A program made the translations under genes and the position numbers. From contig JACATO010001572.1 of NCBI GenBank assembly GCA_018389105.1, positions 1-64,000 on the forward strand: a stretch of DNA of 64,000 nt, given 5' to 3'. Below the pieces are notes generated by a model. It worked only from the letters and a program-made list of their open reading frames with translations, made no database searches and had not been told where the DNA came from. How positions within the stretch are numbered: the stretch's first letter is position 1; every line of letters starts with the position of its first letter. Source of the stretch: Nautilus pompilius. Its lineage: Eukaryota; Mollusca; Cephalopoda; Nautilida; Nautilidae. This document shows, in pieces, positions 1 to 64,000 of the stretch.

Positions 1-1319
1 TTTATTATACTTTCAATAAAGGAAAATTAGTTCCAAACATTAAATTAATTGATTCATGTAACCAAATGCAAAAAAAAGGAAATTTTGAAATTGTAAGATT
101 CTTTAATCACTTTTATTGGTTTTGGTAAAGTTAGTTTTTAATTAAAAACTGACTTCTTTTTGTTTTCAATAATTTTAACCAGGGGAGTGCAATTTTTCCC
201 TTTACATATAAGATCATATTGGTCAATACACGAGCTGGCATACAAGTTATTGTAAATAATTATATTTGGAATATACAGTTTGAATACAAGGCTCTTCATA
301 ATACATGATTGGCATGAGACAAACACTGGAGGTAAACATCAGGAAAACAGTAAAACTATGCTAAAGTCTGGAACCTGGTTTGAAATTTGAGTTATTAGCA
401 TGTATAGTCTTAATATTTTGAAAAAGCATGTTAATTTTTAAAAAGTCTGCTATGTTTGTATTTACCATGGTTAAGGAGGAAGTGCACAATTTAATGCTGT
501 TAGCTAGCTGCTGCCATTTGTGGCATGATAGCAGCATAGGGAGAAAAGACCGAAGATGCTTTATATGGGTAGATCTACACTTTAGAACAATTGTTCATCA
601 ATTTGTCATTTGGTCAAGAGAATCCAAGAAGCTGTAAATAGACAGGGTTTTGTAAACATATTTAAAGATGTAATGAGTGTGTGTTTGCAGGAAGCATTTG
701 ATATTGAAATCTTTATTCATAGTGAGAAGAAAATCAATGTGGGGATGAAAACTATCAGCAAAGATACTAGACAGGTAAATGTGTGTGGATACTGAATGGG
801 CGCTACTACTCCTGAAGTGGAGAAATACAGTCAGAGGACAAAATGTTCAAAAGACAAACCCTATGAACGATCACATTATTGTCAAGTTATATATCTACAC
901 CTATTTATTATTTTAAATGGTTCTACAGATTTTTGATACCAGTTAGTTTGCTACTAGGTCATATCACTACCATCTTTTACTTCAGGATCTATTGATTTAT
1001 ATTTTCTGCTTGCTTTATTCAAGAACGTTAATGGTTGGTTGTGTGGAGCAACCATCTTCACTAAGCCAAAACGACCTCTTCAACAGAGCTTGCTTTTAGA
1101 ACATTAAGCATCGTTGTAGTAGTGATGTTTTGAACGGTTCTCAGGGTATTCTAAAACGGTTTTATTATTATTCAAAGCTTTAAAATCAAAATAAAACAAA
1201 TTTTAGAAATTCTTTCATGCTCCAGTCAATTCTACAAAGAAAATTAATTTCATCTGTAGGCTCCTATCTCCTGTAACAAATTTCTGACACACTGTTCAAC
1301 GTCTCTGTATTTCTTTCCT

Positions 1320-2100
1320 TGCATCAGTGTTTCCAGGAGTACAGTGTACCATTTGGTTCTTGTCAGGATTTCCATTTTCAAAGCAGTTATCAAAGTCCAA
1401 ATGTTGGGATGGTTATTTGTTCCTGTACTTCAAAGGGCATTGTCAAACTGCTCAATGTTGTTGTTTGTGGATGACATGCTATTTTCAGTGCATTCATGAA
1501 CATTCCAGGAAGTAATAGGAAAATGGGATCATCATGTCTTCTTCTCTGATGTAACAACCTCAAAGTATGAAACTATTTTTTTGGGAGGAGGAGAATCATC
1601 TTCCGCAGTCACCTCAAAACCATCCACTACATTGTTTCTCTGCACTTGTTGCATTCCTTTCTGTTAGCATCTAACTTTTAGATTAAATTGATAATCTTGA
1701 CGGTATCTTGCCTCATGTTTATTTTGACCACTTTTTTGTAAACATTCTTCAAAGATGGAACAAGTGATGTTACTGATGCACCAGGAAAATGGGAAGAGAA
1801 AGAAACTGACACCACAGATTTTTCAAAATCTATCAAGGAATCTGGTCTTATGTTAGTTCTGAGCTCTTTGAGTTTGGCAAATAATTGATCATAAGTAGCT
1901 TGTCTTTTGTCCGGGGCTAAAGCAAAACATGGATCACTCAAGATGTCAGTTTGAGTGCAGGGTGTACAATTGATATTAAATGCATGAGCCGCATTTAAAC
2001 ATTCCATCCCCTGCCCAACTCCTGATCTGTTCAATATCAACCATTCCAACACGTGTTGCAAACATCAAAGTTTGTGTGGGGTCATCTTCACCACTATCAA
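1320..2100 (-). pseudogene. Decayed MULE (Mutator-like) transposase, copy 1
   Basis: Minus-strand translation of 1678-2061 gives an open stretch of 127 codons containing PCFALAPDKRQATYDQLF, then a LIDFEKS motif and FPGASV. This is the MULE transposase core pattern: 'pdK...Y..l...L......P....DFE.A......FP'. Downstream in the same direction, and out of frame, come VDGFEV, SYFEVV, FPITSWNV, a TNNNIEQF motif and NNHPNIWTLI. These match the C-terminal MULE region (FPi..WN, TNN.vEgfH, HPniW) in the right order. Stops and frameshifts separate the pieces, so the gene is dead. A fainter N-terminal part may reach about 2340. Family assignment is from motif recognition; no search was run. Confidence 0.82.
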
Positions 2101-5100
2101 CCTACAGGAATTGTCACCATAGACAAAATTGCAATATTGTTCCTTAGGAACAGCAGGAGCATTTTTCTTTCCTGCCACCAATTCCGAAATATTGCAACTC
2201 ATTGAAGAGATAGATAGCAATTCTGCCAAAACACAATCATTCAAGTTAATGGAAGCCTTGGAAATGTCAGATCGAGGTGCATTTTATCAGAGAGCTCATA
2301 CTATTTCCATGTTGGCAATTTCTTTCTTAGGGTTCTTGCAGTAGTAGCATGATTGTGCTCACTTACTATCTTAACGTCTTGTTTTCTTCATCTGTCCAGG
2401 TATGGACTGTTGCTTTACAAGGATGCTTTTCGTGCAGCCACTATTGCTTTGATCTTTCAGCATTTCTTTTATGCTCCTCCTAGATGTAGTTGAAATCATC
2501 ATCAAAGATTTTCCCATTATGTAATGAAATGATTTCTCACATTTAGCAACTGAGTTTTAAAATGTTTTCTATCACAATGTTCACTTGTTGCTTTATCGTG
2601 ATTTTATTAGTTTGAAAATAAATTCCACTCAAATATGCATATAAGACAGATGCATGGTAATAAAATGTGGTTGCTCAGTAAGTAAGTTAGTTTTTTTCAG
2701 AAATCGTGTTTCATATGTTATAATCCTAATATATTCTTTGTAATTTGTTTATAGACAATAATGGAAATAGTGCAGTGTTTTAAGTTGTATGTATATGGTT
2801 AACTTAATGGAAGGAGGTACTCAGTAGTTTTGTTGAAGTATTCATGATACAAGCAAAGCTTCTCATGGGAAGAATTAAATTCAGATTGATTGCTGGATGT
2901 AAATGAAAGTTTAGTTCACATTACAACAAGAATCCGTCATCTGACAATTCATAAATGGTTGAATTAAATAAAGTAGCTAAATGAATCAGCCTCAGTTGAT
3001 AATACAACACACTCTGGTAGAACAGAAACCACTCGCCATACAATTGCAGTTGTCAAAGAAAACTTTTTCAGGAAACCCAAAGAAATCAGATTGGAATATT
3101 TTAGAAAAACTCAGCTTTCACCTTTCACCCCTCCATAAAATATGGAAAGGGAGATTGAATATGATGCGTTATATCCAATTATCTGGAGGGATGGTTTGAA
3201 ATATTGGCAAATTTGACACAGCATTTGGTTGTTTCACTCAAATATTTTCCATGTATAGCTTTGTAATAGAATGTGTTCAATCTTACATAGTTGAACAGCT
3301 ACTACATATTAACTAACTTAGATACTTTATAAACACCCAAGATATACACAAACTCAGCTGCTAACTTGGAATTTCAGAATTTTGTTTAGAAAGTTTTCTT
3401 AGTAGTTGTAGCTGAAGGATTAGAGTAGAATGTGAAAGAATGATGGTTATATCTGTCTGAATCTGTTTTGCTTTGTCACTACCATGGTCCATGTGCACAT
3501 CTGGTTCTGAAATTAAAGATGTTCAGTAAAAGTGGTTGGTAGTGGATTCTTTCCCTTCAGAGACCCCTCAGCAAGAATGTGGTCTGTCTGTATTTCTTAG
3601 TTCAGAACACTGAAATGTACTCAGTAAATATTTTAAAACTCCCTCTTTGAATTTCAGTCAGTTTAAAATCAAAAGAGAAAGAGAGAGAGTATAGGTAATG
3701 GAAGTAACAATGATTTGGAAATTAAATTACTGTGTGATTGAATAAACCTAATCACTGGAATTTTAGCATCAATGGAAGAACAAACAGTCAACAAAGGCGA
3801 ATGATTTTCAATTCACTTTTTAATTAAGGTTCAAAAGTGATCATTGTCTTGAAGTTGACTTAGAAAAAGTTTATTTTGGCAGTTTGCAAAGTTGAGGAAT
3901 AAGGTGGAGGATATAACAAGAGATCATCCAACCATTTAGATGAAAACAAAGTGGTTTTGACAATTTTAATATAACATCAATTGGATTGTTCTCTATCTGG
4001 CGGGGCCACCCTTCAATCTATAGACTCTGAAAATATGTTAATCCAACCCAATGTGTTACAAAAAACGGTTTACAAATGAAACATCTGTCCATAGATTTTG
4101 TTTTGGTGCTACATGGCAACTGCTGCCTGGGGAAGCTAATAAAACAGCTCTGATTGGGGCACGGTTTGGACCATTGGCCATTTGCACAAACTTTGTCTTT
4201 AGTGTGTTGCAGCTCCCTGATTTTGACCACATTTACTGACTGCTTTTTAAAATGCTGTTTCATTGTCATTGTTGGTTCCTTTCACTTCTTTCCATGGCTA
4301 CATCTCTACTTCTGTACAAAAAGAGAAAGTTGGATTCTGAATGTCATGTTTATGATCAAAGTTGACTGAGCAATATTTGCACTTTATCCAAGAAGCAAGC
4401 CAATATGTGCTTTGTCTTGTTAAAGTCCATCGCAGGAAACCAAAGCTTCAACTTGTAACAGCATGATGAGAAGATGGAGGCAGAGAAGCTCGCCATGATT
4501 TGAAGGTAGTTAATCTTTGAATTAATATAAAGTTGTATTTTTTCATTCGTAGTTGTTTGTAAATCAGGGAGGAAAAACATTTTATTGTTTCTTGTCATCT
4601 TTCGGTTTGTTTCCTTTGACCAAGATCTTATGGTTAATCTGTTTTTGAAATTCCCTTTTATTTTATTGATCTTGGGTTTCACAAAAACCTGTGATGTCTG
4701 ACTGTTTAGGAGCAGCTCAATGAAGATGTCATAGTCTACTTTCCATTAATGTCTCAATGTTGGAATCTACTTAGCTGTTGTTTGTTAGTTTTATCTCAAG
4801 ATTTTGTTTGTCTCTTTCAGCTCCAAGACAATTTCAAATATGTATTTGTTTGTTCATCCTATTTCTTGACTGGAAACATTGACACATCACGTGACCTCAG
4901 GTCTTCTCTCCAATATTTTTTTTTGGTCCAGGTAAATAACATTTGTACAACAGTAAATTTTGTGTGATTTATACCTGGACAAGTGAAATTTGAATAATTG
5001 TGGGATTTATTGAGAAATGTATGTAACACAAACTTTGATAAACATTATTTAGAAACAGCACAGTATGATACCAATGGTAAACCTAGTATTCAGGACAAGA

Positions 5101-5174
5101 ATGTGATTAGTATGAATCAGCCCTGTTCATTTTGTAAATATTGTTAATATTTTCTTTTTTATTTTCTTATTTAG
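2101..5174. other. Intron upstream of Ig5 (copy 1), no gene seen
   Basis: AT-rich and CpG-poor. Apart from the weak MULE N-terminal tail (to about 2340) I see no coding pattern, RNA gene or structured repeat. Short open stretches lack codon structure. The same sequence is found at 39520-42603. Confidence 0.6.
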
Positions 5175-5480
5175 TCAGACCAGTGGTAAAAATGATATTA
5201 TCTACAACAAAAATCCAGGGCCGTCGTCAAAGCAACATAACTTGTTACATCCAATCTGATGGAAACCCACCAGAGTACATATTTAGACCATGGGAGCACT
5301 GGTGGGGTCAAGTCCATCTTCGGACTCTCTCTGGTACCAGCCACCCAAAATTCACAGAAATTGTTTCTTTCTCATCAACGCACCAAGACAGTGGCACCTA
5401 CAAATGTACAGTAATAAATGGGAATGCACAAACTGGACGCATTTTTTTTCAGTCATCTGAACTAAAAGTGAAGATACCAT
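5175..5480 (+). CDS. Ig-domain exon 5 of a multi-Ig receptor (intact copy)
   Basis: The exon is flanked by a pyrimidine-rich acceptor (TTTCTTATTTAG) and a GTACGT donor. It is 306 nt long and both introns are phase 1. The translation is an Ig fold: first cysteine in NITCYIQSD, aromatic residues in PWEHWWGQVH where the core tryptophan is expected, and the canonical second cysteine motif in HQDSGTYKCTV, followed by a G-strand (SELKVKIP). The domain would be extracellular and may bind a ligand or another receptor; no ligand can be inferred. It is the first exon of the 3' half-gene in this window and its 5' part is duplicated at 42604. It is open throughout, unlike its copy. Confidence 0.85.
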
Positions 5481-6416
5481 GTACGTTGTGAATTTTCATT
5501 TTCTTTTCTCTCTCACACGGCATCTGACAGCTTAGTTTTATTGTTAACATGACTAATCTGCTGAGTTCCGCATGCTTAACGTAAGAATAATCTGTAGTAT
5601 TTCCTGCACAATTTTACCACAGCTAAATGTTTATAATGCTGCTTAGTAATGATACAAGTCACTTTTGTGTCTAAGAATGCAGACAACTTTTATTCAGTTT
5701 AATCTGTTGATTATAACCAGGGAAATTAAATAATTACATTTTTTAATGTATGGTCTGGGAACAAATACCTGCCTTATAAGTAAATATAAAGAAATTGGGC
5801 AGAAGTCACATGATTTGTAATGTTTTTATATCCCGTATATTTAATGAAATGGAAATATTAGTTTTGTTTTATTTTTGCTTGCTCTCTCTGCAGATTATTG
5901 TTGTAGTAAAAATTATTTATTTGTACTTGATGTCAATTTATTCTCTATTTCTATTTGTTTTTTGTGCAATAATCCACAATCCACCATTTCACATCAGAAG
6001 TTATTCATATATTCAAATTTTTGTTTATTAGTATTCAAATTTCATATTGAATTGTTTGGTAACAAGTGAAATTTTATACTTCTAAAATCCATTTTTCGGT
6101 TACTTGCCAAACAAACTCTTCATCTGTGACCTTTAATCCTAGAATGAAAGTATCCAGTAAATGGGAATGTTGACAACTTCAGATCCCCAAATTGTTTGAA
6201 ATTCAGGAATGCTGTTAACTGATATTCTGATACAAATATTTATACATTTTATGCCAATAGATTTTCACTACATCTACTTCAATTTTCTTTGCTGTTTCTA
6301 CTCTGAAATCTACATCTTAATGAGATAAGAATTATTTGTGATGTGGATGCTGTTTGAGGATAATTTTCTAATACTGATTTGCTCAAAATCTCTCCCATAT
6401 TTACTGTTTATTTCAG
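5481..6416. other. Intron between Ig5 and Ig6
   Basis: AT-rich intronic sequence between the Ig5 donor and the Ig6 acceptor. No repeat or gene recognised. Confidence 0.6.
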
Positions 6417-6742
6417 CAAAACCAGTCATTGCTTTGCAAAGATTTACTATCAAAGCTGCTGAAGGCGCAGATGCTTTGCTGAGTTTAAAGTTCTATTCGT
6501 ACCCTAATTATTCAAGTATTACCTGGCTGAAGGTGAACAGAAAATCAACCCTGAGTACCATTTTGTCAAGGAGAATGTTGTGACCTTCATATCCTACAAA
6601 AATATCCTGAAAAATCTGGTTTTAAGGCTCTGGCTATATTAAAAACATCTGAGTCTTGATGATTTTGGAAAATATAGAGTCAACATTAGTAATGCTGAAG
6701 GCTGGGTAATACAGCCAATTGTCATACTATTGGGAAGGAGAG
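6417..6742 (+). CDS. Ig-domain exon 6 of the receptor, frame broken
   Basis: The acceptor is TTTATTTCAG and the donor AG|GTAATT. The translation opens with SKPVIALQRFTIKAAEGADALL and reaches an Ig core tryptophan in SSITWLK. The frame then shifts to read GEQKINPEYHFVKENVVTF, shifts again through GFKALAILKTSE, and ends in a third frame with SLDDFGKYRVNISNAEGW, which carries the DxGxY motif before the G-strand. Where Ig cysteines are expected there is Leu (LLSLKF) and Val (KYRVNI), so this may be a disulphide-less Ig domain. Total length (326 nt) is not compatible with phase 1 at both ends, so there is a net indel. Either a pseudo-exon or uncorrected long-read indels would explain it. Confidence 0.7.
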
Positions 6743-8534
6743 GTAATTTAAATACAATAAGAGGTTTGTTAATAAGGTCAGTGAGTTCTTTAACATTTGA
6801 GCACCTTTATAATTATTTTATATTTGTGAGCTCAACTAACTTGGACTTTGATGCTAAAAGGTGTCAGATCATAGAATAGGTTGGTTTGGATTTCCAATCA
6901 GTGTTTGTGCTTCATGGCGATTCTGCGAACCCCACACACATCACAGGTGTAAATGTCACTCGCTGTCTATCAATTGTATGATCAGTTTACAAAATGATGT
7001 TCAAGCTGTAATTAAATGTTTGTCACCGTTCAGGGTTACAGCACAATTTCTCTTTTCAAACATTCTGTTGTGGAGCTTCAAAATTGCTGCTGCAAATGAA
7101 ACGACAGACAGACAAGAATTTTTCTAAAATGATACGGTTATCTAGAATGGATACAGCAGCATTCCAGCATGAAAATTTGTCTTGGCCATCCCAGGAATGG
7201 TATCACTGTGGCAGATTCATTGCAGTGCTGCTTTATTACCATCTGCTGAAACTGATGTATGTATACAGAAGCACAGAGTGAATATGCTTATAGTAAACTT
7301 GGCTGGAGGTGTACCAAATGAATGACCAGGTGATTTTGATGCCACAGCTGAAGGATTGTAGCCTCTGATATAAACCTATGGAAATTTACAAAGCAGCATT
7401 TTATCGGAGGTGGGGGGGGACGAGGAGTTCACTGTAATTTTACGGGTAAAAGGAATGCGTCTGGCATAGATGAATGCCTGTTTAATTAGCTTAGTTACAT
7501 TTAGCCCTTTGATGAATTACTTAAAATACTAGTATTGGAGCAGTCTACACGGATGTACCAACGATAGACCAATTTGCTGCTGAATGTTTGGATAACAGAC
7601 ATTTTGTACTTTGCTAGACAGGTGAACAGCAAACCCTGGGGGTGGGCTGAGGCAGTGATTTGCTAGATTCCACATCGCTATGGAAATAATAAAATGAATT
7701 AAATATATTTTAATGATACTGATCTAACTGAAATGTTTTGAGTCTTTGACACTATCAATTTAATTTGTAGTAGTGTAATAGCATTAGTTTACCTTTTCAG
7801 TGATGAAATGTTTTAAACTTCTTTTGTACACACAATTGTTCCATATTCAATAACGTCCATGGATTCCATTACTTCTGTGTATATACTTAGGTTTGATCAC
7901 CCATTTTGATGTTGGACATATACAGAGATTAGAAAGAAGGTCATTGTGGGTAAGAAATAGCTGTAAAACACTATACATGGAGTTTGTGGTTTACAGTAGG
8001 AGTCTAAATCCTTTCAAGAGTCACTTGTTGGGAGTTACAGCTTTCCCCTTTTGATTATTTCTTGTAATCAAGCACCTGTATTACTCGTCTTCACACAAAG
8101 GTCTACAGAATCGATCAAATGATATGGTACGCTATATTTTGTCCAAAAGTTGACTTGAATGTTACGAATGTAAAACAAAAAAATATTCCAAGCTTGCAGC
8201 GTTGTTAGTTATGTTTGTTTAGTGCTTCAAAGTTCACCTGTATTTTTTGTACAGTCACATTACAACAAGGGAAAGCTGTTTCTGACAATATTGTACTTAG
8301 AAAACCTGGCCTGATATCAGTATTGTACTGTTCTCTGATTCTATAAAATAATTACAGTTATGTATTATTCTGTACTATATGTATAAATGAGAAGTGTGAT
8401 ACCTATAGCTTAGTGCAGAAGAATCAATGGATTAATCTTAACTTGTGACATACAGCTTGAAGAAGATTTAGTTTTCTAAAAGTTCAGTGGCCAACACAGT
8501 TCAATAAACTGATGTTTAATTATTTATCTTGCAG
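6743..8534. other. Intron between Ig6 and TM exon
   Basis: 1.8 kb of AT-rich sequence with a short poly-G run near 7412. No gene or transposon recognised. Confidence 0.55.
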
Positions 8535-8684
8535 AACCTGAAGCAATTGTAGGAGTAGCTGGGGACTTGCCTATTGGAATACCTATTGCAGCCTTTTTTG
8601 TTGGACTTGTTCTGACAGTAGGTGTTGCTGTAATTACCAGATATATTTACAGAAGGATGCTTTTAAAGCAAATAGCAGAACATG
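8535..8684 (+). CDS. Transmembrane exon of the receptor
   Basis: The acceptor is TTATCTTGCAG and the donor CATG|GTGAGA; length is 150 nt with phase 1 at both ends. The translation starts EPEAIVGVAGDLPIG, continues with a strongly hydrophobic stretch of about 22 residues (IPIAAFFVGLVLTVGVAVIT), and then a basic stop-transfer run (RYIYRRMLLK). This is a single-pass type I anchor placed just after the last Ig domain. The basic residues put the following exons in the cytoplasm. There is no acidic or basic residue buried in the membrane segment, so no sign of pairing with a charged adaptor chain. Confidence 0.85.
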
Positions 8685-10538
8685 GTGAGATTTTTAAAAT
8701 TTTAATACATGTGAGTAGAGGAACCATTGACCAGGAAAACATTTAGAAAAGATTAAACAATATTAGTATATCTGATTGTGATTAATAGTATTGGACTATA
8801 AGTAATCACTAGTACAGATAATACATTTATTCAGTATGTTAAGTTATATTTGAATCCTTGTGATTTATTGGTTCTTAATGACTTTTTCACAAAGGTAATT
8901 ACAATACAGATTTTCTGGTTGAGTTTAAAGTGTCTTTCTAATTTGCACCCATTTAGGATCTTAAGGTAACGTAATTGGATAAAGGGACAAGAAGCTTTAA
9001 ATCCTATATTAGCCCATTTTATGCATTATAGATGTGTACAGCCAAATAGTTATGTACATTTCATTCCTAACAGCAGAGGAGGACGCCATCACAACATAGA
9101 GACTCTTATCATTCCTTAGTTTGAAGGGCAAAAGGCAGAATGACCAGTCTGCCAGCCACATCATAGTGTCATGCTACTATTGTACAATGTCTGTTTCACA
9201 CAGTCTTGCAAAGTTTATGAATAGCCAAATAAACTGGAGGGGAAGGACTCTCTCACATAAACAAAAACAGAGTGGAAACCTCAATGGGAGCCATTCTGTC
9301 TCATGGAAAGCTTGTTTGATACAGCTGGTACCTGTTAATAACATCATCAAGAAGAGGTAGATGTGTAACACAGGCAAAGCTCGTCTCCATTGCCTAGTTT
9401 AAGTTGATAATACTGGTGTTGTCAATTCTGTAAACCTATACACCAAGGGAGGAAAAAAGATCAGATGTCACATTACATGTGTTAGTGGCATCTCCCACTG
9501 ACAAACTCTGCAATCTCGGCAGTTTGTTCTCCATGATCTTCTGTGTATGCATAGTTTTTCCATTAAGAGTGATAAGGAAGTAACTGAATGGTCTGTGTAT
9601 ACAAATCTTTAATTTTTAGTTATCAATTGATAATGATTGAATAGCAAATTGACTACATTATAGCAATACTGTCATGTACAACCGATGGAGGTTTATTGTA
9701 ATTTCTGAATCATACAAGTACCTTGTTCATGTATTAATCAAATCCTGTCCAGAAAATGTGTAGAATGCATTGTTCAAGCTTTCGACACCCAGACCATTCT
9801 GTAGATCGTATTGCATTTTCAGGTTTTTCACCAGGTTCCAGCTACAATACTGCTACAGTCGGTGTTGATGTTACCCTACTGTGTGTGACTTTTGTTGTTT
9901 TGTGGTTGAAATTGAAGTAGTACCTTAGTTTATGGAAAAAAACAACTCGTGAAGTCTTCTGGTGATGAGGGAATGCTGCTGCCACTGTTGATGGATCAAG
10001 TGTTTACACTCAATACAGAAGTTTGGTGCTGAAATTAAAAAAGGCTGTCAGAAGAATGTACATTTTTTCTAAATTTTCTAGACGTTCACAAGTCATGGAA
10101 GAATTACAAAATTAGATATGGATCTCGATGATGGATTTGTTTGGTGTGTAGCTTGATAACAAACAAGTCAGTATCCAGTATGAACAATATGCTAACTCCT
10201 AGTTACACAACTTGTCATTTCTCCTGCTATGTTATCGTTTGATCTCAGAAGAGGAATGTGATCGCTATAATACCAACTTTGTGGGCTCTAATGCACAAGG
10301 ATATCACATTCTTCTACATTGATATCTTATATCTAAAATTAAAGAAGTAAAATTATCATCTTGTGCAGAAATTCAATGTGACAAACAAATGAGGGAGATT
10401 ACTCTACAATAGTGTTTATGAATTTGAATATATCATCAGACGGTTACAATAGATTAAGATTGTTTTACTGCAAATCATTTTAGCTTTAATATACTATTTT
10501 GGTAGAAGAATTAATTACTGTGATCTTTTTTCTTATAG
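8685..10538. other. Intron after the TM exon
   Basis: AT-rich intron. It contains one possible alternative terminal exon (9823-9920, listed separately); nothing else recognised. Confidence 0.55.
9823..9920 (+). CDS. Possible alternative terminal exon
   Basis: A TTGCATTTTCAG acceptor is followed by 32 codons ending in TAG. Joined in phase 1 to the TM exon it would read G-FSPGSSYNTATVGVDV, then a hydrophobic run and KLK stop. It fits the phase rule of the gene, but the hydrophobic ending is odd for a cytoplasmic tail and a short phase-compatible reading frame can occur by chance. Only transcript data could decide. Confidence 0.2.
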
Positions 10539-10574
10539 AAGAGGAGGTTGAGGATTAGAGATTGTAAAGTGATG
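10539..10574 (+). CDS. Short cytoplasmic-tail exon with early stop (EEEVED)
   Basis: A strong acceptor (TTTTTTCTTATAG) and a consensus donor (GATG|GTAAGT) bracket 36 nt. In phase 1 after the TM exon it reads EEEVED and then a stop codon, giving a receptor with a very short acidic tail (AEHEEEVED). The exon length would keep the gene's phase-1 pattern, but the included form ends here. Skipping it joins the TM exon directly to the microexon at 12007 in frame. It could be a regulated cassette; alternatively the stop is a sequencing error. Confidence 0.5.
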
Positions 10575-12006
10575 GTAAGTTTTTAAATTAGTTTGTTTCC
10601 TTTTGAAAAATCCTTTTGTTCCATGAACCTTGACACAGCTTACCTTATGCTGAATTACTTTTATTTCAGTTTGTGTGTGCACACTGCATTAGCTAGCTGC
10701 TTGTTTGTTTGATGACAGGGGTATGGCAGAGGATCTGGTAAGGGCTCACAGGTATTCTCAGTACTGGGAATTAACATTATCACGGCAAAATATGTGCTAC
10801 CAAAATTTCACGGACAGGGTCTTTGCTAAATGTGGATGAACATGTTTGTTTAGTGCTTTTCGATATTTTATCAAATCATTGGACAGCATTTACTTCCTGG
10901 TTGTAAATTCAGGGGAAATAGTACTGTACTTTTCATGAATTAAAATCCTTGACTCTTGAAATTTTCTTTTCGTTCAAAGACCATCTGTGACCTCCATCAT
11001 ATAAATGTGACTCTTGGCCATTATTTCACTGATTTTACTTGTTTATTAAAGTTCTGAAGTGCAAAATGTCTGAGTATTTAAAGGTCAAAACTGTGGGACC
11101 ATTTTATAAATTTGTTTTGACTTCCAGTTGATGGCACGAAATACGTGATACTGTTTTAGAATTCCACCATATGTTTGTATGAGCAGCTTCAGGTATATTT
11201 ACGTATTTAACCTGGACAAAGGTATTTGATTATGACGAGAATCTTGACAGGCAGTCAAGGGTCTGTAGAAACGGACAAACAGAAATATGAAATTTTAATC
11301 ACTTTTTTCGTTAATTATCTCTTTCTAGGTTAAGAAATCTTCAGACATTTGGTGCTTCGTGTCTATTTAAGTTTCATAAACTGGGAGTTTATGGTACATC
11401 TTCTCAAATTAATTGAGTTACCATGTTGTAGATTGGTTTCAGTTGTTAGCAGATGTGAACATTTACTGACTTAATTATGATGAGACATAAAATGAACTAT
11501 TTTGTAATCAGCTTTTGTTTTGATTCTGCAGAGTTCAAGGATGGGTTTTGACCATTGGGAAAGAAAGTGACCAATCCGGTCAATACAGACTGATGTGATT
11601 ACAGTATTTGTTCAGTAAATCCATTTTGGAGAAGAGAGGCCAAATTAATGATTAATTCCTGCTTATAAATGTAAATGAACCTATTATATCTCAACTTTGA
11701 AAAGATTCAGTTAATAAACATTTAGTTTTCTGATTTACTGTTTTAATTAACTTTGCAATCGTAGTCATTACTGAAGTCAATTGCCTATGATTTTGAAGAG
11801 GTTGCAAATTGTATCAGTTGGCACAATATGTTGTATATTTGTTCTTTTAAAATAGAAATGACTGAAATAGCAAAAATGTTTGATTTTTCCTTGATTAGAC
11901 CAGGCTAATAAAGCCCCATTTCATAGTCATCTTCTGTTGTCACCATTAGGATTAACTTGAGCAGGAATACCGATGTATAAATATTATCGTTGTTTTTAAT
12001 TTTCAG

Positions 12007-12024
12007 TGGTGCAAACAGGTCAAG
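12007..12024 (+). CDS. 18-nt cytoplasmic microexon
   Basis: An acceptor (TTTTTAATTTTCAG) and a GTAAGA donor bracket only 18 nt, in phase 1 on both sides. With the G of the preceding exon it encodes VVQTGQ (with the first base of the last exon's codon). It lies in line between the TM exon and the terminal exon at 17784 and joins both without breaking frame. Such short sites can arise by chance; the agreement of phase on both sides is the supporting argument. Confidence 0.45.
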
Positions 12025-12150
12025 GTAAGATGATCGAATTATTTCATGTCAGGTATTTAACCTCCTGACCCATTTTGATTTCACCGATTTAGATAGATAC
12101 TCAACATGGTTATCCAGATATTTCTGATCTCAACACTGTGCATACTTATT

Positions 12151-13650
12151 CAGGGCCATCTTAAGAATATTGAGGACCCCTGCCCCACCCCTGAACACAT
12201 TAAAATTAAGTTTTAAACTGGGAAATTTGTGGCATTTCATTGCAGAAAATTGCTTTATAATTGATTGAAAGTCTGTTTTTGAGTATGTCGCTTTCAATGC
12301 ACATGAGGAAAAGCAAATTCAACCACTGCTGTTCCATTGTGCTGCGAAGATGATTCTTTGTAAGTTTCAACCTGGAAAATGAATGCTCCCCGGTACAGTT
12401 GGTCACCATCATGCACACACATATTCTGAGTGTGATTTCAACATTTGGAAACACAGTTTTCAGCTTATCTGAAATGAGTTTGCTGTGTACGTGTCTGGAA
12501 GAGTCCTGCATTCTTCATCGTTGACAATGTAGTGCTTGAATTGCTTGCATTCATTGAGTAATTCATTGTAATCAAGATCTTCATGATAAGCATTAGCCAA
12601 TTTTTCACACCTTTGACTAAGCTCATTACAGTCAATTGTTTTTAATTGACTGAAGGAGGAAAATAGATTTCCAATACTTTCGTAGGCTTCTGCACGTTTA
12701 GTCAGGTGAGAGTCCAGAACAGGAAAGTATTTTCCACCTTGAATTTTTCAATTTCGTGGAGAAGTATCTGTTCTGCTGACCCATCATATCTGGTAAGACA
12801 CACATTTGTCTCCATCACTATATTTCAAATCTGCACACCTGCTTTTAGCCTTTGCTTCATACTCACTGAATTTGTCTCTCATTTCCTGAAGATAAGCTTT
12901 CAGAGACTTCAGAGATCAATGGCAACGAGTATGTCCACATTTTTTGACTGCAAAATTTTACTTGTTTTTGTTCACTCTTTCCAGAATGTCATTCCAAAGA
13001 ATTGTCAAAAAGATGTTCTCTAGCTTCTCCATTTTCTTGCTCAATCTTTCTGACACACGTCTTGTGTTCCACTCCTGATCAGCATCAACTGCGAGGGCAT
13101 CCATGCATTTTGAATTTCCTCAAAACCATGAAGAGCAGTGACGGCATCGAAATGTGCTGACCGTCTCATGTCAGAGAGACACTTGACTACAATATGATTC
13201 TTTCCCAAGGATGTCGTCAAAACATTCTAGCGATGTGTGGAAGCCAAGAAAAAAGGAATACAAACACCGAACAAAGTTAAAGCAGATGATCTGTGGAGCA
13301 CACTCTGCCGCTTTTACTCCCACCAAGTTCAGACTGTCCAGCACAAGGGATATATATAACAAATTCATTTAGTTCAAGGATCCATGTTTGCAATCCAGTG
13401 CAGCATCCTGCCATATTTCATTTTTTATATGAGTTGTTGGGTTATTGTCTGGCAACCAGTGATACAGGCATATTGGATGTAAGGTAATTTTTGTATACTC
13501 TCTTCCTGGTAAAAAGTGCATCTTATATGCCGGCAAACATGGTAAACCTTAATTTTTATTTTTCAAATTGAATTTCGAGTCCTCTAATATCACAGGGACC
13601 CCAGGCAACTGCCCGGTGTGCCCATGCGATAAGTTCCAAAGACATGTCGA
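12151..13650 (-). mobile_element. Decayed ZMYM1-like hAT element, C-terminal part
   Basis: The minus strand reads LDSLNLVGVKAAECAPQI (13171-13368), then CLSDMRRSAHFDAVTALHGFEEIQ, then KRAEAYESIGNLFSSFSQLK, and finally a hAT dimerisation segment with EHSFSRLKLTKNHLRSTM (12206-12511). The order matches the C-terminal half of hAT transposases annotated as zinc finger MYM-type protein 1-like. Frameshifts and stops interrupt it and the N-terminal half is missing. Terminal-inverted-repeat-like ends are visible: CAGGGCCATCTTAAGAATAT at 12151 and a degenerate partner around 13600-13645 (GGGACCCCAGGCAACTGCCC). This suggests an internally deleted copy. It lies in an intron of the receptor, antisense to it. 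Confidence 0.85.
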
Positions 13651-14900
13651 TATATTTTGATTTTGTTTCTTAATAGCTTTGCTCAGGATCTTTGAAGGGA
13701 TAAAAAGGTCAGTCATTAGAACATGATTATTCAGATCTCTATAAGCCTATGACCCCAGCATGTTCAAGGGAATAAAGTTATCTAAACATCTCTTTTCAAC
13801 ATAACCCAAGAAATTCTTCATAGCATAGTAAGACAAGCAGGTGATGGCACTCATCTTTCTTGATTGCTAAAATACCTTTGTGATACAGTACAGTTTGGGT
13901 AGGCTAGGACTACCATCACTTGTGTAAGATATGCAAACATCCTCAATAATATGTCTCATGAAATCCACAAGCAGCAGCTGGATATTCTGGAGATCATCTA
14001 CAGTGTTGGAACAAAACTCTTAGTGTATTAATTCTATTCTTTGATACTTTTCATTAGAATGCTTCATTATTCCGGATTCTGAAGTTAAAAAAGTAAAAAT
14101 TGGTTCTTACAGCTTTTCTATAACCATAGTAACATGTACAGAGAAAAAAATAGATTAAATTCGTTTTCCTTTATTTCCTTGGTTAGACTTTGTTGTTGGA
14201 AGCTGCCTAATATTTTTCAAAATTAATTAAACACAATTGAAATTTTGAAGGGATTTGTGATTAAGCTTATACATTGATAATGAAAATTAATTATTAGGTA
14301 TGATTCACTTTAATCTATTTCTATACGATGAGGCAAGAAGCTTATTGAAGAGACATCTTAAGTATATTTATCTACACAAATGGTTAGTAGTATATCAATC
14401 TTATCTTATTAAAGATTCAATTTCTCAGTAATATAATTCATAATTGTTTCATATTAATGCCTGCTGAAAACACTCCTCTATCGGCCATTCCAACCCACCA
14501 ATTCTAAATACTCAATACGTTCTCTTACACATCAAACAACTAAAGTAACAGTTTCTCATCTGAATGAATAATTCTTTAAAACATGAAAACTAGTAAAATC
14601 ACTATCTTCTTGGGTAAGGATTTCATGTGTTCAACATGTAGTTAAACCTGCACTTTACACAGTGCTGTCTGCCTCCTTTTTAGTATATGTTTATCACCCA
14701 TAGCTTTATTTTAGTTTCATAGCAGCAGCTGCTTATTTCTGATTTTGTATGCCCCTTAGCAGCAGTAGTAGGGAGTTTGTGCTTACTGCCAAATTGCATG
14801 GCTAGAGAGTGCCTTGTGTTGCACTACAGTCGCCCGTATTGAAGCCATTCTTAGAAAGCTAAATTGGCTGGCATGAACAGTATTCTGTACATACTTGTTG
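13651..14900. other. Unassigned AT-rich spacer between two hAT remnants
   Basis: No gene or recognisable element; probably intron of the receptor plus old transposon flank. Confidence 0.5.
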
Positions 14901-16510
14901 CATCAATCAGGACATTAATGAGAAGTATGAAAACGTTGCCTTTTGGTCATCATCCTGTAAAACACTGGGTCTCATGCTGGTAGAAGCAATCCTCAGGGAG
15001 TCTTGTAGATGCTGACCTGTCAGTGCATTCTTGTTTCCTGACTTGCAATACTTTGAATTGCGGCAGAACTGCTCACAGATATCAGTTTCAAAACTTGACT
15101 ACAAAGCTTTGGATATTTGGTTTTTGCCAGAAATAACTTGTAGAAATCCACCAGGTCCGTTGGTTGATCTGAATTGTTGTTTGAGATCCATGCTGCATTG
15201 CAGGTAAATCACCTCTAATCGAAACTTTACTGGAGCATCTTCAGGTTGACTTTCAAAAGACACGAAAAACAACTGAAACTGCCACTATAAACACACAACT
15301 CGTGGAATCTTCGTTCAAAATCCACTCAGTTTTTTTATCTCAGCTGGATACATCTACCTATCATATTTTCTTACACATGTCTTTGAAGACATGAAAAATG
15401 TGTTAAAACATTGGTTCCAAGCTAATTCTCCACAAGCAGCAGTTTAGTCTGAAAAGCTCTGATTTCTATGTAGAGTTGATTAATTAGTTGGTTCTTTCCT
15501 TGTCATTTGTTGAACAAGAGATTTACGTAGTCTGTGTTGCCTACCAGGAAAGCAAAATCAGAGATCCTTTGGAGATCAGAAAACTCTTTGGTGTCTTTTC
15601 CTTTCTCTGTAAGATACAAAACAATTGCTTTACGGACGGAGGTACCATTCATGGGCTGGAAGAAGTTCACAAAGCTGCTGATGCGTCAATGAAGTTTTAC
15701 ACCTAATAAACTTGAACCACCTGACTTTTCTTGACATCAGCAAAAGCAATAGATTTTGCAGCAAGAGACTCTTGATGAATGATAAAATGACACCAGAGTG
15801 GAGGTGTATCAAAGTTGCAACTTTGCAGCTCCTTTATCATTCACCCTTGAAATCCTATTCACTCATTGGTTATCTGACATTTTCTCATGAGACAAGCATA
15901 AAGCTAGAAGCTCATTATCAAAGGGTTGGAAATGTTGAAGAGTTCTCCTGTATCTATCTCTTGCTTCAAGGCCAGCATCTCTTGTTATTTGAAACCTTGC
16001 ACTAGTCATCCTAATAAAGATGGCCAGTTGAGAGGAGTCACAGCACAATCACTCCAGGTAAAATTCTTAGGAGCAGACTTCTTTCCTGGACAAACAAAAT
16101 TGGCAAAGATCTGAATGCACTTTACTGAAGCTCTCTCTCTCTCTGTTCCTCATTTAATGGCTTTATTTTCTTTCCAATAACTTTGGCTATCCTGTAGTTT
16201 GCTGTTATGGAGTCTTTGGCCTCTGCATCACGGTTCCTGAAAATGCTCTGCCTCACTCTGAAGCTGTTAAGAAACATTACTCACTTTGCATGGCGAAGGT
16301 CTCATAACAGACAAGGCAAACAATGTTTCCATTCCATATTGAAAATTCTGTTTTCCGACTCAATTTTCTCTCTCCTTTTGATGAACCATTGCGGAAATGA
16401 TCCTTGGTCCGTTGAATTTTTTTCAAAAAATGGCATCAAAAGTATTCTCCTGCCACTCCAGCCTCTATGGAAACCTACAATGCAAGATCATGATATTCCA
16501 TAACCTCAGT
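14900..16510 (-). mobile_element. Decayed GTF2IRD2-like hAT transposase
   Basis: The minus strand begins near 16500 with a BED-finger-like piece (FSIWNGNIVCLVCYETFAM). It continues with SQLAIFIRMTSARFQITRD (15863-16048), a segment where GTF2IRD2/ZBED-type proteins carry 'LAIFIRG....F.ITEE'. It ends with the hAT C-terminal region near 14920-15350: EVIYLQCSMDLKQQF, then DICEQFCRNSKYCKSGNKNA and LTGQHLQDSLRIAST. These correspond to 'ELIDLQCD..LK..F', 'CEQ.FS.MK..KS..R..LTD.HL...LR.A'. Stops and frameshifts break it throughout. Antisense within the last intron of the receptor. Confidence 0.8.
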
Positions 16511-17783
16511 TACTGTAACAAATAATAGGATGGCCAGTGAGGAAAAAGAAATTGCAATTATAATTTTTTTCAAAATTAAGAAATAAGACAACTGATCATC
16601 ATATTATCTTCACATTCAAATGAATTTTCATTCCAAAAGATGACCATAAGAATTTTATTTTCGGGAAAAATGAATAAACAAAACTGCTGGTCCAGTTTGA
16701 ACACATGAATGTATATTGCCAGCTCTTAAGAAGAATACTGGTAAGAGCTTCCAAAGTCCAGAATTTTCCCAGATCTGCCATGTGCCATGTCCCAAGGTGA
16801 CCAAGCTATATTTGATTGTTTTGATACTACCTATTCAATTAAAACATTATGCTTTAAAAATGCTTCAGGGGTTGTCTATTGCCTACCATTGCCATAAATA
16901 ATCATCTCCCCATATGATGAATATAATGTGTTTCCAAATATGAATAACCTTTTATTACCAATGTCCAAATGTCGGTTGATTTGTGAAAGAAATAACTAAA
17001 TAAATCTTTAATCAGGTTGACAACAGGAATTGATGAAGTGCTCTCATCGAGATGATGATGATGAAACTGTGTTCGTCATTGAATTTTCTGGTAAACTGTA
17101 TTATTTCAAATGACTTTAATTATTGTCCTGTTTATTCTTTTCATTACAATATTAGTCAACTTGGCCTCAAAATCATGCTCAAGTATGGCTTAAGATCCAC
17201 GAGTATTCTTCCCTTTATCCCAGTATTTTTTCTCTCAGGTTTCTACTGAAGTGCAGTAGGTGCCTGTCATCCTTTGATTTTCAACGAGTTACTGCTAAAA
17301 TTCCTCGATGTGCTACCTTTCCAAAAGATATTGTTAAATTCTAAAGACCCTGTTCTAGTGGTTAAATGATAAGAAGCTAGAAGTAATCGCGCTGATATTT
17401 GTTAACACAATATTAGACATTTTCATTGGTAGTTGATTTTTCAAGCATTTTAAATTATTTATCTGCTTAGTGTTTGCTATAAGAATACAAATAATTCTTG
17501 AAATTACAATGCTTAAGGGTAAAATCAAAATACAAAGAATACCTGTATTTCTACTTTGCATCATGTAAACCATCGGACTAACAACATGTAATATATTACA
17601 CATTGACAGTACATTTCAACCTACGAATGATTGTTAAAATCATTCTACCTGTAGCATTGTCTAGAAATTTTCAAACAATATATACTAAATATGGCAAGAT
17701 TTCAAAGCTTCCACTGATGAATGATGGGTTTATCAGAAAGACAAGCTATTAAATTTAGTAACTGATCATTGTTTGTTCTCCAG
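16511..17783. other. 3' part of last receptor intron
   Basis: AT-rich sequence before the terminal exon acceptor. No gene or element recognised. Confidence 0.5.
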
Positions 17784-17833
17784 TTGACTTCAGGAATGAG
17801 AATGGAAACGCAGTTGCCTCATCATACGATTAA
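17784..17833 (+). CDS. Terminal cytoplasmic exon, ends ...ASSYD-stop
   Basis: After the acceptor TTTGTTCTCCAG, phase 1 reading gives VDFRNENGNAVASSYD and a TAA stop. Together with the microexon this makes a hydrophilic tail of about 22 residues after the stop-transfer sequence. The single tyrosine sits two residues from the C terminus and no ITAM or ITIM spacing is visible. A candidate polyadenylation signal (AATAAA) occurs near 18147, giving a 3'UTR of about 300 nt. It is the most downstream part of the receptor that I can recognise. Confidence 0.5.
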
Positions 17834-18136
17834 GAGGATTTCATGTATTTTAAATTTGTATCTACCAGTTTGTCAGATGACTGGGAGAGAAGAACACATT
17901 CACAACACAAATGGAGTCACAGAGAGCCAGAAAACATCCTTTGGTTAAAGGTGAGGTTACCTTTAAGATTTCAGGTACAAAGATCTAATTTAATTTCTTC
18001 TCTTTGAACTTGCATGAAAAGTAATAGTTTCATAGAAATGTTTTCTGAAGTGTGATTTTTATGATCTCAAAGCTGAGGCACTTGACATTCCCGCCAGCCA
18101 TGGGTGATAAAGTGATAATCACATAACACATTCTAA

Positions 18137-18550
18137 TTGTTAACTGCAATAAAAGAAAACACAAAACGTCTGACATTCTCAAATAATATTTTTGATGATG
18201 TTACAGACACTTTTCAAACATCTACCCGTGTTGGCGCTCAGTATGCAGAAGAAGGGAAGCTACAGAGGTCCAGCACATTTACTAACAATATATCGTGTCA
18301 AATATTTTTTGTCACAAATAGCAATTACACTAAACATAATACCAAAAGGCTATTGATTGAAACAGACAGTAGTGCAAAGAACCTTTGTAAAATTAGGAGA
18401 ATAAAATGGGCTAAATTTCCGTTTAAAGGGACACAGCTGAATTATGTTCTAATGTTAACCCCGCACAAACTGGCATCCATATTAGGTGGTCACTATACAG
18501 AAACCTATCTGCTTTCACCATCAATTACTCTCGAGAAAAGTGGGTTATAA
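18137..18550 (+). CDS. Unrecognised 137-codon open reading frame
   Basis: One uninterrupted frame from ATG to TAA just downstream of the receptor's terminal exon. The translation is polar, rich in Thr, Asn, Lys and Ser, with no signal peptide, membrane segment or motif that I recognise. No splice-site pattern or promoter supports it. In AT-rich DNA a frame this long can be accidental, and the start overlaps the putative polyadenylation signal of the receptor. Listed only because it is the longest clean frame in this stretch. Confidence 0.12.
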   Translation: MLTAIKENTKRLTFSNNIFDDVTDTFQTSTRVGAQYAEEGKLQRSSTFTNNISCQIFFVTNSNYTKHNTKRLLIETDSSAKNLCKIRRIKWAKFPFKGTQLNYVLMLTPHKLASILGGHYTETYLLSPSITLEKSGL

Positions 18551-19500
18551 AATTTACTGAACCATATACCAAAATATTAACCATAACTTGTGACAGCAAG
18601 CATCTGTATGATTGCACACCCAGCTAGTTATTTCTATAATACGTTATTACATTTTGTTTCCTGGATGTTTTACAAGAGTTGTCTATGTGTGGTTCCAAAT
18701 AGATTACAGAACCTCCAGTTAACCTACCGATCAGTGTACAGAAGGACGTACTTCTCCACAAGCTGAGACAGAGCCAAGGACTCACAAGAGTTTATACTGT
18801 GCTAATTTAGTAAATTCAAATAATTTATCTGAAAAATATTTTGTAAACAAATTAGTTTATTGCAGACAACAAACTCCAACAAGTCTCAATGAAATAAAAT
18901 TATGATATCAAATACTTTAAATGATGCGATAAAAGTCTTTGTTAAGCTCGCACGACTTGTCAAATGTTGGGAAACAAATTTATTTAATAGAGCCTAAATG
19001 AGAACAAAATATGTTAACTTAGAATAATTATAATTAAACACTACCTTATCAGAAAAAACCTTTTGTCGTTATAACCACCAAGCAAATTCTAGGCATTCTA
19101 TCAATTAAATTTTCAGAGTAGACTGGTATTAGTGAGTTCTGAGAAATATTCAGGTACTGCCCCAACTGTTGTATCGTACATCATGTGTCATTTTTATGTT
19201 CAACAATTCCAAAGGTAACACATGTCGGAATCATGCAGACAAAGAAAACATCTGCTTATGAAGTCGTCACATCAACAAATTATTGCCTGTGATCGTAGAA
19301 TAATGCAGTAATCTTCAATGCATGTTGTTCAGTTTGTTTTGAACAATTCACCAATGTAGTTTGCTTCAAACATTATGATACCACCCAACCCCTAACGATC
19401 TACCATAAATGAAACACACTAATCACTTTAGCGTTATCAAAGCTGCCGATTACCGAAAAATGGTCACAAATCACCTTAAAGAGTAAAATATCAAATGTAT
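18551..19500. other. Intergenic AT-rich sequence
   Basis: Nothing recognised between the receptor 3' end and the Tc1 fragment. Some of it may be eroded upstream Tc1 sequence, but no motif is left. Confidence 0.5.
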
Positions 19501-19504
19501 TTCA

Positions 19505-19700
19505 CGATCTATTTCTCCCCAACCCCGACCTCACCTAAACCCTATAGAACATGTCTGGGATGAGCTCTCTTGGAGCACAGAACAATGGATACATGCATCT
19601 GGAACCATTTCTGCACTGTGCCAGATATCTGGTGTATGGTATGAAATGCAGGTGTAATGCTGCAGTGAAGCATAGAAATATCAATGTACACTACTAAAGG
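19505..19700 (+). mobile_element. Tc1/mariner transposase C-terminal fragment
   Basis: The plus strand contains PRPHLNPIEHVWDELSW at about 19523-19573. This is the diagnostic Tc1 'SPDLNPIEHLWDEL' block around the third catalytic acidic residue region. It is followed by an eroded helix region (ISALCQISGVWYEM) and then stops. No N-terminal helix-turn-helix part or inverted repeats are recognisable. It is the only transposase remnant in the window running in the same direction as the receptor. Confidence 0.8.
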
Positions 19701-20950
19701 TCATGTGACTTTAGGATGGGCAGACTATGACTTATTCCCTGTAATTATGATATATCTAGATATTCTGCAATTGAAATCTATGTCACACTTTCTGATTAGG
19801 TTTGAACCCTGTGCAGGTTTTAAAATCCTAAATGGCTTTGTACAATTTATTTCCATATATAGTTTAAATCTTTTGTCAAGTTGTTATGGTTGCAAGACTA
19901 ATGTGTGTGAACCATAATATTTCTTTTACATTCATTCTCAAGCAGCTGGTAAGTGTAACCTAGAGTGAGTGATAAGTACTAATACAGAAAGACTGGCTGC
20001 TGCCCACAGATACAAATGGCTGCCTGTACAGTTGGAAAAGAGAGAGTACAACATCATAGTGAGATAAAAGCCATGAGAGCTGTACTTAGCATTTAAGTTA
20101 GTGTTAACTGATAAATGTAATTAAATGAAAAAGGAAAATGGATTAATGGTGAACAAACAGGGATGTAATGAAGGAATACTTTCTTTTTTTTATGAACTCT
20201 ACCAAACAATCAAGTGCCATCTTTTATCATTTAGTAACTCGCCACAATACAAACCTTTTGTTAGTTTAAAACCTAAAGGTTCGAAGCCATACTTCAGGAT
20301 GTCGGTAAACTATACTTGAAAGACCATGTGATCTTTAACCAATGGGATCAATGACATGAATTTTGAAAAAGATACATATATGGACCTGTTATTTTCCATA
20401 TATCAACTGACCACAATTTTTAATATTTGAATTCAAAACTTTCATGAGAATATTTGAGAATCGTTAAATTAGTTACATCTATAAAGATGTTTAGCAGAAC
20501 AAAAAACATAGCATGGAAATAAAAACATACCCAGGATTGTATAATCTGCAGTCTTCTGTCCATGATGTGTATCATAAAATGGTGCATGCCATGGTCTCTG
20601 ATCCATTTCCATTATTCCTTAACCATACAGTGAAGTGGCACGTTTCCTGAACAAAAAGAATATGGCTTGTTGTTTCTTCATTAATTTGTTTTACCTACAA
20701 ATAAAAATCTCCTGATCATAAATTATTCATGTATTTATAAAACTTGTGTTAATTATTTTTTAAATTGCCATTAATATTGCAATGTAAGTTTACTTGTTTC
20801 AATTTATTTTCTCCATCTTTTAGGATTACTTTACCGCCTCCATGCCACTGGTAGTTTTAATTTTAGCTTCTACCAAAATTTTTCCTTCCAGAATAAAACC
20901 AGTTTGCAACACCCTTTTGCTGAAAACTGGAAGCGGATTTGGCAGTCACA
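19701..20950. other. Intergenic, nothing recognised
   Basis: AT-rich. Short open frames near 19684-19917 and 20125-20319 show no motif. Confidence 0.5.
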
Positions 20951-22380
20951 ACATACTTTTTTAAGTAAGGGGGAAACAAACCATCTTCTGTCTTTCTACA
21001 GAGCCCCGTCATGACTTCAAGGTCTTGAGGAAATACTTCAAAAGTGAGCTAGCGAGGGAGAGAACAAGAGCATCAGCTTTAGTGACCAAGAAAGTTATCA
21101 GGGGTACAGTTTGGGCATGCAGTCGTCAATAGTTATTTGCAGAAAACCACCACAAGTAGCTGAAAAATTCATATTATAAATCCTCTGTATAACTGAAGGG
21201 AAGAAACCCATGCAGTTTGGACTGGCACACAAGGCAAAAGAGAAACCACGCCAGAAAGATAATCAAAACAAGTCATTAAGTCTCAGCAACAAAGCATAAT
21301 CTCAACATGCCACTGTTTTCAAATAACTGCCATCTGCTTGACAGAGGTTGGGGTCATCACCACCGGGATTAGCACACACTACTAGGATGTCCAGCTTAAC
21401 CTTCAGGATGTCTTTTGCAAGATTATCAATAGTTCATCCATCACAAAAACTTTGGCAAAACTGGGATCACACTAAGTGTGTTGTCATTCCTAGATTTCCC
21501 AGGTGATCTCTCTGGTTCACTTGGCATGGGCTTGCTTGGTAGATGAATATGTCTCCATGGAAGATAAAAAAAAACATCTCCAGTACCATCATCAAGCTCA
21601 TCAGAAACATGAGGCACAACACAACCAAGATTACCACACCTATATAAGCCCATTTCTTGACCTATTGTGCACTACCAATTTCTTCTTCCAGGCATTTTCT
21701 TTGTGGATGAACCTTTGCTGTTGTTGTTTTTCTCACTGACTCCAATGTTAAGTAGGAAGCATATGTCACAATTAGTTATTTTCATCACCTCAATGGCCAG
21801 CTTCGTGGTCCAATCGTCAATCACACCAAGTGCCACTTGACGTGTCTCAAACCACTTGATGTCAACACCATTGTCTTCATGGAGCAGAAAGATGTACTTG
21901 GAAGATCTTCTTCGTTAATTTGGCTGTGACAGTAGAATTGCTGTATATTTTGCCTTTTGTGGCTTCTGAGACAAGCCACTGTCCATGCATAATTTACTCA
22001 CCTGCTTCCTGATTCCACCAGTATTTAATCTGAGCTTTGGTTTTTTCATCAGTCTTTGGTGTCGTACTGCTGCATGATTCTAAACTTCTGCTTGAGAACC
22101 ATTCCATTTCACCTGCTTAATCACACTTTTGATGGGTAACACCACCTACCATCTGACTTGGGCTGTTTTCTTTCTGTACTCATATGCACAACAGAGCCAT
22201 TGTGTCTTAGAAAAGTAATAAAGATTCCTTCCACTCAGCATTCCAAGAACAGAAAGAGTTCCTACAACTGTGCAGGGCTGCTGAGAGCTGGTACTGAGTG
22301 CAAGGCAAGATACATGATCAGGTGCCCACTCTTTAAAGGCTGTTGCCACCAAACACACTTTACTACCTTTTGAACAAGTT
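20950..22380 (-). pseudogene. Unclassified decayed coding-like segment
   Basis: The minus strand carries several open pieces in different frames that look protein-like when read in order: MSTERKQPKSDGRWCYPSK (about 22190-22130), then KTKAQIKYWWNQEAG, then KYIFLLHEDNGVDIKWFETR running on through DDWTTKLAIEVMKITNC, and later KKWAYIGVVILVVLCLMFLM, a hydrophobic run. The frames are interrupted by stops and shifts. I do not recognise the family. It may be a processed pseudogene or an unfamiliar transposon protein. The orientation agrees with the neighbouring hAT relics. Confidence 0.3.
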
Positions 22381-22639
22381 TTTTATGTGACTTAATTTAC
22401 CTTAAAATTTGAATGTGTTCATTACTGAGAAGCATTTATTAGAACAGAAGTTCTTTATTTCTTATTATTTATATTTCTATCATATATATGTGTTTCTTCT
22501 TATTATTTATTTCTAAGAGTTCTTATTAAAATTAAAACGCCATTGATAAGCAAACACAAAACTTAACATTCTTTATCATCGTTAATAACGTTCAATGAAA
22601 ACATTTAACACCTAATCAGCTTAGTCATGAAGTTGTCTA

Positions 22640-24420
22640 CAAGTCTACAATTCATCTAAGAATGCTTTGCAGGCTTTTCTGATAGCAAATGTTTCAATTT
22701 TATCAAAACTTTAGATAGCTTGCAAGTTTTTCTTCAATGGCCAATGTTCCCAAATCTGGGAGGCACTATTCACAATACATAATTCGGCCTGAGGCAATGT
22801 ATAATACAGACCAGAGTGCCAAATGGCATCTGTACTTCAGCTACAGTCACTGAAAGAGTGAAAATGATATGCAGAACTACACAACAATTTGGAAATAAGC
22901 ATGAAATTTTAAGTTCATGAATGTTATTTAGGAGGTCCAACAGTTCCAAAGTAATGACTTCAATGTTAGCCAAATGAATTGATTTCAAACATTTCACTTC
23001 TTCACACAAATCTGTTGTGACATACATCAGCACGGTAGTCTTAATGAATGGTTTGCATTTTTCTTCAAACTGATTTTCATTTTCAGTATTTTTCTGTATT
23101 TCCACATAAACCCAAATTTCTCATCTCAAATCTGCTCAGCTTCATAACGGTTTTTAGGTTGGAAATTAGATTGTCAAGAACGACATAGAAAAACGTTTGT
23201 CTTGAATAGGTCATCTGGATTTCTAATTGTTGTTACATCATGAAACATTTTCCTCTCTTAGTGCATATTTCTGGAAATTTTTGTTCAGTATTCATTGCAT
23301 TGGCAACAATTTTAGTTTCAGAAAGTACAATATTCCAGTTTTATAAAATAAAGCTTAATTCAACTAATAAGCTTTCAATGTTCTTGACTTCAACATCAAT
23401 GGTAGTATTTCAAGCTTGTAGCAGTTTTCTTCTGTGGTCAATTGTTCCAAAATCTTTAACCAGATTAATGCCATGATAATGCATGTGATATATTCCAAAA
23501 CACCCCATAGTAGACAACATGTCTCTACAGACAATTTTAGCTTATTCGAACGTTCCACAGCAGTGACAAGCTTAGCTAGATGAGCTGCAATTGATCAAAA
23601 CGAATCCACCCGTGCACTCCAACAAAGAGCATCGGGCATTGAATGTAGAGAAATTCCAACACACCCCTTCAGAATTTTCCATCGCTGCGCACTGCAGCTA
23701 AACTGATTATACAGTTGCTGTACTATCTCTTAAGATGTTGCTGCTTCAGGGCAACAATCAGCAGTGTGCACTCCACACAAGTTGAGATTGTGATGGGAAA
23801 AACTTTGCTAAAGGATTCCACTGAAGAAAAAGTGCTTGTACACCATTAAACGCCCCACTCGTGTCACTTTCATTGTCGTAACCTTGGCCACGACATTCAT
23901 TAAGAGGAATTAAGTGTTTCTCAAGTGTCAACAAACCCATCAAGGTTGCAATTTCAACTCCTGATTTTGGCAGCAGTCAGTGAATTCCAAAATTCGTTCT
24001 TGTATTTCATATTTGCATTCTTCTTCATCCAGGTTAACATAACAAACAATAAATGTTGTTTGTTCAACATGACTTGAATCTAAAGTTGCATCAATAATAA
24101 TAGAATACTTCTCTTTTTCTCTCTGTTCTAAGTTAGAAGAGCAAGAAATAAATTCATTTTGTGTTACTAGACAGATAATGCATTTGTAAGCATTAAATAG
24201 CTTTCTGAGATCCTCTGACCTTGCCACTGTTTTATTCAAGAAACAGGTCATGGTGACTCAAAATCTCTAGGGCTCGAAGAACATTTTCATTACTTGGCTG
24301 TCTGATTTTCTGAGATTTGCTTCTTAATGCCAAGCCTATGTCACATCAAGCAAAGAACTTGTCTCCATAAATAGCCTTCACTTTGAATCTCTTTCTCCGG
24401 CCTGGGAAAGATAGAAATTC
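22640..24420 (-). mobile_element. Decayed ZMYM1-like hAT transposase, second copy
   Basis: In minus-strand order: KYSIIIDATLDSSHVEQTTF (DUF4371-type start with the first catalytic-like Asp), LIPLNECRGQGYDNESDTSG (the CRGQGYDN.A.MSG block), HNLNLCGVHTADCCPEAATS, LCWSARVDSF (the 'tRWSAR.dA' block), LFPNCCVVLHIIFTLSVTVAE and GTLAIEEKLASYLKF near 22700. All are in the order expected for ZMYM1-like hAT proteins. Stops and frameshifts inactivate it. It is diverged from the 12-kb copy and retains the N-terminal half that copy lacks. No clear terminal inverted repeats were found. Confidence 0.87.
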
Positions 24421-24529
24421 AACTAGGATGCGATGGTACTACGGTCTGCCATTTCAAGTAACACTTTTTGTGAAGATTGCTACACTGCTGTTCTGGGATT
24501 CTGTTATATTCTGTCATGAGCACCCTGAT

Positions 24530-24991
24530 CTAGCAGAAAATTACGAACAAATGGATGAGGGCTGAGGATAAAAACAAAATAATGGCCCTGTCGGCTTTCA
24601 CTCCGATCACGAGGTGCAGAGGTTCGTTGTTTGAAAGTTTGGACTGAAGCAGCGTCTGCTGGAGACCGTCCTGGGTGCCAAGGTTTGCCCTCAGTGGTGT
24701 GTCACTGCTCTTCTGCGCTCCACATTTGTACTCCATAACCGCTAACACAATGAACAACCGACCCAGTGCAAACAAAAGTTGTCTGGAAAATACAGGACGG
24801 AACTGTCTCAGCAGGTGGCGAGCAGCCCGCGTAACCATAGATACGGCAGACACAGGGCAAACAGTCAGAACGACATGAGGCTGTAGTGGGGTAGCAAAGA
24901 GCCACCTGGGTCCATCAAGGCCATCCCACAGAGTTATTTCTCTACAATGTAAATTATAACAAGAAAATAAACAATATAATCGGTTCTCCAT
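24530..24991 (-). CDS. Possible divergent exon or ORF beside the CpG island
   Basis: A 153-codon open frame on the minus strand. A TTATAATTTACATTGTAG acceptor-like site (about 24940-24957, minus strand) precedes a stretch reading EITLWDGLDGPRWLFATPLQ, then ARHLLRQFRPVFSRQLLFAL and KLSNNEPLHLVIGVKADRAI. Base composition is less AT-rich than its surroundings and CpGs are present. The position next to the CpG island would suit a head-to-head gene. I recognise no family and the opposite strand is also partly open, so this could be transposon-derived or non-coding. Confidence 0.25.
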   Translation of the reverse strand: MENRLYCLFSCYNLHCREITLWDGLDGPRWLFATPLQPHVVLTVCPVSAVSMVTRAARHLLRQFRPVFSRQLLFALGRLFIVLAVMEYKCGAQKSSDTPLRANLGTQDGLQQTLLQSKLSNNEPLHLVIGVKADRAIILFLSSALIHLFVIFC

Positions 24992-25720
24992 ACACTCACC
25001 GCTGAGTGACGGACGAGAAAGTGCGTTATTCGCGTCGGGGGGTCAAAGGTCATCATCGCTGTGTCCGTGTGTCGTGGAAACGAGCTGCAGGCGACTCGCC
25101 AGAACGGTGTAGGCCTCAACCTTTCTCCCTTTTCCTAGACTTTCCTTCTTCACCCTTCTCCCACGCCTGCTTCCACCTGTATTTCTTCCCCTCGCCGACG
25201 GACAGAAGGCGGGGCCCCCGCGTTGCCGTTTATTCACTCGGGGAGAACGTTAGCGTTCGGTGGAGAAAATACCGTTGTGACTGGCGGGCGGGTCTCTTCC
25301 ATCGACAGGTAAGGAAGCAGATCCCTCTGCCCCCTCCTCCTCCTCCTCCTCCTCCCCTACAATCTCTGGGCCAGAGTTTCCTTTAACCCTGACTTCTCCG
25401 TGTCAGGTGGCCCGGCAGAGAGAGGGAGGACACCGTCCGACTTTCCCTCCCCTGTACCATGTCGGGGTCTCCACTGCTGCCTCCAGACCCTCCTCGGTCG
25501 GGTAGAGAGAGATGCTCGCAGGGACCTGTTCTGAACTGGGGCTGTCGCAGAGGAAGCTGGGGGCTCATTGCAGACAAACGACGCCTTTCAGTTGGGTGCC
25601 GGCAGGGTTCTCTCCCTTGATTTTACGGTGGTGGACCTTCTCTTTTCTTGGCAGGTTTTCCTCACCTGGAAGAGGCAGCAAAAGATGGATAATAAGTGCC
25701 AGGCTGAATGGTCGGTGGAT
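24990..25720 (+). promoter_or_regulatory. CpG-island promoter of the receptor 5' half-gene
   Basis: A stretch with many CpGs and high GC in an otherwise CpG-depleted neighbourhood, including a CCTCCT tract at about 25326-25360. It lies 1.3-2 kb upstream of the signal-peptide exon and contains a consensus donor (GACAG|GTAAGG, 25308/25309). A non-coding first exon ending at 25308 is therefore plausible. The open frames inside it are low-complexity and not convincing as protein. Confidence 0.6.
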
Positions 25721-26542
25721 CTGTCGACATTAACACAGGAAGAGAGTTGAGTAACTTTACCCCTGACATCCCACATCCTAATGCTCAGTGTACAATTCCA
25801 GAACCTGGCGTACAAATACAGTTTCGATGCCAGTTCTATTCATCTTTTCTCTTCAACTGCATAGAATTTGTTGTATATATTCGCCAAGTTATTTGCTAAA
25901 CTACTGCATTCCTACAGCCATTTGTCCCTTTGTTAGGAAACCCTGAACTCGGATATTCGCTTCGTGTCTGTTGTAGCCAAGCGGTCTTACGAGCTGGTAC
26001 CGTTTTTCTTTACAGGCCGGATATGTTTGGAAATGCATGTGTTTTCATTGTTTGCACTATTATTTTTAGAGGTAAGTATTGGATGATGATGGATGATGAT
26101 GATGATGATGTTGTCTTGAAGAATTTCCAATGTAGTCAGTAATGTCGCTAACAGAATATTTTCCTACATTTACGCGGGTGTACCTGAGTTTTTCAATTAC
26201 AGTCTAGAAATGAGTAACAGCAATAGAGCCATCAGGGTCCTCCCATCACACTGCAGGCCCGCTGTATATGACTGAATGCACTCTCTCTCTCTCTCTCTGT
26301 CTATTGCGGAATCCCTTTATTTGACTTCTGCTTTTGTTATTCTGTTTTTGAATACTTCACTAAACTTTACTACTAACAACTGTAGGCAATTTATTCACAG
26401 CAATACTTTTCAAAGGCCAGTCAGAAATAATTATCACAAATGGAGAAGCGGATAATTCCTAAAATGGGAATTGCATTGTTGTACTTATTTTAAATGTAAT
26501 TATTACAAAGAGAAATTATACCTTTTGTACAACATTCTGCAG

Positions 26543-26573
26543 AATATTGCTGTGGTGGGCGTGGCAACTCCAG
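26543..26573 (+). other. Candidate non-coding 5'UTR exon
   Basis: A CATTCTGCAG acceptor and a CCAG|GTAAGG donor bracket 31 nt between the CpG island and the signal-peptide exon. No start codon inside. Plausible as a small 5'UTR exon; equally it could be a chance pair of sites. Confidence 0.25.
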
Positions 26574-27011
26574 GTAAGGACCTTAGAGGTAACATTTCTT
26601 CACTGCAAATCTTAAATGTTACTACTTTACAATAAATTCTTACATTTGGTTCACACTGTTCCTATATTTAATGGAATGGCTGCATTTCTATTATTACAAT
26701 TTTTAATGTTATTTGTGTATTATTTGATGCCTGGATTTTCCCATTGAAGTATAAATATGTTGCTGATAGTAACATCAGTGGATTTCCAAAATGGAGAGGT
26801 GTAACGATTAATGCTATTTGAATAAATATTTCTCATTAATTCTTTTGTTTATACAGTTCCAAATCAATGATATGAAAGGAGGTTTTCGAATTTGTTTTGA
26901 TATTATTTAACGAACAAATGTTGTACACTTATTACCTTGAAATGTAAGATATTTTGACGGTGATTATTATTTGATTATCCTTTATTTAAATCCTCTTCTG
27001 TTTTCAGACTA

Positions 27012-27078
27012 ATGATGTTGAACAAATTACTTCAGTTTGCAGTTTTGTTGCATGTACTACTACATGTAAGGAAAATTG
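27012..27078 (+). CDS. Signal-peptide exon of the multi-Ig receptor
   Basis: After a TCTTCTGTTTTCAG acceptor (exon starts 27008) two adjacent ATGs open a frame reading MMLNKLLQFAVLLHVLLHVRKI. This is a short positive N-region followed by a leucine-rich hydrophobic core, typical of a secretory signal. The exon ends in phase 1 at ATTG|GTAAGTG and joins Ig1 to give ...RKI-D-ALSMYSQPEPAVV. The first ATG at 27012 is the likely start, because the upstream bases of the exon give no other in-frame ATG. Cleavage is expected near the exon junction. Confidence 0.75.
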
Positions 27079-27170
27079 GTAAGTGTCTGTACATAGTCCT
27101 AGTAGTGATTTGTATTTGATTGTAAGATCATGATGATATTATTCTTCATAGATGATTGTTTGCTGTAGAG

Positions 27171-29310
27171 CAGTGCTTCTCAATGTTGCACATCACATTC
27201 CTCCCTTAGTGATTTCAGGCTCTTCCTATTCCTCCCCATCCTTAAATCATCATGAAAGAATAAATATTTGCATGATTATACTTTATTTTTACAATAGTAT
27301 TTGTTGAAATTCAGTTAGTTTACAATGTAAAGCAATTATTGTCTAATAATTAATTAAAGGTAATTATTGACGAAAATGAAGGAACAAATAAGAAGCAATC
27401 TTTATTACTACAAAACAAAACAATTAACGAATAATTGTATTAAAGTGATTATTTGGCCAAATATTAATGAAAAAAAAATAATCTCGATTTCAGAATTGTA
27501 ACTTGATATCAGATTTCCATTGGAATTGTATAACTTCAATGAGAAACAAAACAGGTAAATTTTGCTCAAAGATCACCACATTCACAAATTGATATATCCT
27601 CTTCTTTATTTCAAAATGTCTGTAAGAGCACTGAAGGCACATTCAACTAAGTATGTGGTCAGAAATGGCAGAAGTACTAGCTGGGCCTGCATAGCTAGTT
27701 TGTTATATTTGACACTGACTTGGGGATCCAGACACATCAGTTGGCTTTTTGAGGCATGGATCGATTTCATGCTGTCATCATTTTGTAAGTCCATCAACTT
27801 GCAGATCTGATCTGATTCCATAGCCCAACACTCGCTATCTTCACAGTTAACAAGAAATGGCTGAGTAATCCAAGAGGGAAATTTCAAATGTTGGAGATCT
27901 GTAAATCTGCAATTTAACTCAACATGCAAGTTGGAAAGACGTTCAGAGAGAATTTGGATAACATTGTCTGATGGTTCATATTTGCTGAGATGCGTGATTG
28001 TGACAGATTATTCTTCAAGACCTGGGCCTTCCAAAACTTTAGTTTGCTTATAAAACCACAGATTTTGGTTTTGCAGACCATGAGAATTTTTTGTTCACCC
28101 TGGAGTTCATTATTTATAACTTTTAATTTACCAAAAATATCTGCACGATATGAAATTAAGGCCTTGGATTCACTAGATTTCAAGAACTGAAAATCTTCAA
28201 GGTCCCCATCAAGGTCCAACATCGTACAGAGTAATGGACCTTTCCAGACAGTTGCCTTTCGAGAGTCATCGCACATGCGTTTCATGTAGTCATCGTTCAT
28301 GTCCTGACACAATGCTTTGAACAATCTCTCTGTTTAGGATGAGCTTTTATCAAATTTACCAATTTGATCACCTTTTTCATCATTTGATCTGTCTTAGGAC
28401 TGATGGTTACAGCCATCAAACTCACTCTGAATAATACATTGAATATCATTATCAGTCAGATACTTCATGATTACAGATATTTTGTGCTGTGGTGGTGATT
28501 GTAAAAGACTCGTCAAACAGCATCTCTTCCATGGATTTTGAGTTGTGCTGGAACCTGGCCTAGGCCAGTCGAATGGTTTCACCGTGTTGAACGGTTGTTT
28601 CCCTGAGTGCCAGTGAAAATTTGGTCATCTGGAGAATCGTGGTCATTTGTGTCTTGACATCGACTACAATTTCATTGATGCGGCGGCAAACAGTATCATT
28701 GCTGAGGGATAAGGTGGCAAGCTCCTGGCCAGGTCTTTTGTTGTCTTGTATTGTCCGCAGGAATATCTCAAAGGCTGATTTCAGCAGCTCTTTGCCATCG
28801 GTATGTAGTTGAGATTTCTTAGCAAGAAGAAACCTGAGTTCATAACTAGCTTGGAGCCAACATGCATTCATACTGGCTTGTGTTTTGAAAATTGCATGAA
28901 GCAACTTATGCTTGCTCTCCAACTTCTCCAGGCATTAGAAGTACTCAAGGGGTTTCTCTGCATGTTCTGGACGTACGTTTTTTGAGGTGTCCTATCAGCT
29001 TCGCTGGCCTCATGGAATCATTACAGGGGGAATTGCAGCACAACAAGCAGTAAGGTTTGGTTTTATCAGTAGCATCACGAATGAAACCAAACACTACATA
29101 GTCTGCTGAACATTGGCGGACTCTCTTGTTGGTGTTTGCAGACGCCAGCTGCTTAGAAAATGGCCTTTTGGCATTGTGGATACAAATCTGAAAAGACAGA
29201 AAACATCGAAGTCCGGGGCCTTTACCAGAAAAATTGCAGAGAATTCCACAAAGTTGTCTTTTTACATCTTGTGTGCAGTTACCCATACAAGGGAGGAACA
29301 CACTTGATAC
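27171..29310 (-). mobile_element. Decayed ZBED5/Buster-like hAT transposon in intron 1
   Basis: Minus-strand pieces in order: a BED-type finger region (DYVVFGFIRD, CLLCCNSPCNDSMRPAKLIGHLKK, 28945-29301); the ASYELRFLLAKKSQLHTDGK and SLSNDTVCRRINEIVVDVKT blocks (28560-28922); RADIFGKLKVINNELQGEQK with the F..KL.FW helix (27914-28324); and the C-terminal PFLTTYLVECAFSALTDILK (27606-27929). These are the ZBED5/SCAND3-type hAT blocks. A Buster/Charlie-like inverted repeat end, CAGTGCTTCTCAATGTTGCA, sits at 27171; the opposite end was not found. Frameshifts and a stop break the gene. It is antisense in the first coding intron of the receptor. Confidence 0.88.
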
Positions 29311-29610
29311 TTATATTAAGCATCACATTTTTGTTTTCATAAGAATAAATGTTAATTTGACTATAAATAATTCATCATACCCCTAACAGCTGTGCAGTAC
29401 AAAAATGTTTCTTCTGAGAGCCAGTTTCTACCTTGGCCTGCCATTTTACAATGTGTTAAGTAATTCTAGAGAAGAAACATAGGTGGGAGTTTTTTTCTTC
29501 TTTTTAAATATTGACATTTTGTCACATTGTGTAATATTTTAGTGATGAATGCATTTTGCTAAACTATAATAAACTTGTTCTTACTTTCTATCTTCTTTTA
29601 AAATTTTTAG

Positions 29611-29920
29611 ATGCTCTTTCAATGTATTCGCAACCTGAACCAGCAGTTGTGGGGAGCCAGATTTGGGTTACATGTTATAAATCCTTTGGTGGTGAAATAA
29701 ACTGGTGGTTGGATAATTATAAAGTTGCAGTGTCCTACCAAACCTACACTCAAATTTTTGAGAAACAACCTTATTGGGGCAGATGTAAAGTATCAGATAT
29801 GTTCAACCTTGATGTATCAGCAAGATTGATTTTAAAACCAATCAGGCGATATGATAATGGTGTAAAGATTTATTGTGTTTGGTCTTGGAACCACTAAATA
29901 TATAACAATGACAGTTTACG
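29611..29920 (+). CDS. Ig-domain exon 1 of the receptor, 3' end frameshifted
   Basis: The acceptor is AAAATTTTTAG and the donor TTACG|GTGAGT. It opens in phase 1 (D-ALSMYSQPEPAVVGSQIWV). Ig landmarks are the first cysteine in WVTCYKS, the core tryptophans in EINWWLDNY, the strand RLILKPI and the second cysteine in YDNGVKIYCVW. The frame hits a stop at SWNH* just after the second cysteine, while the adjacent frame reads TTKYITMTVY to the donor in phase 1. The exon is one base too long for phase-1 symmetry (310 nt). A single-base insertion or consensus error near 29890 would explain this. Confidence 0.8.
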
Positions 29921-30350
29921 GTGAGTTCCTTCTACATATTAACTGCGCAATTTGATTTAATTTCAAATATAAATATGTCCTAACTATTAATTTTGTGTTC
30001 TTAATCTATGTATCTTTGTGAGCAAATTAATTCGGCAAAAATTCAGATTTATCAAATACTCCAGCAAGATTTGTGTGTTAGGCGATTATATTTTATTTGT
30101 TCATTTTGGAAAAAATGATAAATTAGCTAACTTTCCATTTCTCATTAGCTATCAATTTGAATGTCTTAATGAGAGATCCAGCTGTTATTTTTATTTATCC
30201 ATTATCTTCCCAATTATTTGAAGATGTTAAGTTTCTCATTCATTAGAATAATTTAGCAAGAACAAAAACATTGTAATGTACATCGATGTTTTGCTACCTT
30301 GGCCAAATTAGCATTTTAACCTTATACCTGTCTCCTTTTATCTTTTACAG
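29921..30350. other. Intron between Ig1 and Ig2
   Basis: Short AT-rich intron, no features. Confidence 0.65.
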
Positions 30351-30672
30351 CTCCTGTCAAGGATTTATATATTGGCAACTATTATGGAGAAATTCCTTTT
30401 ATCGCAGGTTATTATAGATCTTGCCATTGTACAGCAACATATGTTAAACCTAATGCAGTCATTAAGTGGTATTGGATCAAAGATAGGGAAGTGTACCTTA
30501 CTCGAGGAGTAAATAAACAATCTCCGACAGGATATGGCTTTGTAAATGTTACAAGCACAATGAGAGTGAGACTTAATAATGTGGATCATAGGAGAGAAGT
30601 ATATTGCAGAGGCTACAATGATTATAATAATGGAAAGTAATAACTTCCACACATCTTCGACTAATGAAAAGA
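30351..30672 (+). CDS. Ig-domain exon 2 of the receptor, 3' end frameshifted
   Basis: The acceptor is TATCTTTTACAG and the donor AAAAGA|GTAAGT. Phase 1 start gives APVKDLYIGNYYGEIPF. Ig landmarks are Cys in YRSCHCTATY, Trp in AVIKWYWIKD, strands TSTMRVRLNNV and Cys in REVYCRGYND. Two stops follow at NNGK**; an adjacent frame reads KVITSTHLRLMK, which looks like the missing G-strand. At 322 nt the exon is again one base too long for phase-1 symmetry, the same defect as Ig1. Repeated single-base excess points to consensus indel error as much as to pseudogenisation. Confidence 0.78.
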
Positions 30673-33105
30673 GTAAGTATTTTATATGCACCTAAAATAA
30701 AATTTGATAGGTAAAATAGCAGAGATTCACATTTTATTGTTTGCATTCGTGCACAATATTAAATACAACAGCAGTACTCTGATTTTCACAAAGAAAACTC
30801 AACAAAAATGCTGTAATTATAAAACATGATTTTTCCAGATGACATGGATTAGTCTTATTAGAATATATAGTTGAAAGGTAAGTACATGCTTCCTTTTCAT
30901 AGAAGAAAATAGGATTCTTCCATGTTACTGGAATTCATAGTTTACAGTTTACACAACTTTTTCTTTTTGAAATATTTAATGTTTCATTTGAGATAAAATT
31001 GATTGCATATCAAATAAATCCCTGTCTAGAGATTTCCCGGCTCCACGTCTAATTTTTTTTACTTATTTTTGTTATTTTGTATATGTAATAAAGGAAGAAA
31101 CCAAACACAATTTCTATCCACTCACTTCATAACAATGAATCAACCCTTCTCTTCTAGTGTTCCAGCCATGATAAGGGCTGTGCCACCGACTTTCTAAATC
31201 ACTTCTTCATTCAAAACTCAAACAAATGAAGATGCATGTGTCCATTTTGGTTTATGTGAAATTTTCTAACAGCATCTTGAAAATGGTATAAAGAATGAAT
31301 GAATCTAAGATATTTTACAAGTTACTATAGATAGGAGTAAAAAATTTGGAACCACAATTTGGACCCTTGAAATTTCATTGGATCAGGTACTACGGGACCA
31401 AAACTCTGATAATGTGTCCGTCAATAGGAAACACAATTCAGGACCAAAAATGGTTAGAATTTTCAGCCTAACATGAGGAATAGATTTTGAACTAAAAGTT
31501 GCTAAGAGAACCAGTGAGGTATATTATGTTAATTTATTCATGTCCAGCACACACAACTTGTGCATACAGTATATGCATATATCTATGCAGCACAGCAGTT
31601 ACTTGGTAATATGACAGTGTTATTATTAAATTTACGTCTGCTAAATCTGATAATTTAATGAACTTGTTCTGCAGGTTTCATTATCAGCACAGCTGTTGAT
31701 TCCTCTCACACATTTACGTTACTTTTTTCATGGACAGACAAATTTTCGTCTGATCAGTAATTCCCGATGTTCTCAACATTCTTTGTAGGCAGTTTGTTAA
31801 ATACAATTCTGATTAGGACTAGATAAATATCCTACAAGAGATTCCTAGTTTCCTGGAATTTTTCACTAGTTCTGGTTACTCTACATACTCTGGAAACACT
31901 CTCAATTTTTCCACCATCTGTCCTATAGTTAGCTCTAATGTGAGTATCCATGCATTCTACCCAGTAGTTGCACCTCACTTATTCAAGGTTTACTCATGGA
32001 CATATTCAGTTGATCACAGCCCTTACGTTCCTTCTACATTCCTATCACTAATTTTGGGTATCTGTTCTTGCCCTTTCAGGACATTAGCCCACAGACTGCT
32101 CTAATTTTCAGTATTGTCACATTTTCACCTCTCATGCCATTGAAAATATTTAGCTGTCAGCCCATGCGGTTTGACAGGTGAAACAAACACTATAAAATTT
32201 ATTCAGTTTCTCTTTCTTTTAAAGAAAAAAAAGATGGTATTTATTATTTATGGCAGCTACTGGTAGAACCTTTAGGCTATTGAGTGAATGCTTAGCTCCT
32301 TTTCAGGCATGATGGACTTGTTTGGACACCTGGGGACCAAAATAATTCTGTTTGCTTGATTTATCTTGGATAAGCTTTTGAAGGTTTATTAAATTATCTC
32401 AGGCCAACTGGAACTTAAGAAAATCTTAAACATTTATGACCAGGAGCCAAATTGGCCTAATGATAAGAAAATGAAGCTGGCAGAATAGCCTTTGTTATGC
32501 AAGTTAGTACATCAGCCAGTGCCTTTGTCAGCTTCTCTCCCATCACAGAAACTCCCTGAGACAAAGTTATTCTCCACAAACTGATTTGCATAATTAATCA
32601 TACCAGATAAACTGATATTTCCTCCTGGTTTAAATCGTAACATTCCTACTGTAAAATGTATTTAATAATTTTCGTACAGATGGATTATGGCATGTTCTCT
32701 GCGCCTCTTGAAATTTCAACAGGAAATTAAAAGTTTGCAGAACAAATTCTCTAAACTCAAAATGTCAACCCAGATTTCAGAGACAAGGTCACTTGGCTGG
32801 TTCCACCTTTTAGTAGGGATTGCACCAAAATTTCAAGAATAAATTGTATTGAAGAAATCTCAACAGAACAACGATATTATTACCACTAGATAGTATGGCT
32901 AACTTATTGGTTATGTAATCAAAGGTGCGGCATGGAGTGATTAATGAAATGTCTTTTTTACAACTTAGTTTTCTATGAATAAGGGGACTTCGTGAACTGT
33001 GCTTCTAAAAATAGTTGTAAATAACCTTTTGAACATGATGTAATTGTGTGAAAACCTTCATTTACAAATTCTGTTTTCTGTATTTAATAAATCTTTGTTT
33101 TTCAG
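30673..33105. other. Intron between Ig2 and Ig3
   Basis: 2.4 kb of AT-rich sequence; no gene, transposon or tandem repeat recognised. Confidence 0.55.
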
Positions 33106-33453
33106 TAAAAGTGAATAAAGTTTATATTTCAAATAATGTCACTGGTAAATCAGCTTTGATTAAAGTGAGAGAGAATGTGGCAACAGATATTTACTGTTCA
33201 GCAAATAAAACTGATCCTAAAACTATCATTACTTTCTGGGAAGTAAGACAAAATGGACAACAAAAAATGCTACGCCATATATATCAAAAGATCTTAAAGC
33301 ACAGCGGACTTTACACCACTGTATCTATGACACGCATTACTCCGAATATTCGAGATAATGGAGTCAAAATATACTGCCATGGTAGAAATATTTTTGTTCC
33401 TGATTTGGATTTTCCAGGTGTCAATTCTAGAAATTTGGTGGTGGAAATTCTAT
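33106..33453 (+). CDS. Ig-domain exon 3 of the receptor, intact
   Basis: The acceptor is TTTGTTTTTCAG and the donor TCTAT|GTAAGT. At 348 nt the exon is phase 1 on both sides and open throughout. It starts VKVNKVYISNNVTGKSALIK. The first Ig cysteine is in TDIYCSANKT, the tryptophan in TFWEVRQNG and the second cysteine in RDNGVKIYCHGRN. The NGVKIYC motif is shared with Ig1, so the two domains are probably paralogous within the gene. Potential N-glycosylation sites (NNVT, NKT) suit an extracellular domain. The donor region is tandemly duplicated just downstream (33440-33584). Confidence 0.85.
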
Positions 33454-33584
33454 GTAAGTATTTTTGACTTTCTGTAAATTTTTGTAAATAATAGTTTTTT
33501 TTTATATTTGAAGGTGGAAATTCTATGTAAGTATTTTTGACTTTCTGTAAATTTTTGTAAATAATAGTTTTTTTTATATTTGAA
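33440..33584. repeat. 73-bp tandem duplication containing the Ig3 splice donor
   Basis: Two units start at 33440 and 33513 with identical GGTGGAAATTCTATGTAAGT, then the same intronic sequence up to a T-run. The second unit is one T shorter. The duplicated unit includes the last 14 bases of the Ig3 exon and its donor, so a second, complete copy of the donor lies 73 bases downstream. Confidence 0.95.
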
Positions 33585-35057
33585 AATAATTTGTACTCTA
33601 GGTTCTGAGAGTTAAATCTATTTAAGCCACAGTAGCAAAATGGGTGAAAGATTCATGTTTATACAATGGTGCAGCTATCCAGAGCCTGCTTGGATAATTT
33701 AGAATTATGCACCTTGGCACAGTATTTTCTTTATCAGCCTACCATAAACTAAGCCTTTGTTAATCTGGTTAAACTCTCTTTGTTTGATTTACTGTCCATT
33801 TCCAGTTTTGCTCTTTCTTGCTGATGTAAATTACACATTTGTTTTCTGCATTGACCATTTGTTGTCACTCCTTCATTGGTTAGTATATGTTGACCGTTTT
33901 GTTAATTTGATCAATCTTTTTACCACGGAATGTTCTTGAGGGTATATTGTTGGTTTTGCTAACTTCCAATTAAGCTGGTTATCATTCAAGATGCAAGATT
34001 TTCCTTTGCTTTTCCTCCTCCAACAACAAACTGTTGATGTCCATACATGACTCTAATATTTTTCTGGAAGCTGATCATGCCATGCCCAAAAAGTTGCTTA
34101 TTGGCTATGAAAGCAGAAATACATTGTAATTTTGCTTTGAAAATTCACTGTATTTATTTAATTACTGCGTGTAATGGCTTCAATAGGGTTAGTGAGGAAT
34201 TTGAAACTATCTGATATCTGTTTACACATGATATCACAATACACAAACCTTCATATGGTCAAAATGCCTAGCAGATGGCCACCTTACTACTATGCTGGGG
34301 GCTCACTTTCATGTATACAGTCGAGAGAATGCATGTTCACGTGCTGATGTTGAGCTATTAGTCTGTGTTGTGGTGATTGTGTCATTTCTTAGCCTGTGTG
34401 TACTGAACATAATCTAGCTTCTTGATGAACTTTGCTTCTCCAAAGGATGTCCACATCTGATAGTAAGAAGTGCACAAACTAAATAGAGAAGAGGAATGTT
34501 AAGCTGTTTTTATATGACCATAGTTCAAAATTTCAAGTCTTCAAGCAGACATCATATGGAAAACAGCTTTGGAGTTTGTTTAATGTATAGAAATAAATTA
34601 TTGAAGATGCATGGAGGGAAATGTTGCTGAGATGAAAATAACAAAAATGAGAAGGTGTTGGTAGCAGAAATTATCTATAAACAAAATGCTTACATCAATG
34701 TTGGAGGACCTACTGAGAATACCAATGAGTTTGATTATCTCAACATGTTCAAACCTTCCTCATTTTGATATTTTCACTTCTATTCCACTGCTAATATATT
34801 TTGAACAAAAGATCACTTAGGTTGTCAGTGATCCAAATGGTCTTTTAATGCAATTATTTGATATCAGTGAAATGCATTTCAGTTATGAAATAGAATTTTA
34901 TTTAGTTTACATATGTAAAATGTTTCTTTATTTAATGAAATTTTATGGTGAGGTTTATTTGATGTATACTTTGCATTGTTGGTGATTTATATTTTAAGTC
35001 AATTAACAATATTATATATACTTTAATTGTCAGTAGTTGATTTTACTTTTGTTGCAG
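33585..35057. other. Intron between Ig3 and Ig4
   Basis: AT-rich; nothing recognised beyond the duplicated donor at its start. Confidence 0.55.
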
Positions 35058-35336
35058 ATGCTCCATATGATCCCCCAGTGATTTCCGGAATAAATAGTAA
35101 CAAATTTGTTTATGAGAATGCTAAAGTTAAGGTGTATTGTTCATGGAGAGGCGGGAATCCTGACAATGCTCGTGTGACTTTGAAGTGTCCAGGAAACTCT
35201 CCTACCACAGACACGCTAACAGTCAGTAAATACATGACAGTATCAAAACTGATGCATAGAAAACATTGCATTTGCACTGGATTGCACATACTTAAAACGG
35301 TGATTGGTACATCGACACAAGTCTTCAAAGTTTCTT
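35058..35336 (+). CDS. Ig-domain exon 4 of the receptor, intact
   Basis: The acceptor is ACTTTTGTTGCAG and the donor GTTTCTT|GTAAGT. It is 279 nt, phase 1 at both ends, and open. With the last base of Ig3 it begins Y-APYDPPVISGINSNKFVYE, a typical inter-domain DPP linker. Cysteine and tryptophan lie in KVYCSWRGG, strand E-like residues in DTLTVSKYMTVSKL, and the F-strand cysteine in RKHCICTGLH. It is shorter than the other Ig exons, and has extra cysteines (TLKCPGN, CIC). The next exon in line is the truncated Ig5 copy 7.3 kb downstream, or the intact Ig5 at 5175 if the locus is read as a repeat. Confidence 0.83.
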
Positions 35337-37410
35337 GTAAGTTCAGTCAAAGAATCTTTTTGCATATGTATAGTAAAACACCATTTATCCACATTATTTG
35401 AGTTAGAAATCTTAGTGAATCAGCAAAGACGTAGATAATTAGATAAATAAACATCCCAAAAGTAAGACCCAGGAGTTAAGAATTTGAATCAGCTGAAAAT
35501 AACCAACTAATTTATTCTCTAAATGATGAGACAATCTGGCGATTTTCTCTACTTCATTGAGTTTTATATGCATTAAGTGTATCCACTAATAAAGAAAATT
35601 TCAGTGGCACCATTTTCTAGGCAGTCTTTCCCCAGCTTGATTCATTGGTACCAACCAAAATTATGGAAGGTCATAAGTTACCAAGGTAAATAGTCTGTTC
35701 TTTAATCGTTAAGTAAAAGTCACCCATACAGAGACAGTGCACAGCTGTTTTTGTCTCTGGAACCGCAAGTATCTTTTACCCTGTGGACAATGTCATCAAA
35801 GATCATATATTTCCTTGTAGCTACTTTACTGTGCTGTTTTCAAATTTTCATTGAAAAAATAAGTAATCTTTTCTTTATGGTGCAGGACAGGTAACACATT
35901 CTAATGGTTAGTTGACACATTATCCTCCTCCAGCAGGGTTTCCTCAAATATTGAGAAGTTCTCTCTGTTATTGCAAGCAGTGCAGTACACAACCACAGTA
36001 ACAACAAGAAATGTGATCAATCTGTTAGTAAATCACCTGACAATGTTTCTGTGACATAACGGCAACATAATGCGATGAATTGATTGTTATGTAGCATAAA
36101 TATAATTCTTTATTCATGCCATTGGCTTTCCAATGAGCTATTTTTGTTTAACTGTAATTACTATGTTTACAACAAATAATATGATGCAAAAGGGAAACAT
36201 ACATGCAAATATTTTCTTTTTATTGTGTATTTATTGTCTAATACCTTTGCTGCTGTAATAGTCCATTGGTACATTCATTAAAACTCAATTTGGAGTGGTT
36301 GAATGTGTGTTGCATGTAGAAGAAAAGCAATCTAATAAACCTAAAAGAACAAGAGAAATGTGGACTCTCTTGTACATGCCTTCCCTTTACTTTGTACTAT
36401 CAAAACGGAAGAATCTTAACGGTAAAGTTAAGGAGTAAAACAATTGATATCATTAAGATAAATATTGTTGTGAGAGGTATACCTGCTGGGTATTTATGTT
36501 TGTTTCATTTATTGACTCTGACTTTTTTCTTTTTTTTTTTTCGTATCATGCGAAAGTTTGGTGTGTATGTAAAGTTGCATATGTGTGTGATGGAGCTGGG
36601 TCGATTCCACGACCGGCTGCCACGATTAGCCATGGGCATCATAAATGTTGCCAAAGCTGCTGGTGGTAATTCTCAAGGAAAGTAATTGGTTTGAAAGCAA
36701 GTGTAGAACCATCATTACTAGTTTGTGTCCCCATTAAGGACTAAAGGTGGGTAAAACAATCTGGATGTGCTAGGTGGGGCAGCCAAATGGCTGCTGCACA
36801 ATTGCAGCAGCTCATTAGCATGACTGACTGGTAAGTTTAGTAATGGAATTCGTCAGAATAGTGGGAAAAGAAACTGAACTTAATGAGGAATGATTACCAT
36901 TTGTTGTCTGGTTGTGGCTGCTGTTTGTATTTAATTAATCCATTAATTAGTCACGTTTTTAATATAAAATTTCCTACCCAATGGCAAAATTTACTGGCGA
37001 TGAGTTACTCGTTTTAGTAATAAGAGCAGAGGATTGACTTTAGCAGCACAGAAGGTACTCGGACATTGCTGCTTGTACAGTTACTATTCTTGTCTGCCAC
37101 AACATAATTATAAAGAAAATGTAGAACCTGGTTGGTTGTACTTAGTTTGTATTTTTAATTGCTTTTTATTACTTGAATGTATCAGTGTGGGCAATATGGA
37201 ATAATATCAGCTGATGTGGAGTGAGGGGTGTCTGAGGTAGAATATGCTCTGCATGACACAGAAGCCAAGAGCCCATGAGTGCTCTGGGATTGATGATTAT
37301 CACTACAGACCAATTAATGGAAACTAGGCTGGTCATCCCAATATTAAATTGTTTTTAAATATAATTTCTATTTGGACGTTATCTTTAAAGTATGTTTGGA
37401 ATAAAGAGGA
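35337..37410. other. Intron sequence after Ig4, up to the duplication start
   Basis: AT-rich, with a T-run at about 36530. No gene recognised. At 37411 it passes directly into sequence identical to the first bases of the window. Confidence 0.55.
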
Positions 37411-38734
37411 TTTATTATACTTTCAATAAAGAAAATTAGTTCCAAAACATTAAATTAATTGAATTCATGTAACCAAATGCAAAAAAAGGAAATTTTGAAA
37501 TTGTAAGATTCTTTAATCACTTTTATTGGTTTTGGTAAAGTTAGTTTTTAATTAAAAACTGACTTCTTTTTGTTTTCAATAATTTTAACCAGGGGGGTGC
37601 ATTTTTTCCCTTTACATATAAGATCATATTGGTCAATACACGAGCTGGCATACAAGTTATTGTAAATAATTTTATTTGGAATATACAGTTTTGAATACAA
37701 GGCTCTTCATAATACATGGTTGGGATGAGACAAACACTGGAGGGTAAACATCAGGAAAAAAGTAAAACTATGCTAAAGTCTGGAACCTGGTTTGAAATTT
37801 GAGTTATTAGCATGTAGTCTTAATATTTTGAAAAAGCATGTTAATTTTTTTAAAGTCTGCTATGTTTGTATTTACCATGGTTAAGGAGGAAGTGCACAAT
37901 TTAATGCTGTTAGCTAGCTGCTGCCATTTGTGGCATGATAGCAGCATAGGGAGAAAAGACCGAAGATGCTTTATATGGGTAGATCTACACTTTAGAACAA
38001 TTGTTCATCAATTTGTCATTTGGTCAAGAGAATCCAAGAAGCTGTAAATAGACAGGGTTTTGTAAACATATTTAAAGATGTAATGAGTGTGTGTTTGCAG
38101 GAAGCATTTGATATTGAAATCTTTATTCATAGTGAGAAGAAAATCAATGTGGGGATGAAAACTATCAGCAAAGTTACTAGACAGGTAAATGTGTGTGGAT
38201 ACTGAATGGGCACTACTACTCCTGAAGTGGAGAAATACAGTCCAGGGGACAAAATGTTCAAAAGACAAACCCTATGAACGATCACATTATTGTCAAGTTA
38301 TATATCTACACCTATTTAATATTTTAAATGGTTCTACAGATTTTTGATACCAGTTAGTTTGCTACTAGGTCATATCACTACCATCTTTTACTTCAGGATC
38401 TATTGATTTATATTTTCTGCTTGCTTTATTCACAAGAACGTTAATGGTTGGTTGTGTGGAGCAACCATCTTCACTAAGCCAAAACGACCTCTTCAACAGA
38501 GCTTGCTTTTAGAACATTAAGCATCGTTGTAGTAGTGATGTGTTTTGAACGGTTCTCAGGGTATTCTAAAACGGTTTTTATTATTCAAAGCTTTAAAATC
38601 AAAATAAAAAACAAATTTTAGAAATTCTTTCATGCTCCAGTCAATTCTACAAAGAAAATTAATTTCATCTGTAGGCTCCTATCTCCTGTAACAAATTTCT
38701 GACACACTGTTCAACGTCTCTGTATTTCTTTCCT

Positions 38735-39520
38735 TGCATCAGTGTTTCCAGGAGTACAGTGTACCATTTGGTTCTTGTCAGGATTTCCATTTTCAAAGCA
38801 GTTATCAAAGTCCAAATGTTGGGATGGTTATTTGTTCCTGTACTTCAAAGGGCATTGTGAAACTGCTCAATGTTGTTGTTGTTTGTGGATGACATGCTAT
38901 TTTCAGTGCATTCATGAACATTCCAGGAAGTAATAGAGAAAATGGGATCATCATGTCTTCTCCTCTGATGTAACAAAATCGAAGTATGAAACTATTTTTT
39001 TGGGAGGAGGAGAGGATCATCTTCCGCAGAGTCACCTCAAAACCATCCACTACATTGTTTCTCTGCACTTGTTGCATTCCTTTCTGTTAGCATCTAACTT
39101 TTAGATTAAATTGATAATCTTGACGGTATCTTGGCCTCATGTTTATTTTGACCACTTTTTTGTAAACATTCTTCAAAGATGGAACAAGTGATGTTACTGA
39201 TGCACCAGGAAAATGGGAAGAGAAACTGACAACACAGATTTTTCAAAATCTATCAAGGAATCTGGTCTTATGTTAGTTCTGAGCTCTTTGAGTTTGGCAA
39301 ATAATTGATCATAAGTAGCTTGTCTTTTGTCCGGGGCTAAAGCAAAACATGGATCACTCAGGATGTCAGTTTGAATGCAGGGTGTACAATTGATACTAAA
39401 TGCATGAGCCGCATTTAAACATTCCATCACCTGCCCAACTCCTGATCTGTTCAATATCGACCATTCCAACATGTTTTGCAAACATCAAAGTTTGTGTGGG
39501 GTCATCTTCACCACTATCAA
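38735..39520 (-). pseudogene. Decayed MULE transposase, copy 2
   Basis: This is the duplicate of the MULE remnant at 1320-2100, within the 5.4-kb repeat. The core DFEKS segment is still readable (39194-39481), but a four-base loss relative to copy 1 shifts the frame soon after it. The VDGFEV and HPNIW pieces are preserved downstream on the minus strand. Because both copies carry the same older stops, the element was dead before the duplication (or before the duplicate assembly). Confidence 0.8.
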
Positions 39521-42500
39521 CCTACAGGAATTGTCACCATAGACAAAATTGCAATATTGTTCCTTAGGAACAGCAGGAGCATTTTTCTTTCCTGCCACCA
39601 ATTCGAATATTGCAACTCATTGAAGAGATAGATAGCAATTCTGCCAAAACACAATCATTCAAGTTAATGGAAGCCTTGGAAATGTCAGATCGAGGTGCAT
39701 TTTATCAGAGAGCTCATACTATTTCCATGTTGGCAATTTCTTTCTTAGGGTTCTTGCAGTAGTAGCATGATTGTGCTCACTTACTATCTTAACGTCTTGT
39801 TTTCTTCATCTGTCCAGGTATGGACTGTTGCTTTACAAGGATGCTTTTCGTGCAGCCACTATTGCTTTGATCTTTCAGCATTTCTTTTATGCTCCTCCTA
39901 GATGTAGTTGAAATCATCATCAAAGATTTTCCCATTATGTAATGAAATGATTTCTCACATTTAGCAACTGAGTTTTAAAATGTTTTCTATCACAATGTTC
40001 ACTTGTTGCTTTATCGTGATTTTATTAGTTTGAAAATAAATTCCACTCAAATATGCATATAAGACAGATGCATGGTAATAAAATGTGGTTGCTCAGTAAG
40101 TAAGTTAGTTTTTTTCAGAAATCGTGTTTCATATGTTATAATCCTAATATATTCTTTGTAATTTGTTTAGAGACAATAATGGAAATAGTGCAGTGTTTTA
40201 AGTTGTATGTATATGGTTAACTTAATGGAAGGAGGTACTCAGTAGTTTTGTTGAAGTATTCATGATACAAGCAAAGCTTCTCATGGGAAGAATTAAATTC
40301 AGATTGATTGCTGGATGTAAATGAAAGTTTAGTTCACATTACAACAAGAATCCGTCATCTGACAAGTCCATAAATGGTTGAATTAAATAAAGTAGCTAAA
40401 TGAATCAGCCTCAGTTGATAATACAACACATTCTGGTAGAACAGAAACCACTCGCCATACAATTGCAGTTGTCAAAGAAACTTTTTCAGGAAACCCAAAG
40501 AAATCAGATTGGAATATTTTAGAAAAAACTCAGCTTTCACCTTTCACCCCTCCATAAAATATGGAAAGGGAGATTGAATATGATGCATTATATCCCAATT
40601 ATCTGGAGGGATGGTTTGAAATATTGGCAAATTTGGCACAGCATTGGTTGTTTCACTCAAATATTTTCCATGTATAGCTTTGTAATAGAATGTGTTCAAT
40701 CTTACATAGTTGAACAGCTACTACATATTAACTAACTTAGATACTTTATAAACACCCAAGATATACACAAACTCAGCTGCTAACTTGGAATTTCAGAATT
40801 TTGTTTAGAAAGTTTTCTTAGTAGTTGTAGCTGAAGGATTAGAGTAGAATGTGAAAGAATGATGGTTATATCTGTCTGAATCTGTTTTGCTTTGTCACTA
40901 CCATGGTCCATGTGCACATCTGGTTCTGAAATTAAAGATGTTCAGTAAAAGTGGTTGGTTGGTAGTGGATTCTTTCCCTTCAGAGACCCCTCAGCAAGAA
41001 TGTGGTCTGTCTGTATTTCTTAGTTCAGAACACTGAAATGTACTCAGTAAATATTTTAAAACTCCCTCTTTGAATTTCAGTCAGTTTAAAATCAAAAGAG
41101 AAAGAGAGAGAGTATAGGTAATGGATAGTAACAATGATTTGGAAATTAAATTACTGTGTGATTGAATAAACCTAATCACTGGAATTTTAGCATCAATGGA
41201 AGAACAAAACAGTCAACAAAGGCGAATGATTTCAATTCACTTTTTAATTAAGGTTCAAAAGTGATCATTGTCTGAAGTTGACTTGACTTAGAAAAAGTTT
41301 ATTTTGGCAGTTTGCAAAGTTGAGGAATAAGGTGGAGGATATAACAAGAGATCATCCAACCATTTAGATGAAAACAAAGTGGTTTTGACAATTTAATATA
41401 ACATCAATTGGATTGTTCTCTATCTGGCGTGGCCACCCTTCAATCTATAGACTCTGAAAATATGTTAATCCAAACCAATGTGTTACAAAAAAAACGGTTT
41501 ACAAATGAAACATCTGTCCATAGATTTTGTTTTGGTGCTACATGGCAACTGCTGCCGGGGGAAGCTAATATAAAACAGCTCTGATTGGGGCACGGTTTGG
41601 ACCATTGGCCATTTGCACAAACTTTGTCTTTTAGTGTGTTGTAGCTCCCTGATTTTGACCACATTTACTGACTGCTTTTTAAAATGCTGTTTCATTGTCA
41701 TTGTTGGTTCCTTTCACTTCTTTCCATGGCTACATCTCTACTTCTGTACAAAAAGAGAAAGTTGGATTCTGAATGTCATGTTTATGATCAAAGTTGACTG
41801 AGCAATATTTGCACTTTATCCAAGAAGCAAGCCAATATGTGCTTTGTCTTGTTAAAGTCCATCGCAGGAAACCAAAGCTTCAACTTGTAACAGCATGATG
41901 AGAAGATGGAGGCAGAGAGAAGCTCGCCATGATTTGAGGTAGTTAATCTTTGAATTAATATGAAGTTGTATTTTTTCTTTCATATTCGTTGTAAATCAGA
42001 GGAGGAAAAAACCTTTTATTGTTTCTTCTCATCTTTCAGTTTGTTTCCTTTGACCAAGATCTTATGGGTTAATCTGTTTTTGAAATTCCCTTTTATTTTA
42101 TTGATCTTGGGGTTCAAAAACCTGTGATGTCTGACTGTTTAGGAGCAGCTCAGTGAAGATGTCATCGTCTACTTTCCATAATGTCTCAATGTTGGATTCT
42201 ACTTAGCTGTTGTTTGTTAGTTTTGTCTCAAGATTGTGTTTGTCTGTTTAGCTCCAAGACAATTTCAATATGTATTTGTTTGTTCATCCTATTCTTGACT
42301 GGAAAACATTGACACATCACGTGACCTCAGGTCTTCTCTCCAATTTTTTTTTTTTGGTCCAGGTAAATGACATTGGTACAACAGTAAATTTTGTGTGATT
42401 TATACCTGGACAAGTGAAATTTGAATATTGTGGGATTTATTGAGAAATGAATGTAACACAAACTTTGATTGACATTTTAAAGAACAGCACAGTATGATAC

Positions 42501-42603
42501 CAATGGTTAAACCTAGTATTCAGGACAAGAATGTGATTAGTATGAATCAGCCCTGTTCATTTTGTAAATATTGTTAATATTTTCTTTTTATTTTCTTATT
42601 TAG
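39521..42603. other. Intron upstream of Ig5, copy 2
   Basis: Duplicate of 2101-5174. No independent features. Small indels relative to copy 1 accumulate after about 41.9 kb. Confidence 0.7.
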
Positions 42604-42829
42604 TCAGACCAGTGGTAACAAATGATATCAACTACACAAAAATCCAGGGCCGTCGTCAAAGCAGCACATAACTTGTTACATCCCAACTCTGATGGAAACC
42701 CACCAGAGTACATATTTAGACCATGGAGCACTGGTGGGGGTCAAGTCCAATCTTCGGACTCTCTCTGGTATCAGCCACCCAAAATTCACAGAAATTGTTT
42801 CTTTCTCTTCAACGCACAAGACAGTTGGC
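42604..42829 (+). pseudogene. Truncated, frameshifted copy of Ig exon 5
   Basis: This is the counterpart of 5175-5395. The acceptor is kept (TTTCTTATTTAG), but small insertions relative to the intact exon break the frame (a stop follows RRQSST), and the sequence ends before the DSGTYKC motif. Beyond it the DNA is unrelated. As assembled, the 5' half-gene starting at 27012 therefore has no transmembrane exon. Confidence 0.88.
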
Positions 42830-45115
42830 CCTAGAGACGATAACGAGGACCGAGTAGTGCTCTTCGCACTTCCTCTTCTCCTCCTCCCTACCGTACAACA
42901 CCCACCCAAGTTTGTCAGAATTCCTTCGATCTTGCTGCTTTCCTTCTTCTCTGGGGAGGGGGGGTGGTGATGGTGGTGGGTCATATTGGACACGTATCTC
43001 GTTCGTCTTCTCCTCTTTAAGATGCTCCCGTAAATGCAAAATTTCGGACTCTTCCGGTAATCCGTTTTCTACGTAACCCTCACGAATTAAAGCCTCTGTG
43101 CGTCCCGGTGGCGATGGACGGCTGTTTGATGTGCTGATTGGTATTCCGAGTGCGGTCTGAAGCCAGAAGGTGACACGAGCCTCGTCGGGCGAAGCTTTGT
43201 GCCCGGTGTTTGCTTGCAGAATCGAGCGCGCGGACGTGGCGCGCGTATCAAGCGTGCGAGGAGAAGGTAGAAGCCGTTCATCATCGCCCGTCTGTCGACA
43301 TGTATTTACTGTCACAGAGAAAGACCGGCTATCGGCGTTTGCAAATGTAGCTGTCCGGGTCGGGGGTGGGGAGGGGGGAGAGAGAGAGAGAGAGTAAATA
43401 AAATAATAATATAATAATACTAATAACGTGACGAATTAACTAATGCGTCTCAGAAACGGAAAGCGGATTGAGTTAGTGACGTCGCCGTCCCGCGTTAACC
43501 CCTGGACGACCGTGGGCCGTCCCCGCGAGAGGATCCCCACGTAGATCTGGGAAGAACAGCGACGCTTCAGTCGATTCCTCGCACGGAACGGAACAAAGCC
43601 AGGGGGCCCCCGTGGTCAGACGTGGCAGTGTAAATCACTGTATAGCAGTGATAGAATAATACACGGTCGAATCGCAGCTTCGACCCGACATCAGTTCCAC
43701 GATCACCTCGCAGTTACTCGTGCTTATCCGAAATGCACTGACCACAATAAAGCCAGTACTCAATTGTGGTGCATAGAATGTGATCCGAACCAGGTGAGAA
43801 TAGGTATTCAAATAGGGAGAATTGTATACTGGCGTCAAGGGCCCCTTAATTCGTTAATAAGCACCAGTTTTTGTCAGACGTGGGGCTAATAATGAACGGT
43901 CAACCGCTTCCCCAGCGCACCGCCTGTTATCGGGTCGCCATCGACTTTTCTCTCCGCGATGCACAATTTTTTCTTTGGAATAATTTTTGCCAAAAAAAAT
44001 ATAAAGCAGGTGGCCGACACTCCAAAATAGAGGCAATTTTCTGGAAAGGATCTGTGGATTACCGTTCACGAAAATCATTAACGCGGAAGCATTGGTCTTG
44101 GTTCGCACGTTCTTATTTCATCCGCAGTGAATATGTTGCACGAGCGCGGAGCCCGCATTTAAGAAGAGATCTGGGAACACCGGGAAGAGTTCAGCGGAGA
44201 CACGACGCCGGAGCGATCCGTGGGTTTTTTAAATGTTTTTAATACTCCAAAAAGATTAAAATTTATGAGATTTACATTGTTTTGGCATTAAAAACAAAAA
44301 AGCTTGAGGGATAAGATTGAGTGTGTGGCGGACACATTCTTACGGCCATCTAAGGCGAATTAGCTAAAGGCCATAATTACAAACTGTCCAAAGCACAAAT
44401 ATCATTACCTTATATAATATATATAATTATTATATTTTCTTTTTGCTTGTTTCCTACCATCATCGGTCTGGATGGTCGATTTTTATTCAGAACTCACACA
44501 CACACACACACACACGAGTAATCACAACGCAGAACTGTTAACGTTTGACCTTCTACAGGAAACAGGGGGAATTTGTAAAAGAAATTATTTAAATTTGAAG
44601 CTTTAGTAAGTATATTGCTTATATTTATGTTTTAGGTTCAATCTCACTTTTTTAAATTAAAAAAAAAAGACTGGCTAATTGCCTCCATATATACCACAAT
44701 AGATTGGAGCAAAATTGTGTTTGTGGCAGTTGTCACCATTCCAAGTTCCATATCAAATGGGATCTGTCCTTTACCTTTTTCATTTTGAAACGAAGTCGTT
44801 TATTCTTTCGTGTTTGTAAGTATAGAATACTATTCACTGCTCTCTATGTATCTTGTCTCCTCCAAAAATAATCTGTTACTTATTTATAGTACCTATTTCA
44901 ATATCTGCTGGGACCATCTACTGCATCATTGCTTTACAATTCAGATATTTGCTCTATCAGATTCATATGATCTGTTTCCGTTGCCAATTTCCTAAATTTC
45001 TATTTGCTTGTAATACCATTCAGCTGTTTGCAGTACCAGCCTCTTATTAAACAACTGTGTGATAATATTTCCTTATTAAGTAATTATTATTCCATTAATG
45101 CTAAATTATCTTCTT

Positions 45116-45269
45116 TATAAATGCTGTTGTTAAGAAGTTTTGGATAGGATTATTCAAATCGACGAATGTGTCTCTTATTAATATCAGATTCCTATAAATG
45201 CTGTTGTTAAGAAGTTTTGGATAGGATTATTCAAATCGACGAATGTGTCTCTTATTAATAACAGATTCC
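45116..45269. repeat. 77-bp tandem duplication
   Basis: Two nearly identical units start at 45116 and 45193 (TATAAATGCTGTTGTTAAGA). They differ by a few bases at the unit ends. No function evident. Confidence 0.95.
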
Positions 45270-45564
45270 CGGTTCGTCCCCATTTTCAGGTGAACCGGAA
45301 CCGTTGTGATTCACGCAAAAATAGGATTGGAGACAGGTTTTCACTACTCGCCGACATGGAATACCTTAGAAAAGAATAATACATCATGCGGGCCAGGGGA
45401 AGTTTGGGCTTCGGTTTAGTTGCAGCAGTTAACATAAAAGGAGATAGTAAATGTCATACAAAGAATTTCCTTTTCGTTCTTTACCTCAGCCAGCCAAAAA
45501 CAACACAGGCCCCTAACCCGATCATTCCTCGCTATCCTCGAATAAGCGGAGAGCGGAAATTACG

Positions 45565-45725
45565 TATTTTAAAAGAAGCAACATTAGATTTATTATTTGG
45601 ACATTTAAAAGGAAAAAAAAAACAAACATATTAAATTAATAATAATTTTTAAAAAGCGAATTATCAGTTGTTTTTTTTTTTCTTTCAAAAATGTCCAAAT
45701 AAGAAATCTAATGTTGAAGTTTAAA
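45565..45725. repeat. Short inverted repeat (hairpin, MITE-like)
   Basis: CAACATTAGATTTATTATTT with the following GGACATTT at 45579-45606 is matched in inverse orientation at 45688-45716. The pairing extends inward as A-rich/T-rich runs. The loop is about 60 bases. It could be a small foldback element. Confidence 0.85.
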
Positions 45726-46930
45726 AATATTTACATAAATTGATGGGAAAATTGGAGAAAGATTAAAGCAAATTTAGTGGATTTGTCAAATCGTTCTCCG
45801 GAATTCTCTTCTTATTTGATTTTTCTGATTGCTCCGCTTCTTTAAGTTCGGCCAAACGTCGAAGAAGTGGTTTCCAAGGCGGACTCGGGGATTGCTTCAT
45901 CTGGCTACGTGAAGGAGCAATTCGGGTATTTCCTCGACTCCGTCGCCATCTTCCTCCCTCCGCCCAATGCAATTTCCTCCGCGACTCGGGGCCGAGCCCT
46001 CATTAGCGCCTTAACAATATTTAAAATTTAAAACAGCCAATCGAAAAGCTCGCCCCCGCCGCTCCGTCACGAAGTCGGGGGTCGAAATGGGAAATGTCGT
46101 AGATCTGATGCGCTTCGTTTTCAACAAGCTGTTAAAACCGCTCCCGAAATTTTGATTGGCCACTTTAAATTCTTTAATGGATTACGTTCCACGGAGCTAA
46201 CGAGGAAATCTATTTCACTTTACAGGATTACATTCTGTAATACCGAACGACAGCAATTTATTTTGCGTTTTAATATCTGATGAAGGTTAGGCTTCAGTGT
46301 CTTTAATGCCCAACTCGCTCTTTAGAAACTTTGACGCATTAATTCACCCCCTCCCCAGCTCCTTCAGCCCCTCCTCCCTCCTCAAAAAAACTTAGAAAGT
46401 TTGGAATAATTTGTCTAACTGATACATTTTTTTTTTCTGGTTTTGTTACAGCATCGGTTTGTATGCTCTATGAGATTTCCGCTCTAGGACTAATAATTAC
46501 GCATGAAGGTCAGTAATTAAAATCACTGATATGAACAAAATTTTGGTCAACGTTTTCCTCTTCTCGTGTATTTTAAGAAAAAGGCAACACTTTTTATGTT
46601 AATACCGAAAAGATACACAAACGACTGAATCTAACAAAAAGAAGACACTTTAAAGTTAAGAGGAAAAAATCAGATCGAAAGAACAATAGTAGATATTTTT
46701 TTTATTTTTTTTTTTAAAAGTATATGGAAAGTGATTGGTTTCTGCAGTTTTCTAAATGTTAAACTTTCCGGTCAAAGTTATCATGTTTAACTCATATTAA
46801 ATTCTAATCTAAATCGCTGGACCATAAATACGCTGCTACTATTTCTGATTTTGTTTTCTCTACTAAAATTACTGACACCGGGTATGAAATACAAAATAGA
46901 TATAATTAAACATTCTTATATCAATAATTT

Positions 46931-47033
46931 GGAGAGAGGAGAGAGAGAGGAGAGAGAGGAGAGAGAGGAGATAGAGGAGAGAGGGAGAGAGAGATGAGTC
47001 AGAGAGAGGAGAGAGGAGTAGGAGAGAGGGAGG

Positions 47034-47076
<43 letters not shown>

Positions 47077-47512
47077 AGAGACGAGGGAGATTGAGAGAGA
47101 GAGAGAGATGAGTAGACGAGATCGAGAGGAGAGGCGAGAGAGAGAGAGAGAGAGTAGAAGAGATGACGTCAGTTACAGAGGAGGAGGAGAGAGAGCCGAT
47201 TGTAGAGAGAGAGAGAGAGAGAGAGAGAGGAGGAGAGAAGAGAGAGAAGAGGATGCAGAGAGAGAGAGAGAGAGAGGGAGAGATAGACGAGCACGAGGCT
47301 AGAGAGAGAGAGAGAGAGAGAGATGACGTCAGTACAGAGGGAGGGAGAGAGAGTTCAGTACAGAGGGCGGAGAGAGAGAGAGATTGGAGAGAGAGAGAGA
47401 GGCGAGAGAGAGAGAGAGAGAGAGAGAGATGGATCGTCAGTACAGAGGGAGGAGGAGAGAGAGAGATGGGATGAGAGAGCCGAGAGAGAGAGGAGAGAGA
47501 GAGAGAGAGAGC
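46931..47512. repeat. GA-rich array with embedded TGACGTCA palindromes
   Basis: Almost pure (GA)n interrupted by GATGACGTCAGT(T)ACAGAG segments (for example near 47163 and 47324). The open frames here encode only Arg/Glu runs and are artefacts of the repeat. It belongs to the same family as the arrays at 56.3, 58.7 and 62.9 kb. Confidence 0.95.
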
Positions 47513-50500
47513 CCCCTCTTGTATTACTGGGTGTCCCGAGCTGAGATTAGTCGAAGTAATAACGTACAGAAATGTTATGACGCATACACAGTTTTTTGTA
47601 GTTTTCTTGGCAGGAGAGCCATGGCATCATTTACATATGTTTGAGACGTAGCGATAATTTAACTTTTCAAATATTCCTTTGAAATTATTAATAAAGTGGG
47701 TTCGCGCGGGCACACAGGCTTTTGTTGAGGATCCGAAATTTCTTTATTTGCAGATTTCCTTGTTTGTCTAATGCATAGACCATTGAGTTTTCATTTCGAA
47801 ATTTAAGTCCTCGCTGTACAGATATACATGATGAATAGTTGATCAAGAGAATTGTCCTGCGGGACAGAGAAGTTACTGTTATCTAAAACCAGCAATACTC
47901 GCTGGCAGCCAAAAAGACTCAGGTGTCTAGACAAACTATCGGAAACGTTTTTCATTATGTAGAATTACGCGCCATACGTATATATATGCGAGATATGTTG
48001 GTGTCCTTGATCAGCATGGGCAATGTACAGAGATCTTGGTAGCAGACAAAGATGTTTATTTATGAAAATCGACATGGTTTGGACGATAATCTTGTGCAGA
48101 GTGATATTTATTGTTGCGGAGACATCGCAGTGGCGGATGGAAGGGTCGGTAGGGATCATGGCTAGCAAGACGAATTTTCCTGGTTATTGTTCAAAGTTAA
48201 CTGACTGGACCGGTCAGGGAGATACCTGAATGGAACCACTGCCTTCTGGCCAATAACTGACACCAGACTCGTGGACGACAACCCAGGGTTAGGGTTGTCA
48301 GCGTGCTTTTACAGCCAATAACATCGTTCCGAGATACTGGCCAGTCCAGTCTTCGGACCTCTTACCAATCGGACATTTCTCCTCTGCAGAACATTCGAGA
48401 CCTTGCTGTGGCGTTGGCCCAGGTGTGGCAATCAATAAGGTGCACGTGGAAACTGTCATGTCATTGCGCCACTAGCGAACCGTGAGGAAAGTCGCGGGTT
48501 AAATTTAGCCAATAAATAAATTTCTACACTTCCCGACTAAAGTAGAAACACACACACTACGCACGCATTTCTTGATCACTTGAAAAAAATTGGAAGTTAT
48601 ATAGCTGTGTTTCTTTTCTTCTGTTTTTTTTTTAAAAATCCTGGATGAAAATTCTGGTTGTGAGGTTTAAAGATCGTAGGCTACCTGTGAACCAGAGAGT
48701 GGATGCCCTCTGAGGAAGTGATCCGCTACGTGATCGATGACCCGGGCACTACCCTGATTCTGACAGCGCTCGTTTTGCCGCATTCTCGCGTTGTTCTGTA
48801 TTTCTATTAGCGTCTGTTCTGTCTCCCCACCATTCGAGTGCGACAATCTCCCGATGAACGAAGAAGGAAACACAGAATCCCGCAAATCGGCGAGTAATGC
48901 GTCCGTCGGTTCGAATTACCCCCGACTTTCTCATAAATCCGCATTGGCTTAGCGTCAGCTTCGCTTCGCAGCCCCTTCAGCCGTAAAACTCCCTAATTAA
49001 AACTGCTTTCGCTTCCTTTCTTTCTTTTTAAACGGAATAGTTTTCGCAGTTCTTCAGCTGTATTTCGGTGGAAGGTAACAGCGTATTTTCTTTTTTTTAG
49101 GATCCAACCCATTCAACAACAACTGCATCTACAGTTCATTACAGCGAACCGGCTAAGGTCGGGGTCTCTGAAAACAGAAACTGGAAAAGGGAAAACTGAA
49201 AGCGGCGTGGGGTATGCGTAAAACTTTGGACTGTAGTCTACCTTCAGATAGCTGGGGGTTCTTGGGGTTTTTTTGTTTTTTAATATCAAGACTGGAGTAT
49301 TCAAATTTTCCTTAAGTACGACAGAAATCGAGTGGTAATTAACCCTCTAACCATCAAAGACTTCCAGCGTGAAGGAAGTACGTAGTTGTACAATCACCCG
49401 GAGGACCAGTAGGCAAGGAGTTAATGTTAAGTAACACGATAATTTTAATTAATTTATTATTTTTTTTTAAAAAAAAAAAAACTCTTCTAAGCAATAGAGA
49501 GGGTCGCCGATTGTCAAATCTTATCAAAGCGGGGACCCTTTAAGTTCAGATGACCTTCACCGATCATGTTTCCAGTTTCCCGACAATATAGGGATTAGTC
49601 CAGCTGCCTCCTTTTTAACCCGAAAATTTGTTCCGAAGCTATGTTAACCAATCACGGGCGAACCCCAAAAGCTGTGGACGGTAAGTTCACGCACCCCCCC
49701 CCCAGCTGACTACTATGGCCCCTCCATCTCCCCGTTTAGGTTTATTATCGATAAGATTCCCTGGGCACTTGGATTTTCTCAGTCGACTTCCCCAGCCGAC
49801 CTGTCTTTACGTAAAGCGAGACCAAGCGGGATAATAAGGCCGGAACCCAATCTAAAGGATTCACCGAAGGGAGCGCCATCTGTCAATAGAATCTACTATG
49901 CATCAGTCATTGCCGAAAGACAGAATGACAGTTCCGAAATCGATGACAATAATTCTTTTTGTCGGGCTTTTGATCACCGAATCTCCGGAGACCATTTATT
50001 TATTCGTCTCTCACAGTTTTCGTTCTAAACTATTTTTAGTTACTATTAGTCCCCCCAGCTACCGCCGTTGCCAGTCCCGTAGCTGCTCACTTGAGTATTG
50101 CAGCCACAACCTCTCAGCCCTGTAAACAATACCATCCAATATTAAAGTGCACTCCTTCTGTATAGCGGCCAGCAACAACAACAAAAATGTATTTTCTCTT
50201 TTTTTAAAAAAAAAGCCCTTTACTTAATCACTTGTGGATCACGTGACGCTATGGAAACGCGCGGTATGAATAGGGCTGTAATTCGGGCTAACGCTTATTT
50301 CATGATAAACAGGTGATTGCGCTTTGTACAGAACGCAACCGTAATTCCTCACAGACTCGCCACTTATTTCACGTCTACGCGTTGGTTGGCTTATCGCAGG
50401 ACCAGGGAAACCTCTCTGCTTGTCCCTCTCTCCGCCTTTCTCCTCCACCGCTGACGGGCGGCCCGGAGGGAGCACTTATCGTCAGTTTTTTTGTTTTTTT

Positions 50501-52250
50501 TTTTATTATTTCGGATCCCCATCGTCATCTTTTTGTTTGTTTTTTTTTTTTTTTTCGGTTTACGGACGTTTTCGTGGAACCGTTTGTGCTGTCGGTGGTT
50601 TCTCTCGAGCCATTCTCGCTGCCAAAGAACTCAGATCAAGAGACTGCAGTGTTCGAAGTAGCGCTATATGTCAGCTGATCGCCTGGAGCCGTAACGGGCA
50701 CCTGAGGACCCAACTGGATGTTCTCCGTCGTAGAAAGCCGCTACTCGGTATTCGCAGGAGCGAACCCCTCCCCCCCAACCTCTTTTTTCCCCCTTCTTTT
50801 TCTGGAGAAATTTCCAATTTCGTTTCGTAATTATCATCATCACTGCCAATATTAAATTAACGTAGAAGATCCCCCCTTCTTCTAAGTGTTAATTATCATA
50901 TCTTTAGAGCAGAGTTACTTTCACTTAATGCTCATATCATCCGGTACCGATGTTAAATTCTGAGACAGTCTTCCCGATTAAAAATCATCTTCCAAACTAA
51001 GTTTTCTTCTTCTCTTTTTTTTGGTCTGCGCCTCTTTTAAACAAGAGTTTGTGCATCATTTCGCGAAATAAAGAGCAGACAGATGTTTGCTTAGTAAATA
51101 CATTAATACCAATACGACCTCTACCGGAGTATCAAGTTCGATAACCGCAACTCTTTAAAAACTATGCGCGCAGACTCTGTCGCTTACACCAGTGGAGAAG
51201 AAACAAATGGAACAGACTTTATGTATATAAGTCTTTTACCCCACTTCTTTTCTTCTGTTGTTTTTGTTGTAGCCAAACTAATTGTTCCTGCGCTGGAGAC
51301 TAGCAGAGAATGGTAGATACGCTACCTAGAAAGTGGGTTTGACAGTAGATTTCCTTAGGAGGTTATTAATTATCCGGTCGTTTGATGTCTTTTCGATTCT
51401 GTCGAGAAAACAGCGAGTCCGGTGTGGCGTGGAGACTCTGCTTCGGTGTGTGGAGGAGTTTAGCCCTCTCTTTTCCAGAACGTTGGGACGATACCCTGTC
51501 TACATTTTTCCAAGACGATTTCCGTCAACACGCGACGACGACGACCCCCCCCCAACCCCATAAAGTAATAACGAGAGATTCCGACCATCTCGGTCGTCGT
51601 CCACGCGGGACTCGACGCTTGGCGCCGGACGTTCGAAACGTCAGATATCCGGGCCGACGTCTGCACAAACGTCGTTGCGTGCGTACCGAAGGATCTCGAT
51701 CCATTCGCGGTCCGACACGATCTCTGCCTCGTACAAACGACACCGATCCACCAACACAACCAAAAACAACTGTCGACAAAACGTAAACTGCTATCGGCGG
51801 GTGGAATTCGCGTTGGCCACGTCTATTCTTACTGTGTTGCATAGCAGAGCATGGCCAGATTCCTTTAGCAGCCCAGACGGGGCGAAATCCATCGACCGAC
51901 GAGTTCGCGGACCCGAAGAACGCCAATTGATATTGCCAGCTAGAAGGTGCAAATTCTTATTTGTCGGCCTGTATAATTTAGGTAAAAGTAAAAGGAATTA
52001 ATTTTATCCGACCTGGTCCTCATACAGTTTTACGTTAAAAGTCGTCGTCAGGACAGTCATTCTGCCCACTTTGTTGAGAGAACCAACCCCTTTACCCGTC
52101 TGGGCCGGGAATTTGGCCTATCACCGGATACAAGTGGACACACTTCGTTTACATGCCTCATCATTTTGGGGAAGGGCCAGGAGGATCTGTACATACTTAA
52201 AATTAGAAATCATTGAATCTTCCTTTATAAATATTTAAAACCTGACCTTA
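47513..52250. other. CpG-containing gene-free stretch
   Basis: No convincing gene. Contains homopolymer A/T/C runs (49460-49485, 49695-49705, 50485-50560) and several open frames with no recognisable protein pattern. Confidence 0.5.
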
Positions 52251-52251
52251 A

Positions 52252-52280
52252 CCTCTCTCTCTCCATCTCTCTCCCTCTCC

Positions 52281-52321
<41 letters not shown>

Positions 52322-52347
52322 TCTTCATCTCTCCATCTCTCTCTCTC

Positions 52348-52396
<49 letters not shown>
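52252..52396. repeat. (CT)n microsatellite
   Basis: About 145 bases of CT repeat with small interruptions. Confidence 0.97.
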
Positions 52397-52398
<2 letters not shown>

Positions 52399-52984
52399 TT
52401 TGTTGCATGTTTCGGGCGTCTATTTTGTTAGAACGGTATTTTTCTACCATTCTGTAAAATAAATGTTTATATTCATCATTGAAACACAGTATATATATCG
52501 AGCATCTTCCTTAGCTCCAAATACGGCTCTGCTGTAACAGTTGGCCTGGATTATTGGTTACCCAAAATTCCACTTGCTGGGCAGTCTTTTGTCGCATCCG
52601 TTTTGCTTATATTTATCTATTCGCTTTAAACAAGGACAGTCAACAAATATAGAGAAGGAGAAATGGTTCCTCCATATATTTCGACATTTTCTGTATTCTC
52701 GGGTCGGTCTGTCAGCGTGAATAAACAAACCAACGCCAACAGAAATCTTTTAAATTTAGATTTTGAAAACGATAAACAAGTTAATGGCGACATAAATAAG
52801 TTAACGTACGAACCAATTATTTATTTTGCTTACATTTTGTACAAACATTTGGTTTTTACCTATTTTGCTTTCCAATCGCAGAATATGAGCTCATCGGATT
52901 ATTTAATGAACACCTAATTTGTAACTTTTGACAAGAGATTTTATTCAATTTTATACTTTGAAACTTTGGTCCTTTTTACTAATC

Positions 52985-52986
<2 letters not shown>

Positions 52987-53043
<57 letters not shown>
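52987..53043. repeat. (TA)n microsatellite
   Basis: Uninterrupted alternating TA over about 55 bases. Confidence 0.98.
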
Positions 53044-53045
<2 letters not shown>

Positions 53046-53902
53046 GGAGAAGTGTAAATCTGTAAATAAATAAATTTCTTTTGCCTAAACCAGACAAGTG
53101 TTACGTATAATTCAACTGTTTTTCTCTCAAAACGTGATATATGTCAGAAGGTTCCTACGAGCCTTCGATATGTCGGGACAGTTTTGGCGTTAAACGAGAA
53201 TTTAAAGACATTATCATAACTACTGCCACTGCTCGTTTGTAATGCGGAGTTGTCGCTTCCATTCTTCTCCGTGTTTTACGAACGGTTTTATACGAACTTT
53301 ATCTATAATCTGTCATTATGCGTTTCTGCTCTATCCATTTTTATTATTAATTTAATATTGTACGTGTTCAATTTGAACATGTAATATCTATTAGCTGTCA
53401 TTATCCGTTTCTGCCGCACGTATTTAACGGCTAATTCAATGTTCTAAACGTCGCATTATTTTATATGCTATACGCTTGTCAGCATTCATTACAGGTTAAA
53501 TTGCAACTAAACTAATTTAAGCTTTGTTATTACTTATTATCTCCTATCTTGTCACGTTAGCTATTTCATATTAGTCGTGTCACTTTAACATCCGTCGGCT
53601 GAATTAGTGTCGTTGTAGTGCACACAAAAGCTAATTCTTAGAATAAATCTGGTTATAATGTCTCCAAACATGCGCTCTTTCTTCGTCTTAGTAATCGGAG
53701 CAGTGCACTTCCTTACAAGTACTATTTATCCCAAATATTTACGGGTTCTTAATGTCCATTTACTAAATCTTTTAATCCGTTGTTGTCGCACCTCCAATTT
53801 ACGCCGCACGGAAACAAATGGTGTAGATTGCGCGTTTTGTAACAAAGGGAACCAGGTGATCGTCGCTTTTAGGAGCAAAATCGCGGCGACTTTTCGCTGT
53901 CG

Positions 53903-53903
<1 letters not shown>
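53044..53903. other. Unassigned sequence
   Basis: No gene. CTGTCATTATGCGTTTCTGC at about 53310 recurs with one change at about 53395, and a perfect odd palindrome TGTTCAATTTGAACA lies between them. Confidence 0.5.
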
Positions 53904-53947
<44 letters not shown>

Positions 53948-53960
53948 ACACACACACAAA
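53904..53960. repeat. (CA)n microsatellite
   Basis: CA dinucleotide repeat with one short interruption near 53946. Confidence 0.97.
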
Positions 53961-55192
53961 ACAACTTAATCCAGTATCTGAACATGTTGGATTATCGTCT
54001 TAATCACGTTAAAATTTGTCAGACAAGAAAATAATCTTGACCAGGATTTTTTGGTCGCACTGCTAAGACACGCCTATGGTTCGAAATCTTGGTTAACCGA
54101 GATTAGACTCGTTTTCTTTTGGTACACTAAACGCTCACACGATATATGCAATTACATCCCGGTATTACAGACTTTAAAGTTGTCGCGATGTGACTCAGTG
54201 AAACATCTCTTGGAGTAGCAGTTGAATTTTTACAAATCAACCGAGTATACACGAATTAAATCGAAAGTACTTTTCATGCGAAACTTTACCATATTTTTGC
54301 AGTGCAATTTAGATCTTTCGGACGGAACCATGTCCATTCTTTTTCAACGTGGCCATTTGAAGTTGCTCACTGAAAGATGTGTTTCTTGTTCAGTACTCAA
54401 AAACTCAGGCCTCCGGGTGTAGACTTCCTGTCCTTTTACAATTAATACATCGTGATGTCTACGATGTCCTGGTCTTTGGAGAGATGCTGTATGTTTGTAT
54501 TTTGCGATTCACTGACCTCTAAAATCTATCTTATGCGAACCGAGCCCGCGTTCCTCTACTAATTAAGACACCGTCTTAACCAATGCCACGCTGGATGTAT
54601 ATTAGTAGAGTATATAGAGATGGCAGAGGCTCGCACGAGAAGACCCCTTGGGCAGGATTTAGGGGCTGTCTCCCCCATATCTTTGGTCGGCATCAAGCGA
54701 CGGCAAAGTTCCTATGCTGGGGTTCTCGATACACTCCGTCAAGGCAAGTGAATACAAATGGCGAAAAGTGAAGCAAAATCTGTATTTGGTTTTCTGTAAC
54801 GGATCGGACGTTTTCGTCGATATATATATAAGAAAACCCTGGATAGTGGAGATACGAGTCGTTAGTAAATCGTCGCTTTATTCGCAAGTCAGATTTGATC
54901 CATTAGATATATCACTGACAAAGCTATTTGCACGCCTAGGTTATTTATTAAATCTCTCCTGTAAATCTACTTTTTACAATGCTGCGTTATATACAGTGCA
55001 TTATTGTAGGGATATTGATCATTATACTATGGAAGAGAATAATACATCGGTAATGGTAACATCGAAAAATTGTTTTTTTAAAAGGTGAACAAACTAAACA
55101 CGAACCGTTTCACTATTGGTGATTATTGATGAGAAACTCCTCGCTCGATAAGAAAGTTTACCTTGAATGTTGATAACTATCTAAACTGGTGT

Positions 55193-55194
<2 letters not shown>
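53961..55194. other. Unassigned sequence
   Basis: An open frame at 54714-55088 (124 codons) has no recognisable motif and no splice or promoter support; treated as chance. Confidence 0.4.
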
Positions 55195-55252
<58 letters not shown>

Positions 55253-55284
55253 CAATAATAATAACAATAATAATAATAATAATA

Positions 55285-55358
<74 letters not shown>

Positions 55359-55368
55359 CAACAACAAC

Positions 55369-55430
<62 letters not shown>
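55195..55430. repeat. Compound (TAA)n/(CAA)n trinucleotide repeat
   Basis: About 235 bases of TAA/AAT repeat with a central CAA block (about 55326-55368). Open frames across it encode only homopolymeric residues. Confidence 0.98.
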
Positions 55431-55431
<1 letters not shown>

Positions 55432-56290
55432 CAAGCCAATGAGAAGATTTATGCCTGTGTTTGTCGTTGTGTTCCGCATAGAACTCCTTCACAGTTACCG
55501 ATAAAGCTAAGGCGTAGCCCGAGGTTTTTTTGATTTACCTGTAACACATAAAGGACGTGTTGTTTGTTTTGTTTTTTTTTCCTTTGTTAAATATCTCTCT
55601 TGACTCTTTCCCTACATTAAAGAAGAAATAGTACCAGCTTGTAACTAGAGCGGGTCTGTCGTGTTACCAGGCCGGCTGACATTCATGAGAAAAGTCGTCG
55701 CCCTTTAAGTATGGATAATCCGGTTACGAAACGTCTTTAATCGCTTTTCTTCTTGGCATAAACCTTAAAAAAAAATTTTTTTTCCCGCCGTTAATGAAAA
55801 GAAGCAAATACACTGTGAAATAAAACCGCGTCCTTATAATACAAGCGACTATCGAGATTCTTTTGTTTCGTTTTGCTTTTGTTTAATCTTTCCTTTTAAA
55901 AATACACTGGCAGAAAGCCAGAACTCTCGGGAGAAATAAAAACTGGGAGATATAACAATATTATAATGTGCGCCAGGTAATAACCGAGTTATTTTATAAC
56001 AACACGTCTTCTCTTATTTCAATTGTAAGTATAACATTTATTATTAAAGTTAACACAATTTCCAAGGTTTTGACAGGATGGGAATACATATATTACAGCG
56101 AATGACTATTTTGTCACAGTTCTGACATTTATGCGTGACAGAGCAGAGGAAAGCCGGTGTGATCTGCAAGATAAGACAACCCAGATGTTTATTGCTAACG
56201 CAGGAGTATGAACGTAGAATGTACTTTTAATATAGTTCTCGGTTACCGCGAGACTTTTTTAAAACTTGATCTGAATACAAGAAACACGTA
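55431..56290. other. Unassigned sequence
   Basis: Nothing recognised. Confidence 0.5.
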
Positions 56291-56295
56291 GAAAG

Positions 56296-56942
56296 AGAGA
56301 GAGAGAGAGAGAAGAGAGAGATGACATTAGTACGGAGAGATATGACGTCAGCACAGAGAGAGGTGACATTAGTACAGAGAGATATGACGTCAGTACACAG
56401 AGAGAGATATGACGTCAGTACACAGAGAGAGGTGACATTAGTACAGAGAGATATGACGTCAGTACACAGAGAGAGATGTGACGTTAGTACACAGAGATAT
56501 GACGTCAGTACAGAGAGAGGTAACATTATTGCAGAGAGATATGACGTCAGTACACAGAGAGAGGTGACATTAGTACAGAGAGATATGACGTCAGTACATA
56601 GAGAGAGGTGACATTAGTACAGAGAGATATGACATCAGTACACAGAGAGAGATATGACGTTAGTACACAGAGATATGACGTCAGTACAGTGAGAGATGTG
56701 ACGTCAGTACACAGAGAGAGGTGACATTAGTACAGAGAGATATGACATCAGTACACAGAGAGAGATATGACGTTAGTACACAGAGATATGACGTCAGTAC
56801 AGAGAGAGAGGTAACATTATTGCAGAGAGATATGACGTCAGTACACAGAGAGAGGTGACATTAGTACAGAGAGATATGACGTCAGTACATAGAGAGAGGT
56901 GACATTAGTACAGAGAGATATGACGTCAGTACAGAGAGAGAT
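56296..56942. repeat. Minisatellite of TGACGTCAGTAC and TGACATTAGTAC half-units
   Basis: Alternating half-units of about 21-24 bases: ATGACGTCAGTACACAGAGA and GTGACATTAGTACAGAGAGA. They form a dimer of about 44 bases repeated through some 640 bases. Around a dozen perfect TGACGTCA (CRE) palindromes are present. Frames through it are repeat artefacts. Confidence 0.97.
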
Positions 56943-58685
56943 ATCTTTTAAAGAAGGTGAAAACTACTTTATCAAATGACTTTTTTGTATGGTACCTTTG
57001 TTATTATTTTGGTCGATTACTGAAACGAATGCAGAGAACAACTAATACTTCAGTAAATCTCAATTAAATTTCATGTTTATCTTTAACGTAAAGCTGTGGG
57101 TAAAATCATTATATTTATATCCTCGGAAGTTCGTCATAAAAGCCATTTCCTTTTGTCGAGTGATATTTCTTCTAGAAACCTAAGAAATATTTCAATACTT
57201 TTGACATAGTTGTGAACTTCTCTTTTGCTTGGTGTCATTCCTCATAAACTTCGCTGTTGCTAAACGACATTGAAATATTTTTCATTGTTTTTTCTTCCCC
57301 GAAGCTCAACAATGTCACAGATATTCGGAAGATTGATGAATCGGTTTCAACTTTTGCTGCGATATTTAGCGTAGGAACTACAAGCACTTTTGTAATTACC
57401 GAATATCGTTAGAAAATCCCCCTTCTTTTCCTGCGTACGGGAGCTGGAATATTCTCAATTTTCGCTTGTCAGCCGAAGTCTCAACGCGATTACTCGGAGG
57501 TGAACTTCATAATTTGCGGTGTTCTCATTAATGACGTCACCCCCTCTCCCGTCCTTAATGGATGACACGCGGAACCGAGGGACCGTCTTCTTGCGGCATT
57601 TATGCTACATCAAAAACGAGAGACAGGAGACGTTAGGCACATCCTTTGTCACCCAGCGCTACTCCTATGGTGCCAATGCTGTTCGTTACGTGGTTTTACC
57701 CTTCTCATTTACCTTTTTAAAAATAATATCATTACTTTCTCTTCATCCATCCATGTGAACAATACAGAGAACGATGCAACCGCTGTCAGGAAACATGAAA
57801 CACCTGTATTAAATAGCAGCCATTTTAAGACAGGCGTGAAAATGTAGAAAACAATAGTAACAACGAATGAAAGCTTTTGCTGCTGCTGCTGTTGTCTTAA
57901 TGAAATCAGTCTCGATTAGGTATTAAGAAATTATCTCTCTGCGAAGACCATTCAGCTAGCGAACCTTTGCCGACTGCCTCCGATTGTCAATAAGATGTCT
58001 CTGAGCGTACGATTTGGCGACCTGCTTCTGTTAGCAGCCAGATGGCGAGCATCCCTTGATTGCAAACTGCTTTATTTGTGCATTTCTTTACATTTTAGCA
58101 TATGTTCAGTAAAGAAAAAACCTATTAATTAAATTAATTAATGCAAAACAAAGCAAACGAGGTCCTATGTAAAACAACATCTTACTTTCATTTTTTTTCT
58201 TCCTTGCTTTTAGCCGAAATTTCTTTTTTACTTATTTAATTTACGGATTTTTGAGTACAAATTCATATATTTTATTATTATGCACTGACGTTAAACTTAT
58301 ACATCCGTTAGTAGTGGCGCCTTTATATAGAGGTAATTTCTGTTCTATATCTCCAGCGCCATTATTAGCTATTCATTTATTCAACCTACTTGTGCTTCCT
58401 TCTCTTTTTTAATCACCTACCGATCAGCAGTAATGAAGAGGGATTACAAAATATACACGTACTTACTGAAAGAAAACGACGAACACCTGCCTTTTCACAC
58501 CAGAAGATGCTTATTTTGAATAAATAATTTCCTCCCCGCACTCTACCACCTCTGTTCCTGATGCAGGTTTGGCCACAGGTCAGGATGCATAGGAACGAAT
58601 CCAAATTTTATTTTAAATAAAACGATGTAAACTTTCATGCTGTTTGTACTTTGGTTGAATACTGCAATCAACGTAACGTGACAAA
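56943..58685. other. Unassigned CpG-containing sequence
   Basis: No gene recognised. A short CTG run lies at about 57877-57890. Confidence 0.45.
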
Positions 58686-58689
58686 CATA

Positions 58690-59092
58690 TCTCTCTCTCT
58701 TTCTGTGTTGACGTCATCTCTGCACTGAGGTAATCTCTCTCTGTACTGACGTCATATCTACGTCATTTCTCTCTCTTTCTGTACTGACGTCATCTCTGTA
58801 CTGAGGTAATCTTTCTCTGTGTTGACGTCATCTCTGTACTGAGGTAATCTCTCTCTGTACTGACGTCATATCTACGTCATTTCTCTCTCTTTCTGTACTG
58901 ACGTCATCTCTGTACTGAGGTAATCTTTCTCTGTGTTGACGTCATCTCTGTACTGAGGTAATCTCTCTCTGTACTGAGGTAATCTCTCTCTGTACTGACG
59001 TCATATCTACGTCATTTCTCTCTCTTTCTGTACTGACGTCATCTCTGTACTGAGGTAATCTCTCTCTGTACTGACGTCATATCTACGCCATT

Positions 59093-59141
<49 letters not shown>
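58690..59141. repeat. Higher-order CRE minisatellite, inverted relative to the 56-kb array
   Basis: Same family read on the other strand (CTCTGTACTGACGTCAT). A composite unit of about 114 bases contains TGACGTCATATCTACGTCAT, a TTTCTGTACTGACGTCATCT piece and TACTGAGGTAATCT pieces. Composite starts at 58741, 58855, 58990 (114 plus one extra 21-base subunit) and a partial at 59066. It ends in a (CT)n run. Confidence 0.95.
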
Positions 59142-59146
<5 letters not shown>

Positions 59147-59925
59147 CTCTCTTTGAGAGATTACCCGCCACTCCGCAAACAGTAAGTCCGAATTTTCGCT
59201 AACGGTTAGGATTTGAAGCAAAATCTCAGCCGAGTTCCTGTCACCCACGCTTAACATTTTTTCTTGTTTTACCCGCCGCGCCGTTCTTCTAATAGCCTCT
59301 CGGAAGCGAATTTACGAAAACCATCTTTGACAGAAATGCCGTCTATTTGTTTTTGTGCCGACGTCTTGTTGCGATGCGCTGCTTTACCGCAACCCTACGG
59401 TGGTGCTCTCTACCGACCCCCCCTGGTTGTTACCGTTACTGTATCATCATCCTCCGGGCCTCCGTGCTCTCTTATCAGCGTTAACTGGCTCTGACATGCT
59501 GGTTCATGATCAACACGCATTTCACCACGAGATAAAAACTTAATTTTCTAAATAATTAAATCACGATTAAAGCTAATTAAATATGGATATTTAGGCAAAT
59601 TTCATTAAGTTTCTACGATTGGTAAATTAAAAAAAAAAATAGAAAGAAATAAATATGGCATCGGATTTTTGTAAAAGAGTCGAAGTAAGTCTTGGATTTA
59701 GAACGAGAAAACAATGTTATAAATTTGAATTTATTATAAATATGGTGTTTTATGTTTTCCATAACTTTCTCGCTTCTGAATAGGCGATGTGTTGCTAGTT
59801 CCCAGATACGCTATTTCGTTACTTCTGAGTAGTTGGAAAGCTGTCTGTTTGCCATCATCGAGAAACTGACTCGAGCCTTCATCTGACATCATCATCATCA
59901 TCACCGCCAGCAGCGGCATCAAACC
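59142..59925. other. Unassigned sequence
   Basis: No gene recognised; moderate CpG. A GAT/ATC run lies at about 59885-59905. Confidence 0.45.
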
Positions 59926-60030
59926 GGCCCGGTGGGGCAGGTGGTAGCGGGTTAGCTCCGTAAGGCGACCGTTGCTCCTGTACCGCGTTCGATCCCAGGC
60001 TGGGATCGGAGGAGAGTTGTCGCTGATGGT
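59926..60030 (+). mobile_element. tRNA-derived SINE head
   Basis: The sequence has RNA polymerase III promoter boxes at tRNA-like spacing: an A-box-like GGGGCAGGTGGTAGCGGGTT near 59934 and a B box GCGTTCGATCCCAGGC near 59986. It is followed by a non-tRNA body and a T/GTT-rich run at about 60031-60053. No cloverleaf acceptor stem is convincing, so a SINE rather than a tRNA gene is favoured. The family is not identified. Confidence 0.6.
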
Positions 60031-60044
60031 TTTTTTTTTGTTGT

Positions 60045-60375
60045 TGTTGTTGTTGAGCGAGTTGGACTTCCGAACGAAGCTCTTTCAATGGCATTGCATC
60101 CCGTAAAGACAAGTGGCCTGTTCTCTGTCGCTGATGATCGCCATAGCGTGAAACAGCTGTACGGCAACTCCTCGGTGCCCGACGTGAGAGAGACCTCCCG
60201 GGTCCTTGGGGGCCCGCGGTGTCGGGGGGACCGGGCCGCTTGTCGGCTCGACGAACATCTCTCAGTAACGAAGAGGACTCGACAGAGAACAGGCCACTTG
60301 CCTTTACGGGATGCAATGCCATTGGCAGAGACTTGTTCGGAAGTCAAACTCGCTCAAAAACAACAGCAGCATGTC
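60045..60375. repeat. Long inverted repeat (about 90-bp arms, about 150-bp loop)
   Basis: The left arm (about 60045-60131) runs TTGAGCGAGTTGGACTTCCG through GGCATTGCATCCCGTAAAGA to CCTGTTCTCTGTCG. The right arm (about 60282-60372) is its reverse complement with a few mismatches. The loop is very GC-rich. Any transcript would fold into a long hairpin. It abuts the SINE head and may be two SINE tails inserted head to head. Confidence 0.92.
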
Positions 60376-62940
60376 GTCACGTATATTACTAAAGAATTCA
60401 GCACTGATGTCCGTGAGATGTCATGCGGAGAAATAGTCCATGGTGCGGACGTTAGAATATGTACGGAACGAAACAGCTGCGAGGGACTTCTGAAAGTTTG
60501 GTCGAAACACGTCGCCAGGTAACAACATGGTTTGTTAGCCGTAGTCGGGTATATATTAACTTCACCGTGGATCAACTTCCTCCCATGTCTGTCCCCACCC
60601 CCCTGGTGAAATTCTTGCTCATTTCATATGGGATCTTGTTTCCGCGAAGCCATTTTTAAAAGGACAACCAGCTATGTTTACCAGAACGGAATTATTACGT
60701 GATTCACTTGTAAGTATTTGGATCTGTTGCAGCCGAATGAGAAAAACGGCAATCCTCTCCCACACAGGGCTACGGTTATTTATGTGTCGTTTCCATTATT
60801 TATTTATAATTTGTCGCTCTCTTTATCTCTCTTACGATGTCGTTACCAGCTCCGTGAGGCGTACTGCCGTTTCCTGGTTCCCAAAAGGGAATCTTCTCAA
60901 GTACACGACAGAACATCCATCCTCCACTAACCCTACCAACCCACGGGCCACCCGGCACAATAAACTCCTTAAGTCGACCGACACTGACAGCGTGAAATAA
61001 GGCAGCTCGCGTCTCCGCTGCTTCCGGGTTTAGCGCTGCGCCCCCCTGTGGTAGATCACGAACGAGGCGTCGGCGTGAGAAACCAGAACGAATCCGGCCG
61101 GAACAGCCCCGCAGAGGGTTTGGAAAAGCGGGAATGGGGCCAGGAAGGATTTAAGCGGAGCGACACCGTCGGACTCGTTCCTGAGCGCCGCGGGAGTCGC
61201 GAGCCGCACGTAGTGTCGGCTAATGAGCCGTTTAATCGAATATTCCAGACTGGGCCGCAAAGGCGGGCGATGGCCATGACGTCGTTATAGCATTCCGGGG
61301 GCTTAACGGCCCGACGAGAGATCGGGAGGGGGCGGGGTCGGGTCCCCCACCATGGTGTCCGTGCATCGTGAACGCGCCGGTGTTTTAGCAAGGTCTGGCC
61401 GGCAAGACGGAGACAGCGCCTGTACTGTACTAACCGTCTCGTCGGCGGATGGAGATAGGGGGCGCACCGGTGTTCGAAGAGGTACCTGCGTTTCGCGGGG
61501 TGTCCTGGCGGATGGATGGAGATAGGGGGCGCACCCCTCCTGTACTTCATTGTGTCTGGATGAATTAAGGTAATATCTTATTTCTGTCGTTATGAAATCG
61601 CTCTCTTGATCCGTTCTTTGCCTGATTTCGCATCAAAGGGCGGATAACAACCACGGTCTGGCCAGTGACACGCGAGCACGTGATCGGCGAGGTTCGGAGG
61701 GGGGATGACGAGAGGTCTTTAGACTTCTTTGTTTTTTCTTTTAAAAATTCATCTCCCACCGGCAAGTCATCTTTAATTTGTCTCCATTATCTGACGTGAG
61801 GGGAGGCATCTTAAGCTGGCATTTACACGCAAGTTAATGTGCGCCGCACGTGGTGTCCGCGCGGATGCCGTGTAGAGTGCGCTTTTGCTTCTCTCCGCCA
61901 GTCATCAGAGACGATCCAGTATAAACTGATGGAGGTGCTTCATTAACTTAAATTGGCTCCCCCTTGATGAGCGTCGGATTGCACGTGGCTCGTAAAGTCG
62001 AAGGACCGTTGAATGTGCATTTGCCTCTTTGAGGTCGTACACCGAAAGCGAACGTCCTACAGGCGTTACCAGTGGAGATATGGTACCCGCCGCGACATCG
62101 CCCGACGTTTGAGAATAGCGAATCTTTGCACCGAGCGGGAGACAAGGAGACGCGGATACAGGGGCTTTGTGCCGAAAATAAACGTAATCAACAACAGAAA
62201 ATCTTAATAAACGGAAGTGGGAGACACCGCATTCACAGACCAGCAGCAGAATCCGGCTACGTTTTGAAGTGGCGACAGAAGGCGGAGATGAAGATGTGGT
62301 TCGCTGCACACCGTAGAGAGTGATGCGATTCCACTTTTGGGGAAGTGGCGACCGGGCACCGAGTACTGTGGACTGACACGATATGCGCACGTGTAATTAC
62401 CGCTGTCGGCCTTTAATGAAGTTAATCCAGAAGCATCTGGAACGTAACCGTCACGTGCGCACTGTTCGAACGGTTAGCATATTTCACCTGAATCTACGGG
62501 CCGCTTTATGCATGGATACGCCAGCTCCCTACGAGCGGACTTCACGGCATGCGAGGCCAGAAATGTATACAGTAATGCTGCATATTTGTCTACCTTGTTC
62601 TCGCAGGTAGATGCAGTCTTTGAGACTCCTGTGGGTTTTTTTACCTGAAAAAAAAAACCAAAATAATTTTAACTTACACGTTGTAATTATTACTTATAAT
62701 GTTATCTTTGTATGATAAATTACGTCTCGGATATTTATGTTGTTCTTGTGTCTTGTACAATCTTTGATTAAAAACTATTTGTTATATATACATATATATA
62801 AGTTTTCATTTTTATCAACTTTTATTTCTTTTTAAATATCTTAATTACTACTTCACATTAAAAAAAAAATTTACCTTAATTAAATTAATTTTCTTAATGT
62901 ATAAGTGTACTTAGCCTTATGGTCTACTATAATTTAACTA
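60376..62940. other. CpG-rich gene-free stretch
   Basis: No recognisable gene on either strand; several open frames reflect GC content. Near 61444 and 61511 a GGATGGAGATAGGGGGCGCA element is repeated about 67 bases apart. Confidence 0.45.
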
Positions 62941-62944
62941 TAAG

Positions 62945-63688
62945 ATGATGATGATAATGTCAGTACCTATATGACGTCTGTACATAGAGAGAGAGAGATG
63001 ATGATGATGATGATGTCAGTACATATATGACGTCTGTACACAGAGATATGATGATGTCAGTACATATATGACGTCTGTACACAGAGATATGATGATGTCA
63101 GTACATATATGATGTCTTACACAGAGATATGATGATGTCAGTACATATATGACGTCTGTACACAGAGAGATGATGATGTCAGTACATATATGACGTCTTA
63201 CACAGAGATATGATGATGTCAGTACATATATGACGTCTTACACAGAGAGATGATGATGTCAGTACATATATGACGTCTGTACACAGAGATATGATGATGT
63301 CAGTACATATATGACGTCTTACACAGAGAGATGATGATGTCAGTACATATATGACGTCTGTACACAGAGATATGATATGTCAGTACATATATGACGTCTC
63401 TACATAGAGAGAGATGATGATGATGATGATGATGTCAGTACATATATGACGTCTGTACACAGAGATATGATGATGTCAGTACATATATGACGTCTTACAC
63501 AGAGAGATGATGGTGTCAGTACATATATGACGTCTGTACACAGAGATATGATGATGTCAGTACATATATGACGTCTCTACTTAGAGAGATATGATGATGT
63601 CAGTACATATATGACGTCTCTACTTAGAGAGAGATGATGATGATGATGATGATGTCAGTACATATATGACGTCTGTACACAGAGAGAG
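62945..63688. repeat. 41-bp minisatellite with GACGTC palindromes
   Basis: The unit is about 41 bases: GATGATGTCAGTACATATAT followed by GACGTCTGTACACAGAGATA. It is tandem through about 740 bases with GAT-run expansions and occasional loss of a base. Each unit carries GACGTC and two GTAC sites. Related to the arrays at 46.9, 56.3 and 58.7 kb. Confidence 0.97.
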
Positions 63689-64000
63689 CGCGTTTTACTT
63701 CGTTGAAATGCTTACAGAGAAGGTTATTCGTTAATAAGACGTTTGAATCCATCGTAATCTCTCATCAGTATTTGAAGACTTATTTTGCTTAACATTAATA
63801 ATGAATCGTGTAACGACGAGATGGCTGTATAAATAATAATAATTTTAAAAAATAGGCTGATAACATATATTTAAAAAGACTTCACGATTCATGTCAGGAA
63901 TATAACTGTGGGAATTGCGCTAGGGTCTAGAAAACAAATAGAAAAGTGGTTTACACTGTAGAGAGAACAAACTTCTCTTAAATTACAAACTGACAAATGT
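63689..64000. other. Unassigned sequence at window end
   Basis: Nothing recognised. Confidence 0.5.

Follow-up and report, generated by a model that had tools for sequence, protein, structure and literature searches.

The window, i.e. the whole analysed stretch of 64,000 nucleotides of Nautilus pompilius DNA, begins with a unit of a tandem array, of which about 20 occurrences are present in the assembly. This array is probably a young tandem segmental duplication carrying diversified immunoglobulin (Ig) receptor genes, and the abrupt end of its sequence at position 42833 is more readily explained by a misjoin. The copies differ strongly in the exons predicted to encode the outer part of the receptor, and they are nearly identical close to the membrane. 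The genome assembly of this species is described in the consulted text of PMC8257504 as comprising 730.58 Mb with a contig N50 of 1.1 Mb, obtained from PacBio data using several assemblers and Quickmerge.

The tandem array

Comparison of the window with itself (BLASTN) gave one dominant off-diagonal match, in direct orientation, between positions 1–5400 and 37411–42833 (97.27% identity over 5455 alignment columns, with 62 mismatches and 63 gap openings, the longest gap being 5 bases). Its bit score of 9167 excludes a chance repeat. The match agrees with the initial annotation, which had described a near-identical direct recurrence of 1–5395 at 37411–42829 and whose end points were correct to within 5 bases. 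The left limit of the repeat is only a contig end, because the window begins at base 1 of contig C1498 (212,626 bases; assembly total 727.6 Mb). From position 42834 onwards no relation to the sequence following 5401 was observed. The second copy halts at 42833, and therefore the window contains one unit and about 14% of a second. The window is divided as follows:

1..37410, + strand: full tandem-array step, bounded by the contig start and the following repeat, neither of which is a biological border
37411..42833, + strand: beginning only of the second unit, truncated within exon E; copy-specific differences climb toward 42833
42834..64000, no strand assigned: non-array DNA; CpG observed/expected (o/e) close to 1; the initial 3,967 bases were not recovered elsewhere in the assembly

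The approximately 20 unit occurrences are arranged in tandem on several contigs, with a spacing of 37–44 kb. The region 1–5395 recurs at 37.4 kb on C1311 and at 43.4 kb on C726, while the transmembrane exons described below are separated by 37.3 and 41.1 kb (C1505), 44.5 kb (C2293) and 39.1 kb (C1311). A deletion of about 5.5 kb was detected on C1505. The proposed 37.4-kb period, found both in the window and on C1311, is thus one among several spacings. At the repeat edges, the unit sequence was continuous through both sides in all seven other copies fetched, and 15 of the 20 samples taken along C1505 and C726 matched, in unit order. On independent contigs, head-to-tail copies pass without interruption from one unit to the next, which is the arrangement that defines a tandem segmental duplication.

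Substitution differences between the copies amounted to 0.67–1.75%. Since the difference of 1.68% between the two copies in the window is as large as that seen from one contig to another, the repeat did not arise from overlapping assembly pieces placed in the wrong order. This explanation had been offered for the repeat, for which it fails, although an assembly fault more probably underlies the break at 42833. The initial annotation had mentioned neither this break nor the variable exons. Older, more diverged units were identified on C1311 (89% identity in the transmembrane exon, 76–78% in exon C and 68–71% in exon A). Contig C591 (1.35 Mb) holds one unit, flanked on both sides by stretches without any array match.

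Predicted receptor exons and their variation

Each 37–44 kb step would carry most of one + strand gene for a transmembrane receptor of the immunoglobulin superfamily. Its predicted course leads from exons A–D (29.6–35.3 kb), across the point that corresponds to the contig start, to exons E and F and a transmembrane exon (5.2–8.7 kb) in the next unit. The following exons were distinguished:

29611..29920, + strand: exon A, the outermost Ig-like exon found; AG/GT borders, no Pfam match, strongly variable among copies
30351..30672, + strand: exon B, Ig-like, variable; Pfam C2-set_2 above the cut-off
33106..33453, + strand: exon C, Ig-like; weak C2-set_2, first third invariant, variable patch at 33227–33310, continuing to about 33365
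35058..35336, + strand: exon D, weakly Ig-like; weak Pfam match
5175..5480, + strand: exon E, membrane-proximal, Ig-like, nearly invariant; weak Ig_3
6417..6741, + strand: exon F, weakly Ig-like, nearly invariant; weak Pfam match
8535..8684, + strand: transmembrane exon; hydrophobic stretch judged by eye, 19 copies at 97–100% with flanks
42604..42833, + strand: exon E of the second unit, truncated, cut at 42833

Because the receptor gene spans the unit border, the window contains two part genes and no whole gene. We infer from the sequence that exons A–F and the transmembrane exon would be joined in a single transcript, and that this would be expressed. Only exon B exceeded the Pfam cut-off for an Ig domain (C2-set_2); exons C, D, E and F gave weak matches and exon A none. 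The hydrophobic exon at 8535–8684 has the same orientation as the Ig-like exons. The first exons and the tail of the receptor were not found, and a scan of 8.4–24 kb for tyrosine motifs (ITIM/ITAM-like tail) returned many chance-like matches but identified no tail exon. A PDB sequence search with exon C produced a single match, a haemoglobin (E = 0.73), and an AlphaFold model of exon C alone was unusable (pLDDT 43.7). Rfam (gathering threshold) and ARAGORN gave no matches over the window.

When every candidate in the assembly was scored, the window's copy included, we obtained 19 copies of exon C (93–100%) and 19 copies of the transmembrane exon (97–100% with flanks). The corresponding census of exon A comprised 15 copies (80–100% with flanks). 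The identity of young copies, compared within this one assembly, falls to 80% in exon A and stays at 97–100% in the transmembrane exon. Exons E and F are nearly constant (5/306 and 5/329 variable sites, respectively, in eight copies). Exon C combines both patterns, with 31 of 84 sites variable in its patch versus none of the 121 sites immediately before it. When one set of seven copies was compared in both regions, 17/84 sites varied in the patch versus 206/6,783 across 1–6880, where the densest 84-base stretch held 14. All four combinations were present at 61 of the 105 informative site pairs of exon C, so that its haplotypes are shuffled.

The pN/pS ratio of exon A was 1.58–1.60 (bootstrap 1.03–2.68 for the value of 1.58), and that of exon B and of the exon C patch was near 1. 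Few amino-acid changes were observed in the end stretch of exon C (pN/pS 0.11, with a wide interval of 0.00–1.33). We did not retain dN/dS as the entire case for diversification, as the protein-altering changes in exon C (46/60) match the 78% expected under neutrality, and only exon A exceeds 1. Introns vary too: copy C1505b differs from the window by about 7% before exon A, as does copy C1505a before exon B. Variation is accordingly not limited to exons. This, the dense background stretch in 1–6880 and the pN/pS values near 1 of exon B and of the exon C patch count against the receptor-array reading.

Open reading frames were retained in 5/9 copies read for exon A, 4/6 full-length copies read for exon B, and 5/8 copies each for exons E and F, while exon C was stop-free in 12 of 14 copies; the window copies of exons A, B and F are broken. 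The breaks are single bases that differ among copies, and every exon checked (A, B, C, E and F) is open in several of them. We read the broken frames as probable single-base assembly errors. That they affect a good share of the copies counts against the receptor-array reading.

Several other explanations of the array were considered. An extrachromosomal circle, or a contig reading a circle past its start, had been among the initial proposals, and the near-repetition of the contig start is what such a molecule would give. Such a structure is highly improbable, as the second copy passes into 170 kb of unrelated DNA, the copies vary in sequence (0.67–1.75%), spacing and content, and one unit is embedded in a 1.35-Mb contig (provided that this contig is correct). 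A tandem array of receptor-gene units, also put forward initially, is instead borne out by the independent contigs and by the Ig-like and transmembrane exons within the unit. It is quite possible, although we lean away from it, that the copy number largely reflects haplotype duplication, with both alleles assembled and perhaps 10 units per haplotype. The array contigs are often short (16–97 kb), several matches end at contig ends, and differences of 0.67–1.75% could be allelic, being compatible with alleles in an outbred animal. However, two or three young units lie in a row on single contigs (C1505, C726, C2293 and C1311), which indicates that real paralogues are present too, and haplotype duplication would reduce the count without abolishing the array. 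We consider it unlikely that the array consists mostly of decayed, functionless duplicates and that its variable exons derive from older, diverged units by copying of tracts. The many broken frames, the presence of such units on C1311 and the extension of the variable tracts into introns would fit this, but the breaks are single-base and copy-specific, several copies retain an open frame for each exon checked, the pN/pS of exon A remains above 1 in the bootstrap, and the exon C end is low in amino-acid changes, albeit within its wide interval.

Proposed recognition receptors and comparable gene families

Under the preferred interpretation, a young array of diversified receptor genes, exchange between copies (unequal crossing over and gene conversion) would keep the bulk of the unit, together with the membrane-proximal exons, near-identical, while the distal Ig exons would retain or acquire diversity. 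Gene conversion is the putative agent of this exchange. The products are most likely recognition receptors; they would be germline-diversified and serve immunity or allorecognition, with outer domains meeting varied ligands. More tentatively, this invertebrate may possess a rapidly changing set of about 20 arrayed receptor genes, whose distal Ig exons and short patches are shuffled, giving a germline binding repertoire carried by an unchanging membrane stalk. If expressed, the copies would constitute a germline receptor repertoire whose variation is focused in stretches open to binding tests. Gene counts and gene models from the assembly are unreliable at the array, because the predicted gene extends over the border between units, many of the array contigs are short, single-base breaks interrupt the frames and one misjoin is probable.

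Mammalian KIR and MHC-type clusters combine homogenised introns with divergent ligand-contact exons and change copy number by unequal crossing over; they concern other animals and other genes, and their likeness to the array is by analogy alone. The Sp185/333 proteins of sea urchins are not known to be Ig receptors. Their clustered, diversified immune genes lie, like the Nautilus array, in near-identical segmental duplications, which were misassembled in the genome sequence; the duplicated segments are, however, 4.2–4.6 kb long, compared with 37–44 kb (consulted part of PMC5103432). The Alr genes of the Hydractinia allorecognition complex form a large family of similar genes encoding transmembrane receptors with Ig-like ectodomains and hypervariable domains, for which other loci were proposed as sequence donors (consulted part of PMC3276163). 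The array shares with them a family of predicted Ig-like transmembrane receptors with a hypervariable distal domain (here exon A, among copies in one assembly). In contrast, the variable domain of Alr is V-set-like and its tail carries signalling motifs, whereas the Pfam matches of the array are C2-set_2 and Ig_3 and a tail was not found. Snail FREPs, a diversified group of molluscan immune proteins, contain one or two IgSF domains (PMC7588048, in the part consulted), but they possess a fibrinogen domain, and a Pfam scan of 30 of the window's open stretches revealed none. Searches of open-licence PMC papers brought up no description of this array, nor of such a recognition system in this animal. 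The consulted parts of PMC5103432, PMC12065747 and PMC3276163 do not describe such an array, and the word "immunoglobulin" is absent from the main text of PMC8257504.

The break at position 42833

The second copy ends inside exon E at 42833 and is followed by 170 kb of unrelated DNA. In the final 600 bases before this point it displays 19 substitutions and 12 indels shared with no other copy (against 0–4 and 0–3 private ones, respectively, in each of the eight others), many of these changes affecting one base within a run. Part of the 19 substitutions is due to small alignment shifts, and elsewhere a single bin can hold as many as 10 private substitutions of another copy. The break is more likely to be an assembly misjoin than a biological end of the array, because the copy stops within an exon, the next 4 kb are unique to this contig and copy-specific differences crowd before the break. 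A true array edge with a decayed last copy, and hence no misjoin, seems somewhat doubtful to us: the edge falls within an exon, and the private changes, often of one base in a run, are far above those of the eight other copies. It would nevertheless agree with the occurrence of the DNA past 42833 only here, which leaves it without an alternative neighbour, with another array edge, at C591:124226, that is likewise abrupt, and with the alternation of CpG-poor and CpG-normal stretches inside one contig, which makes a shift in composition ordinary.

Around 42.8 kb the CpG o/e ratio rises from mostly 0.2–0.4 to about 1, and it remains at 0.75–1.37 from the break to the contig end (bins with missing bases excluded). 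Ten open stretches of the right flank gave no Pfam matches. The idea that the CpG jump marks a join of DNA from two organisms was dropped. The jump is not proof of foreign DNA, since both CpG classes occur on other contigs and within C591: values of at most 0.4 were obtained in 6 of 20 samples from 19 other contigs (two of the 20 at array-related loci, the rest arbitrary), and within C591 the sampled values spread from 0.17 to 1.0.

Tandem order of the putative receptor-gene units

Self-comparison of the window revealed one large direct repeat, in which 1–5400 matched 37411–42833 at 97.27% identity (62 mismatches and 63 gap openings, each gap of at most 5 bases); the repeat reported in the initial annotation is thus real. 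It starts at position 1 because the contig itself, C1498, starts there; the window covers bases 1–64000 of this contig, which is 212,626 bases long, and the assembly has 2558 contigs totalling 727.6 Mb. A search of the assembly with 1–5395 detected at least 15 places of 95–100% identity covering at least 5,392 of the 5,395 bases, the window's two included, and at least six further places matching only the first 2.3–4.5 kb; full and partial matches together were spread over at least 16 contigs (scoring covered 40 of 97 candidates, which makes these counts lower bounds). In all seven other copies fetched, the leftward flank corresponded to window 35.8–37.4 kb, i.e. the sequence preceding the second copy, with a small length difference at 36.4–36.6 kb in five of them, and the rightward flank to 5.4–6.9 kb. 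Substitution differences among the nine copies (these seven and the window's two) amounted to 0.67–1.75%, the window's own pair differing by 1.68%.

The order of the unit (1–37410 in the window) could be followed along two other contigs, C1505 and C726, where 15 of 20 samples of 1 kb matched it in order. Approximately 2.5 units were read through on C1505, where a single deletion of about 5.5 kb runs across the border between units (from 36.2 kb to 4.3 kb), and about two units, in reverse orientation, on C726. Three of the five unmatched samples matched each other or a sample of contig C591; therefore, other units hold a segment absent from the window unit, which fits their longer spacing. Small samples taken from ten contigs also matched the unit in 9 of 13 cases, and C1350 carried units in both orientations. 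Together with the further copies elsewhere in the assembly, this supports a tandem array, one of three models initially proposed. The second, a circular molecule, is unsupported: C591 (1.35 Mb) carries one unit, matched by 5 of its 20 samples, which lie between 124226 (corresponding to window 32930) and 155.2 kb (corresponding to window 26.2 kb), and samples at 20–120 kb and 157.5–201 kb showed no unit match. The C591 sample at 148 kb did not match the window, but matched other units.

On C1311 (357 kb), young (near-identical) copies lie at the contig start and older (diverged) ones follow in reverse, their three transmembrane exons (89%) being spaced by 44.1 and 41.3 kb. These three older units (G000:C1311:92649-178520) lie beside young units on the same contig, which is possibly the home locus.

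The break at 42833

The third model, overlapping assembly pieces placed in the wrong order, does not explain the repeat itself. An assembly fault probably explains the end of the second copy, which stops within exon E at 42833. The last 600 bases before this point contained 19 copy-specific substitutions and 12 indels (0–4 and 0–3 in the other eight copies), and such differences increased toward 42833; many were single bases in runs, and some resulted from alignment shifts. This has the appearance of a thin join where the sequence was poorly corrected. Beyond the break, the first 3,967 bases were present only in C1498, a 10-kb query gave simple-repeat matches, and none of the seven copies fetched with flanks matched the sequence after 42833. 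It is possible that 42833 is instead a true array edge.

The CpG observed/expected ratio shifts at the break, from mostly 0.2–0.4 before it to about 1 in 42829–64000 and in C1498 beyond. This shift does not point to another organism, since low and near-1 ratios alike are found elsewhere in the assembly and along C591; the two classes perhaps reflect a patchwork of domains with and without methylation. Minisatellites were found at 56313–56941, 58696–59105 and 63006–63642, with units containing GACGTCA/ATGACGTC-type words.

The putative receptor gene and variation between its copies

The unit contains the following putative exons, all with AG/GT borders:

29611–29920, + strand, exon A, Ig-like; no Pfam match
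30351–30672, + strand, exon B, Ig-like; Pfam C2-set_2 above cut-off
33106–33453, + strand, exon C, Ig-like; weak Pfam match
35058–35336, + strand, exon D, Ig-like; weak Pfam match
5175–5480, + strand, exon E, Ig-like; weak Pfam match
6417–6741, + strand, exon F, Ig-like; weak Pfam match
8535–8684, + strand, hydrophobic (transmembrane) exon; no Pfam match

In the window, exon length is divisible by three for C, D, E and the hydrophobic exon. All seven would belong to one transcript, and their order implies a gene starting in one unit and finishing in the following one; the window accordingly contains the terminal portion of one gene and the initial portion of another. No first exon, signal peptide or tail was recognised.

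The exon censuses (exon plus flanks, every candidate scored) gave 24 matches for the transmembrane exon (19 at 97–100%, three older at 89%, one at 80% and one edge fragment), 19 copies of exon C at 93–100% (plus two older at 76–78% and a fragment at a contig edge that lies outside the exon), and 15 copies of exon A at 80–100% (plus four at 68–71%, all on C1311). C591 contributed one match each to the exon C and transmembrane-exon censuses and none to that of exon A. Four units (C2137, C2293, C230 and one of C726) have exons A and C about 3.5 kb farther apart. The 80% match (G000:C119:84726-85093), the sole transmembrane-exon match outside the array contigs, is perhaps a distant paralogue.

Fourteen of the 19 exon C copies were read (the window, three earlier pieces and 10 newly matched of 12 requested at estimated places; C506 and C1350 failed to match). 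For exon A, 9 of 15 were read: eight requested pieces gave four good matches, one over 40 bases only (C1311) and three none, and three further copies were fetched after the census. Eight pieces requested for exon B gave four good matches, one over 98 bases and three none. Open frames were found in 5/9 copies of exon A, 4/6 of exon B (short C1311 piece excluded), 5/8 of exon E (that of C591 via compensating shifts) and 5/8 of exon F, while exon C was stop-free in 12/14, some partial and two shifting near the end. In broken copies the difference was usually one or two bases, suggestive of sequence errors; decay is also possible.

Variation in exon C (sites present in at least six copies) was concentrated in a patch at 33227–33310, with 31 of 84 sites variable, compared with none in the first 121 bases, 20/143 in the remainder and 9/115 in the preceding intron. 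Within the same seven copies, 17/84 patch sites varied versus 206/6,783 in 1–6880 (P = 1e-9), where the densest 84-base stretch had 14. Among eight copies, exons E and F had 5/306 and 5/329 variable sites, respectively. Pairwise identity of exon A was 73.5–94.9% (eight copies).

Pooled pN/pS values (bootstrap ranges in brackets) were as follows: exon A, 1.58 (1.03–2.68; eight copies, C726b dropped for frame gaps) or 1.50 (1.00–2.49) with C2137 and C1879 also dropped; exon B, 1.04 (0.57–2.52; five copies, C1311 and C726b dropped); the exon C patch, 1.06 (0.56–2.74), and the last part of exon C, 0.11 (0.00–1.33), both from 11 copies with C2480, C1505b and C1222 dropped. Exon E showed few changes (pS 0.0038, pN 0.0069). 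In the introns preceding exon A (in C1505b) and exon B (in C1505a), about 7% of sites were unlike the window, which counts against a purely exonic pattern; the introns following these exons differed by about 1–2%.

Thirteen exon C copies carried 12 distinct patch haplotypes, a count that single-base errors may inflate, and all four combinations occurred in 61 of the 105 site pairs that were informative, as would result from the exchange of short tracts between copies. Such exchange, together with retained diversity, could produce near-identical introns and stalk beside divergent distal exons, whose diversity is the part worth following up. By analogy, the array may work like the Hydractinia Alr genes, which encode Ig-like receptors, include hypervariable domains and are suspected to draw on donor loci (PMC3276163). 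The assembly trouble resembles, again only by analogy, that of the Sp185/333 clusters (PMC5103432).

Other elements inside the unit

The donor region of exon C is duplicated by a 73-base tandem repeat located where the exon ends (33433–33584), and other copies are about 78 bases longer here than the window. The segment 24001–26000 (GC 0.48, CpG observed/expected 0.65, within an otherwise CpG-poor unit) was kept at 98–99% in the copies sampled; a promoter island and an inserted element are both possible readings. The region 915–2539, with relatives of about 70% on at least eight other contigs, is probably a transposon, possibly encoding a MULE-like protein; two pieces of it gave no Pfam match. 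A hAT transposase C-terminal domain was detected at 12209–12514 on the − strand (Pfam E 7e-8).
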